The notes beneath the pieces were generated by a model. That model was not told the DNA's origin, did no database searches, and was given only the letters and a program-made list of their open reading frames with translations. Made by a program: the position numbers and the translations under genes. A stretch of 64,000 nucleotides of DNA from Humibacillus sp. DSM 29435 (GTDB taxonomy: Bacteria > Actinomycetota > Actinomycetes > Actinomycetales > Dermatophilaceae): positions 227,628 to 291,627 of the forward strand of contig NZ_MAST01000045.1 in NCBI RefSeq assembly GCF_001758225.1, in the 5' to 3' direction. Below, piece after piece: positions 1 to 64,000 of the stretch; positions within the stretch are counted from its first letter, which is position 1, and every line of letters starts with the position of its first letter.

Positions 1-2
1 AG

Positions 3-1628
3 GAGCTGGTCGACAAGTACAACGCCGTCATCGCTCAGGACCTCACCGACCTCGGCCTCTCGTACGACCTGTTCACGCGCACGACGACCCGCAACCACTA
101 CGCCGTCGTGCAGGAGATGTTCCGCCAGGTGCACGCCAACGGCTACCTCATCGAGCAGACGCAGCTCGTGGCGATCAGCCCGTCGACGGGGCGCACCCTG
201 CCCGACCGCTACATCCAGGGCACCTGCCCGATCTGCGGTTTCGCGGAGGCGCGCGGCGACCAGTGCGACAACTGTGGCAACCAGCTCGACCCCATCGACC
301 TGATCGACCCGCGTAGCAAGATCAACGGCGAGGTGCCGCAGTTTCGCGAGTCCGCACACTTCTTCCTCGACCTGCCCGCCCTCGCCGGCGCGCTCGGTGA
401 GTGGCTCGACGGTCGGGAGGCGTCGGGCACCTGGCGCCCCAATGTCATCAAGTTCAGCCGAAACCTGTTGAACGACCTGCGCCCCCGCGCGATGACCCGC
501 GACATCGACTGGGGCATCCCGATCCCGGTCGACGGCTGGGTCGACAACCCGGGCAAGCGTCTCTACGTGTGGTTCGACGCGGTCATCGGCTACCTGTCGG
601 CCTCGATCGAGTGGGCCCGACGGCAAGGCGCGCCCGACCGGTGGCGGGACTGGTGGAATGACGCTGACGCCCGCTCCTACTACTTCCAGGGCAAGGACAA
701 CATCACCTTCCACGCCCAGATCTGGCCGGCCGAGCTGCTCGCCTACGCCGGCAAGGGCGACCAGGGCGGAGAGCCGGGGGAGTACGGCGTGCTGAACCTG
801 CCCACCGAGGTCGTGGCCAGCGAGTTCATGACCCTCGAGGGCAAGCAGTTCAGCACCTCGCGGGGTCACGTCATCTACGTGCAGGACGTCGTCGCTCGCT
901 ACGGCCCCGACCCGATCCGCTACTTCATCTGCGCCGCCGGCCCCGAGAACCAGGACTCCGACTTCAGCTGGAAGGAGTTCGTGCAACGCAACAACAGCGA
1001 GCTCGTGGCCGGCTGGGGCAACCTCGTGCAGCGCACCGCGACCATGGTGGCCAAGAGCTTCGGCGAGATCCCCGCGACGGATGCCGTCGAGCCGGTCGAC
1101 GCCGAGCTGCTGTCTGCCGTCGAGGCCGGGTTCGATGCTGTGGGAGGCCTGCTCGAGCGGCAGCGTCAGAAGGCGGCGCTGGCTGAGGTGATGCGTCTGG
1201 TGGGTGAGGCCAACGCCTACGTCAGCCGCACCGAACCGTTCAAGCTCAAGAGTGACGACCAGCGGGAGCGCCTCGGCACGGTGCTGCACACGCTCGTGCA
1301 GGTGGTCAGCGACCTCAACACGATGATGAGCCCCTTCCTGCCGCACTCGGCCAACCGGGTGCACACGGTGATCGGGGGCCAGGGCGAGCTCATGCCGATG
1401 CCTCGGCTCGAGGTGGTTCGCGACCTCGACGACGACAGCCGCTCCTATCCCGTCATCACCGGCGACTATTCGGCCACCCCGCGCTGGGAGCGGCGACCGG
1501 TCGAGGTCGGGGCGACCATCGCCAAGCCCACCGGGGTGTTCACCAAGTTCGACCCCGACCAGGTGGTCGCCGACGAGCAGGCAAGACTGGCGAGCGGGGC
1601 GGAGACCGGCGAGGCGCCCAGCGAATGA
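3..1628 (+). CDS. metG: Methionine--tRNA ligase, C-terminal part (5' end outside window)
   Basis: This is the last 541 residues of methionyl-tRNA synthetase, which charges tRNA-Met in the cytoplasm. The frame is open from base 3, so the start and the N-terminal HIGH motif lie upstream of the window. Visible marks are the zinc knuckle with CPIC and CDNC pairs (about nt 225-285), the KMSKS-equivalent loop KQFSTSRG (about nt 843) and a long helical anticodon-binding region after about nt 960. The last 30 residues are a loose charged tail. The stop overlaps the start of tatD by four bases (ATGA), so the two are probably co-translated. The metG-tatD-rpf-rsmA-ispE order is known from other actinobacteria. 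Identity is certain; only the 5' part is missing. Confidence 0.97.
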
Positions 1629-2476
1629 GCCCGACCTCCTCGGGGCGCCACGGGCTGCCGGCGGCTCCCGACCCGTTGCCGCTGTCGGTCGTCGACAACC
1701 ACGTGCACCTCGATATCACCCGCGAGGGGGATGAGCCGTTCGACGTAGCCGAGGCCGTGGCCAGGGCTCGGTCGGTCGGGGTGACCCGGCTCGTGCAGGT
1801 GGGCTGCGACCTCGACGGCATCGCGTTCACGATGGACGTGATCGACCGGCATCCGGAGATCGTGGGCGGAATCGCGCTGCACCCCAACGAGATTCCTCGC
1901 CTGGCGGCATCGGGTGGTCTCGAGGACGCGTACGCAGAGGTCGAGCGCTGCGCGACGCACGATCGCATCCGGGCGATCGGCGAGACCGGCCTCGACTACT
2001 TCCGCACCGGGCCCGACGGCGTGCCGGCGCAGCAGGAGGGGTTCCGCTGGCACCTCGACCTCGCCAAGCGCACGGGCAAGGCAGTGCAGATCCACGACCG
2101 CGACGCTCATGACGACGTGCTGCGCATCCTCATCGAAGAGGGCGCGCCCGAGCACACGGTGCTGCACTGTTTCTCGGGCGACCTGTCGATGGCGCGCGAG
2201 TGCGTCGAGCGCGGGTACTACCTCAGTTTCGCCGGCACGGTGACCTTCAAGAACGCGCGTGACCTACGCGACGCCCTGACGGCGGTTCCGCTCGACCGCC
2301 TGCTCGTCGAGACCGACGCGCCCTACCTGACGCCCTCGCCCCATCGTGGCGCGACCAACGCCTCCTACCTCGTGCCCCACACCGTCCGCGCCATCGCTGC
2401 GGTACTCGGCCTCGACGTGCCGGCCGTGTGCCGAGCCGTCTCCGAGAACTCCGAGCAGGTCTACGGGCCGTGGTGA
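1625..2476 (+). CDS. tatD: TatD family metal-dependent hydrolase/DNase
   Basis: A 283-residue TatD-family protein of normal length. These are TIM-barrel metal-dependent hydrolases with deoxyribonuclease activity in characterised members. The metal-binding NHVHLD motif lies at about residues 24-29. GETGLDYF follows at about residues 119-126, then the conserved HCFSG and the late [14 protein letters not shown] block that carries the last metal ligand. The ATG overlaps the metG stop by four bases, which fixes this start. The substrate in the cell cannot be told from the sequence. A 211-bp gap separates it from rpf. Confidence 0.93.
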
Positions 2477-2687
2477 CGGCCATTGAACCGTGTCGGTTCC
2501 GAGTCGCAAACGTTACCGAAATTTGACCTTCACCCCGCGGGTCCGTCACTCTAGGGCGTAGATCGTCCATCGACGCACGGATGCCGTGCCTGCCTGACCC
2601 TGCCGAGAACGACCTCGGTGCGGGTCAGATCTGTGTAAGCCCCCGCCGCTGGTAGCGCAGCTCGAACCCCTCGAACTACGGAGTGTC
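2477..2687. promoter_or_regulatory. Leader/promoter region of the rpf gene
   Basis: This gap precedes rpf and contains cgttaccgaaatttgacc around 2508-2526, less GC-rich than its surroundings and a plausible promoter element. The CGTTACC word recurs just before the Tat-exported hydrolase gene at about 32000. A GGAG ribosome-binding site at 2679-2682 sits close to the TTG start. I looked for a c-di-AMP (ydaO) riboswitch, known upstream of some actinobacterial rpf genes, and could not recognise one. Confidence 0.35.
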
Positions 2688-3836
2688 TTGTTCTCTCGCA
2701 ACACCAAAGTCCTTTCCTTCGCCGGTGCCGGTGCCGCCCTGCTGCTCACCGCGGCCGGCGTCGGAGCCGCCCAGATCGACAAGGCGGTGACCCTGTCGGT
2801 CGACGGCCAGGCCCGTGCTGCCCATGTCTTCGGCAGCACCGTCGGTGACCTGCTCGAGAACCAGGGCATCACGATCGGAGCCGACGACCGGGTCGTGCCC
2901 GCCGTCGGCGCGGCACTTCACGACGGAGACACCGTCAACGTCGCCTACGCTCGCCCGCTCACGGTCACGGTTGACGGCAAGACCCGCACGGTGAACACCA
3001 CCGAGCGCACCGTCGAGGGAGCACTGGCCGCCTTGGGGCTGCGCGAAGAGGGCGGCCGTCTGTCGGTGTCGCGCTCCCAGACCATCGGGCGCAGCGGTCT
3101 CGCCATGTCGCTGGTGACGCCCAAGCAGGTCTCCATCGTTGCCGACGGCAAGACCACGAAGAAGACGATCACCGCCGGCACCGTCGGCGAGGCTCTCGTT
3201 CAGCTGCGCATCGCCGTGGGCGGCGCCGACCAGGTCACCCCCGCCGTCAGCGCTCCCCTCACCGACGCCATGACCGTGACGGTCAAGCGGGTGACCACCC
3301 GAAGCACGAGCCGCACCGAGAGCATCCCGTTCGCCACGGTGCGTACCTCCTCGTCGCAGCTCTACACGGGCGACACCAAGGTCGACGTGCGCGGCGTCAA
3401 CGGCGCTCGCACCGTCACGACGCGACAGACGCTGGTCGACGGGGCAGCGTACGGAGCCGCGAAGTCCGACGCCAAGGTCACCAAGGCGCCTACGAAACAG
3501 GTTCTGCTGGTGGGCACCAAGACCCGCCCGGCGCCGGCGCCGCGCCCCAGCACACCGAGCGCCAGCAAGCCGCCGTCGGGGGGGTCGGGTGGGGCCATCA
3601 ACCTGGCTCGCGCCGGCATGTGGGACGGCATCGCGGCCTGCGAGTCGGGCAACAACTGGTCGATCAACACCGGCAACGGCTACTACGGCGGCCTCCAGTT
3701 CGCGAGCTCGACGTGGCTCGGAGCCGGTGGTGGCGACTTCGCCCCGCGGGCTGACCTCGCCAGCCGCGCCGAGCAGATCACCGTCGCCAACCGGCTCTAC
3801 GCCACGAGTGGCACCTCCCAGTGGGGTTGTGGCTGA
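2688..3836 (+). CDS. rpfB: Resuscitation-promoting factor, RpfB-like secreted muralytic enzyme
   Basis: A 382-residue exported protein with a hydrophobic signal or anchor segment at residues 8-27. It has three consecutive DUF348 repeats (about 34-75, 92-133, 147-188), a G5 domain (about 200-280), a Pro/Ser linker and a C-terminal Rpf domain (about 305-382). The Rpf domain has a lysozyme/transglycosylase fold. The catalytic glutamate is E319 in GIAACESGNNW, and the two cysteines of the domain are present. This is the RpfB architecture. Such proteins cleave peptidoglycan and promote exit from dormancy. The TTG start has a GGAG site five bases upstream and no better in-frame start exists. A strong hairpin follows the stop. 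Confidence 0.93.
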   Translation: MFSRNTKVLSFAGAGAALLLTAAGVGAAQIDKAVTLSVDGQARAAHVFGSTVGDLLENQGITIGADDRVVPAVGAALHDGDTVNVAYARPLTVTVDGKTRTVNTTERTVEGALAALGLREEGGRLSVSRSQTIGRSGLAMSLVTPKQVSIVADGKTTKKTITAGTVGEALVQLRIAVGGADQVTPAVSAPLTDAMTVTVKRVTTRSTSRTESIPFATVRTSSSQLYTGDTKVDVRGVNGARTVTTRQTLVDGAAYGAAKSDAKVTKAPTKQVLLVGTKTRPAPAPRPSTPSASKPPSGGSGGAINLARAGMWDGIAACESGNNWSINTGNGYYGGLQFASSTWLGAGGGDFAPRADLASRAEQITVANRLYATSGTSQWGCG

Positions 3837-3859
3837 GCGAGACCGCCCAGCGCGCTGAG

Positions 3860-3886
3860 CATGAACCGTCGACCTGACGGTTCATG
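3860..3886 (+). terminator. Hairpin terminator after rpf
   Basis: Perfect 11-bp stem (catgaaccgtc / gacggttcatg) with a five-base loop, 23 bases after the rpf stop. There is no T-run, as is common in high-GC actinobacteria. Confidence 0.6.
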
Positions 3887-3943
3887 GCAGCCGCCCCGAG
3901 CAGTCGACGACGACGGTCTCGGCCCGAGCCGTAGGGTGGCGCC

Positions 3944-4897
3944 ATGACGAAGAAGGGCGCGTCCCCATCAGCCGCTGCCCCCGATGCGGCGCTGCTCGGG
4001 CCCGTTCAGGTGCGCGAGCTCGCCGAGCGACTCGAGGTGCGCCCGACCAAGCAGTGGGGCCAGAACTTCGTCGTTGACGCGAACACCGTGCGCAAGATCG
4101 TACGGGTGGCGGGCGTGGGTGCCGACGACACCGTGGTCGAGGTCGGCCCCGGGCTGGGTTCGCTCACCCTGGCGCTGCTGCCCGTGGTGAGCCGGGTCAT
4201 CGCCGTGGAGGTCGACCCACGACTGGCCGGTGCCCTCGAGTCGACCGTCGCGGCCTACCAGCCAGAACATGTCGACCGGCTGCGGTTGGTCGCCGCTGAC
4301 GCCCTCACCGTGACCAAGCTGCCCGGACCGGCCCCAACCGCCCTGGTCGCCAACCTGCCGTACAACATCTCGGTTCCGGTCGTGTTGTCCTTCCTCGAGC
4401 GGTTCCCGAGCATCCAGCGGGTGCTGGTGATGGTACAGCTCGAGGTGGCCGAACGGCTGGCTGCTCCGCCAGGAAGCCGGATCTACGGGGTGCCGAGCCT
4501 CAAGGCCGCCTGGTACGCCGATGTCGAGCTGGCCGGACGCGTCGGTCGTACCGTCTTCTGGCCGGTGCCGAATGTCGACTCGGGCCTGGTCTCGATGGTG
4601 CGCCGCGCGGCACCGGCCACGACGGCCAGTCGCGAGGAGGTCTTCCGGTGTGTCGACGCCGCCTTCCTGCACCGGCGCAAGGCGATGCGCGGTGCACTCG
4701 CCTCCTGGGCCGGCTCGCCCGACCTGGCTGAGCAGGCGCTGGTGACCGCCGGTGTCGACCCCATGGTGCGCGGAGAGCAGCTCGGCATCGCCGACTTCGC
4801 CCGCATTGCCGAGTCACGGGTGCCCACCGACCCTGGCGCCGACGAGAGCGTCGTCGCGGGCGCGACAGGCAAGAAGCGCAGGCGGAAGAACGCATAG
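3944..4897 (+). CDS. rsmA: 16S rRNA (adenine1518-N6/adenine1519-N6)-dimethyltransferase
   Basis: A 317-residue RsmA/KsgA methyltransferase that dimethylates two adjacent adenines in helix 45 of 16S rRNA during 30S assembly, using S-adenosylmethionine. The SAM-binding motif [12 protein letters not shown] lies at about residues 64-75. The catalytic NLPYNIS motif for N6-adenine methylation lies at about 137-143. The QNFVVD motif near residues 40-45 is typical of the family. The C-terminus ends in a basic KKRRRKNA tail. Only nine bases separate the stop from ispE, so they form one transcription unit, as in many actinobacteria. Confidence 0.96.
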
Positions 4898-4906
4898 GGT
4901 GACGAC

Positions 4907-5845
4907 ATGACCGCTGCGCCGACCCTTCCCGGAACCGTCACGGTTCGGGTGCCGGCCAAGGTGAACCTGCAGCTCAAGGTCGGTCAGCGACGTGCTGACG
5001 GCTACCACGACCTCGCAACCGTGTTCCAGGCGGTCTCGCTGCACGACCAGGTGTCGGTCGCCCGTTGGGACGCCTGGGAGGTGGTGCCCTCGGGCACGTA
5101 TGCCGCGGGCATCCCGACCGACGAGGGAAACCTGGCGGTGCGGGCCGCCAAGCTGGTGGCCGAGCGGTGCCACATCGACGAGTCGCTCTCGATCCGCATC
5201 GACAAGGACATCCCGATCGCCGGCGGCATGGCGGGCGGGTCGGCCGACGCCGCCGCCACTCTGCTCGCCTGCGACCAGCTGTGGGGGCTCGGGCTCGACC
5301 GCGACGAGATGGCCTCGATGGCTGCGGAGCTGGGCAGCGACGTGACCTTTCCCCTTCACGGCGGCACCGCGATGGCCTCCGGCCGTGGAGAGCAGATCGC
5401 GCCGGTGCTGGCTCGGGGCACCTTCTACTGGGTCTTCGCCGTCAGTGACCAGGGCCTGTCGACACCGGCGGTGTATGCCGAGTGCGACCGGCTCCGCGAA
5501 CGTAGTGGTGAGAGGGTCCCGTCTCCTGAGATCGACGCCGAGCTGATGGGTGCTCTGCGCCAGGGCGACGCCGTCGCCCTCGGTCGCGCCCTGCACAACG
5601 ACCTCGAACCGGCCGCCTTCTCGTTGCGACCCGAGCTGAAGGAGCTGCGTGACGCCGGGGTCGACTTCGGAGCCCTGGGCGGCATGGTGTCGGGATCGGG
5701 CCCGACGGTGGCCTTTCTCACCGCGAGCCACGAGGCCGCGCTCGACCTGTCGGTGTCGCTGGCCGCCGCCGACGTCGCCGGAGACCTGCGCCGAGCCAAG
5801 GGCCCGGTGCACGGAGCCCACGTGGTGACCGGTTCCCGCGACTGA
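4907..5845 (+). CDS. ispE: 4-diphosphocytidyl-2-C-methyl-D-erythritol kinase
   Basis: A 312-residue GHMP-family kinase of the non-mevalonate isoprenoid pathway. It phosphorylates CDP-methylerythritol at the 2-hydroxyl. The N-terminal PAKVNLQLKVG motif (about residues 13-23), the glycine-rich ATP loop PIAGGMAGGSADAAA (about 103-117) and the C-terminal GSGPTVAFL motif (about 264-272) are all present. The ATG is nine bases after rsmA. The pathway location and order match the usual actinobacterial cluster. Confidence 0.95.
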   Translation: MTAAPTLPGTVTVRVPAKVNLQLKVGQRRADGYHDLATVFQAVSLHDQVSVARWDAWEVVPSGTYAAGIPTDEGNLAVRAAKLVAERCHIDESLSIRIDKDIPIAGGMAGGSADAAATLLACDQLWGLGLDRDEMASMAAELGSDVTFPLHGGTAMASGRGEQIAPVLARGTFYWVFAVSDQGLSTPAVYAECDRLRERSGERVPSPEIDAELMGALRQGDAVALGRALHNDLEPAAFSLRPELKELRDAGVDFGALGGMVSGSGPTVAFLTASHEAALDLSVSLAAADVAGDLRRAKGPVHGAHVVTGSRD

Positions 5846-5889
5846 CCCAAACCGCCCCACCCACCCGCCCACCATCCCGCGAACGACTC

Positions 5890-5984
5890 GTTCGAGGTCG
5901 AACGCGCCGGTCTACCGCAGCGTTCGACCACTACCCCAGCGTTCGACCCTTACGGTGGCGTTCGAGGCAGGCTAAGGGGTTCGA
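5890..5984. repeat. Tandem array of GTTCGA words at exact 19-bp spacing
   Basis: The hexamer gttcga occurs at 5922, 5941, 5960 and 5979, always 19 bases apart, each usually preceded by a G- or C-rich stretch. A further copy at 5890 lies inside a short inverted repeat (cgaacga c tcgttcg, about 5880-5894). The array sits in the ispE to ABC-F gap and ends 55 bases before the ABC-F start. No spacer or CRISPR structure is present. It may be a multi-site operator for the ABC-F gene; the function is unknown. Confidence 0.6.
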
Positions 5985-6038
5985 CCGACCGCACCGTTTT
6001 CGGCGCGACCCGGGCCACCGCATAGAGTCGTCTCCGCC

Positions 6039-7898
6039 ATGGCCAACCTCGTATCCCTTGAACGCGTCTCTCTCGTCTTCGGCACCGCACACGTACTCGA
6101 CGACGTGAGTATCGGCGTCCTCACCGGTGAACGCATCGGGGTGGTCGGCGTCAACGGTGGCGGCAAGTCGACCCTGCTACGGGTGATGGCCGACCTGCAG
6201 GAGCCCGACGAGGGCCGCGTCGCCAAGCAGGGCGGCGCTGACGGCATCCGCATCGGCATGCTCGCGCAGGACGACGCCCTCGACCCGGCCTGGACGGTGC
6301 ACGAGGCGGTGCTCGGTGACCGCGACGAGCACGTGTGGGCGGGTGACCCGCGCATCCGTGACGTCATGACCGGCCTGCTCGGCGGTATCGCGGCCGAGGC
6401 GATGGACGGGCTTGAGAGCAGGGTGGGCACCAAGTCGGGGGGCGAGCGGCGGCGCTTGGCCCTGGCCCGGCTGCTCGTCGACGACCCCGAGCTGCTGCTG
6501 CTCGATGAGCCGACCAACCATCTCGACGTCGAGGGGGTGGCCTGGCTCGCCGACCACCTGGCCAGCAAGCGGCCCCGCCCGGGCAACGCGACGGTCGCCA
6601 TCACGCACGACCGCTGGTTCCTTGACGCCTACGCCACCACCACGTGGGAGGTCGAGAGCGGCAAGGTGAGCGACTTCGAGGGTGGCTACGCCGCCTACGT
6701 GCTGGCCAAGGCTGAGCGCGACCGGTTGGCGGGCGTGGTCGCCGACCGGCGGGCGAACCTGATGCGCAAGGAGCTCGCCTGGCTGCGCCGAGGTCCACCG
6801 GCGCGCACGAGCAAGCCCAAGTTCCGCATCGACGCTGCCAACGCGTTGATCGCCGACGAGCCCGCGCCGCGTGACAGCGTCGAGCTCGCCTCGTTCGCCA
6901 CCAAGCGGCTCGGCAAGGATGTGCTCGACCTCGAGGACGCGACCATCGTTCTCGGCGAGCGCACGATCCTCGACCGGGTCACCTGGCGGCTCGCGCCGGG
7001 GGAGCGGGTCGGCATCGTCGGGGTCAACGGCGCCGGCAAGTCGACGCTGCTCCGCGCCCTCACCGGCGAGATGCCGCTTGACGGCGGCCGCCGGAGGCAG
7101 GGCAAGACGGTGTCGATCGCCCATCTGACGCAGGAGGTTCGCGAGCTCGAACGGTTCGAAGCGTGGCGGGTGATCGAGGCCATCGAGGACGTCAAGCAGT
7201 GGACCACCCTGGGCGGCAAGGAGATCAGCGCCGGGCAGCTCGCCACTCGACTCGGCTTCACCGGCGGCCGCCAGCAGACGCGGGTCGGTGACCTCAGCGG
7301 TGGGGAACGGCGCCGGCTGCAGCTGACTCGGCTGTTGCTCACCGAGCCCAACGTGCTCATTCTCGATGAGCCGACCAACGACCTCGACATCCAGACACTG
7401 ACCTCTCTGGAGGACGTGCTCGACGGTTGGCCCGGCACCCTCATCGTCGTCTCGCACGACCGGTACCTGCTCGAACGGGTCTGCGACCACGAGATCGCCC
7501 TGCTGGGCGACGGCAAGATCCGCGATCTCCCGGGCGGGGTCGAGGAGTATCTCCGCCTGCGCCACGACGCCGACCGGGCCAGGGACCAGGCCAGGGACCA
7601 GGCCGCGTCCAGAACCTCGGCGGCCCCCGGCCCCGGAGGCAGGCCGGCGCCGGGTGGTGCCCACCCTGGCCCGACGGCGAGCCCGGGTGAGCTGCGCGAG
7701 GCCCGTAAGAGCATGGCTCGCATCGAGAAGCAGCTCACGCGTCTCGACGACCGCGAGGCGAGGCTGCACGGCGAGATGGCCACGGCTGCGACGGATCCCG
7801 TCGCCCTGCGGGGCCTGAACACCTCGCTGCAGCAGGTTGTGGCCGAGCGTGAGCTGCTCGAGCTCGAGTGGCTCGAGGCTGCCGAGCTGCTGGGCTGA
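6039..7898 (+). CDS. ABC-F family ATP-binding protein
   Basis: A 619-residue protein with two ABC ATPase domains and no membrane segments, which is the ABC-F pattern. Members act on ribosomes as translation or antibiotic-resistance factors. Domain 1 has Walker A GVNGGGKST (about residues 40-48), signature SGGERRR and Walker B LLLLDEPTNHLD. Domain 2 has GVNGAGKST, LSGGERRRLQL and LILDEPTNDLD. A charged interdomain linker lies at about 230-270. The C-terminus (about 550-619) is a predicted coiled coil after a Gly/Ala/Pro-rich spacer, as in Uup-type proteins. This gene follows ispE in many actinobacteria. The 19-bp repeat array upstream suggests its own regulation. Confidence 0.92.
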   Translation: MANLVSLERVSLVFGTAHVLDDVSIGVLTGERIGVVGVNGGGKSTLLRVMADLQEPDEGRVAKQGGADGIRIGMLAQDDALDPAWTVHEAVLGDRDEHVWAGDPRIRDVMTGLLGGIAAEAMDGLESRVGTKSGGERRRLALARLLVDDPELLLLDEPTNHLDVEGVAWLADHLASKRPRPGNATVAITHDRWFLDAYATTTWEVESGKVSDFEGGYAAYVLAKAERDRLAGVVADRRANLMRKELAWLRRGPPARTSKPKFRIDAANALIADEPAPRDSVELASFATKRLGKDVLDLEDATIVLGERTILDRVTWRLAPGERVGIVGVNGAGKSTLLRALTGEMPLDGGRRRQGKTVSIAHLTQEVRELERFEAWRVIEAIEDVKQWTTLGGKEISAGQLATRLGFTGGRQQTRVGDLSGGERRRLQLTRLLLTEPNVLILDEPTNDLDIQTLTSLEDVLDGWPGTLIVVSHDRYLLERVCDHEIALLGDGKIRDLPGGVEEYLRLRHDADRARDQARDQAASRTSAAPGPGGRPAPGGAHPGPTASPGELREARKSMARIEKQLTRLDDREARLHGEMATAATDPVALRGLNTSLQQVVAERELLELEWLEAAELLG

Positions 7899-7912
7899 CG
7901 CGCGCCCTCTTG

Positions 7913-7938
7913 AAACTATCTTGACGTCAAGATAGTTT
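7913..7938. promoter_or_regulatory. Perfect 26-bp palindromic operator, MarR type
   Basis: A perfect inverted repeat, aaactatcttgac followed by gtcaagatagttt. Its core ATCTTGACGTCAAGAT matches the known form of MarR-family operators. It lies seven bases before the VOC-protein start and so overlaps the probable promoter. A weaker half-related site (TTGACATCAA) lies in the marR/methyltransferase divergent promoter, which points to the MarR protein encoded at 8358-8882. Confidence 0.8.
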
Positions 7939-7944
7939 GGCGCA

Positions 7945-8301
7945 ATGGAGATGAGCCTGCATCACGTTCAGCTGTCGGGCCCTGCCGGGTGCGAGGAGGC
8001 GATGCGCGCGTTCTGGGTGGGTGCGATCGGACTCACCGAGGTGGTGAAGCCGGAACGCCTCCGCGCCCGGGGCGGCGCCTGGTTCCGCGGCGGCCGGCTC
8101 GAGGTGCACGTCGGCATCGAGGACGACTTCGCGCCCGCCCGAAAGGCTCACCCCGGCATCGCTGTCGGCGACGTCGAGGCGCTGTCGGCCAGCGTGGCCT
8201 CGTCGGGGGCACCGGTCACCTGGGACGACAACATCCCCGGTGTGCGCCGCTTCCACACGACCGACCCGGTGGGCAACCGTGTGGAGTTCCAACAGGCATG
8301 A
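7945..8301 (+). CDS. VOC (glyoxalase/dioxygenase-like) superfamily protein
   Basis: A small 118-residue vicinal-oxygen-chelate protein with one pair of beta-alpha-beta-beta-beta modules. The ends are typical: HHVQLSGPAG at the N-terminus, carrying a possible metal histidine, and DPVGNRVEFQQ at the C-terminus, carrying a glutamate ligand. Such proteins include glyoxalases, bleomycin-type resistance proteins and ring-cleaving dioxygenases; the substrate cannot be told. The ATG lies directly behind the 26-bp palindrome, so expression is probably controlled by the nearby MarR regulator. The gene converges on marR. Confidence 0.8.
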   Translation: MEMSLHHVQLSGPAGCEEAMRAFWVGAIGLTEVVKPERLRARGGAWFRGGRLEVHVGIEDDFAPARKAHPGIAVGDVEALSASVASSGAPVTWDDNIPGVRRFHTTDPVGNRVEFQQA

Positions 8302-8357
8302 CGACCCCCATCAGGAGGCAGCCCCCCTGCGCCTTCAGGCTCGCCGACGCGGCGCCG

Positions 8358-8882
8358 TCAGGCGCCTCGGGCCTCGCGGGCCTCAAGGGGAACGAGCATC
8401 GCGCGCAGCAGCGCCGCGAGACTGGCCTGGTCGGCCGTGGGGAGCTGCGAGAGCAACGACTTCTCCTGCTCGATCAGGTCTGCCATCGCCGAGTCGACCA
8501 CGTCACGGCCTGCCGCCGTGAGCCGCACGAGCACCCCGCGCCGGTCGCCCGGGTCGGGGCGGCGCACGACGAACCCCCGACGCTCAAGTCGGTCGACCCG
8601 GTTGGTCATCGTGCCCGACGTCACCAGCGTCTGCTGCACCAGCGCTCCGGGGGAGAGCTCATAGGGCTCGCCGGCACGACGCAGCGCCGAGAGCACGTCG
8701 AAGGCCCATCCCTCGAGCAGGTGCTCGGCGAAGGCCGACCCGCGAGCCAGATCGAGCCGACGGGCCAACCGCGACACCCGCGAGAGAACCTCGAGTGGGC
8801 TGACGTCGAGGTCAGGCCGTTCGCGACGCCAGGCCGAGACGATCTCGTCCACGTCATCGACAGGCGGTCGATGGAAGCTCAT
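8358..8882 (-). CDS. MarR family transcriptional regulator
   Basis: A 174-residue winged-helix regulator. The recognition segment SGTMTNRVDRLERRGFVVR and the wing DPGDRRGVLVRLTAAG are textbook MarR features. The start chosen is the ATG giving MSFHRPP; the frame stays open far upstream, but that part overlaps the divergent methyltransferase gene. It is convergent with the VOC gene and divergent from the methyltransferase gene. TTGA-type operator sequences occur before both neighbours, so it probably represses both and is released by a small ligand. Confidence 0.9.
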   Translation of the reverse strand: MSFHRPPVDDVDEIVSAWRRERPDLDVSPLEVLSRVSRLARRLDLARGSAFAEHLLEGWAFDVLSALRRAGEPYELSPGALVQQTLVTSGTMTNRVDRLERRGFVVRRPDPGDRRGVLVRLTAAGRDVVDSAMADLIEQEKSLLSQLPTADQASLAALLRAMLVPLEAREARGA

Positions 8883-8904
8883 GCATCGACTGTAGTGCGC
8901 ATCA

Positions 8905-8925
8905 AGAGTCTTGACATCAAACAAT
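8905..8925. promoter_or_regulatory. Second MarR-type operator in divergent promoter
   Basis: TTGACATCAA at 8911-8920 resembles the core of the perfect palindrome at 7913-7938. It lies in the 54-bp gap between the divergent marR and methyltransferase genes, where it could control both. Confidence 0.55.
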
Positions 8926-8936
8926 GAAAGGCCGCT

Positions 8937-9782
8937 ATGACCGACCGACAGAGCAGTGACGAGGCAAGCTCGAAGGCGTCTGCGTGGAACCCCGCGCAGT
9001 ACGCCCACTTCGGAGGCTTTCGCGACCGTCCGTTCCATGAGCTCGTGGCTCGCATCGGCGCCGTCGAACCCAAGGTCGTCGTCGACCTCGGCTGTGGCCC
9101 GGGAGATCTCACCCTGACGCTGGCCGATCGGTGGCCGGACGCGCACGTGGTGGGCGTCGACAGCTCGGCCGAGATGCTCGAAGCGGCGCGGGCCGCGGAT
9201 GCCGGTCACCGCGTCGAGTGGGTGCAGGCCACGGCGGAGAACTGGGACGGAGCCGAAGCGAGCGGCTGCGTGGACGTGCTCGTGACCAATGCGACGCTGC
9301 AGTGGGTGCCGAGCCACCTGCGCCTGATTCCATCGTGGGTCAGCGCCCTGGCGCCCGGTGGCACGTTCGCCATGCAGGTGCCGGCGAACTTCGACGCCCC
9401 GTCGCACCGGCTGATGCGTGAGGTCGCCGCTCGCCACTCTCGCGCAGACGACCTCGCCCCCGGCCTCGACCGGGCCGCCGGTACTGCCCTCCCCGAGACG
9501 TATGCTGCCCTGCTGCTCGAGGTCAGCGCCGACGTCGACGTCTGGCAGACGACCTACCTGCAGGTGCTGGCGCCCCCGGCTGACGGTACCCATCCGGTGC
9601 TCGACTGGGTCAAGGGAACGGGCCTGCGCCCGGTTCTCGGGGTGCTCACCGATACCGCAGAACGTGACGCTTTCGTCGCCGACTATGAGGCAGAGCTTGA
9701 GAAGGCCTATCCAAGACGGCCGTTCGGTGTCTTGTTCCCTTTCACCCGTACCTTCGCGGTCGCCCGCGCGGCTGAGGTCTGA
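8937..9782 (+). CDS. tam: Trans-aconitate 2-methyltransferase
   Basis: A 281-residue SAM-dependent methyltransferase closely matching Tam. Tam methylates trans-aconitate, an inhibitor of aconitase formed spontaneously from cis-aconitate. The N-terminal WNPAQYAHFGGFRDRPFHEL is the Tam signature. The SAM motif VVDLGCGPGDLTLTLA lies at about residues 44-59. TNATLQWVPSH, near residue 120, is also diagnostic. The ATG follows a GAAAGG-type ribosome-binding site. Linkage to a MarR operator suggests induction by an acid or aromatic signal, which is inference. Confidence 0.88.
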   Translation: MTDRQSSDEASSKASAWNPAQYAHFGGFRDRPFHELVARIGAVEPKVVVDLGCGPGDLTLTLADRWPDAHVVGVDSSAEMLEAARAADAGHRVEWVQATAENWDGAEASGCVDVLVTNATLQWVPSHLRLIPSWVSALAPGGTFAMQVPANFDAPSHRLMREVAARHSRADDLAPGLDRAAGTALPETYAALLLEVSADVDVWQTTYLQVLAPPADGTHPVLDWVKGTGLRPVLGVLTDTAERDAFVADYEAELEKAYPRRPFGVLFPFTRTFAVARAAEV

Positions 9783-9846
9783 GTCAGGTTCTCAGTCACG
9801 AGCAGCGGGGTCGAGCCGGGTTCGGCAATGCCACCGCACCGTGCGC

Positions 9847-10698
9847 TCATCCGCAGAACGACTCTGTTCGCATCCAGCCGCCCAGCTTCTCATCGTCAGA
9901 GCCGAGCAACCCCGTGGTGCCTGAGCAGGCGATACCTTCGACCTTGTGGTCGTAGACACCCAGCTGGACGGGCGGTTGCAGCCTCAGGACGGCCCGCCCG
10001 GACGTGGTGGAGACGGTTCCGAGGTCGTAGAGGGCGGCGGTGAAGGGGCCCGACGCGCCGGGGTCGGAGGTCGATGAGCCCAGGAGCCGGCCACCGCTGG
10101 TGGTCAGGTCGGCGATCTGTCGCACGTTTGAGGTCGGGTAGGGGACGGTGACACGGCCCGTCGCCACCGGCCCGAACTGGCCGGTGACCGGGCTGAAGCC
10201 GGCTGCGAAGACCTTGGCCGGAGAGGCTGTGGAGCCGCGCACCGCCCAGACCGCGACCGTCGTGTCGCCGATCTGCGTCAGCGTGAAGCTCTCGATGTTG
10301 GCCGTGCCACGCGGAACGGTGAAGGATCGGTTGACGGTGACGACCGAGCCGCTAACGGTCAGTAGGTAGCCCGAACCGGCGCTGGTGAGAGCGGCATACC
10401 CTCCCGGTTGACCCGGAACGGAGGACAGCGCCTCGAGGTCTGTCGGTTGAGCGCCGGGCCAGCTGAGCTCAGTGACCGCGCCGGTGTCGCTCAGCAACGC
10501 GATGCGGTTCTGGCCGGCCTTCTTGTTGTCTCGAACGACCACCCAACCGGTCGGCGCCGGGGCCAGCCCGCTGATGCCGCCGGTGGCCTTGGTCGAGACC
10601 TGCGTCCAGCCCGGTGCGGCCGCGGTGGCCGACGGGACCAGCCAGGCAAGCATGGCTGCGGCCAGCACGGCCGCCGGGGTCATCCGCCGAGATCTCAT
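9847..10698 (-). CDS. Secreted protein of unknown function
   Basis: 283 residues with a clear Sec signal peptide: basic MRSRRM, a hydrophobic core to about residue 20 and a likely cleavage after ATA near residue 27. The mature part is beta-rich, with repeated short strands such as TGWVVVRDNKK and GGYAALTSAGSGYLLTVSGS, which could be a beta-propeller. No catalytic motif is recognised. One cysteine pair occurs near the C-terminus (GIACSGTTG and the terminal SFCG). It converges on tam. I do not recognise a family. Confidence 0.7.
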   Translation of the reverse strand: MRSRRMTPAAVLAAAMLAWLVPSATAAAPGWTQVSTKATGGISGLAPAPTGWVVVRDNKKAGQNRIALLSDTGAVTELSWPGAQPTDLEALSSVPGQPGGYAALTSAGSGYLLTVSGSVVTVNRSFTVPRGTANIESFTLTQIGDTTVAVWAVRGSTASPAKVFAAGFSPVTGQFGPVATGRVTVPYPTSNVRQIADLTTSGGRLLGSSTSDPGASGPFTAALYDLGTVSTTSGRAVLRLQPPVQLGVYDHKVEGIACSGTTGLLGSDDEKLGGWMRTESFCG

Positions 10699-10809
10699 AG
10701 GGCCGACGGTAGCGCTGGGCCACCGGGGCCGGTCAGTGTTTCGCAGATCTCACAGCAGACTCTCGTCGACGGGCTGGGCGAGACGGCGGCGAGCTGGGCA
10801 CGAGCCGAG

Positions 10810-10853
10810 CAGGGGTCGGGCAGGGGTCGGGCAGGGGTCGGGCAGCGGTCACG
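10810..10853. repeat. Short 11-bp tandem repeat (three perfect units)
   Basis: Three perfect copies of caggggtcggg (10810-10842) and a degraded fourth, immediately beyond and into the 3' end of the photolyase gene. Probably a slippage product. Confidence 0.7.
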
Positions 10854-12339
10854 GCGGGTCGTCGCCCCGCGACCTCTCCTGCTCGACCAGCTCGGTGAGG
10901 TCGGCCAGCCGGTGCCGACCTTGCAACGGCCTGGCCATGCGGTTGCTACCCGACAGCAGCGGGGCGTTGCGGTCAAGGTAGGCCCAGTAGCCGGCCGTGA
11001 AGGGACACGCGTCGGGACCCACCCGTTTCTTCGGGTTGTAGCGGCATCCACCGCAGTAGTCGCTCATTCGGTTGATGTACGCGCCGCCGGACACGTAGGG
11101 CTTGGTCGCCATGGCGCCCCCGTCAGCGTGCTGACTCATGCCCACGACATTGGCGGGCATGACCCAGTCGTAGCCGTCGACGAAGCTGGTCTGGAACCAC
11201 TCGGTGAGGGCGTCGGGATCGTAGCCACGCTGTGCCGCCCAGTTTCCGAGCACCATCAGCCGTGGGATGTGGTGCACCCAGCCCCGGTCACGCACGCCAC
11301 TGAGCACGTCCGAGAGGCACGCGGCATCCACTCGGTCGGCGTCCAGCTCGTCGAACCAGTCGGGTACGCGCGAGTCGGCGCCGAGCGCGTTGCGGTGGCG
11401 ATACTCGCGCCCGAAGTGCCAGTAGAGCTGCCACACGTACTCACGCCACCCGACGACCTGACGAACGAACCCCTCGACCGAGGCCAGCGGCACCGCACCC
11501 TCGTGGTAGGCCCGGACCGCGCGCTCGGCCACCTCGACCGGGCTGAGCAGCCCCAGGTTGAGGGGAACCGACAACAGGCTGTGGGCCATCGCCCAGTCGC
11601 CGCGAAGCATCGCGTCCTCGTGGGGCCCGAAGGCGCCGAGCCGCTCGGTGACGAACCTCTCGAGGGCGGCTAGAGCCTCGCGGCGGGTCACCGCGAACAG
11701 CCGAGGACCGTCGTGGCCCACGGTCTCGAGTCCCTCGTCACGACAGAGGCGGTCGAGGTCGTCACGCACTCCACCATCGATGTCGGACTCACGTGGTCGG
11801 TAGGCAGACGGCACGTCGAGTGTCTCGACGTGTCTGGGCGGCGGCTCACGGTTCTCGTCGTCGAACGACCAGCGGCCCCCAACGGGCTCTGTGCCACCGA
11901 CCCCCTCGACGAGCAGGTCGAGGCGCCGACGCTGAAAACGGTAGAACTCCTCCATACGCAACCGTCCACGGTCACCGGCCCAGAGAGCGAAGTCTGTTCG
12001 AGGCAGGCTGAACCCGGGAGTCGGGTCGACCGCCTCGACCTCACCGGTGACCATGCGGCGGCGCACCAGGTCATCGGCGGCGTACGAGCTCGGTTCGTAG
12101 ACGCGCACCGGCTCGCCGAGCTGGCGAAGGGCATCGGTGTACGTCGCGGCCCGAACGAGCACGGCACTCTCGCCGAGCTCCTCGGCGCGATGTCGCAGCG
12201 CCGAGAGCACGAGGTGCAGCTTCTGGCGGTGGTAGCGCCGGTGGGTGAGCGCAGTGCGGCTCTCGACGAGCAGCACGCCAGACCGTCCGACGTCGAAGTG
12301 CGGACCGAGCTGGTCACCGAAGAGCCAACGGCGCGTCAT
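10849..12339 (-). CDS. phrB: Fe-S cluster cryptochrome/photolyase family protein
   Basis: A 496-residue protein of the deoxyribodipyrimidine photolyase-related family (FeS-BCP, PhrB-like). It starts MTRRWLFGDQLGPHF, typical of the group. The C-terminal half carries the cluster cysteines: one in DAACLSDVLSG and three in the YCGGCRYNP...DACPF block. Characterised members bind FAD, a ribolumazine antenna and a 4Fe-4S cluster, and repair (6-4) photoproducts with light. An alternative role as a light sensor is possible. The gene is divergent from the sigma-factor gene. I use phrB as a family name, not as proof of orthology. Confidence 0.88.
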   Translation of the reverse strand: MTRRWLFGDQLGPHFDVGRSGVLLVESRTALTHRRYHRQKLHLVLSALRHRAEELGESAVLVRAATYTDALRQLGEPVRVYEPSSYAADDLVRRRMVTGEVEAVDPTPGFSLPRTDFALWAGDRGRLRMEEFYRFQRRRLDLLVEGVGGTEPVGGRWSFDDENREPPPRHVETLDVPSAYRPRESDIDGGVRDDLDRLCRDEGLETVGHDGPRLFAVTRREALAALERFVTERLGAFGPHEDAMLRGDWAMAHSLLSVPLNLGLLSPVEVAERAVRAYHEGAVPLASVEGFVRQVVGWREYVWQLYWHFGREYRHRNALGADSRVPDWFDELDADRVDAACLSDVLSGVRDRGWVHHIPRLMVLGNWAAQRGYDPDALTEWFQTSFVDGYDWVMPANVVGMSQHADGGAMATKPYVSGGAYINRMSDYCGGCRYNPKKRVGPDACPFTAGYWAYLDRNAPLLSGSNRMARPLQGRHRLADLTELVEQERSRGDDPP

Positions 12340-12683
12340 CGAGGCATCACCTGGCCATGATGCGCCATGCCCCCGTCAGAAACCGGGGCCCGGCTCTGTC
12401 GTTTCGCGCCCAGCAGGTTCGGGGGCCGCGAGAACGCGGGAGAACTTCTTGACGATCCACCTGTCATGAAACGGCAATGTCGTCGTCTTACTGGTGACGG
12501 ACGGTGGAACTCTCTTGAATCGGGGGAGAGTGTGCCGGGGGGCATCTGCACGCATTCCGTCGCATCGCTTTCCCGGGTGGCGGAGGGGATCACCCGGGAA
12601 AGCGAAGTTTTTTGGCCGAGTCCCTCGACCAGGGCCGTCCGGCGCGGCACACTGTGCAGGGGCGGGCTGCAGAGGAGACCGGG
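12340..12683. other. Divergent intergenic region between photolyase and sigma-factor genes
   Basis: 344 bases. It must hold the photolyase promoter and the sigma-factor promoter and leader. The motif ggaact at about 12508 could be an ECF -35-like element. The last 120 bases contain a strong intrinsic terminator (listed separately). No convincing small gene is seen. Confidence 0.5.
12566..12613 (+). terminator. Intrinsic terminator (possible attenuator) in the sigma-factor leader
   Basis: Perfect 14-bp stem (cgctttcccgggtg / cacccgggaaagcg) with an 11-base loop, then three bases and six T residues at 12608-12613. It lies on the coding strand only 70 bases before the chosen GTG start, with no gene of the same strand before it. 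That fits a leader attenuator or the end of a short untranslated transcript. Confidence 0.75.
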
Positions 12684-15113
12684 GTGTCGGCAGAAGCGGT
12701 GGTGTGGGAGGCTGACGCGCTCGCGTCCGCCTCCGACGACGTTCTTCTCGAGCGGGCTCGGGAAGGGTCGGCCGACGCGTTCGGCGAACTCTGGCGCCGC
12801 CACCTGCAGGCCGCCATGATGGTGGCCGGCCGACACCGAGGTCGCACGAGCGCCGATGACATCGTGGCCAGCGCCGCCACCCGCGTGTTCGACCTGCTTC
12901 GCCAGGGACGAGGGCCCGAGACCAACTTCCGCGCCTACTTCCTGAGTGCGGTTCGTAGCATCGCCGTCGACCGTTCTCGACAGGAGCTGCGCGAAGTTCC
13001 ATCAGACTCCGAGGTGCTCGAGCGGCTCTGCCCTCCCACGGATCTCGGCGCGATGGACGATCGAGAGCTCGACCCCGACCTCGTACATGCCGCGTTCAAG
13101 AGCCTCTCCGAGCGGGACCAGCAGGTGCTGTGGCACACCGAAGTCGAGGGAAGCGCTCCTCGGGTGGTCGCGCCGTTGCTCGGGCTGTCGGCCAACTCGG
13201 TCAGTGTGCGGGCTCTACGCGCCCGTGAGTCACTGCGCGCCCGTTATCTGGACGCGGTCGCGGCCCGCTTGACGTCCCGGTGCGACAACGACGAATGCCG
13301 CTGGGCGGTCGACCACCTCGGTGCCCACGTGCAGGGACGGCTGCGCGCCGGTCAGCGTCGACGCCTCGAAGCGCACCTGACCGGGTGTGTCCTGGCCACG
13401 GGCCTGGCCGACGACCTTCGTGCCCTGCACGCCGACTTCGGTGCCTTCGTCGGCCCGATCGTGCTGCTCGCCGGCTTCGGCCTACCGCACCTGCTCGGTT
13501 CGGGCGGAGTCGCCGGGATGGCCGCGGCAGCCGGCGCCACAGGTCTTACAACAGGGTCTACCGCGGGAGCCGCCGGCTCAGCGGGCATCGCTGCTGCCGG
13601 CGCCACCGGCTCGGCTGGCGCGGCGGGAGCGGGCACGGCTGGTGCTGCGGGTCTGGTGGGGGCCACGGGAAGCGCCGGCATGGGTGGGGCAGCAGCGGCG
13701 GCAACCGGAGCCACTGCCACCGGTGCGGCTGCGGCCTCCGGTGCGGCTGCGGCCTCCGGCGCGGCCTCGGCTGCCGCGGTCGCTTCCGGCGCCACGGTGG
13801 CCGGTGCGGCGTCAGGAGTCTCGACCGGTGCGGCTCTGGCCTCTGCAGGAGCGAGCGCGGCAGGGTCTGCCACCGCCGCGGTCTCCTCGGGAGCCGCCGT
13901 CACAGGGATGGCCTCGGGCCTCTCGGTCACCGCCGTCGCGTCAACCCTGCTGCCGGCCGGAGCCGCAGCCATCGTGCTGCCGGCCGTGGCAGCGCCGGTG
14001 GTCGCCGCCGGCATCGGCCTGTCGACTCCCGTCGCGGGGGCTGTGGCGGGTCTCATGCTCGGCGTGGGAATGGCCACCGCCGCCCCAGCCGTCGCTGTCG
14101 CCTCGACCCCGCCTCCGGTGGTCTCGGCAGCAGGCGTGCCCGCTGCCCGGTCCGCGCTCGCCGGATCAGGTCTCGTCGTCGACGCGACCATCACCGGCAG
14201 CGGCTTGCCGTCACCCGCGAGCAGCTCCAGCCCGACCGCGCTCCCGCTTCTGCTCGACCTCTCGACCGTTCCGGGCTCCGCGAGCTCGATGTCTGCCCCG
14301 AGCGGCGCAGTGACGCTCCCCACGGATCCGGCCGCGCCACCCTCTGGTGTCGTCGCGGTTGCGCCGGTGCTGGCTGCGCCAGACGTCGTTGCACTGGTTG
14401 CGCCGGTGTCGGTGACTCCGGCTGTCGTTGAACCGGTTGCGCCGGTGTCGGTGGCTCCGGCTGTCGTGGAACCGGTCGCACCGATCGTGGCGGCTCCGCC
14501 TGTCGTTGAACCGGTGGTGGTGGCTCCGGCTGCGGTTGCACCGGTCGCGGCAGTCGCGCCGGTCGCGCCGGTCGCGCCGGTGGTGGCGGCTCCGGTCGCC
14601 GCCCCACCCGTGGTCGCAGCCTCGGCCGGCGGTTCCTCGACGGGCGACACGACGTCTCCGGCGGCCGCGACCGGACCGATCGGCCAGGCGATGGCTGACA
14701 CCACCGCTGCGGGCGCCTCGAGCGTTCCGGCATCATCGTCATCGTCATCGGCGGCCGGCATTAGTGCGTCGGCAGCTGCCGACACCGTCATCACGACCTC
14801 CATCGGCCACCCACCCGTCAAGGGTGCCGGGGCCGTCACGACGGCGTCGACGGTGGTGGCCGCTCTCGAGGCAGGGGCGGCAGCCGGGTCGGCGTCGCCA
14901 GCGTCGGCAGCAGGTGCTGACCCAGGGTCTACCTCCGAGCCGACAGGCGCTGGCGTGCTCACCGTCGAGGGGGTGTGCGTGACCTCACCGGAGTGGGCTG
15001 ACCCGGCCGCCGGGCTCGACCAGGTCGCTCAATGTCCCCCGGCGGGTAGCAACAGCAGCAACAGCACCGACAGCGCAAACAGCACGGGCACGGGCGCCAC
15101 GTCGGCTCCATGA
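12684..15113 (+). CDS. ECF-type sigma factor fused to zinc-finger-like segment and very long Ala/Gly/Pro-rich tail
   Basis: An 809-residue protein starting at GTG 12684, chosen because AGGAGA lies five bases upstream; a TTG further up directly abuts the terminator T-run. Residues about 24-100 are a sigma-70 region 2, and about 135-190 are region 4 with a helix-turn-helix. Residues about 200-240 (C200, C205, H231, C235) resemble the zinc-binding anti-sigma domain, but the second cysteine of the final CxxC is missing. A hydrophobic stretch follows at 252-270, then some 200 residues of Ala/Gly-rich repeats with a second hydrophobic block. Next come Val/Ala/Pro repeats (PVAPVSV type) and a tail with two cysteines. 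A membrane-tethered, self-regulating sigma factor is an attractive reading but is unproven. The -35/-10 target is unknown. Confidence 0.82.
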   Translation: MSAEAVVWEADALASASDDVLLERAREGSADAFGELWRRHLQAAMMVAGRHRGRTSADDIVASAATRVFDLLRQGRGPETNFRAYFLSAVRSIAVDRSRQELREVPSDSEVLERLCPPTDLGAMDDRELDPDLVHAAFKSLSERDQQVLWHTEVEGSAPRVVAPLLGLSANSVSVRALRARESLRARYLDAVAARLTSRCDNDECRWAVDHLGAHVQGRLRAGQRRRLEAHLTGCVLATGLADDLRALHADFGAFVGPIVLLAGFGLPHLLGSGGVAGMAAAAGATGLTTGSTAGAAGSAGIAAAGATGSAGAAGAGTAGAAGLVGATGSAGMGGAAAAATGATATGAAAASGAAAASGAASAAAVASGATVAGAASGVSTGAALASAGASAAGSATAAVSSGAAVTGMASGLSVTAVASTLLPAGAAAIVLPAVAAPVVAAGIGLSTPVAGAVAGLMLGVGMATAAPAVAVASTPPPVVSAAGVPAARSALAGSGLVVDATITGSGLPSPASSSSPTALPLLLDLSTVPGSASSMSAPSGAVTLPTDPAAPPSGVVAVAPVLAAPDVVALVAPVSVTPAVVEPVAPVSVAPAVVEPVAPIVAAPPVVEPVVVAPAAVAPVAAVAPVAPVAPVVAAPVAAPPVVAASAGGSSTGDTTSPAAATGPIGQAMADTTAAGASSVPASSSSSSAAGISASAAADTVITTSIGHPPVKGAGAVTTASTVVAALEAGAAAGSASPASAAGADPGSTSEPTGAGVLTVEGVCVTSPEWADPAAGLDQVAQCPPAGSNSSNSTDSANSTGTGATSAP

Positions 15114-15158
15114 GCGAGCTCGATCAGGGCGTCCACTGTGATGGCACGATCGCGGCAG

Positions 15159-15809
15159 TCAGCGCGTGGACACCAGGCGGGGGTGGCGTTCGAGCCCGGC
15201 GAGGCCGTTCCAGGCGAGGTTGACCAGGTGGGCAGCGACCTGGTCCTTCTTGAACTTGCGCTGGTCGAGCCACCACTGACCGGTCAGGGCGAGCATGCCC
15301 ACGAGCATCTGTGCGTGGATGGCCGCGGTCTTGGGGTCGAGGTTGCGGGTCTTGAACTCCGCCGCGAGCAGGTGCTCGACCTGCGCCGCGACGTCGCCGA
15401 GCACGCTCGAGAGGGTGCCGGTGGACTGCCCGGTGGGGGAGTCACGCACCAGGATGCGGAAGCCGTCAGAGCTCACCTCGATGTAGTCCAGCAGCGAGAG
15501 GGTGGCCCGTTCGAGCAACACCCGTGCCCCGCCGCCCTCGTCGAGTGCCGTGCTGATGCCGCCGAGCAGCGCGCTGATCTCGCGGTCGACGACGACGGCG
15601 TAGAGGCCTTCCTTGCCACCGAAGTGCTCGTAGACCACGGGTTTGGACACATTCGCCTTGGCCGCGATCTCCTCCACGGTCGTGGCCTCGAAGCCCTTGT
15701 CGGCGAAGAGCCTGCGCCCGACGACAATCAGCTGCTCGCGTCGCTCCGGCCCCGACATCCGGGCGCGGGGTCGCGAGCGGTCAGGTCGGTCGGCTCGATC
15801 GGCGGTCAC
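15159..15809 (-). CDS. TetR family transcriptional regulator
   Basis: 216 residues from the GTG at 15809. The frame continues upstream for 41 codons, but that part is low-complexity and lacks a ribosome-binding site. The DNA-binding helix-turn-helix VEEIAAKANVSKPVVYEHF lies at about residues 33-51. The ligand domain is typical and carries GFRILVRDSPTGQSTGTLSS. Known relatives sit next to glmU or mfd in actinobacteria, and the Mycobacterium neighbourhood also has a TetR gene here. The ligand and targets are unknown. It converges on the sigma-factor gene. Confidence 0.88.
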   Translation of the reverse strand: MTADRADRPDRSRPRARMSGPERREQLIVVGRRLFADKGFEATTVEEIAAKANVSKPVVYEHFGGKEGLYAVVVDREISALLGGISTALDEGGGARVLLERATLSLLDYIEVSSDGFRILVRDSPTGQSTGTLSSVLGDVAAQVEHLLAAEFKTRNLDPKTAAIHAQMLVGMLALTGQWWLDQRKFKKDQVAAHLVNLAWNGLAGLERHPRLVSTR

Positions 15810-16031
15810 GCTGCCATTGTGCCGGTGCGGCGAGCTTCGGCCCCCACCGACGCCGGATGCCGGCTCGCTGGCGCCCGCGCCCGCCCGCACCGCCTCGCCG
15901 GTTGACTCCGTGTTCTCTGACCGCGCCCGCACACGATTCAGGCGGCGGGGCGATCTGCACTAGCCTGTGCCACGAGCGTCGGCCCGTGGCCGGTGCCGTC
16001 CTGGGCCCGGCAGCAGCCGGCCCGGGTTCGT

Positions 16032-16112
16032 TCCCCGGTTGGTCTGCCGGCAGGGCCCGCCTGACTTTGAATCAGGACTAGCGACGTAGGTTCGACTCCT
16101 ACCCGGGGAGCA
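16032..16112 (+). tRNA. tRNA-Gln (anticodon TTG)
   Basis: The acceptor stem tccccgg (16032-16038) pairs with ccgggga (16103-16109), with discriminator G at 16110. The D-arm has ggtc/ggcc. The anticodon stem cctga/tcagg has loop ctttgaa, giving anticodon TTG at 16067-16069. The T-arm is gtagg ttcgact cctac. The variable region by this folding is nine bases, longer than the usual four or five. CCA is not fully encoded. A tRNA-Gln next to glmU fits the actinobacterial gene order. Confidence 0.88.
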
Positions 16113-16283
16113 CGTGGTGCCCGCTGCCCACCCGACGGCATCGGAAACGCGGGCCTGGCGAGGTGAATCCTCACCGGCGCGTCACGAGGGAGCGGTGCGG
16201 CGCAGGTAGCATGGCTGCGGCGCGCTCGGGCGAACGTCCGACTCATCGCCGCACCTGCACCTGAACCTGAAGGAGCGCGTCCC

Positions 16284-17801
16284 GTGAGCGATCCGCGGCA
16301 GACCGCCGTGATCGTCCTCGCTGCTGGCGAGGGCACACGCATGAAGTCGTCCATCCCGAAGATGCTGCACACCATCGGGGGCCGAAGTCTGCTCGACCAC
16401 GCGGTGCGGGCCGCGCGCGGCATCTCGCCCGCTCACCTCGAGGTGGTCGTCCGATACGAACGAGACCGAGTGTCAGAGCACGTGCTCTCCCTCGACGACG
16501 GCGTCATCATCGCCGACCAGGACGAGATCGCGGGCACCGGGCGGGCCGTCGAATGCGGGCTGCAGGCGCTCCCCGCCGACTTCGCCGGCACCGTGGTGGT
16601 CACGATGGGCGACGTGCCGCTGCTGACGGCCGACACCCTCGCCGGGCTGGTCGACGCGCATCTCGCGACGCATTCGGCGGCCACGGTCATCACCGCCACG
16701 CCGGCCGACCCCACGGGGTACGGACGGGTCGTGCGGGGGATCGACGGCGCGGTCGAGGCCATCGTCGAGCAGAAGGACGCCACCGAGGCGCAGCGCGCCA
16801 TCCAGGAGGTCAACAGCGGCCTCTACGCCTTCGACGCGGTCATGTTGCGCGAGGCGCTAGCCCAGGTCGGCACCGACAACGCGCAGGGTGAGAAGTACCT
16901 CACCGACGTCGTGGCGATCGCCCGCAGCCGGGGGCTGGCGGTGCAGGCCCACCTCATCGCCGACCTCTGGCAGACCGAGGGCGTCAACGACAAGGTGCAG
17001 CTGGCTCGTCTCGGCGCCGAGCTCAACCGGCGCACCGTCGAGGCGGCCATGCGCGAGGGGGCCATCGTCATCGACCCGGCCACGACCTGGATCGACGCCG
17101 ACGTGACGATCGGGCACGACACCGTGGTGCACCCGGGCACTCAGATCCACGGCGCCACCACGATCGGTCGTGACTGCGTGATCGGGCCCGACACCACCCT
17201 GATCGACGTAGAGGTCGCCGATGGCGCCAGCGTCGTGCGCAGCCAGGTCGAGCTGGCCGTGATCGGGCCCCGGGCGACCGTGGGGCCGTTCTCCTACCTG
17301 CGGCCCGGCACCCGGCTGGGCGCCGAGGGCAAGATCGGCGGCTTCGTCGAGACGAAGAACGCCCAGATCGGCGACGGCGCCAAGGTGCCGCACCTGACCT
17401 ACTGCGGTGACGCCACCATCGGTGAGGGGGCCAACATCGGCGCCGGGACGATCTTCGCCAACTACGACGGCATCACCAAGGAGCACACCGACGTCGGGGC
17501 GTACAGCTTCGTGGGCAGCAACTCGGTGATCGTGGCCCCGCGTGACATCGGCGCCGGCAGCTATGTGGCCGCAGGCTCCGCCGTGGTGAGCGACGTCGGC
17601 CCCGGCCAGCTCGCGGTCACTCGGGCTGCGCAGCGCAACATCGACGGCTGGGTGGCACGGCGTCGGTCGGGCACCCGCACCGACCAGGCGGCCCACCAGG
17701 CCAACGCGGCTGCGGCGGAGGCCAAACTGGCAGAGCAGCCCGGGGCGGTGGCCCCCGGCGACGACTGGGCCGCGGCCGATGCGAAGGAGGCCCAGCGATG
17801 A
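16284..17801 (+). CDS. glmU: Bifunctional UDP-N-acetylglucosamine pyrophosphorylase/glucosamine-1-phosphate N-acetyltransferase
   Basis: A 505-residue GlmU that makes UDP-GlcNAc for peptidoglycan and other glycans. The N-terminal uridyltransferase starts with LAAGEGTRMKSSIPKMLHTI at about residues 12-31. The C-terminal half (about 255-455) is the left-handed beta-helix acetyltransferase, with hexapeptide repeats and the conserved EGANIGAGTIFANYDG. The C-terminus has about 50 additional Ala-rich residues, common in actinobacterial GlmU. The GTG start is preceded by GAAGGAG. Its stop overlaps prs by four bases. Confidence 0.97.
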   Translation: MSDPRQTAVIVLAAGEGTRMKSSIPKMLHTIGGRSLLDHAVRAARGISPAHLEVVVRYERDRVSEHVLSLDDGVIIADQDEIAGTGRAVECGLQALPADFAGTVVVTMGDVPLLTADTLAGLVDAHLATHSAATVITATPADPTGYGRVVRGIDGAVEAIVEQKDATEAQRAIQEVNSGLYAFDAVMLREALAQVGTDNAQGEKYLTDVVAIARSRGLAVQAHLIADLWQTEGVNDKVQLARLGAELNRRTVEAAMREGAIVIDPATTWIDADVTIGHDTVVHPGTQIHGATTIGRDCVIGPDTTLIDVEVADGASVVRSQVELAVIGPRATVGPFSYLRPGTRLGAEGKIGGFVETKNAQIGDGAKVPHLTYCGDATIGEGANIGAGTIFANYDGITKEHTDVGAYSFVGSNSVIVAPRDIGAGSYVAAGSAVVSDVGPGQLAVTRAAQRNIDGWVARRRSGTRTDQAAHQANAAAAEAKLAEQPGAVAPGDDWAAADAKEAQR

Positions 17802-18778
17802 GCGGCCTCAACAAGACCCCCGAGAAGCACATGATGCTCTTCTCCGGGCGGGCGCACCCACAGCTGGCCAACGACGTGGCTGCTCAGCTCGGCATCACGC
17901 TCGTGCCGACCTCGGCGTACGACTTCGCCAACGGCGAGATCTACGTGCGCTACGAGGAGTCGGTGCGCGGGTCGGACGCGTTCGTCATCCAGAGCCACAC
18001 CGCGCCGATCAACGAGTGGATCATGGAGCAGCTGATCATGATCGACGCCCTCAAGCGGGCTTCGGCCAAGCGGATCACGGTGGTGCTGCCGTTCTACGGC
18101 TATGCCCGGCAGGACAAGAAGCACCGTGGCCGCGAGCCGATCTCGGCCCGGCTCATGGCTGACCTGTTCAAGACCGCCGGCGCCAACCGGCTGATGGCCA
18201 TCGACCTGCACACCGCCCAGATCCAGGGCTTCTTCGACGGCCCGGTCGACCACCTCATGGCGATGCCGATTCTCGCGAGGCACGTCGCCGACAAGTACGG
18301 TCACCTCGACCTCGCCGTCGTCTCACCGGATGCCGGTCGCATCAAGGTCGCCGAAGACTGGTCGAGCCGCCTCGGCGGTGCCCCGCTCGCGTTCGTGCAC
18401 AAGACCCGAGACATCACCCGGCCGAACGAGGTGGTGGCCAACCGCATCGTCGGCGAGATCAAAGGCCGGGTCTGCGTGCTCGTCGACGACATGATCGACA
18501 CCGCCGGAACCATCACCAAGGCCGCCGACGCGCTGCTCGGCCAGGGAGCGGCATCCGTCATCATCGCGGCGACGCACGCGATCCTGTCGGGCCCGGCCGT
18601 CGACCGGCTCAAGTCGTGCAAGGTCGAGGAGGTCATCGTCACCGACACCCTGCCGATCCCCGACGACCGGCGGTTCGACAAGCTCACCGTGCTGTCGATC
18701 GCGCCGCTCGTCTCGATGGCGATTCGCGAGGTCTTCGAAGACGGCTCGGTGACGAGCCTCTTCGACGGCAAGGCCTGA
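17798..18778 (+). CDS. prs: Ribose-phosphate pyrophosphokinase
   Basis: A 326-residue PRPP synthetase that transfers pyrophosphate from ATP to ribose 5-phosphate, feeding nucleotide, His and Trp synthesis. The family motif VVLPFYGYARQDKKHRGREP lies at about residues 90-109. The DLHTAQIQGFFDGPVDHL block follows at about 135-152, and the PRPP-binding loop CVLVDDMIDTAGTI at about 226-239. The ATG overlaps the glmU stop, the conserved glmU-prs pairing. The next gene starts two bases after its stop. Confidence 0.97.
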   Translation: MSGLNKTPEKHMMLFSGRAHPQLANDVAAQLGITLVPTSAYDFANGEIYVRYEESVRGSDAFVIQSHTAPINEWIMEQLIMIDALKRASAKRITVVLPFYGYARQDKKHRGREPISARLMADLFKTAGANRLMAIDLHTAQIQGFFDGPVDHLMAMPILARHVADKYGHLDLAVVSPDAGRIKVAEDWSSRLGGAPLAFVHKTRDITRPNEVVANRIVGEIKGRVCVLVDDMIDTAGTITKAADALLGQGAASVIIAATHAILSGPAVDRLKSCKVEEVIVTDTLPIPDDRRFDKLTVLSIAPLVSMAIREVFEDGSVTSLFDGKA

Positions 18779-18779
18779 C

Positions 18780-19646
18780 TTGGCGCCGCAGACCGCGCGC
18801 CGTTCGGCACGTGCTCCGGCGGTCATCGCTCTTGTCGCCGCGGTTGTGGCGGTCATCGGGTTCGTGGTGTCGCGCCCCGAACCGCAGCCGACCTCCGCAG
18901 CCCGGCCCACATCGACCGCAAGCAGCGCCAGCCCGACGGTCGGGCCACCGACAGCCACCACGTCCGACGACGGCCTCGGCGTGTCGCCGGACGCGAGCGA
19001 CAAGGAGTCGGGCGATGCCTCCTTCGACGGTTCCGACGACGGGGGCCCGCCCGTCTCTGGGTCACCGCAGAACCGTGAGGATGCCGTCACTGCGTTGGCG
19101 AAGCTGGCTCGGCGCACCCCTGGTGACCCCTTCGCCATCGGCCGGGTCGACGCCCCGGTCGTGATGGTCAGCTACTCCGACTTCCAGTGCCCCTTCTGCG
19201 GGAAGTTCGCCCGTGACACCGAGCCCAGGTTGATTGCCAAGTATGTGGATGCCGGGGTGCTGCGTATCGAATGGCGCGACTTCCCGTACCTCGGTGAGGA
19301 GTCGGTGACGGCCGCAGTGGCGGGCCGGGCGGCGGCGCGGCAGGGAAAGTTCTGGGCCTTCCACGACGCGCTGTTCGCCCAGCAGCAGCCGACGAACAGT
19401 GGTCGGTTGACCCCGGCGTTCCTCGCTTCGGTGGCCGTCAAGGCCGGGCTCGACGGGCCCCAGCTCACCCAGGACCTGCGCGACCCGGCCCTGAAGGACG
19501 CGGCCGAGAAGGACTTCGGCGAGGGGCAGAACTCCGGCGTCACCGGCACTCCGGCCTTTCTCATCAACGGCGAGCCCGTGATCGGGGCCCAACCGGCGGC
19601 CGTGTTCGAGCAGGCCATCGACCAGGCGGCTGCCGCGGCGCGATGA
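18780..19646 (+). CDS. Membrane-anchored DsbA-family thiol-disulfide oxidoreductase
   Basis: 288 residues from a TTG start two bases after prs. A transmembrane anchor lies at residues 12-30, followed by a Ser/Thr/Asp-rich extracytoplasmic linker to about residue 100. The thioredoxin-fold domain then carries the active site C137-P-F-C140. The cis-proline loop is TGTPAFLINGEPV near the C-terminus. The family forms, isomerises or reduces disulfides in exported proteins. It overlaps the next gene, a CcdA-like protein, by four bases; that protein could supply electrons, which would favour a reductase or isomerase role. That functional pairing is inference. Confidence 0.87.
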   Translation: MAPQTARRSARAPAVIALVAAVVAVIGFVVSRPEPQPTSAARPTSTASSASPTVGPPTATTSDDGLGVSPDASDKESGDASFDGSDDGGPPVSGSPQNREDAVTALAKLARRTPGDPFAIGRVDAPVVMVSYSDFQCPFCGKFARDTEPRLIAKYVDAGVLRIEWRDFPYLGEESVTAAVAGRAAARQGKFWAFHDALFAQQQPTNSGRLTPAFLASVAVKAGLDGPQLTQDLRDPALKDAAEKDFGEGQNSGVTGTPAFLINGEPVIGAQPAAVFEQAIDQAAAAAR

Positions 19647-20485
19647 CCGACATCGGGCTGCTCGGCGCCCTGGCCGCCGGCGTTCTCGCACTGCTCTCGC
19701 CGTGCAGTGCGCTGTTGCTGCCGTCGTTCTTCGCCTACGCGTTCACCAGCCGCTCGGCGCTCATGGCCCGCACCAGCGTGTTCTACCTCGGGTTGCTGAT
19801 CACCCTGGTGCCCCTTGGCACCGGAGCGGCCCTGGCCTCGCAGGTGTTCTACGGGCACCGGGCCGTGCTGATCACCATCGCCGGATGGGCGATCATCGCG
19901 ATCGGCGTCTTTCAGGTGCTCGGCGGCAGCTTCGCCCTGCCGTTCGCCGACCGGTTGCAGGGCTGGGCCGGTGGCCGCGGTTCCGGTCGCAGTGGCTACC
20001 TCTCGACTCTCGTGCTCGGAGCGGTCTACGGCCTCGCCGGGTTCTGCTCCGGGCCGGTGCTCGGGGCGATCCTCACCCTGGCTGCGACCCGGTCGAACCC
20101 GGTCGGCGGCGCCCTGCTCTTGGTCGTCTACGCGCTGGGAATGGCTCTGCCGCTGTTCATCCTGGCCGCCCTCTGGGACCGCTTCCGACTCGGGGAACGT
20201 CGGTGGCTGCGCGGGCGGATGCTGCACCTGGGACTGGTCACGGTGCACAGCACGGCACTGGTCTCGGGGCTGCTCTTCATCGCGATCGGCGCGCTGTTCC
20301 TGCGCTTCGACGGCACCGCCGGGATCGTCGGGGTGCTCGGCCTCGGGGACACCACCGATCTTGAAGTGACCGCCCAGAACGCCGTCACGTCAGCCACGGC
20401 CGGCTTCCCGATCTGGGGGCTATCGGCCGCGGTTGCGCTCGTCGCCGGGGGAGTGGCCCTGCGCCGCACCCTGCGCCACCGGTGA
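19643..20485 (+). CDS. CcdA/DsbD-like thiol-redox membrane protein
   Basis: A 280-residue polytopic membrane protein with six or seven hydrophobic segments. The two conserved cysteines are C21 in LLSPCSALLLP and the one in GLAGFCSGPVLG at about residue 136, the CcdA pattern. Family members move electrons from cytoplasmic thioredoxin across the membrane to extracytoplasmic thioredoxin-like proteins. The ATG overlaps the DsbA-like gene, so they form a pair. No cytochrome c maturation genes are nearby, so a role in general thiol reduction is as likely as heme-protein maturation. Confidence 0.85.
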   Translation: MTDIGLLGALAAGVLALLSPCSALLLPSFFAYAFTSRSALMARTSVFYLGLLITLVPLGTGAALASQVFYGHRAVLITIAGWAIIAIGVFQVLGGSFALPFADRLQGWAGGRGSGRSGYLSTLVLGAVYGLAGFCSGPVLGAILTLAATRSNPVGGALLLVVYALGMALPLFILAALWDRFRLGERRWLRGRMLHLGLVTVHSTALVSGLLFIAIGALFLRFDGTAGIVGVLGLGDTTDLEVTAQNAVTSATAGFPIWGLSAAVALVAGGVALRRTLRHR

Positions 20486-20502
20486 CGGATGCTCTTGCGT
20501 GA

Positions 20503-22716
20503 CTACTGAGGCTTGCTGCCGCGGCTGAGGTCGGCGGTGAGGTTGGCGAGCAGCTTCCAACCGGGCATGGGCAGCTTCTGCACCTGCCGAGCCTCACCCG
20601 GGATCGGGGCCCAGGGACCCACCTTCACCGTCCCGGCGGCGCCGTCGATCTCGTAGGGCGCTGTCTGGATCGTGCGGGTGTCTCGCACGCGGTACCAGTT
20701 GTACGGGAAGCTGGCGGTGTCATGCGTGATGGTGCGATGAACGACGGCAGCGAGCAACGTCCCGTCCTCGCATGGGCTGAGCGAGACCAGCCCCAGCAGG
20801 GGCGGCTTGGTCTCGACATGGTTCCCGTTGTAGTACACGTCCTGGGCGCCATCGCCCATCGAGAGATGCTCGCCGAGCACGGCGTCACCCAGGGATGGGA
20901 AGGCGATCCAGCGTGGTGCGGCTCGGGTGCCGACGATGTAGCTGCGCACCGACGCGTGCGAGACCAGGGCGAAGCCGTACGGCTGGTAGACCCACAGGTA
21001 GCTCTGGTCGACCGCCACTCTGGTGCACGGCCCCCAGCCGGGCACCATCGGCAGGTAGTAGTCGTGGTTGCCGGTGTTGAGGTAGATCTGTGCTGATCCG
21101 TGCATCGACGCGTAGATCATCGCGTCGCCCCAGCCCGGCGGGATGGCGGCGCTGTCGGGATCGTCAAGCAGAGCCACCGGGCCGTTGACCGCGGCGATCG
21201 AGTCGACGGGTGAGGTCGTCTGGGGCCACCAGTTCACTCGCTCGAGCTCGCCCGTGTTGTAGCCGTCGGTTGGTTTCAACGTCCACGCCATGACACTGCC
21301 GGGTGCTCCCGTGCCCTCGGCGGTCCCGGCGAACAGGTTCAGGCCTTTGTCGGTCTCGTCGGCCACACAGAGATCGGTGAGCGCGGGGTTGAAGTTGTCG
21401 AGGATGTTCCGGCCGTGGTCGAGCGACACGTCGTCGTGGTGCGCCCAGCTGTGGTCGACCCAGTGGCTGGAGCCGGGGTAGTCGCTACTGCTGCTCTTGA
21501 GCACGAAACAGTGGTAGGCGGGCTTGAAGTTGAACTCTGATGACACCTGGCCGTTCGTGATGGTCGACGCCGCATCAGGCACCAGCACGAGGCGGTGGTA
21601 GTAGTTGCGGTCGCTGCGGTCGGTCCACGAGCCGCTCTTGACGTTCTGGGGGCCGGTGAGAAACTTTAAGGCGTAGTTGTCCGCGATGCAGGCGTACACC
21701 CCCCACTGTTGTGCCACGCTCGCCAGGCCCTTCAGGGCACGCAGCATCCTGGCGTTGCACGACTGGTACTCCTTCATCCGCGCCTCGGCGTAGGCGACCA
21801 GATCCATCAGCTTGCGCTCCAGCGTGTCCTTGTCCCCGGCCGAGAGGCTGCTCGACGAGCCCGGGGCGACGTCGTCGAAGCGCGCCAGCAGGTCGTCGGA
21901 GTTGGTCATCGCTGTGATCGTCATAGTCGTGCTCACCAGGTCGGAGTAGGTTTTGCAGCAAACCCCGAGCACGGCAGGCCAGAGCGGATCGTTGTGGTTC
22001 TCGGGAGCTTGCAGGTACTCCAGCACCTTCCACTGCTCGAACATCGACACGCTCTTGTGCGGGCCGATATCGGACACCACGATGGTGCTGGCCCCGAGCT
22101 TGACGTAGAAGGCCTTGTAGTCCTCATGGGTGTTCAACGGCCTGGCCAGAATGGCTCGCAGGGCTTTGGCCTGCAGGGTCAAGGTGGTGGCGTAGGTGAG
22201 AACGTCGTCGTGGACCGACTTGATGTTCTGCAGCTGGGTCTGCGCCGCGAGCCCCTTGAGGAACGTCTCGAGCTTGGAGACGTCAGACTCCTCCTTCGGC
22301 CCGAAGCAGCGCAGGATCTGACCGATCACCGAGAAGAGCGCTCCGATCAGCATGCCCTCGGGGCCCGCCGCGGCCAGAAAGGTGCTGATGAGCGGGGCCA
22401 ACGACGCGCAGATGTCCATTAGCTCGGCGGCGCCGGTCACCGCGTCACCCTTACTGAACGCCTTGACCGCGGCGATGACGCTCTTGGTGATCGCGGGGGC
22501 CGCCTTGGCGATGGCGTCGGCGGTGTCCTTGGCCGCCTTCCGCTCATCGGCGCTGCGCTTCTCGTCCTTCTCCACCGCGCGGGCGTCGTCGTAGCGATGC
22601 TTGACGTCGTTGATCTTGGACTGCCATCGCACGTAGTCCTCGTAGTCCATGCCGCCGATCTGCATCTGCTGGAGGATGTCGAGGCTGTCGTTGACTAGGT
22701 CGTCCTGCGCGCTCAT
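20503..22716 (-). CDS. Large protein of unknown function; helical N-terminal half with hydrophobic hairpin
   Basis: 737 residues, no signal peptide. Residues 1-100 are charged helices. A hydrophobic helical pair follows at about 100-145 (LMDICASLAPLISTFLAAAG and MLIGALFSVIGQIL), ending in FGPKEES. Long amphipathic helices run to about residue 350. The C-terminal half (about 360-730) is rich in Trp, Tyr, Gly and His with short strands, suggesting a beta-propeller or lectin-like fold. A hydrophobic hairpin inside a helical bundle followed by a beta-rich part recalls alpha-pore-forming toxins and the domain I idea of Cry toxins. I cannot match it to a named family. It stands alone on the minus strand, converging on the CcdA-like gene. 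Confidence 0.72.
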   Translation of the reverse strand: MSAQDDLVNDSLDILQQMQIGGMDYEDYVRWQSKINDVKHRYDDARAVEKDEKRSADERKAAKDTADAIAKAAPAITKSVIAAVKAFSKGDAVTGAAELMDICASLAPLISTFLAAAGPEGMLIGALFSVIGQILRCFGPKEESDVSKLETFLKGLAAQTQLQNIKSVHDDVLTYATTLTLQAKALRAILARPLNTHEDYKAFYVKLGASTIVVSDIGPHKSVSMFEQWKVLEYLQAPENHNDPLWPAVLGVCCKTYSDLVSTTMTITAMTNSDDLLARFDDVAPGSSSSLSAGDKDTLERKLMDLVAYAEARMKEYQSCNARMLRALKGLASVAQQWGVYACIADNYALKFLTGPQNVKSGSWTDRSDRNYYHRLVLVPDAASTITNGQVSSEFNFKPAYHCFVLKSSSSDYPGSSHWVDHSWAHHDDVSLDHGRNILDNFNPALTDLCVADETDKGLNLFAGTAEGTGAPGSVMAWTLKPTDGYNTGELERVNWWPQTTSPVDSIAAVNGPVALLDDPDSAAIPPGWGDAMIYASMHGSAQIYLNTGNHDYYLPMVPGWGPCTRVAVDQSYLWVYQPYGFALVSHASVRSYIVGTRAAPRWIAFPSLGDAVLGEHLSMGDGAQDVYYNGNHVETKPPLLGLVSLSPCEDGTLLAAVVHRTITHDTASFPYNWYRVRDTRTIQTAPYEIDGAAGTVKVGPWAPIPGEARQVQKLPMPGWKLLANLTADLSRGSKPQ

Positions 22717-22846
22717 GGTGGGCTCCGTCGCGACACGGTGATAGCTCTGCGGCGAATGCCGCGAAAGTACTTTAGCGGCGGATATCTCACATTGGAAAGA
22801 GCGCTGTGAGTAGAGAGGTTCCTGGCCTGCGGGGCAGACGCTGCTG

Positions 22847-23434
22847 TCAGCGCGGGCCGGCCGGTTCTCGCGCCTGGGTCTCGACGGCCTTTCGGGCTCG
22901 GTAGGCGGCGGTGTGAACCCGCGCTGCGCACCCGCCCTCGCAGAACCGGCGGGAGCGATTGCGGGAGAGATCGACCACGACGTCGTCGCAGTCGGGCGCC
23001 TCGCAGACTCTGAGGCGATCCAGCTCGCCCTCGCGCACGACGTCGACGACCGCCATCGCTGCCTCGACCGTCATCCGGGTGGCCAGGGGTGCGTCGGCCG
23101 AGGTGGCGTGCACGTGCCAGCCGAAGCCGTCGTGGTCGACCAGCCTGGGCAGGGCTGCGCCTTCGACGAGCAGGTCGTTGGTCAGGTCGACCACCCCCTG
23201 CTCGTCACGCTCCCAGAGCTCACGCAGGCGCGGCCGCAGCTCGCGCACCGCAACCAGCTCAGCGGCATCCGCGTCGATGCGGCCCGTCCAGCCGTGACCG
23301 GAACAGAACTGCGTCAGCTCGGCCACGGTGCCCAGGGTGTCGGGGGAGCTGTCACCGGTGACCGAGCCGGGCAGGGTGTTCACCAGGGCCGCTGCAGAGC
23401 TGAGTGCGGCCTCGGTGTCATGAGCGAATACCAC
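22847..23434 (-). CDS. CGNR zinc-finger domain protein (ABATE/CGNR family regulator)
   Basis: 195 residues from GTG 23434, chosen because AGGAG lies five bases upstream. The N-terminal part is the ABATE (stress-induced TF) domain, with ALVNTLPG near residue 20. The C-terminal zinc finger has C144, C149, C165 and C169 followed by RVHTAAYRARK. The usual CGNR is here CAAR, a variant that keeps the zinc ligands. Such proteins are thought to be transcription factors. It is divergent from an EamA exporter, which is a plausible target. About 90 bp separates the two starts. Confidence 0.85.
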   Translation of the reverse strand: MVFAHDTEAALSSAAALVNTLPGSVTGDSSPDTLGTVAELTQFCSGHGWTGRIDADAAELVAVRELRPRLRELWERDEQGVVDLTNDLLVEGAALPRLVDHDGFGWHVHATSADAPLATRMTVEAAMAVVDVVREGELDRLRVCEAPDCDDVVVDLSRNRSRRFCEGGCAARVHTAAYRARKAVETQAREPAGPR

Positions 23435-23525
23435 TTTGACTCCTAACCGGACCATCCGATAATGTCATGAGTGTAAACGAGTTTGGGTCCTGACGCCTCC
23501 GGGCGTTCACGAGGTTGGAGGTGTC

Positions 23526-24527
23526 ATGTCGGTGGAGATCATGTCGCGCACGGGAGAGTTGACCGGTGGAGAAGTCACGGGCATGACCCGCCGTTCCCCG
23601 GTTCGGGCGGGCGTGCGGCATCCGCTCGTCGGTGTCGGGGTGGCCCTCGCCTCGGCGGCCGCGTTCGGCACGTCCGGGCCGTTCGCGAAGTCGCTGCTCG
23701 TCAGCGGCTGGTCGCCGGGGCTCGTGACGACCCTGCGCCTGACTCTCGCTGCTCTCGTGCTGTTCGTCCCCGCCCTGATGGCACTGCGGGGCAAGTGGGG
23801 CGTGCTGTGGCGCAGCAAGTGGCTCGTCGCCGGCTATGGGCTGACCGGGGTGGCCGGCGCCCAGCTGGCCTACTTCAACGCGGTGACCCACCTGTCGGTC
23901 GGCGTCGCCCTGCTGCTCGAGTACCTCGCCCCGACGATCATCGTCGGCTGGCTGTGGGCCCGGCACCGCCAGACGCCGCGCCGCCTGACCGTCACCGGCA
24001 TCGGCCTCTCGATGATCGGCCTGCTCCTCGTTCTCAACCTTGCCGGCGGCGCCCGGGTCAGCCTCATCGGGGTGGCGTGGGGGTTGGTGGCCGCGGTGTG
24101 CCTGACGATGTACTTCCTGCTGTCCGACCAGGTCGACGCCGATCTGCCACCGATCGCCTTGGCCGGCGTCGGGCTGTTCGTCGGCGCCGTCGCCCTCTGG
24201 TCCGCTGGCCTGCTCGGCATCGTCGACCTCACCAAGGGTGCCACCCGCGTCGACCTCGCCGGGTCGATGGTGGCGTGGTGGGTGCCCCTGCTCGTCATCG
24301 CCCTGCTCGCGGCGGCGTTCGCCTACGTCACCGGCATCGTCGCGGTGCGCATGCTCGGGGCGAAGGTCGCCTCCTTCGTGGCCCTCACCGAGGTGCTCTT
24401 CGCGGTGCTCTTCGCCTGGCTGGTGCTCTCCGAGCTGCCGAGCCCGATCCAGCTCGTCGGTGGCGTGCTCATCATCGCCGGCCTGGTTGCCGTGCGCACC
24501 GACGAGTCGCGCAGGCCCGCTGCCTGA
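23526..24527 (+). CDS. EamA family (drug/metabolite) transporter
   Basis: A 333-residue membrane protein with ten hydrophobic segments arranged as two EamA repeats of about 140 residues each, after a 35-residue hydrophilic N-terminus. The first repeat begins GVALASAAAFGTSGPFAKSL. The second ends with the typical SPIQLVGGVLIIAGLVAVR. The family exports metabolites or takes up solutes; the substrate is unknown. The ATG has GGAGG five bases upstream. It is divergent from the CGNR regulator gene. Confidence 0.9.
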   Translation: MSVEIMSRTGELTGGEVTGMTRRSPVRAGVRHPLVGVGVALASAAAFGTSGPFAKSLLVSGWSPGLVTTLRLTLAALVLFVPALMALRGKWGVLWRSKWLVAGYGLTGVAGAQLAYFNAVTHLSVGVALLLEYLAPTIIVGWLWARHRQTPRRLTVTGIGLSMIGLLLVLNLAGGARVSLIGVAWGLVAAVCLTMYFLLSDQVDADLPPIALAGVGLFVGAVALWSAGLLGIVDLTKGATRVDLAGSMVAWWVPLLVIALLAAAFAYVTGIVAVRMLGAKVASFVALTEVLFAVLFAWLVLSELPSPIQLVGGVLIIAGLVAVRTDESRRPAA

Positions 24528-24787
24528 CCGCCCGCCCCAGGGGCGCTCTCGTGCAGCCACTGATTTCACGGGTGCCCGCCGCTTCCCGTAGGATCGAGAA
24601 GTTGCCTCGGCGAGGGACGACGCACGGCCGCTCTGCGGGCGCGCCGGGTCCGTGATCGACGCGGTGGTGCCTGACCCCTGGGTCGGGTCCGCCCCTGCGT
24701 GCGGACCCTCGAAATCCTGGCCTGCTCCGCGCGGCGTCCCGCGTCGAGGCCAAACCTCGTGCCGACCCCGAACATCAGGAGTACCCC
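24528..24787. other. Leader region of rplY with small hairpin
   Basis: 260 bases between the transporter and rplY. A 7-bp hairpin (gggtccg / cggaccc) lies at 24685-24708. I recognise no known ribosomal-protein leader motif. AGGAG at 24778-24782 serves the GTG start of rplY. Confidence 0.4.
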
Positions 24788-25474
24788 GTGTCTGACACCA
24801 TCAAGCTCGTCGCCGAGAAGCGCACCGACTTCGGCAAGGGCGCCGCACGCAAGATCCGCCGCGCCAACAAGATCCCCGCCGTCATGTACGGCCACGGCAC
24901 CGACCCCATCCACATCTCGCTGCCGGGCCACGCCACGATGATGGCGCTCAAGCAGGCCAACGCCCTGCTCACCATCGTCATCGAGGGCGACGAGCAGCTG
25001 GCCCTGGCCAAGGACGTCCAGCGCGACGCCATCAAGCCGGTCATCGACCACATCGACCTCGTCGTCGTGCGCAAGGGCGAGAAGGTGACGGTCGACGTGT
25101 CGGTGCACCTCGAGGGCGAGGCGGCCCCCGAGACCAACGTGACCCTCGACCGCAACGTGCTCGAGATCGAGGCGCTGGCCACGAACATCCCCGAGAATGT
25201 CGTCGTGTCTGTCGAGGGGCTGCGCGCCGGCACCCAGATCCTGGCCGGAGCGATCGAGCTGCCCGAGGGTGCCACGCTGGTCACCGACGCCGAGGCGCTC
25301 GTCGTCAACGTCACCCAGCAGGTGTCGGAAGAGGCCCTGGAGGCCGAGCTCGCCGACCTCGAGGCCGAAGCCGGCATCGAGCGCGAGGAGTCCGACGACG
25401 ACGCTGCAGAGGCCGCCGACGGCGCTTCGACCGGTGCTGGTGGCGAGTCGGCCGAGAAGCCCGACGAGTCCTGA
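24788..25474 (+). CDS. rplY: 50S ribosomal protein L25/general stress protein Ctc
   Basis: 228 residues, the long Ctc form that binds 5S rRNA in the large subunit. The N-terminal L25 domain covers about 1-95 (KLVAEKRTDFGKGAARKIRR). The C-terminal TL5/Ctc beta domain covers about 96-190, and an acidic, Ala-rich tail is typical of actinobacteria. The GTG start has AGGAG upstream. It is followed by pth after 78 bp, a conserved pair. Confidence 0.95.
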   Translation: MSDTIKLVAEKRTDFGKGAARKIRRANKIPAVMYGHGTDPIHISLPGHATMMALKQANALLTIVIEGDEQLALAKDVQRDAIKPVIDHIDLVVVRKGEKVTVDVSVHLEGEAAPETNVTLDRNVLEIEALATNIPENVVVSVEGLRAGTQILAGAIELPEGATLVTDAEALVVNVTQQVSEEALEAELADLEAEAGIEREESDDDAAEAADGASTGAGGESAEKPDES

Positions 25475-25552
25475 TCTCGCAGGCCGGCGTGCGCCGGACC
25501 CGGTGACAAGAAACAGAACCCATCACCTAGAACTCTGAACGAGAACCCGACC

Positions 25553-26167
25553 ATGGACCCCTGGCTGATCGTCGGGCTCGGTAACCCGGGCCCCCAGTAC
25601 GCCGGCAACCGCCACAACGTGGGCGCCATGGTCGTGGGCGAGCTGGCTGCCCGCGACGCCTCAGGCGCCGCGGGCAGCCGTGCGTCGTTCAAGGCCCACC
25701 GAGCCAGGGCCAGCGTGGCGCAGGTGCGCCTGGGCACCCGCGCGGGCGGCGCACCGGGGCCCAAGGCCGTGCTCGCAGTGCCGAGCACCTACATGAACAC
25801 CTCCGGAGGCCCGGTCGCCGGCCTGCTGAAGTACTTCGGCGTGCCACTCGAACGACTTGTCGTCGTGCACGACGAGCTCGACATCGAGGCCGGCGCCATT
25901 CGCCTCAAGCGCGGGGGAGGCGAGGGCGGCCACAACGGTCTCCGCTCGGTGACCCAGTCGCTCGGCTCCAAGGACTACCTGCGGGTGCGGGTCGGCATCG
26001 GCCGCCCGCCCGGTCGACAGGACCCTGCCGACTTCGTGCTCAAGGACTTCTCCAAGCTCGAACGCGCCAACCTGCCCTTCCTGCTCGATGACGCCGCGGA
26101 TGCCGTCGAGGCGCTGATCGAGGTGGGGCTGGAGGCCGCTCAGCAACGCTTCCATGCTCCCCGCTGA
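25553..26167 (+). CDS. pth: Peptidyl-tRNA hydrolase
   Basis: A 204-residue Pth that releases peptides from prematurely dissociated peptidyl-tRNA. The GLGNPG motif with N11, and the catalytic histidine H21 in NRHNVG, are present. [18 protein letters not shown] (about residues 103-120) and GGHNGLRS complete the active site. In many actinobacteria pth is followed by mfd. Here the next gene is cysQ, so the accessory island starts at this point. Confidence 0.96.
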
Positions 26168-26486
26168 GCCGACGAAAGCGTGCAGGTCTGAGCCTGACGT
26201 GGGGTCCTTTTGCCCAATTTCGCCGATTCCCTGCGAGGCCACATTTCACTGGATACCTTGAGGGAAGTCAGTTGGTCACGCGTTCGCGCGCTGCGCCGGT
26301 GCACTGACGGTCGCGGCGTCGCGGGGAGGCTGACGCCACCTCAGTGCTGGACTGCTTGACAGCAAGGAACGGAACAAGGGGATCGTGGCGGGCGCGACAC
26401 AGTCGTGCCCGCGCGGCGATGGCGCAAAGGGTGCCGGACGCCCATCGGGGCACGACCCACGAAGTTGACGAGGAGTTCGAGAGTTG
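26168..26486. other. Long leader/intergenic region before cysQ
   Basis: 319 bases with no credible gene. Several short hairpins occur near the 3' end, for example gcgggc/gcccgc around 26389-26414 and gtgcc/ggcac around 26430-26453. A long structured leader before a sulfur operon suggests regulation at RNA level, but I do not recognise a SAM or other known riboswitch. AGGAG at 26471-26475 precedes the start. Confidence 0.4.
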
Positions 26487-27299
26487 ATGAAGACCACCGC
26501 AGACGAGGCGCCTGCCGGCGCCGGAGTCGGCGCCGCTGAGCCCGTGCTCGATGACCATGAGCTGGCCAGAGAGCTCGCCGACGGGGCCGGGCAGCTGCTG
26601 CTCGACCTGCGCGAGCAGCTGAGCGACCCGGCCGAGCTCAAGCGAGAGGGCGATCGCCGGTCGCACGTGTTTCTGATGGCCGAGCTGGCCCGGCTCCGCC
26701 CGGACGACGCTGTGCTCAGCGAAGAGGGCAAGGACGACGCTGCCCGCCTGAGCGCATCGCGGGTCTGGATCGTCGACCCCGTCGATGGCACCCGTGAGTA
26801 CTCCGAGAAGCCGCGCGAGGACTGGGCCGTGCACGTCGCACTGTGGCAGGACGGCGAGCTGGTGGCCGGTGCCGTGGCCCGGCCGGCCATGGGATCGACG
26901 CTCTCGACCGCAGCCCCTGCTCCGGTTCCCGCGGCCGACGGCAACGACATCCGGCTCGCGGTGAGCCGTTCGCGCCCACCCGAGTTCGTGGGCCGCCTCG
27001 CCGAGACCCTCGGCGCTTCGCTGGTTCCGATGGGATCGGCCGGCATCAAGGCGACGGCGGTCCTGGATGGACACGTCGACGCCTACGTGCACGCCGGAGG
27101 ACAATACGAGTGGGACTCGGCCGCGCCCGTCGCGGTCGTGCTCGCCTCCGGACTGCACGCCAGCCGGATCGACGGGTCGCCACTGGTCTACAACCAGGCC
27201 GACCCGCTCCTGCCCGACCTGTTGATCTGCCGACCTGAACTGGCCGAACGACTTCTGGCGACCATTTCCACCCTGACTCATGAGGACGTCAAGCAGTGA
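26487..27299 (+). CDS. cysQ: 3'(2'),5'-bisphosphate nucleotidase CysQ
   Basis: A 270-residue inositol-monophosphatase-family enzyme that hydrolyses 3'-phosphoadenosine 5'-phosphate (PAP) to AMP. The Mg-binding motifs are SEEGKDD, WIVDPVDGTREY (about residues 92-103) and the late YEWDSAAPVAV. The ATG at 26487 is preferred to the TTG three bases before it. It overlaps cysD by four bases, so PAP removal is co-expressed with sulfate activation. PAP is the product of PAPS-dependent sulfotransferases, five of which are encoded 15-29 kb downstream. Confidence 0.93.
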   Translation: MKTTADEAPAGAGVGAAEPVLDDHELARELADGAGQLLLDLREQLSDPAELKREGDRRSHVFLMAELARLRPDDAVLSEEGKDDAARLSASRVWIVDPVDGTREYSEKPREDWAVHVALWQDGELVAGAVARPAMGSTLSTAAPAPVPAADGNDIRLAVSRSRPPEFVGRLAETLGASLVPMGSAGIKATAVLDGHVDAYVHAGGQYEWDSAAPVAVVLASGLHASRIDGSPLVYNQADPLLPDLLICRPELAERLLATISTLTHEDVKQ

Positions 27300-28210
27300 A
27301 CTCTCCAGCGCACGACTACCAGCTGAGCCAGCTCGACCTGCTCGAGGCCGAGGCCATCTTCATCATGCGAGAGGTGGTCGCAGAGTTCGAGCGGCCGGTG
27401 CTGCTGTTCTCCGGTGGCAAGGACTCCATCGTCATGCTGAAGCTGGCCGAGAAGGCCTTCTACCCGGCCCGAATCCCGTTCGCCGTGATGCACGTCGACA
27501 CCGGCCACAACTTCGACGAGGTGCTGGCCCTACGTGACGAGCGGGTCGCCGAGCTGAAGGTTCAGCTCATCGTCGCCAGCGTGCAGGAGGCGATCGACTC
27601 GGGCCAGGTCGTCGAACCGCCCGACGGCACCCGAAACCGCATCCAGACGCCCGTGCTGCTCGACGCGCTCGAGAAGCACCGCTTCACCGCGATCTTCGGT
27701 GGAGCCCGCCGCGACGAGGACAAGGCCCGCGCCAAGGAGCGGATCTTCTCCTTCCGCGACGAGTTCGGCCAGTGGGACCCGAAGAACCAGCGCCCCGAGC
27801 TCTGGAACCTCTACAACGGGCGCATCCACACGGGCGAGAGCATCCGCGTCTTCCCGCTGTCGAACTGGACCGAGCTCGACATCTGGCACTACATCAAGCG
27901 TGAGGAGATCGAGCTTCCGTCGATCTACTACGCCCACGAGCGTGAGGTCTTCGACCGCGACGGCATGCTCTTCGCCGTCCACGAGAAGAAGCAGCCCAAG
28001 CCCGGCGAAGAGGTGTTCACCGAGATGGTGCGCTACCGCACCGTCGGTGACGCCAGCCTCACGGCCGCCGTGCGATCCGAGGCCGACACCGTCGACCTCG
28101 TCATCGACGAGGTGGCCTCCACCCGAGTGACCGAGCGCGGCGCGACCCGCGGAGACGACAAGTTCAGCGAAGCGGCCATGGAAGACCGCAAGCGTGAGGG
28201 GTACTTCTAA
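27296..28210 (+). CDS. cysD: Sulfate adenylyltransferase subunit 2
   Basis: A 304-residue ATP sulfurylase small subunit that forms APS from sulfate and ATP. The PP-loop SGGKDSIVMLKLAEKAF lies at about residues 40-56. The ARRDEDKARAKERIFSFRDE block and the LSNWTELDIWHYI motif are typical. The GTG start overlaps the cysQ stop (GTGA), and cysN follows immediately. APS feeds either cysteine synthesis or PAPS for sulfation. Confidence 0.97.
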   Translation: MNSPAHDYQLSQLDLLEAEAIFIMREVVAEFERPVLLFSGGKDSIVMLKLAEKAFYPARIPFAVMHVDTGHNFDEVLALRDERVAELKVQLIVASVQEAIDSGQVVEPPDGTRNRIQTPVLLDALEKHRFTAIFGGARRDEDKARAKERIFSFRDEFGQWDPKNQRPELWNLYNGRIHTGESIRVFPLSNWTELDIWHYIKREEIELPSIYYAHEREVFDRDGMLFAVHEKKQPKPGEEVFTEMVRYRTVGDASLTAAVRSEADTVDLVIDEVASTRVTERGATRGDDKFSEAAMEDRKREGYF

Positions 28211-28211
28211 A

Positions 28212-29468
28212 ATGATGGACATTCTGAGGTTCGCCACGGCGGGCTCGGTCGACGACGGCAAGAGCACCTTGATCGGGCGCCTGCTGTACGACACCAAGAC
28301 CGTTTTCCAAGACCAGATCGACGCCGTCGAGAAGGTCAGCCACGACCGGGGTGACGACTACGTCGACCTGGCGCTGCTCACTGACGGTCTGCGCGCCGAG
28401 CGGGAGCAGGGCATCACCATCGACGTGGCCTACCGCTACTTCGCCACGCCCAACCGCAAGTTCATCATCGCCGACACCCCGGGGCACATCCAGTACACCC
28501 GCAACATGGTGACCGGAGCCTCGACCGCCGACCTGGCGCTCGTGCTCGTCGACGCCCGCAAGGGCCTGGTCGAGCAGAGCCGTCGGCATGCCTTCCTCGC
28601 CTCGCTGCTGCAGGTGCCACACCTCGTGCTCGTGGTGAACAAGATGGACCTCGTCGACTACTCGCAGGAGGTCTACGAGAACATCCGGGAGGAGTTCACC
28701 CAGTTCGCCGCGAAGCTGCGGGTGCCCGACCTGACGGTGATGCCGGTGTCTGCCCTCAAGGGCGACAACGTCGTGACGCGTTCGGCGAACATGCCCTGGT
28801 ACGAGGGGCCGAGCCTGCTGCACCACCTCGAGAACGTGCACGTCGCCAGTGACCGCAACCTCATCGACGTGCGCTTCCCGGTGCAGTACGTGATCCGCCC
28901 GCAGTCCGATGAGTGGCACGACTACCGCGGCTACGCGGGCCAGGTGCTCGGCGGCATCCTCAAGAAGGGCGACGAGGTGATCGTGCTGCCCTCGGGTTAC
29001 ACCAGCAAGATCCTCTCGGTCGAAACGGCCGATGGCGAGGTCGACGAGGCCTACGCACCGATGTCGGTGACCGTTCGCCTGGAGGACGAGATCGACGTCT
29101 CGCGTGGGGACATGATCTGCCGGCCGAACAACCAGCCGACCGTCGCTCAGGACATCGACGCGATGATCTGCTGGATGGACGAGTCTGCTCCGATGCGAGT
29201 CGGCGCCAAGTACTCGATCAAGCACACGACACGCACTGCGCGCACGATCGTCAAGGGGCTGCAGTACCGCCTCGACGTCAACACGCTGCACCGCGATGAG
29301 GAGGCGAACGAGTTGACGCTCAACGAGATCGGCCGGGTGCGCCTGCGCACGACGGTTCCGCTCATGGCCGACGACTACTCGCGCAACCGCAACACCGGTG
29401 GCTTCGTGCTCGTCGACGAGGGCACCAACCGCACGGTGGCAGCCGGCATGATCACCGAGGCCAGCTGA
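28212..29468 (+). CDS. cysN: Sulfate adenylyltransferase subunit 1 (GTPase)
   Basis: A 418-residue GTPase subunit of ATP sulfurylase, with P-loop GSVDDGKSTLIGRLLYD (about residues 11-27), switch motif DTPGHIQY and NKMD. The ATG one base after the cysD stop is chosen because known CysN proteins start MDxLRFATAGSVDDGKS. Unlike the fused CysNC of mycobacteria, it ends after the elongation-factor-like domains and lacks an APS-kinase domain. If PAPS is made, a separate CysC must lie elsewhere. Confidence 0.96.
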   Translation: MMDILRFATAGSVDDGKSTLIGRLLYDTKTVFQDQIDAVEKVSHDRGDDYVDLALLTDGLRAEREQGITIDVAYRYFATPNRKFIIADTPGHIQYTRNMVTGASTADLALVLVDARKGLVEQSRRHAFLASLLQVPHLVLVVNKMDLVDYSQEVYENIREEFTQFAAKLRVPDLTVMPVSALKGDNVVTRSANMPWYEGPSLLHHLENVHVASDRNLIDVRFPVQYVIRPQSDEWHDYRGYAGQVLGGILKKGDEVIVLPSGYTSKILSVETADGEVDEAYAPMSVTVRLEDEIDVSRGDMICRPNNQPTVAQDIDAMICWMDESAPMRVGAKYSIKHTTRTARTIVKGLQYRLDVNTLHRDEEANELTLNEIGRVRLRTTVPLMADDYSRNRNTGGFVLVDEGTNRTVAAGMITEAS

Positions 29469-29489
29469 GCTCGCGCGCATGTCGTGAGG

Positions 29490-29570
29490 TGCCCCGGTCA
29501 GGAAACAGTTCGACTGGGTGGTTCGAGTCCGCGTGCGGACCGCCCATCCAACCGAGACCTGACCGGGGCA
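29490..29570. terminator. Complex inverted repeat/terminator-like element after cysN
   Basis: Perfect 13-bp arms tgccccggtcagg (29490-29502) and cctgaccggggca (29558-29570) enclose 55 bases. These contain a nested perfect hairpin gtccgc gt gcggac (29527-29540). It lies 22 bases after the cysN stop. It may be a terminator or a structured RNA. It contains a tRNA T-loop-like ggttcgagtcc but does not fold as a tRNA. Confidence 0.55.
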
Positions 29571-29913
29571 CTGTCATGCCCGCCGGTCGTCGAACGGCTC
29601 GCGCCACCGAGTGACCCATCGACTGAACGAAGCACTCGTTCTCGATGAGACCTCCTGCAGCGCAACGCTGCTGGAGCTGGACTGGTTAGCCTCCGTCCCG
29701 AGCCACCCGACCGCCGTGAGGTGCTGAGGGAGCGCAAGGGTCGCCTTCTCCGGTGCGCCGCCCAGCCGCGGGGACACCAGGCCCCCAGGGGCTCGGTGAC
29801 GCGTCACCGAGCCGGTCACCGGGCCTGATATCGGGCCGGTCACCCGGGCTGGCGACCGGCCGCGCCCCCCACTTGCGCGCTGTCCGAGCCTTCTCCGAGC
29901 GTGCGAAAAGCAC
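29571..29913. other. Gene-free spacer with several palindromes
   Basis: No credible coding sequence. It contains an 11-bp hairpin with one mismatch at 29652-29676. A perfect 24-bp palindrome follows at 29790-29813 (core ggtgacgcgtcacc). Two further ggtcacc words lie shortly after, around 29814-29840. These could be protein-binding sites in the cysN/surface-protein boundary. Confidence 0.5.
29790..29813. repeat. Perfect 24-bp palindrome
   Basis: ggctcggtgacg is followed directly by its reverse complement cgtcaccgagcc. The ggtcacc half recurs at about 29814 and 29838, so a dimeric DNA-binding protein site is possible. A second terminator is also possible, but no loop is present. Confidence 0.6.
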
Positions 29914-29951
29914 AGAGGCGCCAGCAGGACCTCTGTCCTGATGGCGCCTCT
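29914..29951 (-). terminator. Terminator of the LAxTG surface-protein gene
   Basis: 17-bp stem (agaggcgccagcaggac against gtcctgatggcgcctct, one mismatch) with loop ctct. It lies 36 bases beyond the stop of the minus-strand gene and is followed on that strand by a short T-run (tgctttt). Confidence 0.75.
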
Positions 29952-29986
29952 TCCCTGTCGAACCCGACAGGGGAGCCCACTACGTG

Positions 29987-31756
29987 TCAGCCGTGCAGGG
30001 CCTGCAGCTGCCGGCGGCGAGTGCCGACGGCAACGAATCCGCCACCGAGCAGCACCAGGATGCCGCCGGTGATGGTGATGGCAGGCAGGGCCGAAGAGCC
30101 GGTCATGGCCAGAGCGGAGGACCCCAGGGTCTCATCGAGCTTCACGGCGAGGGGCCGGGAGAGCTTGGCTCGTACCCCGATGCTCTTTCCGGTGGCGTCT
30201 ACCGTCGCCCGCGCGACGGAGACCGTCATGAGCTTGCCGCTGGCGAAGTCCTGCCTCGTGACGACGTAGGGCTTGTCACCCGAACACGTCATGCTCTGCC
30301 CCGGCGCAACCGCCGTGCTGGGGCACACCACGCGGATGGACTGCTTGGTCAGCAGGCTGTCGGTGACAGACAGGTGGCTCAGCTGCAGCTTGCCCGTGTT
30401 GCTCACCACGAACTGGAAGGTGACCTTGTCACCCACATCGGTCACACCGTTCATGGCGTACTCATCGGACACGTGAGTGATGCGCGAGACCAGCGAGATG
30501 CCAGGCTTCGGAGCCGGAACCCGCGGAGCCTTGGGTGGCCGGTCGACCTTGACGGGTTTGGAGGGCGTGACCCGCACCCGGTTGGCGATCGGGGAGATCA
30601 CCAGGGTGGACACCGCCTTCGCGGTGGTCCGGCCGTCCTTGGACCGAGCTGAGACGACGGCAGTGTTCACGACCTTGCCCATCACCGCCTGAGCAGACTT
30701 GACCCGGTAGCCCGGCGACCAGCACCTGATCGACTGCCCGGGGGTGTTGGCCTTCAGCGAGCCGGAGTGACAGGTGATGGTGAGCCCCCTGTCACGCAGC
30801 AGACGGCTGGTGATGGCCGGCGAGGTGAGGGTCACGTTGCCCGAGTTGGACAGGTCGTACACGAAGCCGACCGTGTCGCCGACCGAGACCCGCCTGTTCC
30901 CGTCGGCATCCAGCGTGAGGTTGTAGGTCTGCTTCACTCGGATGCCGGGAACCGCCTTGATGTCCTTGGCGGCCTTGAGCCAGGCGGTGGTCGACTGGGC
31001 GGTCCCGATCGTGCCGGTGGCTCTCGCCGTGACGGCGACGGCGCCCCCGTCGACGTCACTCTGTCCTACGGAACGCACGGTCGTGCACGACACCGAGGCG
31101 CCCGGAGCGATCGTGCTGGCCGCGCACGTCGACGTGCCGGTGCCACTGCTGAGAGCAAGAGCGGACGCCTTGGTCTCGGCGCGGTTGGTGACGGTCCAGA
31201 CCACCCGGAAGCTCTCACCAGCGTCGGTGCGCCGGTTGCCGTTCGCGTCCACGAAGACCGAGCTCTTCACGGTGAGAACCAGACCCGCACCAGTGGCGGC
31301 CTTCGGCGGCGTGGTCGGCTTGGGAGTCGTCGGCGTGGTGGTCGGCTTGGGAGTCGTCGGCGTGGTCGTCGGCTTGGTCGTCGGCTTGGTCGTCGGCTTG
31401 GGAGCAGTCGTGGTCGGCGGCGTGCTGGCGGGGGTGGTAACGGGCGGTGTCGTGACGGGTGGTGTCGTGACGGGCGGTGTCGTGACCGGCGCCTCCGCCG
31501 GGGGCGTCTCCGGTGCAGCGGGCGCCTCCGCCGGGGCCGTCTCCGGTGCCGCCGACTCGACCGGGTCAGCGGCGGTCGGGGACGACGAGCTGGTGTCCGC
31601 CGACACCGACGGGGTGTCGTCGGCGTAGGCCGTTGTCACCGAGGCCAGCGGCACGAGAGCCAGCGCGACCGCAGCAGCGCGCGCCCCGGCTCGAGTCGCC
31701 AACCCCCTCCGATGACCGTCGTTCCGGGTCCCCACAACGGTTCTGCTCGTGCGCAT
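29987..31756 (-). CDS. Cell-wall-anchored surface protein with LAxTG sorting signal
   Basis: 589 residues from ATG 31756, which has GGGG five bases upstream. A signal peptide ends around residue 45 (cleavage near AYA). A Ser/Pro/Thr region follows with TTPPV repeats and KPTTKPTT-type repeats (about 60-150), typical of wall-spanning stalks. Three or four beta-sandwich domains of about 110-130 residues come next. They resemble DUF11-like repeats, with recurring DxNxRxDxGExFR-type motifs. The end has LAMTG, a hydrophobic helix and RRRQ: a sorting signal of the LAxTG type used by class E sortases. No sortase is seen in the window. A role in adhesion or as a surface scaffold is inference. Confidence 0.85.
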   Translation of the reverse strand: MRTSRTVVGTRNDGHRRGLATRAGARAAAVALALVPLASVTTAYADDTPSVSADTSSSSPTAADPVESAAPETAPAEAPAAPETPPAEAPVTTPPVTTPPVTTPPVTTPASTPPTTTAPKPTTKPTTKPTTTPTTPKPTTTPTTPKPTTPPKAATGAGLVLTVKSSVFVDANGNRRTDAGESFRVVWTVTNRAETKASALALSSGTGTSTCAASTIAPGASVSCTTVRSVGQSDVDGGAVAVTARATGTIGTAQSTTAWLKAAKDIKAVPGIRVKQTYNLTLDADGNRRVSVGDTVGFVYDLSNSGNVTLTSPAITSRLLRDRGLTITCHSGSLKANTPGQSIRCWSPGYRVKSAQAVMGKVVNTAVVSARSKDGRTTAKAVSTLVISPIANRVRVTPSKPVKVDRPPKAPRVPAPKPGISLVSRITHVSDEYAMNGVTDVGDKVTFQFVVSNTGKLQLSHLSVTDSLLTKQSIRVVCPSTAVAPGQSMTCSGDKPYVVTRQDFASGKLMTVSVARATVDATGKSIGVRAKLSRPLAVKLDETLGSSALAMTGSSALPAITITGGILVLLGGGFVAVGTRRRQLQALHG

Positions 31757-31760
31757 TCGT

Positions 31761-31775
31761 ATCCCCAAAGTGACT
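31761..31775 (-). promoter_or_regulatory. 15-mer shared by two secreted-protein genes (copy 1)
   Basis: On the minus strand the bases just before the surface-protein start read agtcactttggggat. The identical 15-mer precedes the 849-residue secreted-protein gene at 53269-53283, again three or four bases from ATG. It includes the GGGG ribosome-binding site. Confidence 0.6.
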
Positions 31776-32022
31776 AGTCGGTGCGTCGCCGTTCGGGCGT
31801 TGCACCTGAGCGCGGCGCGAACGCCGAAAGAAATTTTCCCCAGCCGAAACATACCCCGGCGCAGACGTCGATACCCTCGATTTCGCCACCTTGGCGTGGC
31901 CAAGATCGTCCCGATCTGTCGACCTCAGCCGGTCGCCGACCCTTCGAGTCGGTCCCAGCATATGGACGCTCAAAGCGCAGGTGATTGTGCGTTTCGTTAC
32001 CTAACCGATACTGTCGCCGCCC

Positions 32023-32994
32023 ATGACTCCCCTAACAAGACGCGGTGTGCTGCGCGGCGGTACGGCCTTGGGCACTCTTGCCCTTGCGTCGGCCGTGCCG
32101 GTCACCGCTTTCGCCCGTCCATCCAAGGCCACCCCGCAGGCCGCCCAGCAGGCCGCCGGTAGCCGCTTCGCCGGCGACCCGGGTTCCGGCAAGCTTTACT
32201 ACGGCGCGTCCGTGGTTGCCAGCTACGGTCTGTCCACCCTCGAGTCGCAGCTCAAGCACAAGGTCGGCGTTCACCGAGGGTACTTCGTGCCCAAGAGCCA
32301 GAAGGGTCTGCTCCAGCAGGTCAAGGACGACCACGCCAACGGTCGTCTTCCCTCGGTCTCGACGAAGGTCCCCGACACGTGGGGCAACATGGCGGCCGGC
32401 AAGCAGGACGCCTGGCTGCGGGTTCTGCTCACCGCGCTGGCGCAGGCCAAGAAGCCGGTCTTCCTGACCTTGCACCACGAGCCCGAGAACGACACCGGTG
32501 GCAATGGTATGAAGCCGCAGGACTGGCGCTCGATGTACGACCACGCCGTGGTGCTGGCCGCATCCGTGGCGCCGAACGTGACGATGGTGCCGATCCTCAT
32601 GCAGTTCACGTTCGACCCCGGCTCAGGGCGCAAGCCCGCCGACTGGGTGCCCACCACGACCAAGGTGTTCAGCACCGACTGCTACAACGCCTGGTCGCAG
32701 TCCAACGGCCTCAAGTGGCGGTCCCTGGGCGACAAGATGTCGATGACGTTGCCCTACGCCAACGGCCGGCCCATCGTGTTGGGCGAGTACGGATGCCGCA
32801 CCGACCCGAAGAACCCGGGACTGGCCGCTGCCTGGATGCGGGACGCCTTCGACTGGTGCCGCACCCACAACGTGGTGTCGATGTCGTACTTCAACTCCTA
32901 CCAGCACAGCCGTTTCGGAAGCTGGGAGCTGGACACCGAACGGCTGAACGCCATGAGGACGCTCATCACCAGTCCCTACTCGGTCAGTCTCTGA
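32023..32994 (+). CDS. Tat-exported GH26-like glycoside hydrolase
   Basis: A 323-residue exported enzyme with a twin-arginine signal (TRRGVLRGG, residues 5-13, then a hydrophobic stretch and TAFA cleavage near 31). The fold is a TIM barrel of the GH26-like type. The likely acid/base is E153 in LTLHHEPEND and the likely nucleophile E255 in IVLGEYGC. GH26 enzymes cut beta-mannans or related glycans. The position at the edge of a polysaccharide locus suggests it trims or releases the local polymer. It has a distant counterpart at 47389-48546. The ATG lies shortly after a CGTTACC-type promoter element. A strong terminator follows. Confidence 0.82.
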   Translation: MTPLTRRGVLRGGTALGTLALASAVPVTAFARPSKATPQAAQQAAGSRFAGDPGSGKLYYGASVVASYGLSTLESQLKHKVGVHRGYFVPKSQKGLLQQVKDDHANGRLPSVSTKVPDTWGNMAAGKQDAWLRVLLTALAQAKKPVFLTLHHEPENDTGGNGMKPQDWRSMYDHAVVLAASVAPNVTMVPILMQFTFDPGSGRKPADWVPTTTKVFSTDCYNAWSQSNGLKWRSLGDKMSMTLPYANGRPIVLGEYGCRTDPKNPGLAAAWMRDAFDWCRTHNVVSMSYFNSYQHSRFGSWELDTERLNAMRTLITSPYSVSL

Positions 32995-33053
32995 CCACTC
33001 TCTGACCAGACGCCGAACCGCTCACGGCGAGCGGTCAGGCCAGCACCACACCG

Positions 33054-33084
33054 CGCCCCTTCGAAGCCTGGCTTCGAAGGGGCG
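33054..33084 (+). terminator. Terminator after GH26-like gene
   Basis: Perfect 13-bp stem (cgccccttcgaag / cttcgaaggggcg) with a five-base loop, 60 bases after the stop codon. Confidence 0.7.
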
Positions 33085-33223
33085 CGTCGGTGTCTGATCC
33101 GCGCCCGCAGGTCGTATAGGGCGAATTACCGCATCCGCCCTGACAGCGGTCGCGGAGGAGGTACCGTGACCAAGCGGGATCACCACGGATGCCGACGCAA
33201 CGTGAGAGGAAACCGACGACCCA

Positions 33224-34606
33224 ATGGTTGCAACACCGAGGGCGGGGCTGCAGCTGAGGGAGATGCTGACAGACCGCGAGACGGCGTCCCTGGAGGCTCC
33301 GTCACGACGCCGGTTGTTGCCCGTCGGCTGGCCCCTGGTCGCGCTGTTCACCTTCTACCCCCTCTGGTGGGTTCTGGGAGTCGCTCCGTTCGTGTCGATC
33401 GGGGTCGCAATTCCGCTGGCCATCGAGCTGCGGTCCAGAGGAAAGCTGAGGGCTCCTCGCGGCTTCGGCCTCTGGCTGCTCTTTCTCGTCTGGCTGCTGG
33501 TCGGCGTGCTGGTGCTTCAGGTAGCCGCTCCCGAGGCCATTCCCACCACGAGCATGGCCAGATACTTCACGTTTGCCTTCCGTTACCTGTGGTTTCTCGC
33601 GGCAACCGTCGTGCTTCTCTATGTCGGCAACATGCGCGAGGAGCTGAGCCTGCTGTGGTTCTGCAGAGTCATCGGCTCAATGTTCATCGTCATCGTTGCT
33701 GGGGGACTGCTCGGCTGGGCCGCCCCGAAGTTCGAGTTCAACTCTGTTTTGGAGATTGTGCTGGGAAGCAAAGGCAAGTCGCCTTTCCTCCAGAACCTCA
33801 TTCACCCAACGGCCGCCCAGATCCAGGACTTTCTCGGCTATGAGCAAGGCCGACCGAGCGCACCCTTCGCCTTCACCAACTCCTGGGGCGTCAACTGCGC
33901 TGTCACCCTGCCGTTCTTCGTCGTCGGCTGGTTTCACCGCGCCAGCCAGGCGCGACGGGTCGTTGGCGTCGGCGTACTCGTTCTGGCCATCATCCCGATC
34001 ATCTCGTCCCTCAACCGCGGGCTATGGCTCGCGCTGACCCTCTGCGGTCTCCTGCTGGTCGTGCGCATGGCGCTGCAGGGCCGGCCGCTGGTGCTCGTGG
34101 GCGCTCTGGTGGCTGCCGCGCTGGCAGCGTCGATCATTGTCGCGTCGCCGCTCGGGGATCTGATCGCGGTACGCCTCGACAACGGAAACAGCAACACCGG
34201 CCGCACCAACCTGGGCACCCAGACGCTCGAGAGCACGTGGCAGGGTTCACCGGTGGTGGGCTTCGGCACGACCCGCGACCCAGCGGGTAACTGGGTCTCC
34301 ATCGCTGCGGGAGCAACCGCCGACTGCCCTCGCTGCACGCCACCGCCGTTGGGAACGCAGGGCCAGTTCTGGCTGGTGCTCTTCGCGTCCGGTTTCGGTG
34401 GGGCGATCGCCTACCTCGGGTTCTTTCTCTACCAGCTGTTCAGACACTTCTGGATGAGGTCGATCTATGCCACGGCCGGGCTGAGTGCCGTGGCCATGCA
34501 CCTGATCACCTCGCCCTTCTACAACACGGTCGACACCTCACTGCTCGTCATCCTCGCGGCGGTCGGACTCATGTGGCGAGCCCGGGTGGAGGCTGAGTCG
34601 CTGTGA
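33224..34606 (+). CDS. Wzy/O-antigen ligase-like polysaccharide polymerase membrane protein
   Basis: A 460-residue protein with about ten transmembrane segments and one large extracytoplasmic loop before the last ones (about residues 320-380). The pattern fits Wzy polymerases and O-antigen ligases, whose sequences are poorly conserved. Loop residues include RTNLGTQTLESTWQGSP and GFGTTRDP. The ATG is the first in-frame start after two stops, yet its ribosome-binding site is distant. A much better site (ggaggaggtacc before GTG 33166) opens another frame. It overlaps the next gene by four bases, forming a three-gene operon with the chain-length protein and the deacetylase. Confidence 0.75.
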   Translation: MVATPRAGLQLREMLTDRETASLEAPSRRRLLPVGWPLVALFTFYPLWWVLGVAPFVSIGVAIPLAIELRSRGKLRAPRGFGLWLLFLVWLLVGVLVLQVAAPEAIPTTSMARYFTFAFRYLWFLAATVVLLYVGNMREELSLLWFCRVIGSMFIVIVAGGLLGWAAPKFEFNSVLEIVLGSKGKSPFLQNLIHPTAAQIQDFLGYEQGRPSAPFAFTNSWGVNCAVTLPFFVVGWFHRASQARRVVGVGVLVLAIIPIISSLNRGLWLALTLCGLLLVVRMALQGRPLVLVGALVAAALAASIIVASPLGDLIAVRLDNGNSNTGRTNLGTQTLESTWQGSPVVGFGTTRDPAGNWVSIAAGATADCPRCTPPPLGTQGQFWLVLFASGFGGAIAYLGFFLYQLFRHFWMRSIYATAGLSAVAMHLITSPFYNTVDTSLLVILAAVGLMWRARVEAESL

Positions 34607-35760
34607 AGTCCCCAGTCAGTGCGGATGTGCCACTGAACGGCTACGTCCAGATCGTCAAGAGACACTGGGTGGCGCTGGTCCTACTCGTGCTGGCGTGTTC
34701 GTTGGTGGGTGTCGGTCTGCAAGCGCGGCAAGGCACCCCGGTGGAGGCCCATCAGCGGGTGTTCGTGCGAGACATCCGCAACGGTGATACCGACGCGGGC
34801 GGCGAGCTGGCGACGATCGACTTCTCCCTCGACACGGAGGCCCAGCTGATCAGGTCGGATGGAGTCATCAAAGCCATCCAGGCCGCGGCCGGAACTCCGA
34901 TGACAACGGCGGAGGCTCTTTCCCGGCTGCGGGTCACAGCGCTGCCGAACACCCGCATCCTGGTGCTGCACGTCACGCTTCCCGACGAGGCCAGGGCTAC
35001 CTTGGCTGCGCAGAAGGCGAGCGAGGCCTACCTGTTGGCACGCTATGACCTGCTCAGCGCGTCGAAAACGGCCCAGCTGGCGCTGCTGCAACAGCGCTAC
35101 GCCGACATCTCCAAGATCGTCTCGACCATGAACAAGACCGTTCCGGCAGACCGCAGCCTGCGCATCGACGTGACTAAGAGCGCGCTGAGCAAGTACAACA
35201 ACGACCTGCGATACGTCGTTACGACGCGCAACAGACTCGCGAACAACTCTCTTGACGTCGGCCAGCTCGTGGGTGAGACGAGCGCCCAACCCAACTACGA
35301 CGGATGGGTCATCAAGGGAGCCTCCGGCGTTGCGATCGGGTTGGCCATCTGGTTCTTCCTGGCGGTCCTGTTCGACGGAGCCTTCCGGCGGGTCAGCCCG
35401 CGCCGTCGAAAGTGGTCGCGCTCGCGTGAGGCCGTGCCGATCATCAGCCGGGTGAAGGTCGGCTCTGCCGACCGCGACGGCAGCACCATCGACCCCCAGG
35501 ATCCCGCCTTGGCAGAAGCGGTGGCCTCGCTGCGCGCCTTCTCGCCGATCAGCGCTGTTCTGGCGCCGCTGGGAGACGCGCACTCACTGCAGGTGGCAGC
35601 CGCATTGGACGGCTTGAGCTGGGACCCCGATCCGGGCACGTCAGGCCGTGTGGTGCTCGTCGCCCCTTCCGATACCCGCGTCGCGGACGTCCTGGCCTTC
35701 GAGCGTCGCTCGACCGCCGCAGAGCTCGAGACCGTGGGACTGATCGTGGTGGGGTCGTGA
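34603..35760 (+). CDS. Wzz-like polysaccharide chain-length/co-polymerase protein
   Basis: 385 residues, GTG start overlapping the polymerase stop. TM1 lies at about residues 22-40 and TM2 at about 236-256, with an extracytoplasmic helical domain between them. This is the Wzz/PCP topology that sets polymer length. The cytoplasmic C-terminal part (about 260-385) looks like the end of a Rossmann-type domain, but there is no Walker A motif and no tyrosine cluster, so kinase activity is unlikely. A second, larger relative lies at 37946-39469. Co-translation with the Wzy-like gene supports the role. Confidence 0.78.
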   Translation: MKSPVSADVPLNGYVQIVKRHWVALVLLVLACSLVGVGLQARQGTPVEAHQRVFVRDIRNGDTDAGGELATIDFSLDTEAQLIRSDGVIKAIQAAAGTPMTTAEALSRLRVTALPNTRILVLHVTLPDEARATLAAQKASEAYLLARYDLLSASKTAQLALLQQRYADISKIVSTMNKTVPADRSLRIDVTKSALSKYNNDLRYVVTTRNRLANNSLDVGQLVGETSAQPNYDGWVIKGASGVAIGLAIWFFLAVLFDGAFRRVSPRRRKWSRSREAVPIISRVKVGSADRDGSTIDPQDPALAEAVASLRAFSPISAVLAPLGDAHSLQVAAALDGLSWDPDPGTSGRVVLVAPSDTRVADVLAFERRSTAAELETVGLIVVGS

Positions 35761-36581
35761 CGTCGTCGTCAGACGTGGCAGTGCTGATGTACCACTCGGT
35801 AGCCACCAGCTCGACGCCCGCGTTCAGTGACTTCGTCGTCTCGCCGGAAAGGTTTGAGACGCAGATCCACGCGCTGGCCGTCGCCGGCTTCACCAGCATC
35901 ACCATGTCGCACCTCGCTGCGGCCAGAGCGGCCGGCGTTGCGCTCCCTGAGAAGACGATCGCGCTCACGTTCGATGACGGTTTTCTCGACTTCGCAGAGA
36001 ATGCGTTACCGATCCTGCAGGCTCACGACTTCACCGCCACGCTCTACATGACAACGCGGTTCATCGGCGGAAGAAGCCGCTGGTTGGCTCCTGAGGGTGA
36101 GGCAGACCGACCCATGCTGAGCTGGGCCGACCTGGAGACGCTGGCGGCTGGTGGCGTCGAGGTCGGCGCTCACAGCGACACCCATCCGCAGCTCGACCTG
36201 CTCGCTCCCCAGGTTCTCGCGCGCGAGCTCATGGTGCCCAAGGTCACCCTCGAGGATCGTCTCGGAGTGCCGGTCACCTCGATGGCGTATCCCTTCGGTT
36301 ACTCGACGCGTGAGGTGCGGCAGATGACAGCCCACCTCGGGTACACGAACGGGTGCGTCGTCTCAGATGTGGTCAGCAGTGGCGATGACCACCCCTACTC
36401 GACTCCCAGACTGACCGTGACCGGGAGTCACAGCGCAGCTGATGTGGTGCTCATGAGTGGACGGGCATCCACGCGCCAGGAGCGCACCAAGGCCCTGCTG
36501 CGCCACCATGCCTCCCGGGGGCTGCGGCGTGCCGGGCTCAAGAAGAAAGAGTCAGCGGCCCTGAGCCGGTCACTGCGGTGA
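35757..36581 (+). CDS. Polysaccharide deacetylase (NodB family, CE4)
   Basis: A 274-residue CE4-type deacetylase. The metal and catalytic motif TFDDGF is at residues 71-76. The histidine motif HSDTHPQL is at about 142-149. The MAYPFGYST motif follows. It starts with a hydrophobic MYHSV strand, as in cytoplasmic or surface glycan deacetylases, and no signal peptide is visible. It probably removes N- or O-acetyl groups from the locus polysaccharide or its lipid-linked unit. The start overlaps the chain-length gene by four bases. It converges on the glycosyltransferase gene with a 12-bp overlap. Confidence 0.87.
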   Translation: MTSSSDVAVLMYHSVATSSTPAFSDFVVSPERFETQIHALAVAGFTSITMSHLAAARAAGVALPEKTIALTFDDGFLDFAENALPILQAHDFTATLYMTTRFIGGRSRWLAPEGEADRPMLSWADLETLAAGGVEVGAHSDTHPQLDLLAPQVLARELMVPKVTLEDRLGVPVTSMAYPFGYSTREVRQMTAHLGYTNGCVVSDVVSSGDDHPYSTPRLTVTGSHSAADVVLMSGRASTRQERTKALLRHHASRGLRRAGLKKKESAALSRSLR

Positions 36582-37163
36582 CGGCCGTTCGTGCGAGTCG
36601 TGACTGCGGGACCCGCGCTTCCTTGAGGTGAACCAGGCCAACGGACCAGACCGAGAAGGCAGGTTCGCCACCACAGCGGCAAACCGAGCGACGGACTCTT
36701 CGACGCCGGCCTCGGCATCGACCGGGTCGAAGCGGAGTACAGATGGGTCCGCGATGGCAGCGTCGAGGGCCGCGTGCAAAGCGCGCTCATCCTCGGCCAG
36801 CCAGATGTCGCCACGATCGGCGAGTCGACGGCAGAGGTCGACCTGGTGGTCGTCGACCACTTCACCGAAGGCCTTGAGACGTGGCACGACGATGGGCTTC
36901 AAGCCCATGCGCCGGGTCTCGACGATGCCCATCGGGCCGCCTTGCGTGACGACCACGTCCGCGCTCTCCATGAGCCGCATCAGGGTGGGGTGGGGCAGGT
37001 ACGCCATGGCCTCGCCGTGCAGGGGGGCCCGTGCCGTACCGTGCTGCACGCTGAGCTCGATGTCGTTCAGGTGAGTCGCGGCCCAGCTGTCGGTCCAGCC
37101 GATGAGACGGTCGAAGGGATGATGATCTGATCCCACCGTCTCAACGATGGTCAGCCGGCTCAC
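36570..37163 (-). CDS. Alg13/PssE-like glycosyltransferase subunit (catalytic part)
   Basis: 197 residues from a GTG that overlaps the stop of the upstream Alg14-like gene. It corresponds to the C-terminal half of a GT28 (MurG-like) enzyme: VTQGGPMGIVETRRMGLKPI is the nucleotide-sugar-binding region, and PRLKAFGEVVDDHQ follows. In Alg13/Alg14 and PssE/PssD pairs this chain binds the UDP-sugar, and the partner anchors it at the membrane and binds the lipid acceptor. It should add the second sugar of the lipid-linked repeat unit. The last 25 residues are basic. Confidence 0.85.
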   Translation of the reverse strand: MSRLTIVETVGSDHHPFDRLIGWTDSWAATHLNDIELSVQHGTARAPLHGEAMAYLPHPTLMRLMESADVVVTQGGPMGIVETRRMGLKPIVVPRLKAFGEVVDDHQVDLCRRLADRGDIWLAEDERALHAALDAAIADPSVLRFDPVDAEAGVEESVARFAAVVANLPSRSGPLAWFTSRKRGSRSHDSHERPSPQ

Positions 37164-37648
37164 AGCAACGGTCCGATCACGTGCGCGCCTGGGTACAGCG
37201 CACTCTGGTCGTCCCACTGGATACAGAAGGCGGACGACAGGGGACGGCAGATCCGCCCGGTCACCGTTCGTGAGGTGATGCGGTCGTACACCTCGATGTA
37301 CGCGCTGGGGATCCCCAGCACCTTGGCGAAGAGGAAGAACGGGATGGCTGAGCCCGCCCCTGTCGACACGATGAGATCCGGACGTCTCGTCTGTAACAGG
37401 CGCCACGCGATCACGGTGTTGCGAAGCAGGTTCGGCACGTTGCGAGTGGTTGGGTGGCGCACGAAGTCGATCTTCTCGCCCTCCAGCTGGGAGACCACGT
37501 CAGGGGTGTCGAACGTGGCCCATGAACGGTCCAGCGGCTCCCACCATGAGCGAAGTGCCAGCAGCTGAGCGAGGTGCCCTCCGCTCGAAGCGATGAGCAA
37601 CACGCGTGACGGCCTGCCGTCCCCTACATCTTCTGTGCCCATCGGCAT
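37160..37648 (-). CDS. Alg14/PssD-like glycosyltransferase subunit (membrane/acceptor part)
   Basis: 162 residues from the ATG at 37648, which has GGAGAG seven bases upstream. It begins with a Rossmann strand VLLIASSGGHLAQLLALR, as in Alg14 and the N-terminal half of MurG. It continues with RPDLIVSTGAGSAIPFFLFA and the YIEVYDRITSRT region. Its stop overlaps the GTG of the Alg13-like subunit, so the two chains are made together. The gene reads away from the 11-bp repeat array, which lies directly before it. Confidence 0.87.
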   Translation of the reverse strand: MPMGTEDVGDGRPSRVLLIASSGGHLAQLLALRSWWEPLDRSWATFDTPDVVSQLEGEKIDFVRHPTTRNVPNLLRNTVIAWRLLQTRRPDLIVSTGAGSAIPFFLFAKVLGIPSAYIEVYDRITSRTVTGRICRPLSSAFCIQWDDQSALYPGAHVIGPLL

Positions 37649-37688
37649 GCTTACTCTCTCCATCTCGATTCGTCTCTCAGTGGGCCAT

Positions 37689-37776
37689 AGATGCGTCATG
37701 GATGCGTCATGGATGCGTCACGGACGCGCCATTGATACGTCATGGGTGAGTCCTGGGTCCGTCCTGGACGCACCGC
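37689..37776. repeat. Eight-unit 11-bp repeat array in a divergent promoter
   Basis: Eight consecutive 11-bp units in perfect register, consensus GGATGCGTCAT. Units 1-3 are near identical (37689-37721). Units 4-8 are diverged but keep the GG and GTC positions. The array starts 41 bases before the Alg14-like start on one side and ends about 170 bases before the second chain-length gene on the other. A period near one helical turn would place bound proteins on one DNA face. No spacer or CRISPR pattern is present. Confidence 0.8.
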
Positions 37777-37945
37777 TCTTGTGGCCGCGCGAGTCTCGCG
37801 CCCCATCTTAGGGAACGAGCACTGCCGTGGTCGGGGAATCGACCGCGACACCACCGGGCCAGCAGGAGAGCCTCTTGACAAGAATTCCAAAACGCTCATC
37901 TTGCCTTCGGCCCACCGTCTAGACTCGCCCTGTTGCCCAAACCAT
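37777..37945 (+). promoter_or_regulatory. Promoter/leader of the second chain-length gene
   Basis: A -35-like TTGACA lies at 37875-37880, with AT-richer DNA after it (agaattccaaaacgctcatc). A -10 element is not obvious. The rest has no gene. Confidence 0.4.
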
Positions 37946-39469
37946 ATGGAAGAGGAATCCTTGCTATCCGACGAGTCAAACACCACCACGCTTGCTGCGG
38001 TGGTGAGAGCAGCAGTCCGTCGGTACTTCCCGGTGGTTATCGTGTGCGCCCTCCTCGGAGGGGTTGCCGGCTTCGGCTTCTCGAAACTCTCACCGAAGTC
38101 GTTCACGGCATCAGCTTCGGTGCTGTTGCGTCCGAGCCCCGGCAACTCCTTGTCACCGCAGATCGGGCTGTCCAACGCGAACCAGCTCACGATCGCGATG
38201 ACCACCGAGGTGTCCCTCGTCACCACGCCGGTCGTGGCTGCCAAAGCGAGCTCACTCGCGGGTGGCTCGTTGCCGGCAACAGGCGACGCCGTCGCAGCGA
38301 CCGTGCCACCGAGCACGCAGATCGTCGTGGTCAGCTATACCGCGCCGACCGCAACCCGAGCAGAGGCTGGCGCCAACGCGTATGCCAAAGCGTTCCTGAG
38401 CTTCCGAGCCAGCAACGCCAAGGCTGCGACGGACGCACAGACGAAGTCGCTGCAGAGCCAGCTGAAGGCCGCTGATGCTGCCCTGAAGACTGCCGCTGCC
38501 CAGGCAGCCAGCGACACCGACCCGCGCTCCTATGCCGCCCAAGAGCTACAGCTGTACGCCGAGCGCGTCGCGTCCCTCAACAACTCGATCAGCACAGCGG
38601 GCACGGTCTCGCTGGACCCGGGCACGGTCATCCGCACCGGTGTTCTCCCCACGACGGAGAACGGGGTTCCCGGTTGGGTCCTGGTCGCGGCCGGTGCCAT
38701 TCTCGGAATGGTCCTGGGCCTGCTGGCAGCAGTGGCCCGACAGCTGGGAGACAAGCGCATCCGCAGCGCTGACACCACGGTGGTCGAGGGCCTGCCCATC
38801 CTGGCGGCCGCCGCTGTTCCGATGCAGGTGTTGGACCCTTCCGACGCGGCCTCCGCTGACATGCAGTCGCTCCTGGAGACCTTCCGACAGCTTCGCACGG
38901 CGGTCACGACGTCGGCCGGACGCGGAACTGTGGTCGCCTTCACCAGCCTTCGCCCGGCCAAGCCCACTGCGGTCCTGGCCTACAACCTGACGACCACCCT
39001 CACCCTCGCCGGATACAGCGCCTGCGTCGTCGATCTGGACTCGTCCGCACCGGGGCTGCTCGAGCAGCTGGGTGCCACGGCCGAGTCGACCGGAGACGGC
39101 GCTGGGATCGCGGGCGTGGAGGTCATCCGTGCTGACGGGCAACCGCACGACTTCTACAACCCCGAGGTCCGGACTCGCCTGGAGAAGCTGCGGGCCACGA
39201 ACGACTTCACCATTCTGGCTGCGGCCCCCTGTGGGACCGCTGACGGCGATGTCGGGGCCTCGCTCGCCGATGCGACCGTGCTGGTGGCGAGCGAGAACCG
39301 CTCCACCGTCCCGGGCGTCCGCCTGGCCCGCGAGCGCATGCTTCGCCTGGGGGCTCCGTCACTCGGGCTCCTCCTGGTCGGTCGTGTGGTGGCCACGAGC
39401 CACCGAAAAGCCGCCTCCACGCGAGTCGGCGCCCCGGCGGTTCCAGATTCCCATGCGCTCCGTGACTGA
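37946..39469 (+). CDS. Wzz/BY-kinase-like protein with degenerate ATPase domain
   Basis: 507 residues from ATG 37946; a TTG at 37961 with AGAGGA before it is a possible alternative. TM1 lies at about residues 33-52 and TM2 at about 243-265, with a helical periplasm-facing part between them (PGNSLSPQIGLSNANQL, then Ala-rich coiled coil). The C-terminal 230 residues are shaped like a bacterial tyrosine-kinase ATPase. The expected Walker A GEGKT is replaced by SLRPAKPTAV, and the A' motif is VVDLDSSAPG. There is no C-terminal tyrosine cluster. It is therefore probably a chain-length regulator without kinase activity. It overlaps the next gene. Confidence 0.78.
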   Translation: MEEESLLSDESNTTTLAAVVRAAVRRYFPVVIVCALLGGVAGFGFSKLSPKSFTASASVLLRPSPGNSLSPQIGLSNANQLTIAMTTEVSLVTTPVVAAKASSLAGGSLPATGDAVAATVPPSTQIVVVSYTAPTATRAEAGANAYAKAFLSFRASNAKAATDAQTKSLQSQLKAADAALKTAAAQAASDTDPRSYAAQELQLYAERVASLNNSISTAGTVSLDPGTVIRTGVLPTTENGVPGWVLVAAGAILGMVLGLLAAVARQLGDKRIRSADTTVVEGLPILAAAAVPMQVLDPSDAASADMQSLLETFRQLRTAVTTSAGRGTVVAFTSLRPAKPTAVLAYNLTTTLTLAGYSACVVDLDSSAPGLLEQLGATAESTGDGAGIAGVEVIRADGQPHDFYNPEVRTRLEKLRATNDFTILAAAPCGTADGDVGASLADATVLVASENRSTVPGVRLARERMLRLGAPSLGLLLVGRVVATSHRKAASTRVGAPAVPDSHALRD

Positions 39470-40697
39470 TCGGCCCGCGAGCTCACTGACTGACGGCACC
39501 GAGGCCATCGACGAGACGTTGGACATCGTCCGACTGCTTTGGCCACCTCCACATCAGGTCACCACAGCCGGGCCGAGCCTGAGGCAGCGGGGTTTTGCCG
39601 TGCTGCCCAACGCCGTCCGGCCCACCCGGCTGGTGCCCGACAACCGATCTGGTTCGACCGCAGACGCGCTGTCGGGCGCCGCCGGCAAGGCGGGCCTGAT
39701 GGGTCAACTGCGCCGAAAGGCTCTCACCGGTGGCGTTCGGGCCGGGCTGCTGCGGTTCACTCCGACCGGCGTGGCGATCGCGGAGGAGGCCGGCGCCCCG
39801 TCGCTGATCGCACGTCTCAGCGCCATCTTCGATGAGACTCTCACCACCTCGATCCACCTCGGTCCGCCACGGGCCAACCGCAAGCCGGTGCTGAACGTGG
39901 TGAACGCCGCCGGCCGCACGGTTGCCTTCGTCAAGGTGGGCATCAACCCCTTGACGCGGTCGCTCGTCTGCGCTGAGGGCAAGGCCCTCACTCGCATCGG
40001 GGCGGCTCCGCTCCGGGCCGTCCAGGTTCCGCAGGTGCTGCACGAGGAGACCTGGGGCGACCTGCGCATCCTCTGTCTTTCGCCCCTCGACACCTCCACC
40101 AGCAGGCCGGCTCCACTCACGCTGGTGCAGCAGGCGATGGTCGAGATCAGCGAGGCGCTCGGTACCGATTCTGTGGCTGTGGGTGACAGCGATCACCTTC
40201 AGGGCCTGCGTTCGAACGCGGCAGCACTGTCCTCACCACAGGGCCGGTTGCTCGTGGGGGCCCTCGACCGGTTGCGAGAGTCGTTCGGACACCTGAGCGT
40301 CGCCACCGGAGCGTGGCATGGTGACTGGACCCCGTGGAACATGTCGTGGTCGGGTGACGTGGTGAACGTCTGGGACTGGGAGCGCCTACAGCGGGGCGTG
40401 CCGCTGGGCATGGACGCCCTGCACCTGCAGATCCAGCGATCCCTGCGTGTTCCGGGCTCGGATGCCGCTCGGGTCACCGCCGAGCACGTGGGTCGTCGTC
40501 AGGAGATTCTCGCGCCCTGGGGTCACGATGCGGTCACCTCCACCATCACGACTCTCGTCTATCTCCTCACTCTTGGGTGCCGCTACGCCGTGGACGGTCA
40601 AGAAGAAGCGGGCGCCCGCCTCGGTCGCCTCGACGACTGGCTCTTCCCCGTGGTGGACCAGCTGTTGCATGAACGCGGGCCAGGAAGAGAGCGTTGA
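39453..40697 (+). CDS. Phosphotransferase (APH-like kinase) domain protein
   Basis: 414 residues. The ATG at 39453 lies inside the end of the preceding gene; a GTG nine bases later is possible. The C-terminal part shows the aminoglycoside-phosphotransferase/choline-kinase pattern. The catalytic loop is GAWHGDWTPWNM (the aspartate and asparagine of HGDxxxxN), followed by VVNVWDWER for the metal aspartate. The N-terminal half has a plausible nucleotide-binding sheet (VAFVKVGINPLTR). It probably phosphorylates a sugar or lipid intermediate in this locus. Resistance to an antibiotic is less likely given the operon context. The stop overlaps the flippase start. Confidence 0.72.
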   Translation: MRSVTDRPASSLTDGTEAIDETLDIVRLLWPPPHQVTTAGPSLRQRGFAVLPNAVRPTRLVPDNRSGSTADALSGAAGKAGLMGQLRRKALTGGVRAGLLRFTPTGVAIAEEAGAPSLIARLSAIFDETLTTSIHLGPPRANRKPVLNVVNAAGRTVAFVKVGINPLTRSLVCAEGKALTRIGAAPLRAVQVPQVLHEETWGDLRILCLSPLDTSTSRPAPLTLVQQAMVEISEALGTDSVAVGDSDHLQGLRSNAAALSSPQGRLLVGALDRLRESFGHLSVATGAWHGDWTPWNMSWSGDVVNVWDWERLQRGVPLGMDALHLQIQRSLRVPGSDAARVTAEHVGRRQEILAPWGHDAVTSTITTLVYLLTLGCRYAVDGQEEAGARLGRLDDWLFPVVDQLLHERGPGRER

Positions 40698-42307
40698 ACA
40701 AAGTGAGGCCCACCCAGCCGATAACCCAGGCAGCAGATGGAACTCAACCCCCCAGCGTGAGCGCCCCTCAGCCGGGCCCTGCCAGCGAGGACGGGGGCCT
40801 TGGGGGGAGGCACGTGGCGCGCGCTGCCCGCGGTGGGGCGCTCAACCTGGCCGGTGCACTCGTCTCCGGGCTGTCGGCCTTTGCGCTCGCGGCCGTGGTC
40901 ACGAATGGCCATTCGAAGGCTGAGGCGGGCGCATTCTTCACGACCACCGCTCTGTTCCTACTGGCCACCAACATCGGTCAGCTGGGTACCAACACCGGCG
41001 TGGTCTACTTCATCTCCCGAGCGCGCGGTACAGGGTCGTTGCGGAACGCCGGCGTCTACATGCGGCTGGGGATGCGCCCTGTTCTGATCCTGGGCGTCGC
41101 CCTGGCCGTTGCGATGTGGGTGTGGGCTCAGCCGCTGGCTGAGCTGATGTCCAACGGCCCGGTCGACAGTGCCGTGGCGAGCTCGATTCGCTGGCTTGCG
41201 CCCTTCGTGCCCCTTGCGGCGGTGCTGAATGTCTCCTTGTCGGGCACCAGAGGCCTCGGCAGCATGAAGGCCAACGCCATCCTCGACCAGCTGCTACGTC
41301 CCCTGCTTCAGCTCGGTCTGGTCGCGGTCGCCGCCTGGGTGATCTCAGCCGACCAGATGCCGACGTTCTGGGCCATTCCGTATCTCCCAGCGGCCGTCCT
41401 GGCCTGGTGGGCGTGGCGAAAGATGAGCCTTCGAGCCACCGGGGGTGCGAAACCTGACCCCGGCTACCTGCCCCGCCGGGCCTTCTGGAAGTTCACTCTG
41501 CCGCGCGGGCTCTCCGGGGTTGCCCAGGTGGCGATGCAACGTCTGGATATCATCCTTGTCGCGTCCCTGGCCGGGGTCGGTCCCGCCGCTGTGTACGCCG
41601 CGACAACACGCTTTCTGTCGTTGGGACTGTTGGCCAACGGCGCGATCTCACAGGCGGTGCAGCCACTGCTCGGTGAGGCGCTGGGTCGAGGCGACCAGCG
41701 ATCAGCACGAGAGCTGTACCAGACGGCCACGGGGTGGCTGGTGATTGGCGCCTGGCCCATCTACTTCTTCCTCATCATCTTCGCGCCGACCATTCTTCGC
41801 GTGTTCGGTGGGGGCTACGGTGACGGTCGGCCGGTTCTGCTCATCCTGTCGGTGAGCATGATCGTCGGCACGGGTTGCGGGATGGTGAGCATGGTGCTGA
41901 CCATGGCCGGTAAGACGACCTGGAACCTGGCCAACGTGTTGGTCGCCTTCGGGGTGAACATCGGCTTGGACCTGCTGCTGATCCCGCACTACGGAATCGT
42001 GGGAGCGGCTGTCGGTTGGGCCGTCGCCATCGTCACGGCCAACCTGATTCCCTTGATCCAGGTGTCGGTCGCCTTCAAGCTGCATCCGTTCGGGCGCGGG
42101 GCTCTGGTCTCGATGGGCTTGGCCACCGTCTTCATGGGCCTGCTCCCGTGGTGCATTCAGCTCCGACTGGGCCAAGGCGCACAGTCGCTCGCCGTTGCCG
42201 CCGTCGTCAGCGGGTTCGTCTACGCCGTGATGTTGTGGGTGACGCGTCGTCAGACAGCGCTGGTGGACCTGCTCAGTGCCGGCCGGCGTCGCACTCGTTC
42301 GAGCTGA
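40694..42307 (+). CDS. Wzx-like oligosaccharide flippase (MOP superfamily)
   Basis: A 537-residue membrane protein with 13-14 hydrophobic segments in the MATE/Wzx pattern after a 35-residue hydrophilic N-terminus. It is expected to move lipid-linked repeat units across the cytoplasmic membrane for Wzy-type polymerisation. The start is a TTG overlapping the previous stop; a GTG nine bases later is equally possible. Segments such as PRGLSGVAQVAMQRLDIIL and HYGIVGAAVGWAVAIVTANL are typical of the family. A bidirectional terminator follows. Confidence 0.87.
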   Translation: MNKVRPTQPITQAADGTQPPSVSAPQPGPASEDGGLGGRHVARAARGGALNLAGALVSGLSAFALAAVVTNGHSKAEAGAFFTTTALFLLATNIGQLGTNTGVVYFISRARGTGSLRNAGVYMRLGMRPVLILGVALAVAMWVWAQPLAELMSNGPVDSAVASSIRWLAPFVPLAAVLNVSLSGTRGLGSMKANAILDQLLRPLLQLGLVAVAAWVISADQMPTFWAIPYLPAAVLAWWAWRKMSLRATGGAKPDPGYLPRRAFWKFTLPRGLSGVAQVAMQRLDIILVASLAGVGPAAVYAATTRFLSLGLLANGAISQAVQPLLGEALGRGDQRSARELYQTATGWLVIGAWPIYFFLIIFAPTILRVFGGGYGDGRPVLLILSVSMIVGTGCGMVSMVLTMAGKTTWNLANVLVAFGVNIGLDLLLIPHYGIVGAAVGWAVAIVTANLIPLIQVSVAFKLHPFGRGALVSMGLATVFMGLLPWCIQLRLGQGAQSLAVAAVVSGFVYAVMLWVTRRQTALVDLLSAGRRRTRSS

Positions 42308-42329
42308 CCGAGGCCCGGGCCAGGTGTGA

Positions 42330-42390
42330 CAGCTTCGCCCCCGGACCACCGCGCCAGACGGCGCTGCTCGGTGGTTCGGGGGCGAAGCTG
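42330..42390. terminator. Bidirectional terminator between convergent operons
   Basis: A 21-bp stem with one mismatch. Arms at 42330-42350 (cagcttcgcccccggaccac and one more base) and 42370-42390 enclose a 19-base loop. It lies between the flippase stop and the convergent sulfotransferase stop. Confidence 0.7.
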
Positions 42391-42438
42391 CTCGTCTGCG
42401 GGGCTCATCTCCGGTTCAGTGGAGCACCCTCGCGTGAC

Positions 42439-43326
42439 TCAACGACGTTGTAGCCAGGGCGGGGGTCGCCAGGTGTCACCGAGCAGCCGGGCCAGGTGTT
42501 CGTTGTGGGGTGCGAAGTGGTCGTCGAGCTGCTTCATCGTCTGCTGGTCCATGCCGCTGCGCGGCTCGGCGTTGTAGCGCTTGAACCTCATCCCCGGCTG
42601 CGGGGAGAGTCCCAGAAAGCGAGCGAGGTTCTCGAACGTGGTCTCGGGCTCGGTGAAGAAGAGCTCGGAAGCCATGACGTGGATCTGCTCTCGAGGAAAG
42701 TGGCACAGCCAGCGTTCGAGCAGTGCGGCATACTCACCGCGACCGACGTACGAATGGTGACGGTGGGGGAAGCTCTCGTAAGCCGGGTCGCGCCGCATCA
42801 GCTCGACCTCCCCGGACAGTCGTTCCGGTTCCAGCGCCAGGGCACGGTCGAAAGACTCGTGCTCGTAACCCCGTGACACTTCGTGCTGGTAAGCGGAGTA
42901 GGCCCGCTCGACGGGATCGCGCAGCATCACGACCAGCTTGACGGAAGGCAGATCCTGAGCCATGCGCTCGGGCGCGAACGGGTGGAACATGTAGTAGCCG
43001 CTCGCCTCGAAGACCTGCGGCTGGTGACCGGGCGTGACCTTCCGGGACGCTGCCCTACGGGTGGGGAAGTGGCCCGCGTACCACGACGGACCTCGGTAGT
43101 AGTTGAGGTCGAAATAGTTGATGCCCTTGTGGAAGGTCGGACGTACCACGTCCTGGTGTTCCATCAGGGCCCGGAACAGCGAGGTTGTGCCACCGCGTGA
43201 GGCACCGATCATGATGAAGTCCGGTTTGACGCGAAGGCCCGATGACATCGAGCCGGTTGACACGTAGAGCTTTCGGCCGGCGCGTTGCAGCGGTTGCGGA
43301 ACCGACTTGCGGATCGACGGCGTCAT
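42439..43326 (-). CDS. Sulfotransferase family protein (1)
   Basis: A 295-residue PAPS-dependent sulfotransferase with the 5'-phosphosulfate loop GASRGGTTSLFRAL at about residues 42-55. The 3'-phosphate-binding motif RDPVERAYSAYQHEV lies at about 136-150. The arrangement (FHKGINYFD after the first motif) resembles glycan (heparan- or chondroitin-type) sulfotransferases. Its ATG overlaps the stop of sulfotransferase 2 (ATGA), so it is the last gene of a three-gene minus-strand operon. The acceptor is unknown; the polysaccharide made by the adjacent Wzy/Wzx genes is the obvious candidate. Confidence 0.9.
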   Translation of the reverse strand: MTPSIRKSVPQPLQRAGRKLYVSTGSMSSGLRVKPDFIMIGASRGGTTSLFRALMEHQDVVRPTFHKGINYFDLNYYRGPSWYAGHFPTRRAASRKVTPGHQPQVFEASGYYMFHPFAPERMAQDLPSVKLVVMLRDPVERAYSAYQHEVSRGYEHESFDRALALEPERLSGEVELMRRDPAYESFPHRHHSYVGRGEYAALLERWLCHFPREQIHVMASELFFTEPETTFENLARFLGLSPQPGMRFKRYNAEPRSGMDQQTMKQLDDHFAPHNEHLARLLGDTWRPPPWLQRR

Positions 43327-44234
43327 GAACGCTCCTGCCGTTCAGCCGGTGCAGCCGATGTGGTCGGCTGCGATGCGCGGCCGGCCACCGGCCATCCCCA
43401 CCGTTCGCGCAGCGGAAGTCCGCTGAGCCTTTCCGCCTCCACCACCTCGTCCATCAAGGTGTCTCGAACCAGGTCACGGTCGTCGTCGGCCAGTACCGGC
43501 GCATCCTCCCCAAGCGGCTCGTAGAGAACTGAGTGCACCAGACGTGACCGCTTGATCCTTCCGACGATCTTGGCGCCGTCGTGGGTGCGGACGAAGTCGG
43601 CGCTCCGACGAACGAGCCACGCCAGCAGCGGCACCCGGGCCCGGCTCGCTGGGAGCCTGGCTTCCAGCTCGCCGTCGGGCAGGGGATTGCGGTTCAAGCC
43701 CAACCAGTCGGTCAGCCCGTCGATGAATCCCTGGGGGTCGGTCCGAAGGTCGTCGAAGAGCCCCACGAAAAGGGAGTCCCCGGAGTAGAACTCTTGGAAG
43801 CGACTCAGCTGGGTGCCATAGCGTCCGTGCTCGAGGAGGTCCGGGAAGCTCGAGAGCGCCTCACGAAAGGTACTGGGGCCCTCACCGTGCTTGCGCATGT
43901 AGAGGTAGGACGAGAAGGCTCGAGTGGCCGGATCGCGAAGTGTCACAACGAGCTTGGCTTCCGGGATCACGTGGTGCATGCGGGCCGGTGCCTCTGGGGA
44001 GGCCAGGTAGTCGGGACACACCTCGCCGACGACAACGTGCTGTGGTTCGGTGCCTCGGAACTGGTTGGCGTACCACTGTTCACCGCGCGAGTAGAAGCGG
44101 TCGAAGAAGTAGAGGTCTTTCGCCTCCGAGAGCTTGATCTGAGGGTGGTGCGACAAGGCCTCGTGCAGCCAGGAGGATCCCGCCTTGTCGGGGCCGATGT
44201 AGACGAAGTTCGGCAGCCGTCCGCTCGGCTTCAT
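43323..44234 (-). CDS. Sulfotransferase family protein (2)
   Basis: 303 residues from ATG 44234, which overlaps the stop of the upstream fusion gene. The 5'-phosphosulfate loop is GPDKAGSSWLHEALSHHP at about residues 12-29. The 3'-phosphate motif is RDPATRAFSSYLYMRK at about 100-115. KDLYFFDRF follows the first motif, as in polysaccharide sulfotransferases. It is the middle gene of the sulfotransferase operon; overlaps on both sides imply translational coupling. Confidence 0.9.
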   Translation of the reverse strand: MKPSGRLPNFVYIGPDKAGSSWLHEALSHHPQIKLSEAKDLYFFDRFYSRGEQWYANQFRGTEPQHVVVGEVCPDYLASPEAPARMHHVIPEAKLVVTLRDPATRAFSSYLYMRKHGEGPSTFREALSSFPDLLEHGRYGTQLSRFQEFYSGDSLFVGLFDDLRTDPQGFIDGLTDWLGLNRNPLPDGELEARLPASRARVPLLAWLVRRSADFVRTHDGAKIVGRIKRSRLVHSVLYEPLGEDAPVLADDDRDLVRDTLMDEVVEAERLSGLPLRERWGWPVAGRASQPTTSAAPAERQERS

Positions 44235-46279
44235 GACAGACCTCGGCCGAACCGGCGGGCGAGCCCCAGGGCTCGTCGTGGGTCGACACCGGTCGTGGCC
44301 TGTGCCAACGCCAGGTAGGCGTGCGGCGCGACGGGGTACCTCAGCAAGGCTTGTCCAGACAGCTTGAAGGCTGCGCGACGGTGGCCCAACGACGACTGGG
44401 CGAACGCGATCTGGCCCAGGATGCGCGCGTGACCCGGCCGGCTGGTTTTGAGCTCGGGATGAAGCTTGAGCAGGAAGGTCAACGCCTCGCTGGTGTTCTC
44501 TGCCCGCTGGAGAAACCACGACTGGTTGTCCTTGCGGATGTCGGCCAGCGGCTCGCGAACCACACCGATGGCGCCCACCTGAGCGACACGCAGCAGGAAC
44601 TCGTAGTCCTCTGCGTAGCCGTGTGGAAGGTTCTCGGCGTACTGTCCCGCCCTGGCGAAGGTCTCCCTACGCATCACCAACGTCGATGAGTGCAGCTCCT
44701 TGACCCGGTTGCGCAACAACGTCTTCTGGGAGATCCGTGGTGACCGGCCCGGCCACTCCACGACCCTGCCGGGGAACAGGAGTCGGATGCCGGAACCGAC
44801 CGCAAGGAGGTCAGGCTCGTCGCTCAGGAGCCGTACCTGGGCGCGAAGCTTCCCGGGGTGCCAGACGTCGTCGTCGTCCGAGGTCGCGATGAAGGTACCT
44901 CGCGCCGCGTCGAGGCCGCTGTTGCGAGCGCCCGCCAAGCCGGGGGCGTGCGCAGTGTTGAGCATCACCTCGACGGTGCGTCCTGCAGCGCCCATCTCCG
45001 TCAGAGTGTGATCTGGTTCCTCCTGGTCGTGCACCACGAGGATCTCCATCTCTCCGGGGTAGTCCTGCTGCACGATGCCGGCGAGGGTCTCACGGACGAG
45101 CTCGGGCCGTCCCCGCGTCGTCACGACGACGGAGACCAGTGGCCACTCGCGAGATGCATCCTCGGGGCGGGGGGACTGGTGTGATGTCACACCCTTGTCG
45201 ATAGTCATCGGTGTTCCTCGGGCTGCTTTCGTCAGGTGGTCGGTGATCAGGATCGGCGCAGCGATTGCCGTGGCGGTAAGTCGCTGGGAACGCGGCATCT
45301 TCGTGGTCCACGCAAGGTCGTGGCGCAGTGCGACCGACCCGTGGGCGAACCGTGAGGGGTTGCCTGAGAGGCCGTGGCTGCTCGGGAGGTCGATGGCGTC
45401 GGTACCGACATGAGCGAGCCACTCGGGATCGAAAGGAACACCGAGATCCGTGAGCACCCGGCTCACGCTCTCACGTGGGTGGGTTACCAGGTCCTCGTAC
45501 GCGAGGGAGGTGTGGTGTTCGGCGAACCGTGAGACGAGCTTCGTCTCAGCCTGCGTCAACGTCCAGCGAGCAGCCGCCTCGGCCACGCCCCGACGATCCA
45601 TCTCCACCACACCGGAGGCACCGGACTGGGGCCGGATGACGTCGCGTTTGCCCATCGAGTAGGCCACGCCTCGCACATCACGCACGACGTTGACCACCCT
45701 GAGGTCGATGTCGTCGCCGCAGAGAGCAAGAGCCTGTGACGGCCACTTGCTGGCGTCCACCACCACGTCAGCGTCTGCGACCTGCAGTATCGCCGCGTAG
45801 AGCGACCGGTGAAGCGAGCGGTACCGGGCCAGCTCAGGAGAAGGAGCGGCTTGCACCTGCTGCCGGAGAACAGCCGGCATTCGCCGCTGTCGGGCCACGG
45901 CCACCTGCAGCTCGGTGAACTCCGTCAGGATGGCATCGTCCCAACCACCGAAGGCGACAGCACCGACCTCGGTCCAGAACGGGCACTCGCTGAACAGCTC
46001 ACCGCAACCGCAACGCTCATCGGCCCGGGCCACCCTCCGAAAGAGGTCCAGCAGCTCGCCCACGTTCACGTGTCCAGGCATCGCGCCGAGGGTGCGTTCG
46101 AGAAGGGTGCTTCCGGAGCGGCCCGCACCCGCGATGTAGATGACCGTCGGTCGTTCCTGACGGTTGGGCTCAGAAAGGTCTGAGGGCTGGCTACTCACGC
46201 TGTTCACTGTTTTCCATCGCCCCAAGATTGATTCGGATTCGTACGTCTCAGGTGAGGGCTCGTGGGCCTCAAAGGGCAC
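44231..46279 (-). CDS. Fused sulfotransferase-GT2 glycosyltransferase
   Basis: A 682-residue protein with two enzyme domains in one frame. Residues about 45-340 form a sulfotransferase, with PSB loop AGAGRSGSTLL near 50-60 and a 3'-phosphate motif VVRDVRGVAYS near 198-208. Residues about 380-600 form a GT2 glycosyltransferase, starting LVSVVVTTRGRPELVRETL, with the acidic motif SDDDDVWHP (metal and UDP-sugar binding) at 467-475. A short helical TPR-like tail ends the protein. The linker holds an ATG (residue 358) that could start a separate GT2. The called start is GTG at 46279; GTGs about 25 codons later are alternatives. Adding a sugar and sulfating it in one protein is inference. Confidence 0.83.
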   Translation of the reverse strand: MPFEAHEPSPETYESESILGRWKTVNSVSSQPSDLSEPNRQERPTVIYIAGAGRSGSTLLERTLGAMPGHVNVGELLDLFRRVARADERCGCGELFSECPFWTEVGAVAFGGWDDAILTEFTELQVAVARQRRMPAVLRQQVQAAPSPELARYRSLHRSLYAAILQVADADVVVDASKWPSQALALCGDDIDLRVVNVVRDVRGVAYSMGKRDVIRPQSGASGVVEMDRRGVAEAAARWTLTQAETKLVSRFAEHHTSLAYEDLVTHPRESVSRVLTDLGVPFDPEWLAHVGTDAIDLPSSHGLSGNPSRFAHGSVALRHDLAWTTKMPRSQRLTATAIAAPILITDHLTKAARGTPMTIDKGVTSHQSPRPEDASREWPLVSVVVTTRGRPELVRETLAGIVQQDYPGEMEILVVHDQEEPDHTLTEMGAAGRTVEVMLNTAHAPGLAGARNSGLDAARGTFIATSDDDDVWHPGKLRAQVRLLSDEPDLLAVGSGIRLLFPGRVVEWPGRSPRISQKTLLRNRVKELHSSTLVMRRETFARAGQYAENLPHGYAEDYEFLLRVAQVGAIGVVREPLADIRKDNQSWFLQRAENTSEALTFLLKLHPELKTSRPGHARILGQIAFAQSSLGHRRAAFKLSGQALLRYPVAPHAYLALAQATTGVDPRRALGLARRFGRGLS

Positions 46280-46421
46280 CTCGACACCACGTCGGCGTTC
46301 TGTCCACTCAGGCGCACTGCGCCCGCGACCGAACTGGGTATCGGCTTCTCACCTGGACTCATGCTAGGCAAAGCCCGGCCGCTTCGCAGTGATCTGCCAC
46401 GATTGACCCAGAAAGACCGCG

Positions 46422-47321
46422 CTACGCTCCAGGACCCAGGTCGATGGCACGGGCCCGCAGGTGCTCGAGCGTCGATCCGGCGGTGTGTTCGAGGGCGGCC
46501 AGCTCGTGCTCGTCGGTCGCCGCGCGCCAGCCGCGCGCCACAGTCGAGGAGTCTCGGTCGAAGTTGTGCAGTCGAGCGGCATCGGCGGCCTCGGCCTTGA
46601 CTGGCGCCCAGCCCAGCTCGGATCGTTGGGTCATTCGGAGCCCGAGCCGCTCGTACAGCAGCCGGGCAGCCTCGACGCCACCCGTGGCAATGTCCTCATG
46701 GAAGACGACGAGGGCCCCTGTGGCGTCGATGTCGGCAATCGCGATGTCGTGCAGCGCAGCCCAGAAGGCGCCCATGTCGGTTGCGGCGTCACCGCTCGGT
46801 GACAGCGCACGATCGGCGCCGAGCCTGGCTTGCGCGATCGGGTCCAGCTCTTCCAGATCCGGAGACCATCCCATCCTGCGATAGCTCGCGAGGATGGCCC
46901 CCGGATGGCGTACGACCACCACGGCCTGCGCGCCGGTCTGGTGGTGCAGGGTCTCGATGGACAGCAGAGCGAACGGATCCTTGACGATCACTCGTACACC
47001 AGGCACCGGCGCCGCCCATTGTCTGACGCCGTAGCGGCTGTAGACCATGGGGTTCAGCCCGAGGTAGGCCGTGCGCAGAACGGCTTGCTGGTGGCGACTG
47101 GGCTGGTTGAGCCGGGTCCAGGCGTGCAGTGTGCCCCCGAGACCGTACTGGGATCCGCGGGGGTTCATCGGCTCTCGCCCGGCGAGCGCGGTGCCGGGCG
47201 CGAGTGCCAGCTGTCGAGCCAGCCACGTCGTTCCCGAGCGGGGTACGCCCGTGACGAGAATGGGCGGACGGGCAGGCGAGCGCAGGTTCCGCAGTGGCAT
47301 GGGGCCCATCGTGACACGCAT
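46422..47321 (-). CDS. Sulfotransferase family protein (4)
   Basis: A 299-residue protein with PSB loop LVTGVPRSGTTWLARQLAL (about residues 22-40) and 3'-phosphate motif VVRHPGAILASYRRMGW (about 135-151). This is the sulfotransferase_3 type, common in actinobacteria. Three ATGs at 47321, 47309 and 47300 compete for the start; none has a strong ribosome-binding site, and I give the longest. A 142-bp gap separates it from the fusion gene downstream, so it may have its own transcript. It is divergent from the lipoprotein hydrolase gene. Confidence 0.85.
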   Translation of the reverse strand: MRVTMGPMPLRNLRSPARPPILVTGVPRSGTTWLARQLALAPGTALAGREPMNPRGSQYGLGGTLHAWTRLNQPSRHQQAVLRTAYLGLNPMVYSRYGVRQWAAPVPGVRVIVKDPFALLSIETLHHQTGAQAVVVVRHPGAILASYRRMGWSPDLEELDPIAQARLGADRALSPSGDAATDMGAFWAALHDIAIADIDATGALVVFHEDIATGGVEAARLLYERLGLRMTQRSELGWAPVKAEAADAARLHNFDRDSSTVARGWRAATDEHELAALEHTAGSTLEHLRARAIDLGPGA

Positions 47322-47388
47322 CCGGGTCGGCTTTGTCGACTCGGCCAAACAAGTCCCGAGGCCCGGGTAACCTGAGCGAACCGGGGGA

Positions 47389-48546
47389 ATGTCAAGCGCC
47401 GGGAGCCCATCGACCACTCTTTTCCGAACGGAACCTCACATCTTGCGTCGTCTGCCCGTCGTCGTGTCCGTAGCTGCTTTGTCGCTTCTCGCGGCCTGCT
47501 CATCAACCGCAGGCAGCTCGAACGGTTCCGCCGGTTCATCGCCCCTGCCCAAGGCCCCATCCTCCACGGGCCAGGCCATCCGACCCTCGTCATCGGGTGG
47601 CGACTCGTGCACCGTCTCCGACAGGCTGGTGCCGTCGTGTGGGGTGATCTGGGGGATCTCGACGCAGCCGGCCACCCTGCAGGGCGTCGCTACGGTGGAG
47701 AGTCTGGTCGGTCGGAACTTCGACATGATCTACCGCTACCACGACATCGCACAGACCATCCCCGACGAGGTGGAGCAGCAGGCTGTCGCGGAAGGTCGGA
47801 TCCTGCACCTGTCGATCGCCGCCCGGGAGTACGCCGACAAGAAGCTGGTCGTGACGTACAAGGACATCGCTGCCGGAAAGTACGACAAGTCGATCAGTGC
47901 CCAGGGGAGGGGGATCGCGAGCCTCAAGGTCCCGGTGTTCGTCACCTTCGAGCAGGAGGCGAACCAGCACCGGAAACTGGACGTTCGCGGTGATGCAACA
48001 CAGTTCAAAGCGGCGTGGCGGCACATTCGCGAGGTCCAGATCGCCGCAGGGGCGACCAATGCCGTCTGGACGTGGGTGATGACCGGCGCCCCCGAGAACC
48101 TCGACCGCGCGGGCAGCCTCTGGCCCGGAAACGATGCGGTCGACTGGATCAGCTGGAACGTCTACAACGCCTCTGGCTGCAACAGCGGCCAGGTGAAGCC
48201 TGAGAAGTACAAGACCTTCGCGGAGGCCCTCGCGCCCTTCTACGACTGGGTGCACTCCAAGGGCCCCGGCCTGGGAATCGATCCGAACAAACCCATGATG
48301 ATCTCTGAGTCCGGGTCGGTCATGTACAACGGCGACCTGGCCAAGACCGCTGACTGGTACAGCCAGGTACCGCAGGTACTGCAGAAGTATCCGCAGATCA
48401 AGGCGTTCACCCTGTGGGCCAGCCGAACGAGCCCGGCGTGCAACTACGAGTTCCAGAAGGAGCCGAGCGTGGCGGCAGCCGTCGCCAAGAGCGCGAAGAT
48501 GGCTCCCTTCACAGACCGCCTGGCGCTGGCCAAGTCCTCCCGGTAG
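47389..48546 (+). CDS. Lipoprotein with GH26-like glycoside hydrolase domain
   Basis: 385 residues with a lipoprotein signal: hydrophobic core and lipobox LLAAC, with the lipidated cysteine at residue 37. A Ser/Gly/Pro linker runs to about residue 70. The rest is a TIM-barrel domain with VFVTFEQEANQH (E188 or E190 as acid/base) and MMISESGSV (E307 as nucleophile). It is related at a distance to the Tat-exported enzyme at 32023-32994. An alternative TTG start at 47443 would give a shorter signal peptide. It is probably tethered to the outer face of the membrane, where it could process nascent or surface polysaccharide. Confidence 0.8.
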   Translation: MSSAGSPSTTLFRTEPHILRRLPVVVSVAALSLLAACSSTAGSSNGSAGSSPLPKAPSSTGQAIRPSSSGGDSCTVSDRLVPSCGVIWGISTQPATLQGVATVESLVGRNFDMIYRYHDIAQTIPDEVEQQAVAEGRILHLSIAAREYADKKLVVTYKDIAAGKYDKSISAQGRGIASLKVPVFVTFEQEANQHRKLDVRGDATQFKAAWRHIREVQIAAGATNAVWTWVMTGAPENLDRAGSLWPGNDAVDWISWNVYNASGCNSGQVKPEKYKTFAEALAPFYDWVHSKGPGLGIDPNKPMMISESGSVMYNGDLAKTADWYSQVPQVLQKYPQIKAFTLWASRTSPACNYEFQKEPSVAAAVAKSAKMAPFTDRLALAKSSR

Positions 48547-48565
48547 CTCCCCAGCGGCGCGCTGG

Positions 48566-49345
48566 TCAGTGGGAAGATCTGACCTCGCGCGGTGAGTCGA
48601 CTGAGGTCACCGACGTGCTCCTGGTGTCGCGGGGCCGCGAAAGGGCCGGCCGGCTGGCGTAGTAGAGCAGCATGACGATCAGCACCAACAGACCCTCGTT
48701 GGCCCGCTGGACGAAGAACAGGACGTGCTCGACGACACCTGTCGGCGCTGCGGGAGTGAGTCGGTGCACGAGGAGCATCGCGACCAGCGCCGCTGCTGCT
48801 GACCACAGGCTGCGGACGCGGTTCACCGGGCGCCCTCGCAGGAGGCCGGCATCGAGCGCCGCCACCAGCAGCACCACGGCTGCGATCATCCCGAACGCCT
48901 CGGCCATGTCTGTGACGAAGGCGTCGCTCCCAGCCGAGACGACGGGGACCATGATCGCTCCTCCGGCCAGCAGCATGCTCCAGAGCGCGGCCGGACGACG
49001 CTGTTGCAGGTAAGGGATGATCAACGAGCATCCGATCATGGCCTCGTTGAGGGTGACAATCTGTGGGGCCCACGGAGCTTCCCTGAGCGCCAGCCCGGCC
49101 AGCAGCAGTCCGGCGCCGGCGGACACGGCGACCGGCCACTCGATCGACCTTCCGAGCAGGCGTGGCCGCACCCAGTCGATCCAGGGGCACAGAACCAACA
49201 GCGCCACGTAGGCCTCGCTGTTCCTCGAGAGGAACAGACCCAGCTTGCCGGGTATGACCTCGGAGAGGCTCTGGGTGAGGGCCAACCCCAGCAGCATCAC
49301 CAGTCCGGCGTAGAAGAAGGACTTCGCGATGGTCGAGGTACGCAT
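48566..49345 (-). CDS. Polytopic membrane protein of unknown function
   Basis: 259 residues with seven or eight hydrophobic segments and a hydrophilic C-terminal tail rich in Ser and Arg. No transporter or enzyme motif is recognised. NSEAYVALLVLCPWIDWVRPR and NEAMIGCSLIIPYLQQRRP are the most distinctive loops. It lies 123 bp after the stop of the 1136-residue secreted protein on the same strand, beyond a strong terminator, so it may be partly co-transcribed. A role in export or retention of the polymer is only a guess. Confidence 0.7.
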   Translation of the reverse strand: MRTSTIAKSFFYAGLVMLLGLALTQSLSEVIPGKLGLFLSRNSEAYVALLVLCPWIDWVRPRLLGRSIEWPVAVSAGAGLLLAGLALREAPWAPQIVTLNEAMIGCSLIIPYLQQRRPAALWSMLLAGGAIMVPVVSAGSDAFVTDMAEAFGMIAAVVLLVAALDAGLLRGRPVNRVRSLWSAAAALVAMLLVHRLTPAAPTGVVEHVLFFVQRANEGLLVLIVMLLYYASRPALSRPRDTRSTSVTSVDSPREVRSSH

Positions 49346-49399
49346 GTGGGGGTGTACTCCTTTCGGTTGTGCGGTCGCACAGCCGAGGTGACTCCTGCT

Positions 49400-49446
49400 C
49401 GCACTGCTCGGTCGCGGGGCCGTCAGGCTCGCGACCGAGCAGTGCG
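49400..49446 (-). terminator. Strong terminator after the 1136-residue secreted-protein gene
   Basis: Perfect 17-bp stem (cgcactgctcggtcgcg / cgcgaccgagcagtgcg) with a 13-base loop, starting 23 bases beyond the minus-strand stop. Confidence 0.75.
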
Positions 49447-49468
49447 ATCGTCGTGGTGGGTTGAGGGT

Positions 49469-52400
49469 TCACGCCACCTTAGGCTCCAGGACCAGTGTCC
49501 AGCTCACTCCGAGGTTGCTGGTGACGTCGGTCGTGGCGGTCACGCCCCCCACGACTCCGGTCTGCGGCCCGTTGCTGTCTCCGACCAACCCGGACACCCG
49601 TCCGGTGCCCGTCGAGTAGACCTCGTCGCGAGCAGTGAAGCCGCCGGTCGGGGTCCACTGGGAGGTGGATGCGGACTTCTCACTCCACACCCAGACGACC
49701 CACGAGCCGCCGGGCACGGTGACCGTCGGGGTGGCGTGTGACGCAGTCTTGGAATCGGTGGCCTTCGTGACGGTACCGACCGACCCCACGCCGCGATACG
49801 CGGTAAGGGTCAGTGAGACCTTCGACCGCTTGCCCAGGTTGACCTTCACCGTGGAGCCGGCGTCCGAGGCGGTGGCAGTGCGCGTCCAGATGGTGCTCGA
49901 CATGCTCGAGTGCACCTCGCCGTCCTTACGGGTCCACCCGGCCGGGTCGCCGACCGTGGTGGTCGAGTTCACGGCGGCGGCCAGCACCATCGTGTCCCCG
50001 GCCTGGATCGACGCGGGCACCGTGAGCGTCTGGCTGGCCCGGTTGCCGTTGGCGACTGCCGTGTCGACGAACGCAATGTCCTCGGTCGGTTGCGCACCCT
50101 GATCGACGGTGACCTGTTTCGCGACCGAGGCCTGACCGCCCAGGTTGTCCGTCACTCGCAGCTGCACGGAGTACGTGCCTGCCTCGGCGAACGTGTGCGT
50201 CACCGACTGGCCGGTGCCTGAACCCGATGGGAAGGTCCACGCATAGCCGGCGATGGACCCGTCCGGGTCACTGGACCCGGCCCCGTTGAACGTGCACACG
50301 AGGCCGACGCACGAGCTGGTGAACGACGCGGTCGGTAGCTGGTTGGCCGGCGGAGAGGAGGACGGTCCGACGAAGACCGCTCGTGCACGCCAGTTGGTGC
50401 CCGACAGGGAGGGTCCATCCACCAGGGTCGAACCGCCGGTGGGGATGCCGTTCTGCAGCGCCACCTTGTTGAGCGCGCCATCCGCGGTGACGAAGTAGAG
50501 CGACCCGTCGGCGACGAACATGCCGTACGTGCCGGCCCAGGCGCGGCCGCCGTTCGCCGTGAAGTACTGCGACCCGATGATCCCGCTGTCTGTGCTGAAC
50601 CAGCGCCAGTAGAGGTTGGAGTCGCCGGAACGCACGTAGTACAGGCGCCCGTCCGCGTAAGCCATAGCGGTGACGCCGGACAGCTGGCTGTAGAGGTCCA
50701 CCGGCTTGCCGTCGTAGGTGCTGGAGCCGCTTCCCGTGCCGATCCCCGCCCACGCGGGGTCGTTGTACGGGTCGATCTTGATCACCGGGCCCAGGGTGGC
50801 TCCGGTCAGGGTCCGGGAGTTGAACGTGCCGGCACTCGTTCCGTACCAGAGCTTGCCACCGGCGTAGAACGACCCACGGACGCTCGTCCAGTCGATCCCC
50901 TGGCTGGGGATCGTCTGAGCCGGCTGAGCACCGCCGGCGCTCAGCTGGACGGTCTGCAGCCCGTTCGCTCCGGCGGCGGGCGGCGCCTGGTCGGTGCGCA
51001 CGATCTCGATCGCGTTGACCAGGGGGTTCTCCTTGACGTGGCCGAAGTCGATATCGACCGTACCGTCGCTGACGACGTCGAAAGCCTTCATCGTGCCGCG
51101 CTGGTCACCGGCAGTCGCGGCGATGTCGAAGTCGCTCAGCTTCTTGACCCCGTCGATCGAGACGTCGAAGATGCGTGAGCCGGGGGCCGATGTTCCGCTG
51201 TAGCGGTTGGCGAAGAACAGTCGAACCTGTAGCGGAGCGCCGGCGGGCGCATTGAAGGCCCACTCCATGGCCGGGTCGTCGGAGGGCGACCACCGCTCGC
51301 TGTCGAAGACGGAGTTCGGAGTGGAGGAAGGAACCGTTCCGTCGCTGGTGGCCCCCGGCTCGTAACCGGACACGTTGCTTCCCGTGTTGCGGTAGGCGCT
51401 GACCGTCTGGTCGTCGGCCTGCCAGTCGGGCCCGGCGTCGACGGAGCCGGCCGCCGCACCGCCGGCGTTGACCCGATAGAGGATGTTGCCGTTGTCCTGC
51501 GCAGTCGATCCACCGACGAAGGCGGTACCAGGTAGTGGAGCGATGGCGTCCGACGCCTTGGCGCTCCCCCCGGCAAGCGGGAAGAAGGCCAGCTTCGGCC
51601 GCTTGTACTTGTAGCTTCCGACCCAGTCGGTGTTGCTGCCCATCCAGAGCCCGGCCGGCGTAGCGTAGAGCACGAAGACGGCCACCCCGCGCGGGTTCCG
51701 ACCCGGGTTCCAGGCCAGGGGCAGGCCGGTCTGGGGATCCAGCGCCATCAGCCCGGCACGTGGCACCGCGCCCTGTCCGGCGTAGTCGCTGCCCGAGCTG
51801 TTGTTCATCCAGCGGTTGTGACCGCCGACATAGACAGCGTGCTCGGTCACCTCGACGCCCCACAGCGTGTCCCCGCCGGCGTAGTCGACCCACGTCGGTT
51901 GAACGTTGTCTCCGGTCGACGAGAACTCGAAGCGTGCCGCTGTGTCGCACAGCGTCCCCGCGTTCTGTCCGCCGGTGGACGTGATGACGAAATAGGAGCC
52001 GTCGGGAGAGACGGAGAGGCCACGCACGTAGCTGTCGAAGGCGAAGCTGAAGCAGGCTGGTTCGTAGCGACGGGTTCTCCAGTCGGCCTGCACCACGGAG
52101 GAGGGGCCGGTCAGATCGAGCAGGACAACCTGGTCGCGCATCAGGCCGTCGACCGTCTTGAAGTTGCCGATGGCGACGAGGCGCGACCCGTCGGGTGTCG
52201 CCTCGATGTTCTTGACTCCGACGGCACCCACTGAAGCGCCGGAGTTGTGCCTCTCGGCGACGTTGTTGCCCGCGAAGGAGTCGAGGGCCCCGGTGTTCGC
52301 GTTGAGGGAGGCAATGCCGGCGTGGGTGCTGTTGCCAACGCTGGTGAAGAAGCCTCCCAGGTACAGCCGGTTTCCGATACGGGCCAGGGAGTTGACGGTG

Positions 52401-52879
52401 CCGTTGATCGCAGGAGTGTTGAACGACGAGACGAGCGAACCGTCACTGACGTTGACGAGAGCGACCTTCCGCGCCTGCCTACCGTTCACCTGGGTGAAGG
52501 ATCCCGAGAGGTAGACGGTGCCTGCGGTTGGCCCGGCGATGACGTCGGTGACCGCGCCGTTGAAGCTGGGGTTGAACCCGGTTCCGAGAGCGCCCGTGGT
52601 CGCGTTGAACGCCACCGCGCTGACTCGCGAGACAGCGGAGCCACCCTGAGGCGTGACACTGGTGAAGTCGCCCACGGCAACCATGGTGCTGCCGGTCTGC
52701 ACGATTCCCAGAACAGAACCGTTGTTGAACGCCGGAGTCCAGGGGCTCGGAACCTCCGACACCATCGTGTCCTGACCGGGGGCCGCTGAGGCCTGCCCGG
52801 CCGGAGCGACCTGGAGCAGGCCCAGCGCGAGTACCACCCAAAGAACCTTGGCGAGCGTTGACCGGAACTGCCGCTGCAT
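49469..52879 (-). CDS. Large secreted protein: beta-propeller repeats, malectin-like domain, PKD, C-terminal beta-sandwich
   Basis: 1136 residues from ATG 52879, chosen because GGAG lies six bases upstream and a signal peptide follows at once (cleavage near ASA, residue 28). Residues about 40-460 contain repeats of the form VGGxFTxVxG, a DUF5122-like beta-propeller. Residues about 466-626 resemble malectin, a carbohydrate-binding domain (LYRVNAGG ... FDVSIDG ... NPLVNAIEI). About 640-840 is a second strand-rich part. About 845-925 is a PKD domain (DPDGSIAGYAWTFPSG) and 936-1136 a beta-sandwich. There is no wall anchor. It is paralogous to the proteins at 53287 and 56986. Binding of the locus polysaccharide is inference. 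Confidence 0.85.
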   Translation of the reverse strand: MQRQFRSTLAKVLWVVLALGLLQVAPAGQASAAPGQDTMVSEVPSPWTPAFNNGSVLGIVQTGSTMVAVGDFTSVTPQGGSAVSRVSAVAFNATTGALGTGFNPSFNGAVTDVIAGPTAGTVYLSGSFTQVNGRQARKVALVNVSDGSLVSSFNTPAINGTVNSLARIGNRLYLGGFFTSVGNSTHAGIASLNANTGALDSFAGNNVAERHNSGASVGAVGVKNIEATPDGSRLVAIGNFKTVDGLMRDQVVLLDLTGPSSVVQADWRTRRYEPACFSFAFDSYVRGLSVSPDGSYFVITSTGGQNAGTLCDTAARFEFSSTGDNVQPTWVDYAGGDTLWGVEVTEHAVYVGGHNRWMNNSSGSDYAGQGAVPRAGLMALDPQTGLPLAWNPGRNPRGVAVFVLYATPAGLWMGSNTDWVGSYKYKRPKLAFFPLAGGSAKASDAIAPLPGTAFVGGSTAQDNGNILYRVNAGGAAAGSVDAGPDWQADDQTVSAYRNTGSNVSGYEPGATSDGTVPSSTPNSVFDSERWSPSDDPAMEWAFNAPAGAPLQVRLFFANRYSGTSAPGSRIFDVSIDGVKKLSDFDIAATAGDQRGTMKAFDVVSDGTVDIDFGHVKENPLVNAIEIVRTDQAPPAAGANGLQTVQLSAGGAQPAQTIPSQGIDWTSVRGSFYAGGKLWYGTSAGTFNSRTLTGATLGPVIKIDPYNDPAWAGIGTGSGSSTYDGKPVDLYSQLSGVTAMAYADGRLYYVRSGDSNLYWRWFSTDSGIIGSQYFTANGGRAWAGTYGMFVADGSLYFVTADGALNKVALQNGIPTGGSTLVDGPSLSGTNWRARAVFVGPSSSPPANQLPTASFTSSCVGLVCTFNGAGSSDPDGSIAGYAWTFPSGSGTGQSVTHTFAEAGTYSVQLRVTDNLGGQASVAKQVTVDQGAQPTEDIAFVDTAVANGNRASQTLTVPASIQAGDTMVLAAAVNSTTTVGDPAGWTRKDGEVHSSMSSTIWTRTATASDAGSTVKVNLGKRSKVSLTLTAYRGVGSVGTVTKATDSKTASHATPTVTVPGGSWVVWVWSEKSASTSQWTPTGGFTARDEVYSTGTGRVSGLVGDSNGPQTGVVGGVTATTDVTSNLGVSWTLVLEPKVA

Positions 52880-53286
52880 CTTCGACTCCATCGTTGTGGT
52901 GCTGACATAGACGTTGAGAGGATTGAACCCATCTCTCCCAGAAGATGTACCTGTTCGGCGAATCTGGTGGCTTCTGAGGGGGTTTCGTCTCACTCTGTCG
53001 AGGACACGCGGGTGCGTTGCCCCATTTGCGCGGAGAGCTCGTCGACACTCGACCTTCGTTCGAGGGTTTGGCCACCACGGGCGACGGGGTGGGGAATCGC
53101 ACAGTCTCGAGTCAGAGGTCTTCGTCGCGGGCCCGCTTCGGCGCATCTCTCGAGAAGCGCAGCCAGAAGGAGACTCTCCGATGTCGCGAAAATTGCGATT
53201 CCACTACGGCCACAGCACACAACGGATAACTTGACGCTGTCAGCCACCCGGCGGACAGCAGGCTGCACAGTCACTTTGGGGATTCA
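52880..53286. promoter_or_regulatory. Divergent promoter region between two secreted-protein paralogs
   Basis: 407 bases with no credible gene. A TTGACG at about 53231 could be a -35 for the plus-strand gene. The 15-mer agtcactttggggat at 53269-53283 ends three bases before its ATG and also occurs before the LAxTG surface-protein gene. Confidence 0.5.
53269..53283 (+). promoter_or_regulatory. 15-mer shared by two secreted-protein genes (copy 2)
   Basis: agtcactttggggat, identical to the bases upstream of the gene starting at 31756 on the minus strand. It covers the ribosome-binding site GGGG and eight or more bases before it. Confidence 0.6.
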
Positions 53287-55836
53287 ATGGCGATCAATTC
53301 AGTTACACGGGGGAGCCGGCGCAGGGCCGTGGCCGGTGCGACGGCCGTCGCGGCGACGCTGGCAGTGGGGCTCGGGGCGCCCTCCTTGGACACCGCTCAA
53401 GCCGCGGCTGGGCGAAACGACGTTCCTTCTGCCGTTCCTGCGGCGTTCACGCCCGGAGTCAACAACGGCCAGGTTCGCGCGATAGCCCAGGTCGGGTCGA
53501 CGATGGTGGTGGGTGGAACCTTCTCGTCGGTCTCCGCCTCCGGCAGCACTGCTGTCATCAACCGCACCCGGGTCTTCGCGTTTGACGCCGGTACGGGTGC
53601 CATCTCGTCGTTCGCACCGAACGTCAACGGCAACGTCGAGACCGTTGCCGCCGGCCCAACTGCAGGAACTGTCTACATCGGAGGCAGCTTCACCTCCGTC
53701 AACGGGGTCAAGGCACCACGCATCGCGCTCCTCAGCCTGTCGAACGGGCAGGCTGTCACGACCTTCAAGCCGGGTGCCGGCTTCAACGGCATCGTGCAGC
53801 GCATCCGAACGTCGGGCGGCCGTCTCTTCGTCGGTGGTTCGTTCACCAAGTACCAGAGCTTCAAGCACGTCGGGCTCGCGACGCTCGACCCGGCCACGGG
53901 TAACAACGACCCCTACATGAACCTCAACATGGCGGGCCGGCACAACGACACAGGCAGCGGCCGCGTCGAGAAGACCGGTGCGCTCGACTTCGACATCAGT
54001 GGCGACGGAAGCCAGATGGCGGTCATCGGCAACTTCCGCACGGTCGGAACCGAGGCGCGCACGCAGCTGGCGCTCGTCAGCCTTGGCGCCACGTCGGCCA
54101 CCGTGCGAACCGACTTCAAGACCAACGACTACGAACCCCTCTGCTACAACAGTGCTTTCGACACCACCGTGCGCAAGGTGATGTTCGCGCCGAGTGGGTC
54201 GTGGTTCGTCGTGACCGCGACGGGTGGCGGCAACAGCTCGCTCTGCGATGCTGCTTCGCGCTTCGAGACGAACGCCTCAGGTCAGGACCTGCACCCGACC
54301 TGGATCTCACACGCGGGCGGCGACACGCTCTACGGCCTGGCCGTCACCGACGAGGCCGTCTTCCTCGGCGGGCACCAGCGTTGGATGAACAACCAGCTGG
54401 GCAACGACTCACCCGGACCGGGCGCCGTCCCGCGTCCGGGCCTGGCCGCCGTCGCTGCTGACACCGGCCTGCCGCTGTCGTGGAACCCGGGCCGCAACCC
54501 ACGAGGAGCCGGGGCCTACAGCCTGCTGGCCACCGACGCCGGCATCTGGGTCGGTAGCGACACCCCCTGGATCGGCAACCACAAGTACAAGCGTCCGCGC
54601 ATCGCGTTCTTCCCCTACACGGGGGGCTACAACCTGCCGTCAACCGCGGAACCGAGCCTCACCGGTCTACGGGTCGGCGGTCAGGTCAGCCCTGGGTCTT
54701 CGCCGGTTCTCTACCGGGTGGATGCCGGTGGCGCGACCGTTGCTGCGAATGATGGTGGGCCCGACTGGGCGGCGGACCAGTCCGACCCCAGCCCGGTGCG
54801 CAACAGCGGCAGCAACTCAGCAGGTTACGCACCCGTGCCGAACGTCGACTCGACGGTTCCGGCCAGCACCCCGTCGGCGATCTTCGACAGCGAGCGCTGG
54901 GATCCGTCGGGCGGCGATGAGATGGCGTGGAGCTTCCCCGTCGCAGCGGGTCACTCCGTGAAGGTGCGGCTCTACTTCGCGAACCGGTGCACCTGCACCA
55001 GCGCTGAAGACAGCCGACAGTTCAACGTCGCCATCGACGGCAACCCGGTGCTCAGCAACTTCGACATCGTCAAGAGCGCCACCGACCAGACGGGCACCAT
55101 GAGGGAGTTCACCGTCACCAGTGACGGTGCCGTCGACATCGGCTTCGGTCACATCACCGAGAACCCTCTGGTCAACGGCATCGAGATCATCGACCCGAGC
55201 GTGCCCACCGTGGCTGCGACGGTCACCGACGCTGTCACCCAGACTGCCTACGACGGCAGCACGGTCGGCGCCACGACCACTGTCAACGGTGGAGGGATCG
55301 ACTGGAGCAACACCCGGGGCGCCTTCGTCATCGGGGGATCACTGTTCTACGCCAAGGCCAACGGGCTGCTCTACCGTCGTACCGTGAGCGGCACCACCTA
55401 CGGTCCTGAGGTGGTTCTCAACCCGTACCACGACCCACTGTGGATGAACATCAGCAACGGCTCGGGCGGCACGTACAACGGCACCGACCCGAACCTCGCG
55501 GCCCAGCTGCCGTCTCTGACCGGCCTGTTCTTCGACAACTCCCGTATCTACTACTCGACGTCCGGGGACCCACGGTTGCACTACCGTTCGTTCAACGCCG
55601 ACAGCGGGATCGTCTACCCCATCGAGAGCTTCGCGCCGACGTCACTCGACTTCTCGACCGTGACCTCGATGACGCTGAACGGCGGCAGGCTCTACTATGT
55701 GCGTACCGACGGCCAGCTCTGGTCGGTCGCGTTCAGCAACGGTGCCGTCTCCGGCACGCCGAGCCTGGTGGACAACCCAGCCGTGAGTGGCCACAGCTGG
55801 ACCGGTCGCTCGCTGTTCGCGGCGCCGAACCAGTAA
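53287..55836 (+). CDS. Large secreted protein: beta-propeller repeats and malectin-like domain (short paralog)
   Basis: 849 residues. A signal peptide lies at about residues 1-42 (basic start, hydrophobic core, cleavage near AQA). Residues about 45-460 hold propeller-type repeats such as MVVGGTFSSVS, VYIGGSFTSVNG and LFVGGSFTKY. The conserved block HQRWMNN...GAVPRPGL...LSWNPGRNPRG follows. About 474-634 is a malectin-like domain, and 650-849 a second strand-rich part. It ends there: the PKD and beta-sandwich module of its two paralogs is absent. It is divergent from the 1136-residue paralog and precedes sulfotransferase 5. There is no membrane or wall anchor, so it is probably released or glycan-bound. 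Confidence 0.85.
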   Translation: MAINSVTRGSRRRAVAGATAVAATLAVGLGAPSLDTAQAAAGRNDVPSAVPAAFTPGVNNGQVRAIAQVGSTMVVGGTFSSVSASGSTAVINRTRVFAFDAGTGAISSFAPNVNGNVETVAAGPTAGTVYIGGSFTSVNGVKAPRIALLSLSNGQAVTTFKPGAGFNGIVQRIRTSGGRLFVGGSFTKYQSFKHVGLATLDPATGNNDPYMNLNMAGRHNDTGSGRVEKTGALDFDISGDGSQMAVIGNFRTVGTEARTQLALVSLGATSATVRTDFKTNDYEPLCYNSAFDTTVRKVMFAPSGSWFVVTATGGGNSSLCDAASRFETNASGQDLHPTWISHAGGDTLYGLAVTDEAVFLGGHQRWMNNQLGNDSPGPGAVPRPGLAAVAADTGLPLSWNPGRNPRGAGAYSLLATDAGIWVGSDTPWIGNHKYKRPRIAFFPYTGGYNLPSTAEPSLTGLRVGGQVSPGSSPVLYRVDAGGATVAANDGGPDWAADQSDPSPVRNSGSNSAGYAPVPNVDSTVPASTPSAIFDSERWDPSGGDEMAWSFPVAAGHSVKVRLYFANRCTCTSAEDSRQFNVAIDGNPVLSNFDIVKSATDQTGTMREFTVTSDGAVDIGFGHITENPLVNGIEIIDPSVPTVAATVTDAVTQTAYDGSTVGATTTVNGGGIDWSNTRGAFVIGGSLFYAKANGLLYRRTVSGTTYGPEVVLNPYHDPLWMNISNGSGGTYNGTDPNLAAQLPSLTGLFFDNSRIYYSTSGDPRLHYRSFNADSGIVYPIESFAPTSLDFSTVTSMTLNGGRLYYVRTDGQLWSVAFSNGAVSGTPSLVDNPAVSGHSWTGRSLFAAPNQ

Positions 55837-55860
55837 GGGCGAACTTCGCCACAGTCTGAG

Positions 55861-55896
55861 CGAAGGGTGGTGTCCGTCATAGGACACCACCCTTCG
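55861..55896 (+). terminator. Terminator after the 849-residue secreted-protein gene
   Basis: Perfect 15-bp stem (cgaagggtggtgtcc / ggacaccacccttcg) with a six-base loop, 24 bases after the stop. Confidence 0.8.
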
Positions 55897-55951
55897 CGTT
55901 GCTGCCGGTGGCACTGCAGCCCCGCCAGGAAACTTCGAGAAGTGGAGAATC

Positions 55952-56770
55952 ATGACAGACCCAGCTCGGTTGATCTTCGTCGCCGGCCTGCACCGGAGCG
56001 GTACCACGCCCCTGGCTCGCACGATGGGGTCGCACCCGCAGATCAGCGGGCTCCGTGAGACAGGTGTCAAGGAGGACGAGGGCCAGCACCTGCAGAGTGT
56101 CTACGCGAAGGCCAAGACCTACGGTGGCGCGGGCCGCTTCGCCATGGACCCTCGATCCCACCTGACGGAGGAGTCGTCGCTGGTCTCGGCCGGGAACGCC
56201 GCGAAGCTCATCGAGGAGTGGTCCCCGTTCTGGGATCGCGAGCGCGACTTTCTGCTCGAGAAGTCGCCACCCAACCTCATCATGGGCCGATTCCTCCAGA
56301 GCCTGTTTCCGGGCTCAGCGTTCGTGGCCGTCATCCGTCACCCGATCGTGGTTGCGCTCTCGACGCACAAGTGGCGCCGCTTCGCTGCTCGCAACGTGCG
56401 AATGCACACGACCTACTACGACCTTGTGGAGCATTGGTTGACCGCCCACGAGATCTTCAGGAAAGATCTCGGTCACCTGCAACGGGTGCACGTGCTGAGG
56501 TACGAGAACCTCGTCTCCGACGCGGAGTCACAGCTGGCCCCCGTCAACGACCTGCTCGGTCTGTCGACACCGCTCGACAGCGGTGCCCTGCGCTCGACCC
56601 ACAGTGACCGGTATGAGAAGCAGTGGGCCGCGATGGCGTCAGGCGGGCTGCTGGCGCGACGCAACCGCTCCCTCATCGAGCGCGACTTCGGCGACGCGAT
56701 CCGGCAGTGGGGCTATGACGTGAACGACCTCTCACTACTCCCGACGGGGCCCACGGTTCCTCTGGGCTGA
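55952..56770 (+). CDS. Sulfotransferase family protein (5)
   Basis: 272 residues, with ATG 55952 preceded by GGAGA. The PSB loop is FVAGLHRSGTTPLARTMGSH (about residues 9-28). The 3'-phosphate motif is IRHPIVVALSTHKWRR (about 128-143). Unlike the other four it lies on the plus strand, between two secreted-protein paralogs and 115 bp after a terminator. The acceptor is unknown; its placement suggests it belongs to the same surface-glycan system. Confidence 0.88.
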   Translation: MTDPARLIFVAGLHRSGTTPLARTMGSHPQISGLRETGVKEDEGQHLQSVYAKAKTYGGAGRFAMDPRSHLTEESSLVSAGNAAKLIEEWSPFWDRERDFLLEKSPPNLIMGRFLQSLFPGSAFVAVIRHPIVVALSTHKWRRFAARNVRMHTTYYDLVEHWLTAHEIFRKDLGHLQRVHVLRYENLVSDAESQLAPVNDLLGLSTPLDSGALRSTHSDRYEKQWAAMASGGLLARRNRSLIERDFGDAIRQWGYDVNDLSLLPTGPTVPLG

Positions 56771-56985
56771 GCCGCTGCCCACGGCCAAGCCTGTTGCGCA
56801 TCTGAGGCAAGCCGGAGCGTGCAGTGCCCGCCGGTCTGGTCGATTCGGCGCGGTTTCACCCAGGTTTTCCAAAACCCGTTCACGAGCCGGTGGCCGACCC
56901 TACGATGGCGTCCATCACCACCCCGCCGGGGGGCGGCGGTGTTCTGTTTGCGCGGGTATGACTCAAGAGATTCTGAGGGAAAATA
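56771..56985. other. Intergenic region before the 1457-residue secreted-protein gene
   Basis: 215 bases with no gene. An imperfect GC-rich inverted repeat (caccaccccgccgg ... ggcggcggtg) lies at about 56916-56941. GAGGG at 56975-56979 is the ribosome-binding site for ATG 56986. Confidence 0.45.
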
Positions 56986-59900
56986 ATGGGGGAACTCGCC
57001 CGCGCTCTGCGCGCGATGCTGGTCGGCACTGTGGCGGTTGCGGGGGTGACGACTGCGGCAGCAGCGACCGCCGCCCCTGCGGCGGCAGTCTCGCAGGTGT
57101 CTGTCGTCGATGCCTCACCATCCAAGCTCACCCCGGATGTCGACGATGGCATCGTCGAGACGATTGCGAAGGTGGGCAACCGGGTCTACCTCGGCGGTAC
57201 CTTCACGACGGTGCGTGACCCGGGTTCGAGCACCCCGCTGGCGCGTACGAACATCCTGGCCTTCGACGCCACGACGGGCGCCGTCGACCAGAGCTTCGTC
57301 CCGCAGATCAACGGCGAGGTCGGCCAGATCATCGCCGGCCCCGCCAACTCGGTCTACGTCGTGGGGTCCTTCACCCAGGTCAACGGGGTCAAGACCCGGA
57401 TCGTGCGCCTTGACGGCGCGACCGGGGCGATCTCCGCGGGGTGGAAGGCCTCGGTCAACAACATCACCGCCACTGCAGCACTTGGTGATGGCGTGCTCTA
57501 CGTAGGGGGCTCCTTCAGCAAGTCAGGCGGCAACTCCCACGCTGAGATGGCCGCTCTGGATCCTCTGACCGGCAAGGACCTCAGCTGGTTCAAGGTCGAC
57601 TTCGCCGGTCGCCACGGTACGGGCAGGGCCAAGGCGGAACTGTCTCCCAAGAAGATCGTGGTGAGCCCCAACGGTAGCCAGATGGTGGTCATCGGAAACT
57701 TCACCTCGGTCACCGACGCGAACGGGACCACTGACCGAGACCAGGTCGCCCTGATCGACCTGGGTCCGGGCACGGCCTCGATCAACCGAAGCTGGCGTTC
57801 GGTTCAGTTCACCGGCCAATGCTCCACGAACGCCTTCGACTCCTGGGTTCGCGACGTCGACATCGACCCGACCGGCACCTACTTCGTCGTGGCGGCGACG
57901 GGCGGACAGTGGACGAACAACGTTGACGGCACGAAGGCCCTTTGTGACTCGGCGTCTCGCTGGGAGCTGAACGCCACCGGCACAAGCGTTCTGCCCACGT
58001 GGGTCGCGCTGACCGGTCGCGACACCCTCCTGTCTGTCGCGGTGTCCGGAGCCGCCGTGTACGTCGGCGGGCACGAGCGCTGGATGAACAACCCCCTGGG
58101 TAGCGACAACGCGAAGGAAGGGGCCGTGCCGCGACCGGGTCTGGCCGCTCTCGACCCGTCGACGGGTGTGCCACTGTCCTGGAACCCTGGCCGTAACCCC
58201 CGCGGGGTCGGGACCTTCGCGATTCTGGTCACCGACACCGGCCTCTATACCGGCAGCGACACCGACTACATCGGGAACTACCGCTACCACCGCGGTCGAG
58301 TGGCCTTCTTCCCCATCGCCACCGGGTCGGCGATCCCGTCTGACACGACAGGCACCATTCCCGGTAAGATCCTGGCCGCCGGCGGGTTGGACGCATCGGC
58401 TCGCTACGACGTTCTGTACCGGGTCAATGCGGCCGGGCCGGCCGTGGTGAGCACCGACGGTGGCCCGAGCTGGGTCGCTGACAACTCGGAGCCGTCGTCC
58501 TACCGCAACAGCGGAAGCACGGTTGCCACCTATTCCGGCACGGCCTCCCTGGACAGCACGATCCCGGCGGGCACGCCCACCACGCTCTTCAACACGGAAC
58601 GCTACGACCCCGGCGTCAAGAACGACGGGGGCGAGATGAAGTGGGCGTTCCCGGTCGCCTCGGGGACCACTGTGAACGTCCGTCTCTACTTTGCGAACCG
58701 GGCCAGCAGCACCACCGGAGTTGGGTCGCGTAAGTTCGACGTCGCCGTCGAGGGCTCTGGGGTGCTGTCCAGCTTCGACATCATCGCGGCCACGGGCAAC
58801 AACCGCGGAACCATGCGTCAGTTCAGTGCGGTCAGCGACGGCACGATCAACATCGACTTCACCCACGGCACCAACAACCCCCTGGTGAACGCGATCGAGA
58901 TCGTTCAGACGAGTCCGACGCCTGCCGGGCCACCCGATCCCCACGCGCTGCGCGCCTCGACCGTTGCGAGCTCGAGCTCGTTCGGTTCTCTCGCCACGAC
59001 AGACACCGCAACCATGGACTGGGCCACAACGCGTGGTGCTTTCCTCGTCGGGTCGACGCTCTTCTACGGCAAGACGGACGGGACCTTCAACAAGCGCAGC
59101 TATGACGGCGGTTCGTTCGGTCCTGAGGTCGGGGTCGACCCCTACAACGATGCGTTGTGGAGCCCGGTCGACAGCGGTTCGGGTGCCACGCAGACCTACC
59201 GGGGTGTGGTGCCGAACCTCTACGGCCAGTTCGTCAACGTCTCGTCGATGTTCTACGCCAACCACCGCATCTACTACACGCTCACGGGCGCCTCGACGAT
59301 GTACTCCCGGTACTTCGTGCCGGAGTCAGGGATCATGGCGGCCCAGGTGACGGTCGTCGACGGCCGATCGTGGACCGACGTGGCCGGCGCCTTCGTGGTG
59401 GGCGACAGTCTCTACTACGCGAGCCGGTCGAACGGCGCCCTCTACCGCACCGGGTGGGACGGGGCCAAGGCCACCGGCACGGCGGTCCAGGTCGACAAGA
59501 ACAACAACTGGGCGGCTCGATCCCTGTTCTTGGTCTCCGCACCAGACAACTCCGTCCCGACGGCACGCGTGAGTGTCAACTGCCCCGAGACCACCCTTGC
59601 GTGCACGTTCGACGCGACGGCATCCACCGACAGTGACGGGTCGATCGTCAAGTACGACTGGGACTTCGGCGACGGTCAATCCGCACCGGACGGCGGCCCG
59701 ACCGTCAGCCACGACTATGTTTCGGGCGGAGTTCGCCAGGTCACCCTGAGCGTGACCGACAACGCCGGGGCGGTCGGCACCACCACTCAGGCCGCGAACC
59801 CGACCACGACCCCCGCGGTCGTCTCGTTCCAAGGTTCTACGCAGGGCCAGGCGGCCAATGCCTCGAGCATCGATGCCACGATCCCGCCGGAGGCCCACAC

Positions 59901-61359
59901 CGGAGATGGCCTCGTGCTCATCCAGTCGGTCAACAGTGGGTCGGTCACGTCGACGGACCCCGCCGGCTGGACCCTCGTTCGCACCGTGGCCAACGGATCC
60001 GCGCTCGTGACGAAGGTGTACTCCCGAGTGGCGCAGGACGGGGACGCTGGCTCGACGGTCACGATCGCGTTCAGTGCCAGAGCGAAGATCACCGCCGCCG
60101 TGCTGGCCTACCAGGGCACCGACCTGGTGAACCCCGTCGGAGCCTCTGCGGTCTCGGTCGATACGGCTACCTCTGCCCACGTCACACCGACCGTCACCCC
60201 CACAGCGCCAGGCAGCATGGCGTTGAGCCTCTGGCAGGACAAGGCAAACATCTCGGCGTCGGCGTGGAGCACGCCTGCGGAAGTGACGAGCCGGTCCACG
60301 GTGGTCGGCGGAAGCGGTGGAGCCATCACGCAGGTGGTCGCTGACTCCGGAGCGGCCATCCCGACCGGCGTCGCCTACGGCGGGCTGACGGCCACGTCCA
60401 ACGCGACCAGCGTCAAGGGTGCCACCGCGACGTTCGTGCTCACCGCGAACCCGGTGCGGCTCAATATGCGGCCAACAGCATCGATGGAGGCAACCTGCCC
60501 GGAGGAGACTCTCAGCTGCTCCTTCGATGGGTCCGCCTCTGCTGACAGTGACGGCTCCATCGCACGCTACGACTGGGACTTCGGTGACGGATCCACGGCC
60601 GCCGACGCCGGTCCGACCGTGAACCATGTCTACGGGTCGAGCGGCTCGCAGCACGTCGTTCTGACGGTCACCGACAACGAGGGTCTGCGCTCGACCGTGT
60701 CGAAAGACGTCAGCCCCACGGCCATGCCCGCCACGATCGCCTTCCGCGGTAGCTCAGAGCTTCAGGCGAACAACGCCTCCAGCATCACGGTAGCCATACC
60801 TGCGAGCGTGCAGTTGGGCGACGGCCTGCTCCTGGTGCAGTCCGTCAACAACGGTTCGGCGACCTCGACCGACCCCGAGGGCTGGACCCTCGTACAGCAG
60901 ATCAAGAACGGCTCGGCCATGGTGACCAAGGCCTACTGGCGAGTTGCCACGCAGGATGACGCTGGCAGGGACGTCACGATTCCGTTCAGCCTGAGCGGAA
61001 AGATCTCGGCCGCGGTCACCGCCTACTCGGGAACCGACCAGGTCGCGCCGCTCGCGGCGAGCATGGCGCAAGCCACGACCACCACCCACATCACACCCTC
61101 CGTGAACGTGGAGCGCAACGGCAGCTGGGTCGTCAGTCTGTGGCAGGACAAGGCGAGCCTGTCAGCCTCGACGTGGTCAACACCGCCGGAGGTCACGACA
61201 CGTTCGACCCTGGTGGGCGGAGGAGGCGGAGCCATCACCCAGGTTCTGGGAGATTCTGGAGCATTCGTTCCGAAAGGTACGTATAGTGGGCTTACGGCCA
61301 ACACGGACACCGCCAGTTCCAAGGGCATCGCCGCCGTGTTCGTGCTCCAGGCCGGCTGA
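56986..61359 (+). CDS. Very large secreted protein: beta-propeller repeats, malectin-like domain, two PKD plus beta-sandwich modules
   Basis: 1457 residues with a signal peptide to about residue 35 (Ala-rich, cleavage near AAA). Residues about 45-460 are propeller-type repeats (VYLGGTFTTV, VYVVGSFTQVNG, LYVGGSFSKSGG) with the shared HERWMNNPLG and LSWNPGRNPRG block. A malectin-like domain covers about 476-642 and a second strand-rich region about 655-850. Two tandem modules of about 300 residues each (about 856-1159 and 1160-1457) consist of a PKD domain (DGSIVKYDWDFGDG and DGSIARYDWDFGDG) and a beta-sandwich. No anchor is visible. The tandem copy suggests recent internal duplication. It ends just before a strong terminator. 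Confidence 0.87.
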   Translation: MGELARALRAMLVGTVAVAGVTTAAAATAAPAAAVSQVSVVDASPSKLTPDVDDGIVETIAKVGNRVYLGGTFTTVRDPGSSTPLARTNILAFDATTGAVDQSFVPQINGEVGQIIAGPANSVYVVGSFTQVNGVKTRIVRLDGATGAISAGWKASVNNITATAALGDGVLYVGGSFSKSGGNSHAEMAALDPLTGKDLSWFKVDFAGRHGTGRAKAELSPKKIVVSPNGSQMVVIGNFTSVTDANGTTDRDQVALIDLGPGTASINRSWRSVQFTGQCSTNAFDSWVRDVDIDPTGTYFVVAATGGQWTNNVDGTKALCDSASRWELNATGTSVLPTWVALTGRDTLLSVAVSGAAVYVGGHERWMNNPLGSDNAKEGAVPRPGLAALDPSTGVPLSWNPGRNPRGVGTFAILVTDTGLYTGSDTDYIGNYRYHRGRVAFFPIATGSAIPSDTTGTIPGKILAAGGLDASARYDVLYRVNAAGPAVVSTDGGPSWVADNSEPSSYRNSGSTVATYSGTASLDSTIPAGTPTTLFNTERYDPGVKNDGGEMKWAFPVASGTTVNVRLYFANRASSTTGVGSRKFDVAVEGSGVLSSFDIIAATGNNRGTMRQFSAVSDGTINIDFTHGTNNPLVNAIEIVQTSPTPAGPPDPHALRASTVASSSSFGSLATTDTATMDWATTRGAFLVGSTLFYGKTDGTFNKRSYDGGSFGPEVGVDPYNDALWSPVDSGSGATQTYRGVVPNLYGQFVNVSSMFYANHRIYYTLTGASTMYSRYFVPESGIMAAQVTVVDGRSWTDVAGAFVVGDSLYYASRSNGALYRTGWDGAKATGTAVQVDKNNNWAARSLFLVSAPDNSVPTARVSVNCPETTLACTFDATASTDSDGSIVKYDWDFGDGQSAPDGGPTVSHDYVSGGVRQVTLSVTDNAGAVGTTTQAANPTTTPAVVSFQGSTQGQAANASSIDATIPPEAHTGDGLVLIQSVNSGSVTSTDPAGWTLVRTVANGSALVTKVYSRVAQDGDAGSTVTIAFSARAKITAAVLAYQGTDLVNPVGASAVSVDTATSAHVTPTVTPTAPGSMALSLWQDKANISASAWSTPAEVTSRSTVVGGSGGAITQVVADSGAAIPTGVAYGGLTATSNATSVKGATATFVLTANPVRLNMRPTASMEATCPEETLSCSFDGSASADSDGSIARYDWDFGDGSTAADAGPTVNHVYGSSGSQHVVLTVTDNEGLRSTVSKDVSPTAMPATIAFRGSSELQANNASSITVAIPASVQLGDGLLLVQSVNNGSATSTDPEGWTLVQQIKNGSAMVTKAYWRVATQDDAGRDVTIPFSLSGKISAAVTAYSGTDQVAPLAASMAQATTTTHITPSVNVERNGSWVVSLWQDKASLSASTWSTPPEVTTRSTLVGGGGGAITQVLGDSGAFVPKGTYSGLTANTDTASSKGIAAVFVLQAG

Positions 61360-61462
61360 CGTATTCGCGGAAGCTGTCCCAGGGTCGCCCCAAAGTCTCG
61401 CTAGCGCGGGCAAGCAGGGGTCGGAGGTTCACCCTTCTGGGGAGTCGGGTGCGCCTCCATGG

Positions 61463-61501
61463 AGGGTCCGTCTCCTCGCCTACGGGGAGACGGACCCTTT
61501 T
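61463..61501 (+). terminator. Intrinsic terminator at the end of the island
   Basis: Perfect 13-bp stem (agggtccgtctcc / ggagacggaccct) with a ten-base loop, running into TTTT at 61498-61501. It is 103 bases after the stop of the 1457-residue gene. Confidence 0.85.
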
Positions 61502-61849
61502 GCGGCCGCCAGTCGACTGTCGCGGCGCTTGAGCCCCGACCGCGGCTCGCCCAGGGGCTAGCCCGCGGCCGCGGTGTTCACGCCCGCGGCTCTGCTTTGG
61601 CCCACCCTGCCTGCACTGGGAGCGGGCCGGCGTCTCCCAGAAACGCAGTAGAAGTCGTGGAATGTCGATGAGTATTGCCGGGATAAAGCACGGTCGTCGG
61701 TCGCTCGGCCAGGCCGGTGCCTGTTAAGGACACGCTATCTTCCGATCGACTTTGCGAGTTACGGAACGGAAGTGATCCGCACCCGGCCGTGGCAGGTCTG
61801 GAAAGTCTCAGGCCGATACGGCTGACTGGGTCGGCAGCTACTTTCACAC
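61502..61849. other. Gene-free spacer before the insertion sequence
   Basis: 348 bases, in which I see no credible gene. The last part has AT-richer DNA (for example gacacgctatcttccgatcg) that could be a promoter, now interrupted at 61850 by the insertion sequence. Confidence 0.5.
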
Positions 61850-61899
61850 TGTCGACGTCGCTCCAATATGAGGCCGATGCGACGCTCGAAAACGAGGCC
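61850..61899. repeat. IS21-family terminal inverted repeat, left
   Basis: Starts TGTCGACGTCGCT. The inner part gcgacgctcgaaaacgaggcc (61879-61899) is a second copy of the terminal motif, as expected of the multiple transposase-binding sites in IS21-family ends. Confidence 0.85.
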
Positions 61900-61913
61900 G
61901 CCGGTTCGTGGTT

Positions 61914-62714
61914 CTAGTGTGCCGTTTCTTGGGTTTTGATGCTTGGGAGAGTGTCGATTCCGCGGTTGCGGAGGCGGTAGCTGGCGCCTTTGAGTGTGAG
62001 GACATCGGCGTGGTGGACGACGCGGTCGATCATCGCGGCGGCGACGGCTTGGTCGCCGAAGACGGCGCCCCAGCCGCTGAAGGGCAGGTTCGAGGTGAGG
62101 ATGAGCGAGGCGTGTTCGTAGCGGGATGAGACGAGTTGGAAGAACAGGTTCGCGGCGTCTTGCTCGAAGGGGAGGTAGCCGACTTCGTCGACGATGATCA
62201 GCCCGTAGCGGCGTAGCCGGGTGAGCTCGTGGGGGAGGCGGCCGGCTCGGTGGGCCTCGGCCAGGCGGGTGACCCACTCGGTCGCGGTCGCGAACAGGAC
62301 GCGGTGTCCGTGGTGTGCGGCGGCGATCCCCAGGCCGGTGGCGAGGTGGGTCTTGCCGGTGCCTGGCGGGCCCAGGAGGACGACGTTGCGGGCCTCGGCC
62401 AGGAACGCGCCGGAGGCCAGAGCGGGCACCTGTTGACGCACCGCGGGTTGGGCGTCCCAGTCGAATTCCTCCAGGCTCTTGCGGGCGGGCAGCCCGGCGG
62501 CGCGGATCCGCAGCTGGGCGCCGGAGGCGCTTCTGGCGGCGACCTCCCGCTCCAGGACCGCAGCGAGGTACTCCTCGTGGGTCCAGCCGGCGTCGCGGGC
62601 GTGGTCGGCGAGGCGGGATGCTGCTTCGGTGATCCTCGGCGCCTTCAACGCTGCGGCCAGATACGTCAGCTGCTTGACCGCCTCAGCGGCCGCGGTAGTG
62701 GTCTTGGCCGCCAT
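61914..62714 (-). CDS. istB: IS21-family transposition helper ATPase IstB
   Basis: A 266-residue AAA+ ATPase of the DnaC-like IstB family. Walker A is LGPPGTGKTH and Walker B is LIIVDEVGYLPF, with TSNLPFSGWGAVFGD as sensor region. The ATG at 62714 shares a base with the istA stop; a GTG three bases upstream is possible. IstB assembles with the IstA transposase and is needed for integration into target DNA. The reading frame is intact. Confidence 0.95.
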   Translation of the reverse strand: MAAKTTTAAAEAVKQLTYLAAALKAPRITEAASRLADHARDAGWTHEEYLAAVLEREVAARSASGAQLRIRAAGLPARKSLEEFDWDAQPAVRQQVPALASGAFLAEARNVVLLGPPGTGKTHLATGLGIAAAHHGHRVLFATATEWVTRLAEAHRAGRLPHELTRLRRYGLIIVDEVGYLPFEQDAANLFFQLVSSRYEHASLILTSNLPFSGWGAVFGDQAVAAAMIDRVVHHADVLTLKGASYRLRNRGIDTLPSIKTQETAH

Positions 62715-63931
62715 CACGCCACCTCACCGTCGGTCAGGCCGAAGGCGCGGTCGTACTCGGCCAAGTCCCGCACGAGCTCTTGGTCAGCCTGCGGCAATGG
62801 GGGTCGGGGTTGCTGGAACTGCTCACGCAGCACCTTCGCTGCGGCGAGGTGGGCGGGGTCGGTGATGGTCATTCCGCGCGCCCACACCCGCTCATGAGCA
62901 GCGACCAGGCGGCCCTGGTGTCGCACGGACACCCGGGACAGGTCCGCACTTACGTCGACGAACCGGCCGATCACCGCCGGGTCCACCGAGTAGTCACTGG
63001 AGTCCACGCGCACGTAGTAGTCACGTCCCAACCTCACCCGGTTGACCCACCCGAGCGCTGGGTCCACTGGCGGCAGCGCCAGCATCGCGGCCTTGTCGGC
63101 CTCGAGACGGTCCACGGGTCGGGCCTTGGTGGTGCGCACCACCCGGGCATTCGCGATCGTGAGCCAGGCGGCGAACTGGGAGTTGAAGTCCGCAGGGGAG
63201 GCGAACTCCCGACCGGGCATGAACGAGGTCTCGAAGAACCCGTTGCGCCGCTCCACGACACCCTTCGACTCAGGGTCATAGGCCTTGAGCCGTTGCACCG
63301 TCGTGGCCAACGTCCCGGCGAACGCCCCGACCCCCTCCGCGTGTCGTTTTCCGCGGCCGATGCCGGACTCGTTGTCCCACATCAGCCGGCGCGGCACCGC
63401 GCCGAGCTGGGTCAGCAGCTCCCACATCCCCAGTAACAGGTCCGCGGTGTGCCGGGTCGGGATCATCACCGCGAGGATGAACCTGGAGTACGCGCAGGTG
63501 ATCACCAGCACCGGCAGCAACGCCGTGGTGCCGTCCTCTAGCAGGACCCTGTACGGCGGGAACCACAAGTCGCACTGCGCCGCGTCACCAGGCAGCCACA
63601 CCAGCCGGTCGCACGGGTCAACCGCGGCGTGCAGTGGACGCAGCACCCGGACGTTGTCGCGGAACCAGGTGATCGACCCGGTCCAGCCAACCCGCTCGGC
63701 GAGCACGGTGGCCGGCATGTCCGGGGTCACCGACAACAGCTGAGCGACCAGCGGCTCGAAGGGCTTGAACGCCGTCGCCACCGCCGGCCGTTCGTACCTC
63801 GGCGGGCGGTTGCAGGACAACGCCCGCGCCACCGTCGACCGCCCGATCCCCAAATCCCGTGCGACCTGCCGCTGCGGAACACCATCCGCCACGAGCCGCC
63901 TGATCAACGCCCAATCCTCCACTGAGATCAC
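62714..63931 (-). CDS. istA: IS21-family transposase IstA
   Basis: A 405-residue DDE transposase. An N-terminal helix-turn-helix (VPQRQVARDLGIGRSTVARAL) binds the element ends. The catalytic core shows D in GDAAQCDLWFPP, D in LMWDNESG and E in DPESKGVVERRNGFFE. The C-terminal beta-barrel region ends near DREFGLTDGE-type sequence. It starts with ATG 20 bases inside the right inverted repeat and overlaps istB. The frame is intact, so the element may be active. Confidence 0.94.
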   Translation of the reverse strand: MISVEDWALIRRLVADGVPQRQVARDLGIGRSTVARALSCNRPPRYERPAVATAFKPFEPLVAQLLSVTPDMPATVLAERVGWTGSITWFRDNVRVLRPLHAAVDPCDRLVWLPGDAAQCDLWFPPYRVLLEDGTTALLPVLVITCAYSRFILAVMIPTRHTADLLLGMWELLTQLGAVPRRLMWDNESGIGRGKRHAEGVGAFAGTLATTVQRLKAYDPESKGVVERRNGFFETSFMPGREFASPADFNSQFAAWLTIANARVVRTTKARPVDRLEADKAAMLALPPVDPALGWVNRVRLGRDYYVRVDSSDYSVDPAVIGRFVDVSADLSRVSVRHQGRLVAAHERVWARGMTITDPAHLAAAKVLREQFQQPRPPLPQADQELVRDLAEYDRAFGLTDGEVA

Positions 63932-63950
63932 CCATCCAATCTGTCTGGGT

Positions 63951-64000
63951 GGCCTCGTTTTCGACCGTCGCTATGGCCTCGTTTTCAAGCGTCGTCGACA
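63951..64000. repeat. IS21-family terminal inverted repeat, right
   Basis: Two copies of ggcctcgttttc(g/a)a(c/g)cgtcg at 63951 and 63975, the outer one ending in gtcgaca at the last base of the window. It is the mirror of the left end. Confidence 0.85.

What the first reader, a model, noticed from the sequence alone, without database searches (positions are those of the whole stretch)
26487..61359. Candidate sulfated-exopolysaccharide island linking sulfate activation, Wzy/Wzx assembly, five sulfotransferase domains and secreted glycan-binding proteins
Seen: cysQ-cysD-cysN, then Wzy-, Wzz- (two) and Wzx-like proteins, a deacetylase, an Alg13/14 pair, a kinase-like protein, five sulfotransferase domains, two GH26-like exported enzymes and three malectin-bearing secreted paralogs within 35 kb. 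Established: sulfotransferases use PAPS and release PAP, which CysQ removes; CysDN makes the APS precursor. Inferred: these genes make, sulfate and display one polymer. Sulfated bacterial polysaccharides from actinobacteria are poorly described. Missing pieces: APS kinase and an initiating sugar-phosphate transferase.
Basis: partly seen in the sequence, partly recalled or inferred. Interest (0 to 1): 0.78.

Follow-up and report, generated by a model that had tools for sequence, protein, structure and literature searches.

The report
Actinobacterial sulfated-polysaccharide locus with its missing parts
A soil actinobacterium keeps genes predicted to build a sugar polymer beside genes predicted to make activated sulfate and attach it, and relatives of this gene set recur near one another across many actinobacteria, so this group likely coats its cells with sulfated polysaccharides, something so far only rarely described there.

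Summary
Five sulfotransferase domains, cysQ-cysD-cysN, Wzx/Wzy/Wzz-like proteins, a deacetylase, an Alg13/14-like pair, an APH-fold kinase, two GH26 enzymes and three malectin proteins are present. Every PF13469 or PF00685 match in the genome (E 0.001) lies in this island. The two missing pieces exist: the genome's only APS kinase match and only PF02397 match lie about 6.6 kb apart at the start of contig C51. C51's first 55 bases equal the window's last 55 and occur nowhere else, so C51 most likely continues the window; the island then fills about 43 kb between pth and mfd, genes 149-369 bp apart in two relatives without it. A scan of named genomes baited with Wzy alone gave 80 loci: 76 hold a sulfotransferase, 76 the APH-fold kinase, 65 GH26, 47 an APS kinase. 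Actinoplanes-group loci show the gene order of A. missouriensis wps-1; most wps-1 mutants, and a mutant of the neighbouring SAT/APS kinase gene, have defective sporangia. Those authors proposed but did not measure sulfate. So this is most likely a Wzx/Wzy locus for a sulfated polysaccharide, a variant of a kind already proposed, with wider reach than that paper describes. No chemistry exists for it.

The parts
25553..26167 (+). pth, conserved left border of the island
   Evidence: ORF; pth is followed directly by mfd in relatives G021, G016
26484..27299 (+). cysQ-like PAP phosphatase
   Evidence: PF00459 E 4.5e-32; CysQ best NCBIfam model but below cut-off; 90% identical in sister genome
27296..28210 (+). 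cysD, sulfate adenylyltransferase small subunit
   Evidence: TIGR02039 451 bits over cut-off; only CysD-type PF01507 match in the genome
28194..29468 (+). cysN, sulfate adenylyltransferase large subunit, no CysC domain
   Evidence: TIGR02034 574 bits over cut-off
29987..31903 (-). DUF7507 repeat surface protein with LAMTG-like tail
   Evidence: PF24346; tail
32023..32994 (+). GH26-like enzyme a, Tat-like leader by eye
   Evidence: in GH26 profile A2
33224..34606 (+). Wzy-like polymerase
   Evidence: RfaL model E 1e-4, below cut-off; 8 hydrophobic stretches; bait A1
34603..35760 (+). Wzz-like protein 1
   Evidence: no family match; 2 hydrophobic stretches, no Walker A; homologues beside Wzy
35757..36581 (+). 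polysaccharide deacetylase
   Evidence: PF01522 E 9e-23
36570..37160 (-). Alg13-like glycosyltransferase half (start approximate)
   Evidence: PF04101 E 5e-7 on the longer ORF
37160..37699 (-). Alg14-like glycosyltransferase half
   Evidence: PF08660 E 1e-8
37970..39469 (+). Wzz-like protein 2 with degenerate BY-kinase-like half (start approximate)
   Evidence: PF02706 E 9e-4 and TIGR01007 E 1e-6, both below cut-off; no Walker A
39465..40697 (+). WpsI-like APH/FN3K-fold kinase (start approximate)
   Evidence: AF2 pLDDT 91; Foldseek 3jr1 E 1.8e-7; K157, E171, HGD287, N292, D304 invariant in 28 of 28
40694..42307 (+). Wzx-like flippase
   Evidence: PF01554 E 4e-19
42439..43326 (-). sulfotransferase 1
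   Evidence: PF00685 E 7e-14; PAPS-motif match
43323..44243 (-). sulfotransferase 2 (start approximate)
   Evidence: PF13469 E 5e-13; motif
44231..46192 (-). sulfotransferase 3 fused to GT2 glycosyltransferase (start approximate)
   Evidence: PF13469 E 2e-11 and PF00535 E 7e-19
46422..47324 (-). sulfotransferase 4 (start approximate)
   Evidence: PF13469 E 1e-11; motif
47389..48546 (+). GH26-like enzyme b, lipoprotein-like leader by eye
   Evidence: GH26 profile A2
48566..49345 (-). membrane protein, 4 hydrophobic stretches
   Evidence: 27% relative in G002 island
49469..52894 (-). secreted propeller-malectin-PKD protein 1 (start approximate)
   Evidence: PF11721, PF18911; 61% identical in G002 island
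53287..55836 (+). secreted propeller-malectin protein 2
   Evidence: PF11721
55952..56770 (+). sulfotransferase 5
   Evidence: PF13469 E 2e-24
56986..61359 (+). secreted malectin-PKD protein 3
   Evidence: PF11721, PF18911
61914..63931 (-). IS21 istB-istA, the element at which the contig ends
   Evidence: PF01695, PF22483; 55-base end shared with C51

Best explanation
The island is most likely one sulfated-polysaccharide locus: a repeat unit is predicted to be started on lipid carrier by a PF02397 transferase, extended by a GT2 and an Alg13/14-like glycosyltransferase, likely sulfated in the cytoplasm by five sulfotransferase domains with PAPS predicted to come from CysD, CysN and an APS kinase, and then would be flipped by Wzx and polymerised by Wzy under Wzz control. 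Shown: the genes, their families, the sole APS kinase match and sole PF02397 match on contig C51, and recurrence of the set in relatives. Inferred: that C51 follows the window (shared unique 55-base end), that the sulfotransferases are active and act before export (four of five have no hydrophobic stretch; sulfotransferase 3 is fused to the GT2), that CysQ removes the PAP by-product, that the TauE-like protein on C51 moves sulfate or a sulfur anion, that GH26 enzymes trim the polymer and malectin proteins bind it outside the cell, and that the APH-fold kinase phosphorylates a sugar or lipid intermediate. Within the genus the sulfate-supply borders are nearly constant while polymer genes differ strongly, as in serotype-like capsule loci.
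For: Genome-wide: all PF13469 and PF00685 matches at E 0.001 lie in the island; one APS kinase and one PF02397 match, both on C51. Contig join: 55 bases at C45's end and C51's start, nowhere else at up to 3 mismatches. Sister Humibacillus genome: pth-cysQ-cysD-cysN-Wzy-Wzz-Wzz-kinase-Wzx-ST1-ST2-ST3GT2-GH26 on one contig, ST5-GH26-malectin-ST4-malectin-TauE-CysC on another. G002: initiator, Wzx, Wzy, kinase, three sulfotransferase genes (one fused to GT2), GH26 and malectin within the 22.8 kb between pth and mfd on one contig. Wzy-baited named loci: sulfotransferase 76 of 80, kinase 76, Wzx 71, GH26 65, GT2 60, CysC 47 (reversed-sequence decoys 0 for the 18 profiles tried). Family: kinase carriers with PF13469 24 of 25 against 29 of 161 others; APS kinase in 49 of 53 PF13469 carriers against 34 of 133 others. 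CysH carries APS-reductase-type cysteines, so PAPS is likely made for sulfation. Literature: a gene order like that of wps-1 and its neighbour AMIS_7390, genes needed for normal sporangia (PMC13390465).
Against: No sulfate has been measured. CysD is the genome's only copy, so cysDN may sit here as housekeeping genes. G027 has cysQDN and APS kinase between mfd and mazG with no polymer genes found in 20 kb except a short malectin-protein match. APS kinase occurs in 34 of 133 family genomes without PF13469, and 4 of 53 PF13469 carriers lack it. 29 of 53 PF13469 carriers lack the kinase-like protein. G021 keeps the initiator between mazG and eno with no island, so it may serve another polymer. In the family, 12 genomes have sulfotransferases on mfd's contig but over 180 kb away and 21 on other contigs or unlisted; G002 has no cys genes at the locus and its APS kinase lies about 160 kb off. 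Wzy and Wzz assignments are weak. Four of 80 Wzy loci lack both sulfotransferase and kinase, though each reaches a contig end within 3.5 kb of Wzy. The relatives share ancestry, so the counts are not independent.
Confidence: 0.8

Rival explanations
1. The sulfotransferases modify a lipid, protein or small molecule, and lie among polymer genes without acting on the polymer.
For: Known actinobacterial sulfotransferases recalled from memory act on glycolipids and menaquinone in mycobacteria; five different domains could have different targets.
Against: One is fused to a GT2, as in 5 of 80 Wzy-baited loci; 68 of 76 kinase-like open frames have a sulfotransferase open frame within 300 bp; Wzy bait alone recovers sulfotransferases in 76 of 80 loci.
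Confidence: 0.07
2. Two separate things side by side: housekeeping sulfate assimilation (cysQDN, APS kinase) beside a polymer cluster whose sulfotransferase-fold proteins are weak, inactive or minor.
For: Only CysD of the genome; G027 arrangement; cysQDN 90-97% and polymer genes 24-64% identical between sister genomes, so they evolve at different rates.
Against: CysH looks APS-type, so assimilation likely needs no APS kinase; APS kinase tracks PF13469 (49 of 53 against 34 of 133) and lies within 30 kb of a match in 29 of 49 genomes with both; motifs intact in all five.
Confidence: 0.1
3. The sulfated product is a wall-linked or capsule-like glycan, or a developmental matrix, rather than a released exopolysaccharide.
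For: wps-1 mutants are defective in sporangium formation, which the authors read as a matrix defect (PMC13390465); secreted malectin proteins and a sortase-like-tailed surface protein lie in the island.
Against: No wall ligase was recognised among the scanned proteins; not decidable from sequence. Does not change the sulfation claim.
Confidence: 0.3

Closest known systems
wps-1 cluster of Actinoplanes missouriensis (Tezuka and Ohnishi 2026, PMC13390465; abstract, sections 16-17 and passages read)
   Same: GT2, sulfotransferases, GH26, Wzx, protein-kinase-like WpsI, Wzy, Wzz and an adjacent SAT/APS kinase gene; six Actinoplanes-group loci recovered by our Wzy bait (L064, L077, L094, L095, L097, L098) show this order (L094 checked by Pfam). 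A. missouriensis itself was not among the 80 loci.
   Different: Here five sulfotransferase domains instead of two, cysQDN at the locus and a PF02397 initiator near it, malectin proteins, Alg13/14-like pair and deacetylase; no GT26, methyltransferase or DUF4262 seen in the ORFs scanned; pth-mfd site.
Sulfated capsule clusters of Cobetia marina KMM 1449 and Vibrio sp. KMM 8419 (PMC11766843, PMC11641403; passages read)
   Same: PAPS genes (Cobetia: cysN/cysC, cysD, cysQ and a sulfate permease; Vibrio: second copies of cysC, cysN, cysD) plus sulfotransferases in the polysaccharide cluster; sulfated polymer structures reported from chemical analysis.
   Different: Gram-negative, ABC-transporter (kps) export, cysC fused to cysN in Cobetia.
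Synechan xss cluster of Synechocystis 6803 (PMC8205485; passages read)
   Same: Wzx/Wzy/PCP with two sulfotransferases; sulfate measured in the polymer.
   Different: Plasmid-borne cyanobacterial cluster; the terms PAPS, APS kinase and cysC do not occur in the paper's main text.

Membership tests
Wzx/Wzy-dependent polysaccharide locus | MATE/PST-type flippase | tested here: met
   PF01554 over cut-off
Wzx/Wzy-dependent polysaccharide locus | Wzy polymerase and Wzz co-polymerase | tested here: inconclusive
   matches below curated cut-offs or none; topology and neighbours fit
Wzx/Wzy-dependent polysaccharide locus | initiating sugar-phosphate transferase | tested here: met
   single PF02397 at C51:10638-11204, outside the window between mazG and eno; a relative lies inside the pth-mfd interval in G002
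Sulfated-polysaccharide cluster (PAPS genes plus sulfotransferases) | PAPS synthesis genes at the locus | tested here: met
   cysD, cysN in window; APS kinase on C51, contigs linked by a unique 55-base overlap
Sulfated-polysaccharide cluster (PAPS genes plus sulfotransferases) | sulfotransferase genes at the locus | tested here: met
   five domains over Pfam cut-offs
Sulfated-polysaccharide cluster (PAPS genes plus sulfotransferases) | sulfate ester on the polymer | not testable with these tools
   needs chemistry
wps-1-type cluster of Actinoplanes | APS kinase, Wzz, Wzy, WpsI-like kinase, sulfotransferase, Wzx, GH26, GT2 together | tested here: met
   all present, APS kinase on C51, order rearranged
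wps-1-type cluster of Actinoplanes | GT26, methyltransferase and DUF4262 genes (wpsC, wpsF, wpsD) | tested here: not met
   no such Pfam match among the island ORFs scanned
GH26 | profile similarity to solved GH26 enzymes and two catalytic glutamates | tested here: met
   endoglucanase H (GH26) chains E 1e-41; two Glu invariant 20 of 20
APH/fructosamine-3-kinase fold | fold and catalytic HGD..N / D residues | tested here: met
   TM-score to query at most 0.48 in the rows shown, so a distant member and substrate open

The most novel reading that the evidence does not exclude
Actinomycetota share an old, widely kept sulfated-glycan assembly line, with its own PAPS supply and a dedicated APH-fold kinase, whose polymer genes are swapped like capsule serotypes between constant sulfation borders at the pth-mfd site; it would be the Gram-positive counterpart of sulfated capsules and of animal sulfated glycans, and would explain the unexpected sporangium defect of the Actinoplanes AMIS_7390 mutant as loss of PAPS.
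Probability: 0.45. Interest if true: 0.8.

Novelty: new variant of a known kind. Interest (0 to 1): 0.62.

Why it matters
Sulfated polysaccharides are standard in animals and algae and shown in some cyanobacteria and marine Gram-negatives; for actinomycetes they are proposed but await proof (PMC13390465). A locus with its own PAPS supply, found in many named actinobacterial isolates, gives the organisms and genes to test. It also offers a ready explanation for a published mutant phenotype that its authors called unexpected.

Tried and rejected
Considered: that APS kinase and initiator are absent (rejected); that C51 is unrelated (55-base overlap unique; sister contig with TauE-CysC beside sulfotransferases); that the CysC-bearing 506-residue protein is also an active ATP sulfurylase (its N-half has no Pfam match and none of the recalled motifs QxRN, HxxH, GRD; among 47 relatives QxRN is in 0, HxxH in 18, GRD in 3, some of them cut short); that GH26 was a wrong call because Pfam was silent (profile search says GH26). 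Paper searches; among the listed hits PMC13390465 is the one seen to propose a Wzx/Wzy sulfated polysaccharide in an actinomycete; PMC9911575 (start of abstract seen only) reports sulfate in a Streptomyces exopolysaccharide. Led nowhere: the two papers listed (listing only). Not searched genome-wide: PF03567 and PF17784 sulfotransferases, PF00953 initiators, PF01747 ATP sulfurylase.

Limits of the counts: the match list was cut off by the tool; rows of G018 and G002 missing there were taken, and G086 had no listed row. In one search mfd places of 51 of 53 genomes were pasted (G077 has none, G120 only a piece). In one search, 43 sulfotransferase rows, and only part of the 153 rows, were pasted, so distances are upper bounds and counts lower bounds. 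L026 among the 80 loci is the sister genome that helped to build the bait, so 79 are fresh. The call kept 80 of 181 relatives. Ten of 175 sulfotransferase open frames of the 80 loci, six of them among the weaker ones, were rechecked with Pfam: 9 of 10 matched, 8 over a cut-off; the frame in L036 did not match. On rereading I corrected G002 from four to three sulfotransferase genes: one hit covers the GT2 half only.


Full report
What was checked. The window is the end of contig C45 (227628-291627) of a 5.02-Mb, 54-contig actinobacterial genome. Its sister genome G001, placed in the same genus, is Humibacillus sp. isolate 41_S55: the overlapping letters of its contig and the public record are identical. 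So the window most likely comes from a Humibacillus (Intrasporangiaceae). Seven gene starts in the parts list are approximate.

The island is the genome's sulfation site. All matches at E 0.001 of the two sulfotransferase families searched over the whole genome, PF13469 (5 match rows, 4 genes) and PF00685 (2 rows), fall at window 42.4-56.8 kb. All five domains carry 5'-PSB-like and 3'-PB-like motifs (motif patterns recalled). One is fused to a GT2 glycosyltransferase.

The missing pieces. The genome has one APS kinase match, the C-terminal half of a 506-residue protein at C51:3515-5035 with P-loop GLSGSGKS, and one PF02397 initiator match, in the ORF C51:10617-12164. C45 ends with the window; C51 begins with the same 55 bases, which occur nowhere else in the genome at up to 3 mismatches and point the same way. 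An IS21 element lies at the break. Read on, C51 gives a phosphoesterase, a TauE-like transporter, the APS kinase protein, mfd, mazG, the initiator and eno (mfd, mazG and eno named by reading). In relatives G021 and G016, which have no PF13469 match, pth and mfd are 369 and 149 bp apart. Here about 42.9 kb lie between them if the contigs are laid end to end. The join is an inference, but a strong one.

Conservation. In the sister genome one contig reads pth-cysQ-cysD-cysN-Wzy-Wzz-Wzz-kinase-Wzx-ST1-ST2-ST3GT2-GH26 and another ST5-GH26-malectin-ST4-malectin-TauE-CysC; mfd is on a third. G002, of another genus, holds initiator, three sulfotransferase genes (one fused to GT2), Wzx, Wzy, kinase, GH26 and malectin in the 22.8 kb between pth and mfd on a single contig, without cys genes there. 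G009 has deacetylase-, sulfotransferase-, cysN-, cysD-, APS kinase-, TauE- and initiator-like genes together at another place. Of 186 family genomes, 53 have PF13469 at E 1e-5. Of 51 whose mfd place was compared, 18 have sulfotransferases within 40 kb upstream of mfd, none downstream; 12 have them on that contig but farther than 180 kb; 21 have them on other contigs or unlisted, the window's genome and its sister included. In G012 they lie upstream of pth, not between pth and mfd.

Unbiased baits. Wzy alone (no sulfotransferase in the bait) gave 181 relatives in named genomes, of which the best 80 were kept; all listed titles are actinobacterial. A profile census, with decoys at zero for the 18 profiles tried, found sulfotransferase in 76 of 80, WpsI-like kinase 76, second-type Wzz 76, Wzx 71, GH26 65, GT2 60, APS kinase 47, mfd 41, cysN 31, TauE 29, cysD 23, cysQ 18, initiator 15 and malectin 22. 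Loci are at most about 21 kb, so absences are soft. In 33 of 47 loci with APS kinase its open frame lies within 1.5 kb of mfd. The kinase-like protein as bait in the family: 25 of 186 genomes; 24 have PF13469, against 29 of the 161 others (Fisher p 1.6e-14, relatedness ignored), and all 24 within 20 kb. APS kinase: 49 of 53 PF13469 carriers against 34 of 133 others; within 30 kb of a match in 29 of 49. The reverse is looser: 29 of 53 PF13469 carriers have no kinase-like protein.

PAPS logic. The genome's other PF01507 protein, CysH on C9, has CCxxRK, CxxC and ECGLH cysteines of the APS-reductase type (motif knowledge recalled; sequence) and lies beside a sulfite/nitrite reductase and a tetrapyrrole methylase gene. 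Assimilation then likely needs APS, not PAPS, so the APS kinase is likely there for sulfation. CysD has no second copy, so CysDN likely feeds both routes.

The kinase-like protein. Alignment of 28 homologues keeps Lys157, Glu171, His285-Gly-Asp287, Asn292 and Asp304 invariant. The AlphaFold2 model (pLDDT 91) matches fructosamine-3-kinase and aminoglycoside phosphotransferases (E 1.8e-7 for 3jr1; TM to query at most 0.48 in the rows shown). An active sugar- or lipid-intermediate kinase is predicted; its substrate is unknown. Its likely counterpart WpsI is required for normal sporangia in A. missouriensis (PMC13390465, section 16 read).

GH26. The 20-row profile hits endoglucanase H and other GH26 structures; two glutamates are invariant. 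Trimming or releasing the polymer is the usual role guess; the substrate is unknown.

Cassette pattern. Between the two Humibacillus genomes pth, cysQDN, TauE and mfd are 90-97% identical, the initiator 87%, mazG 84% and the APS kinase protein 76%, whereas Wzy, Wzx, sulfotransferases, GH26b, Wzz and kinase are 24-64%. The sulfate supply is near constant and the polymer genes vary, which suggests different polymers under one sulfation system.

Prior work. Tezuka and Ohnishi 2026 (PMC13390465: abstract, sections 16 and 17 and passages read) described wps-1 in A. missouriensis, predicted a sulfated polysaccharide, and found all genes but wpsD needed for normal sporangium formation (wpsB mutants looked normal but released fewer spores). 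The AMIS_7390 (SAT/APS kinase) mutant was severely and unexpectedly defective; they did not measure sulfate and in the text read did not link AMIS_7390 to PAPS supply. Six Actinoplanes-group loci fetched here show the same order, APS kinase first. Sulfated capsules with PAPS genes and sulfotransferases are reported with structures in Cobetia and Vibrio (passages), and synechan in Synechocystis (passages). Hence a new variant of a known kind, not a new category.

Verdict.

Noticed in passing
window 61914-63931 and contig C51:1-55: IS21 istB-istA at the contig end; the assembly breaks just outside it and hides the second half of the locus.
   Followed up: yes
window 26484-61359 against L017, L018, L019: Sulfate-supply and border genes mostly 84-97% identical (APS kinase protein 76%) but polymer genes 24-64% between two genomes of one genus: serotype-like exchange.
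   Followed up: partly
window 34603-35760 and 37970-39469: Neither Wzz-like protein has a Walker A, though the second matches a BY-kinase model weakly; possible pseudokinase co-polymerases.
   Followed up: partly
window 29987-31903 (-): DUF7507 repeat protein with LAMTG-like sortase tail inside the island; a 34% relative lies in the sister's island contig (L018).
   Followed up: no
L022 (G027:C7:1-20000): cysQ-cysD-cysN and APS kinase between mfd and mazG with no polymer genes found nearby: the sulfate genes can sit here alone.
   Followed up: no
contig C51:3515-5035; 47 relatives in the 80 loci: APS kinase carries a long N-terminal part; PUA and ATP-sulfurylase domains are recognisable in the Actinoplanes relative but only the kinase halves align between the two, and QxRN is absent in 47 of 47: a likely dead sulfurylase half.
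   Followed up: partly
window 20503-22716 (-): A 737-residue ORF in a stretch of lower G+C (0.65) left of the island, not identified.
   Followed up: no
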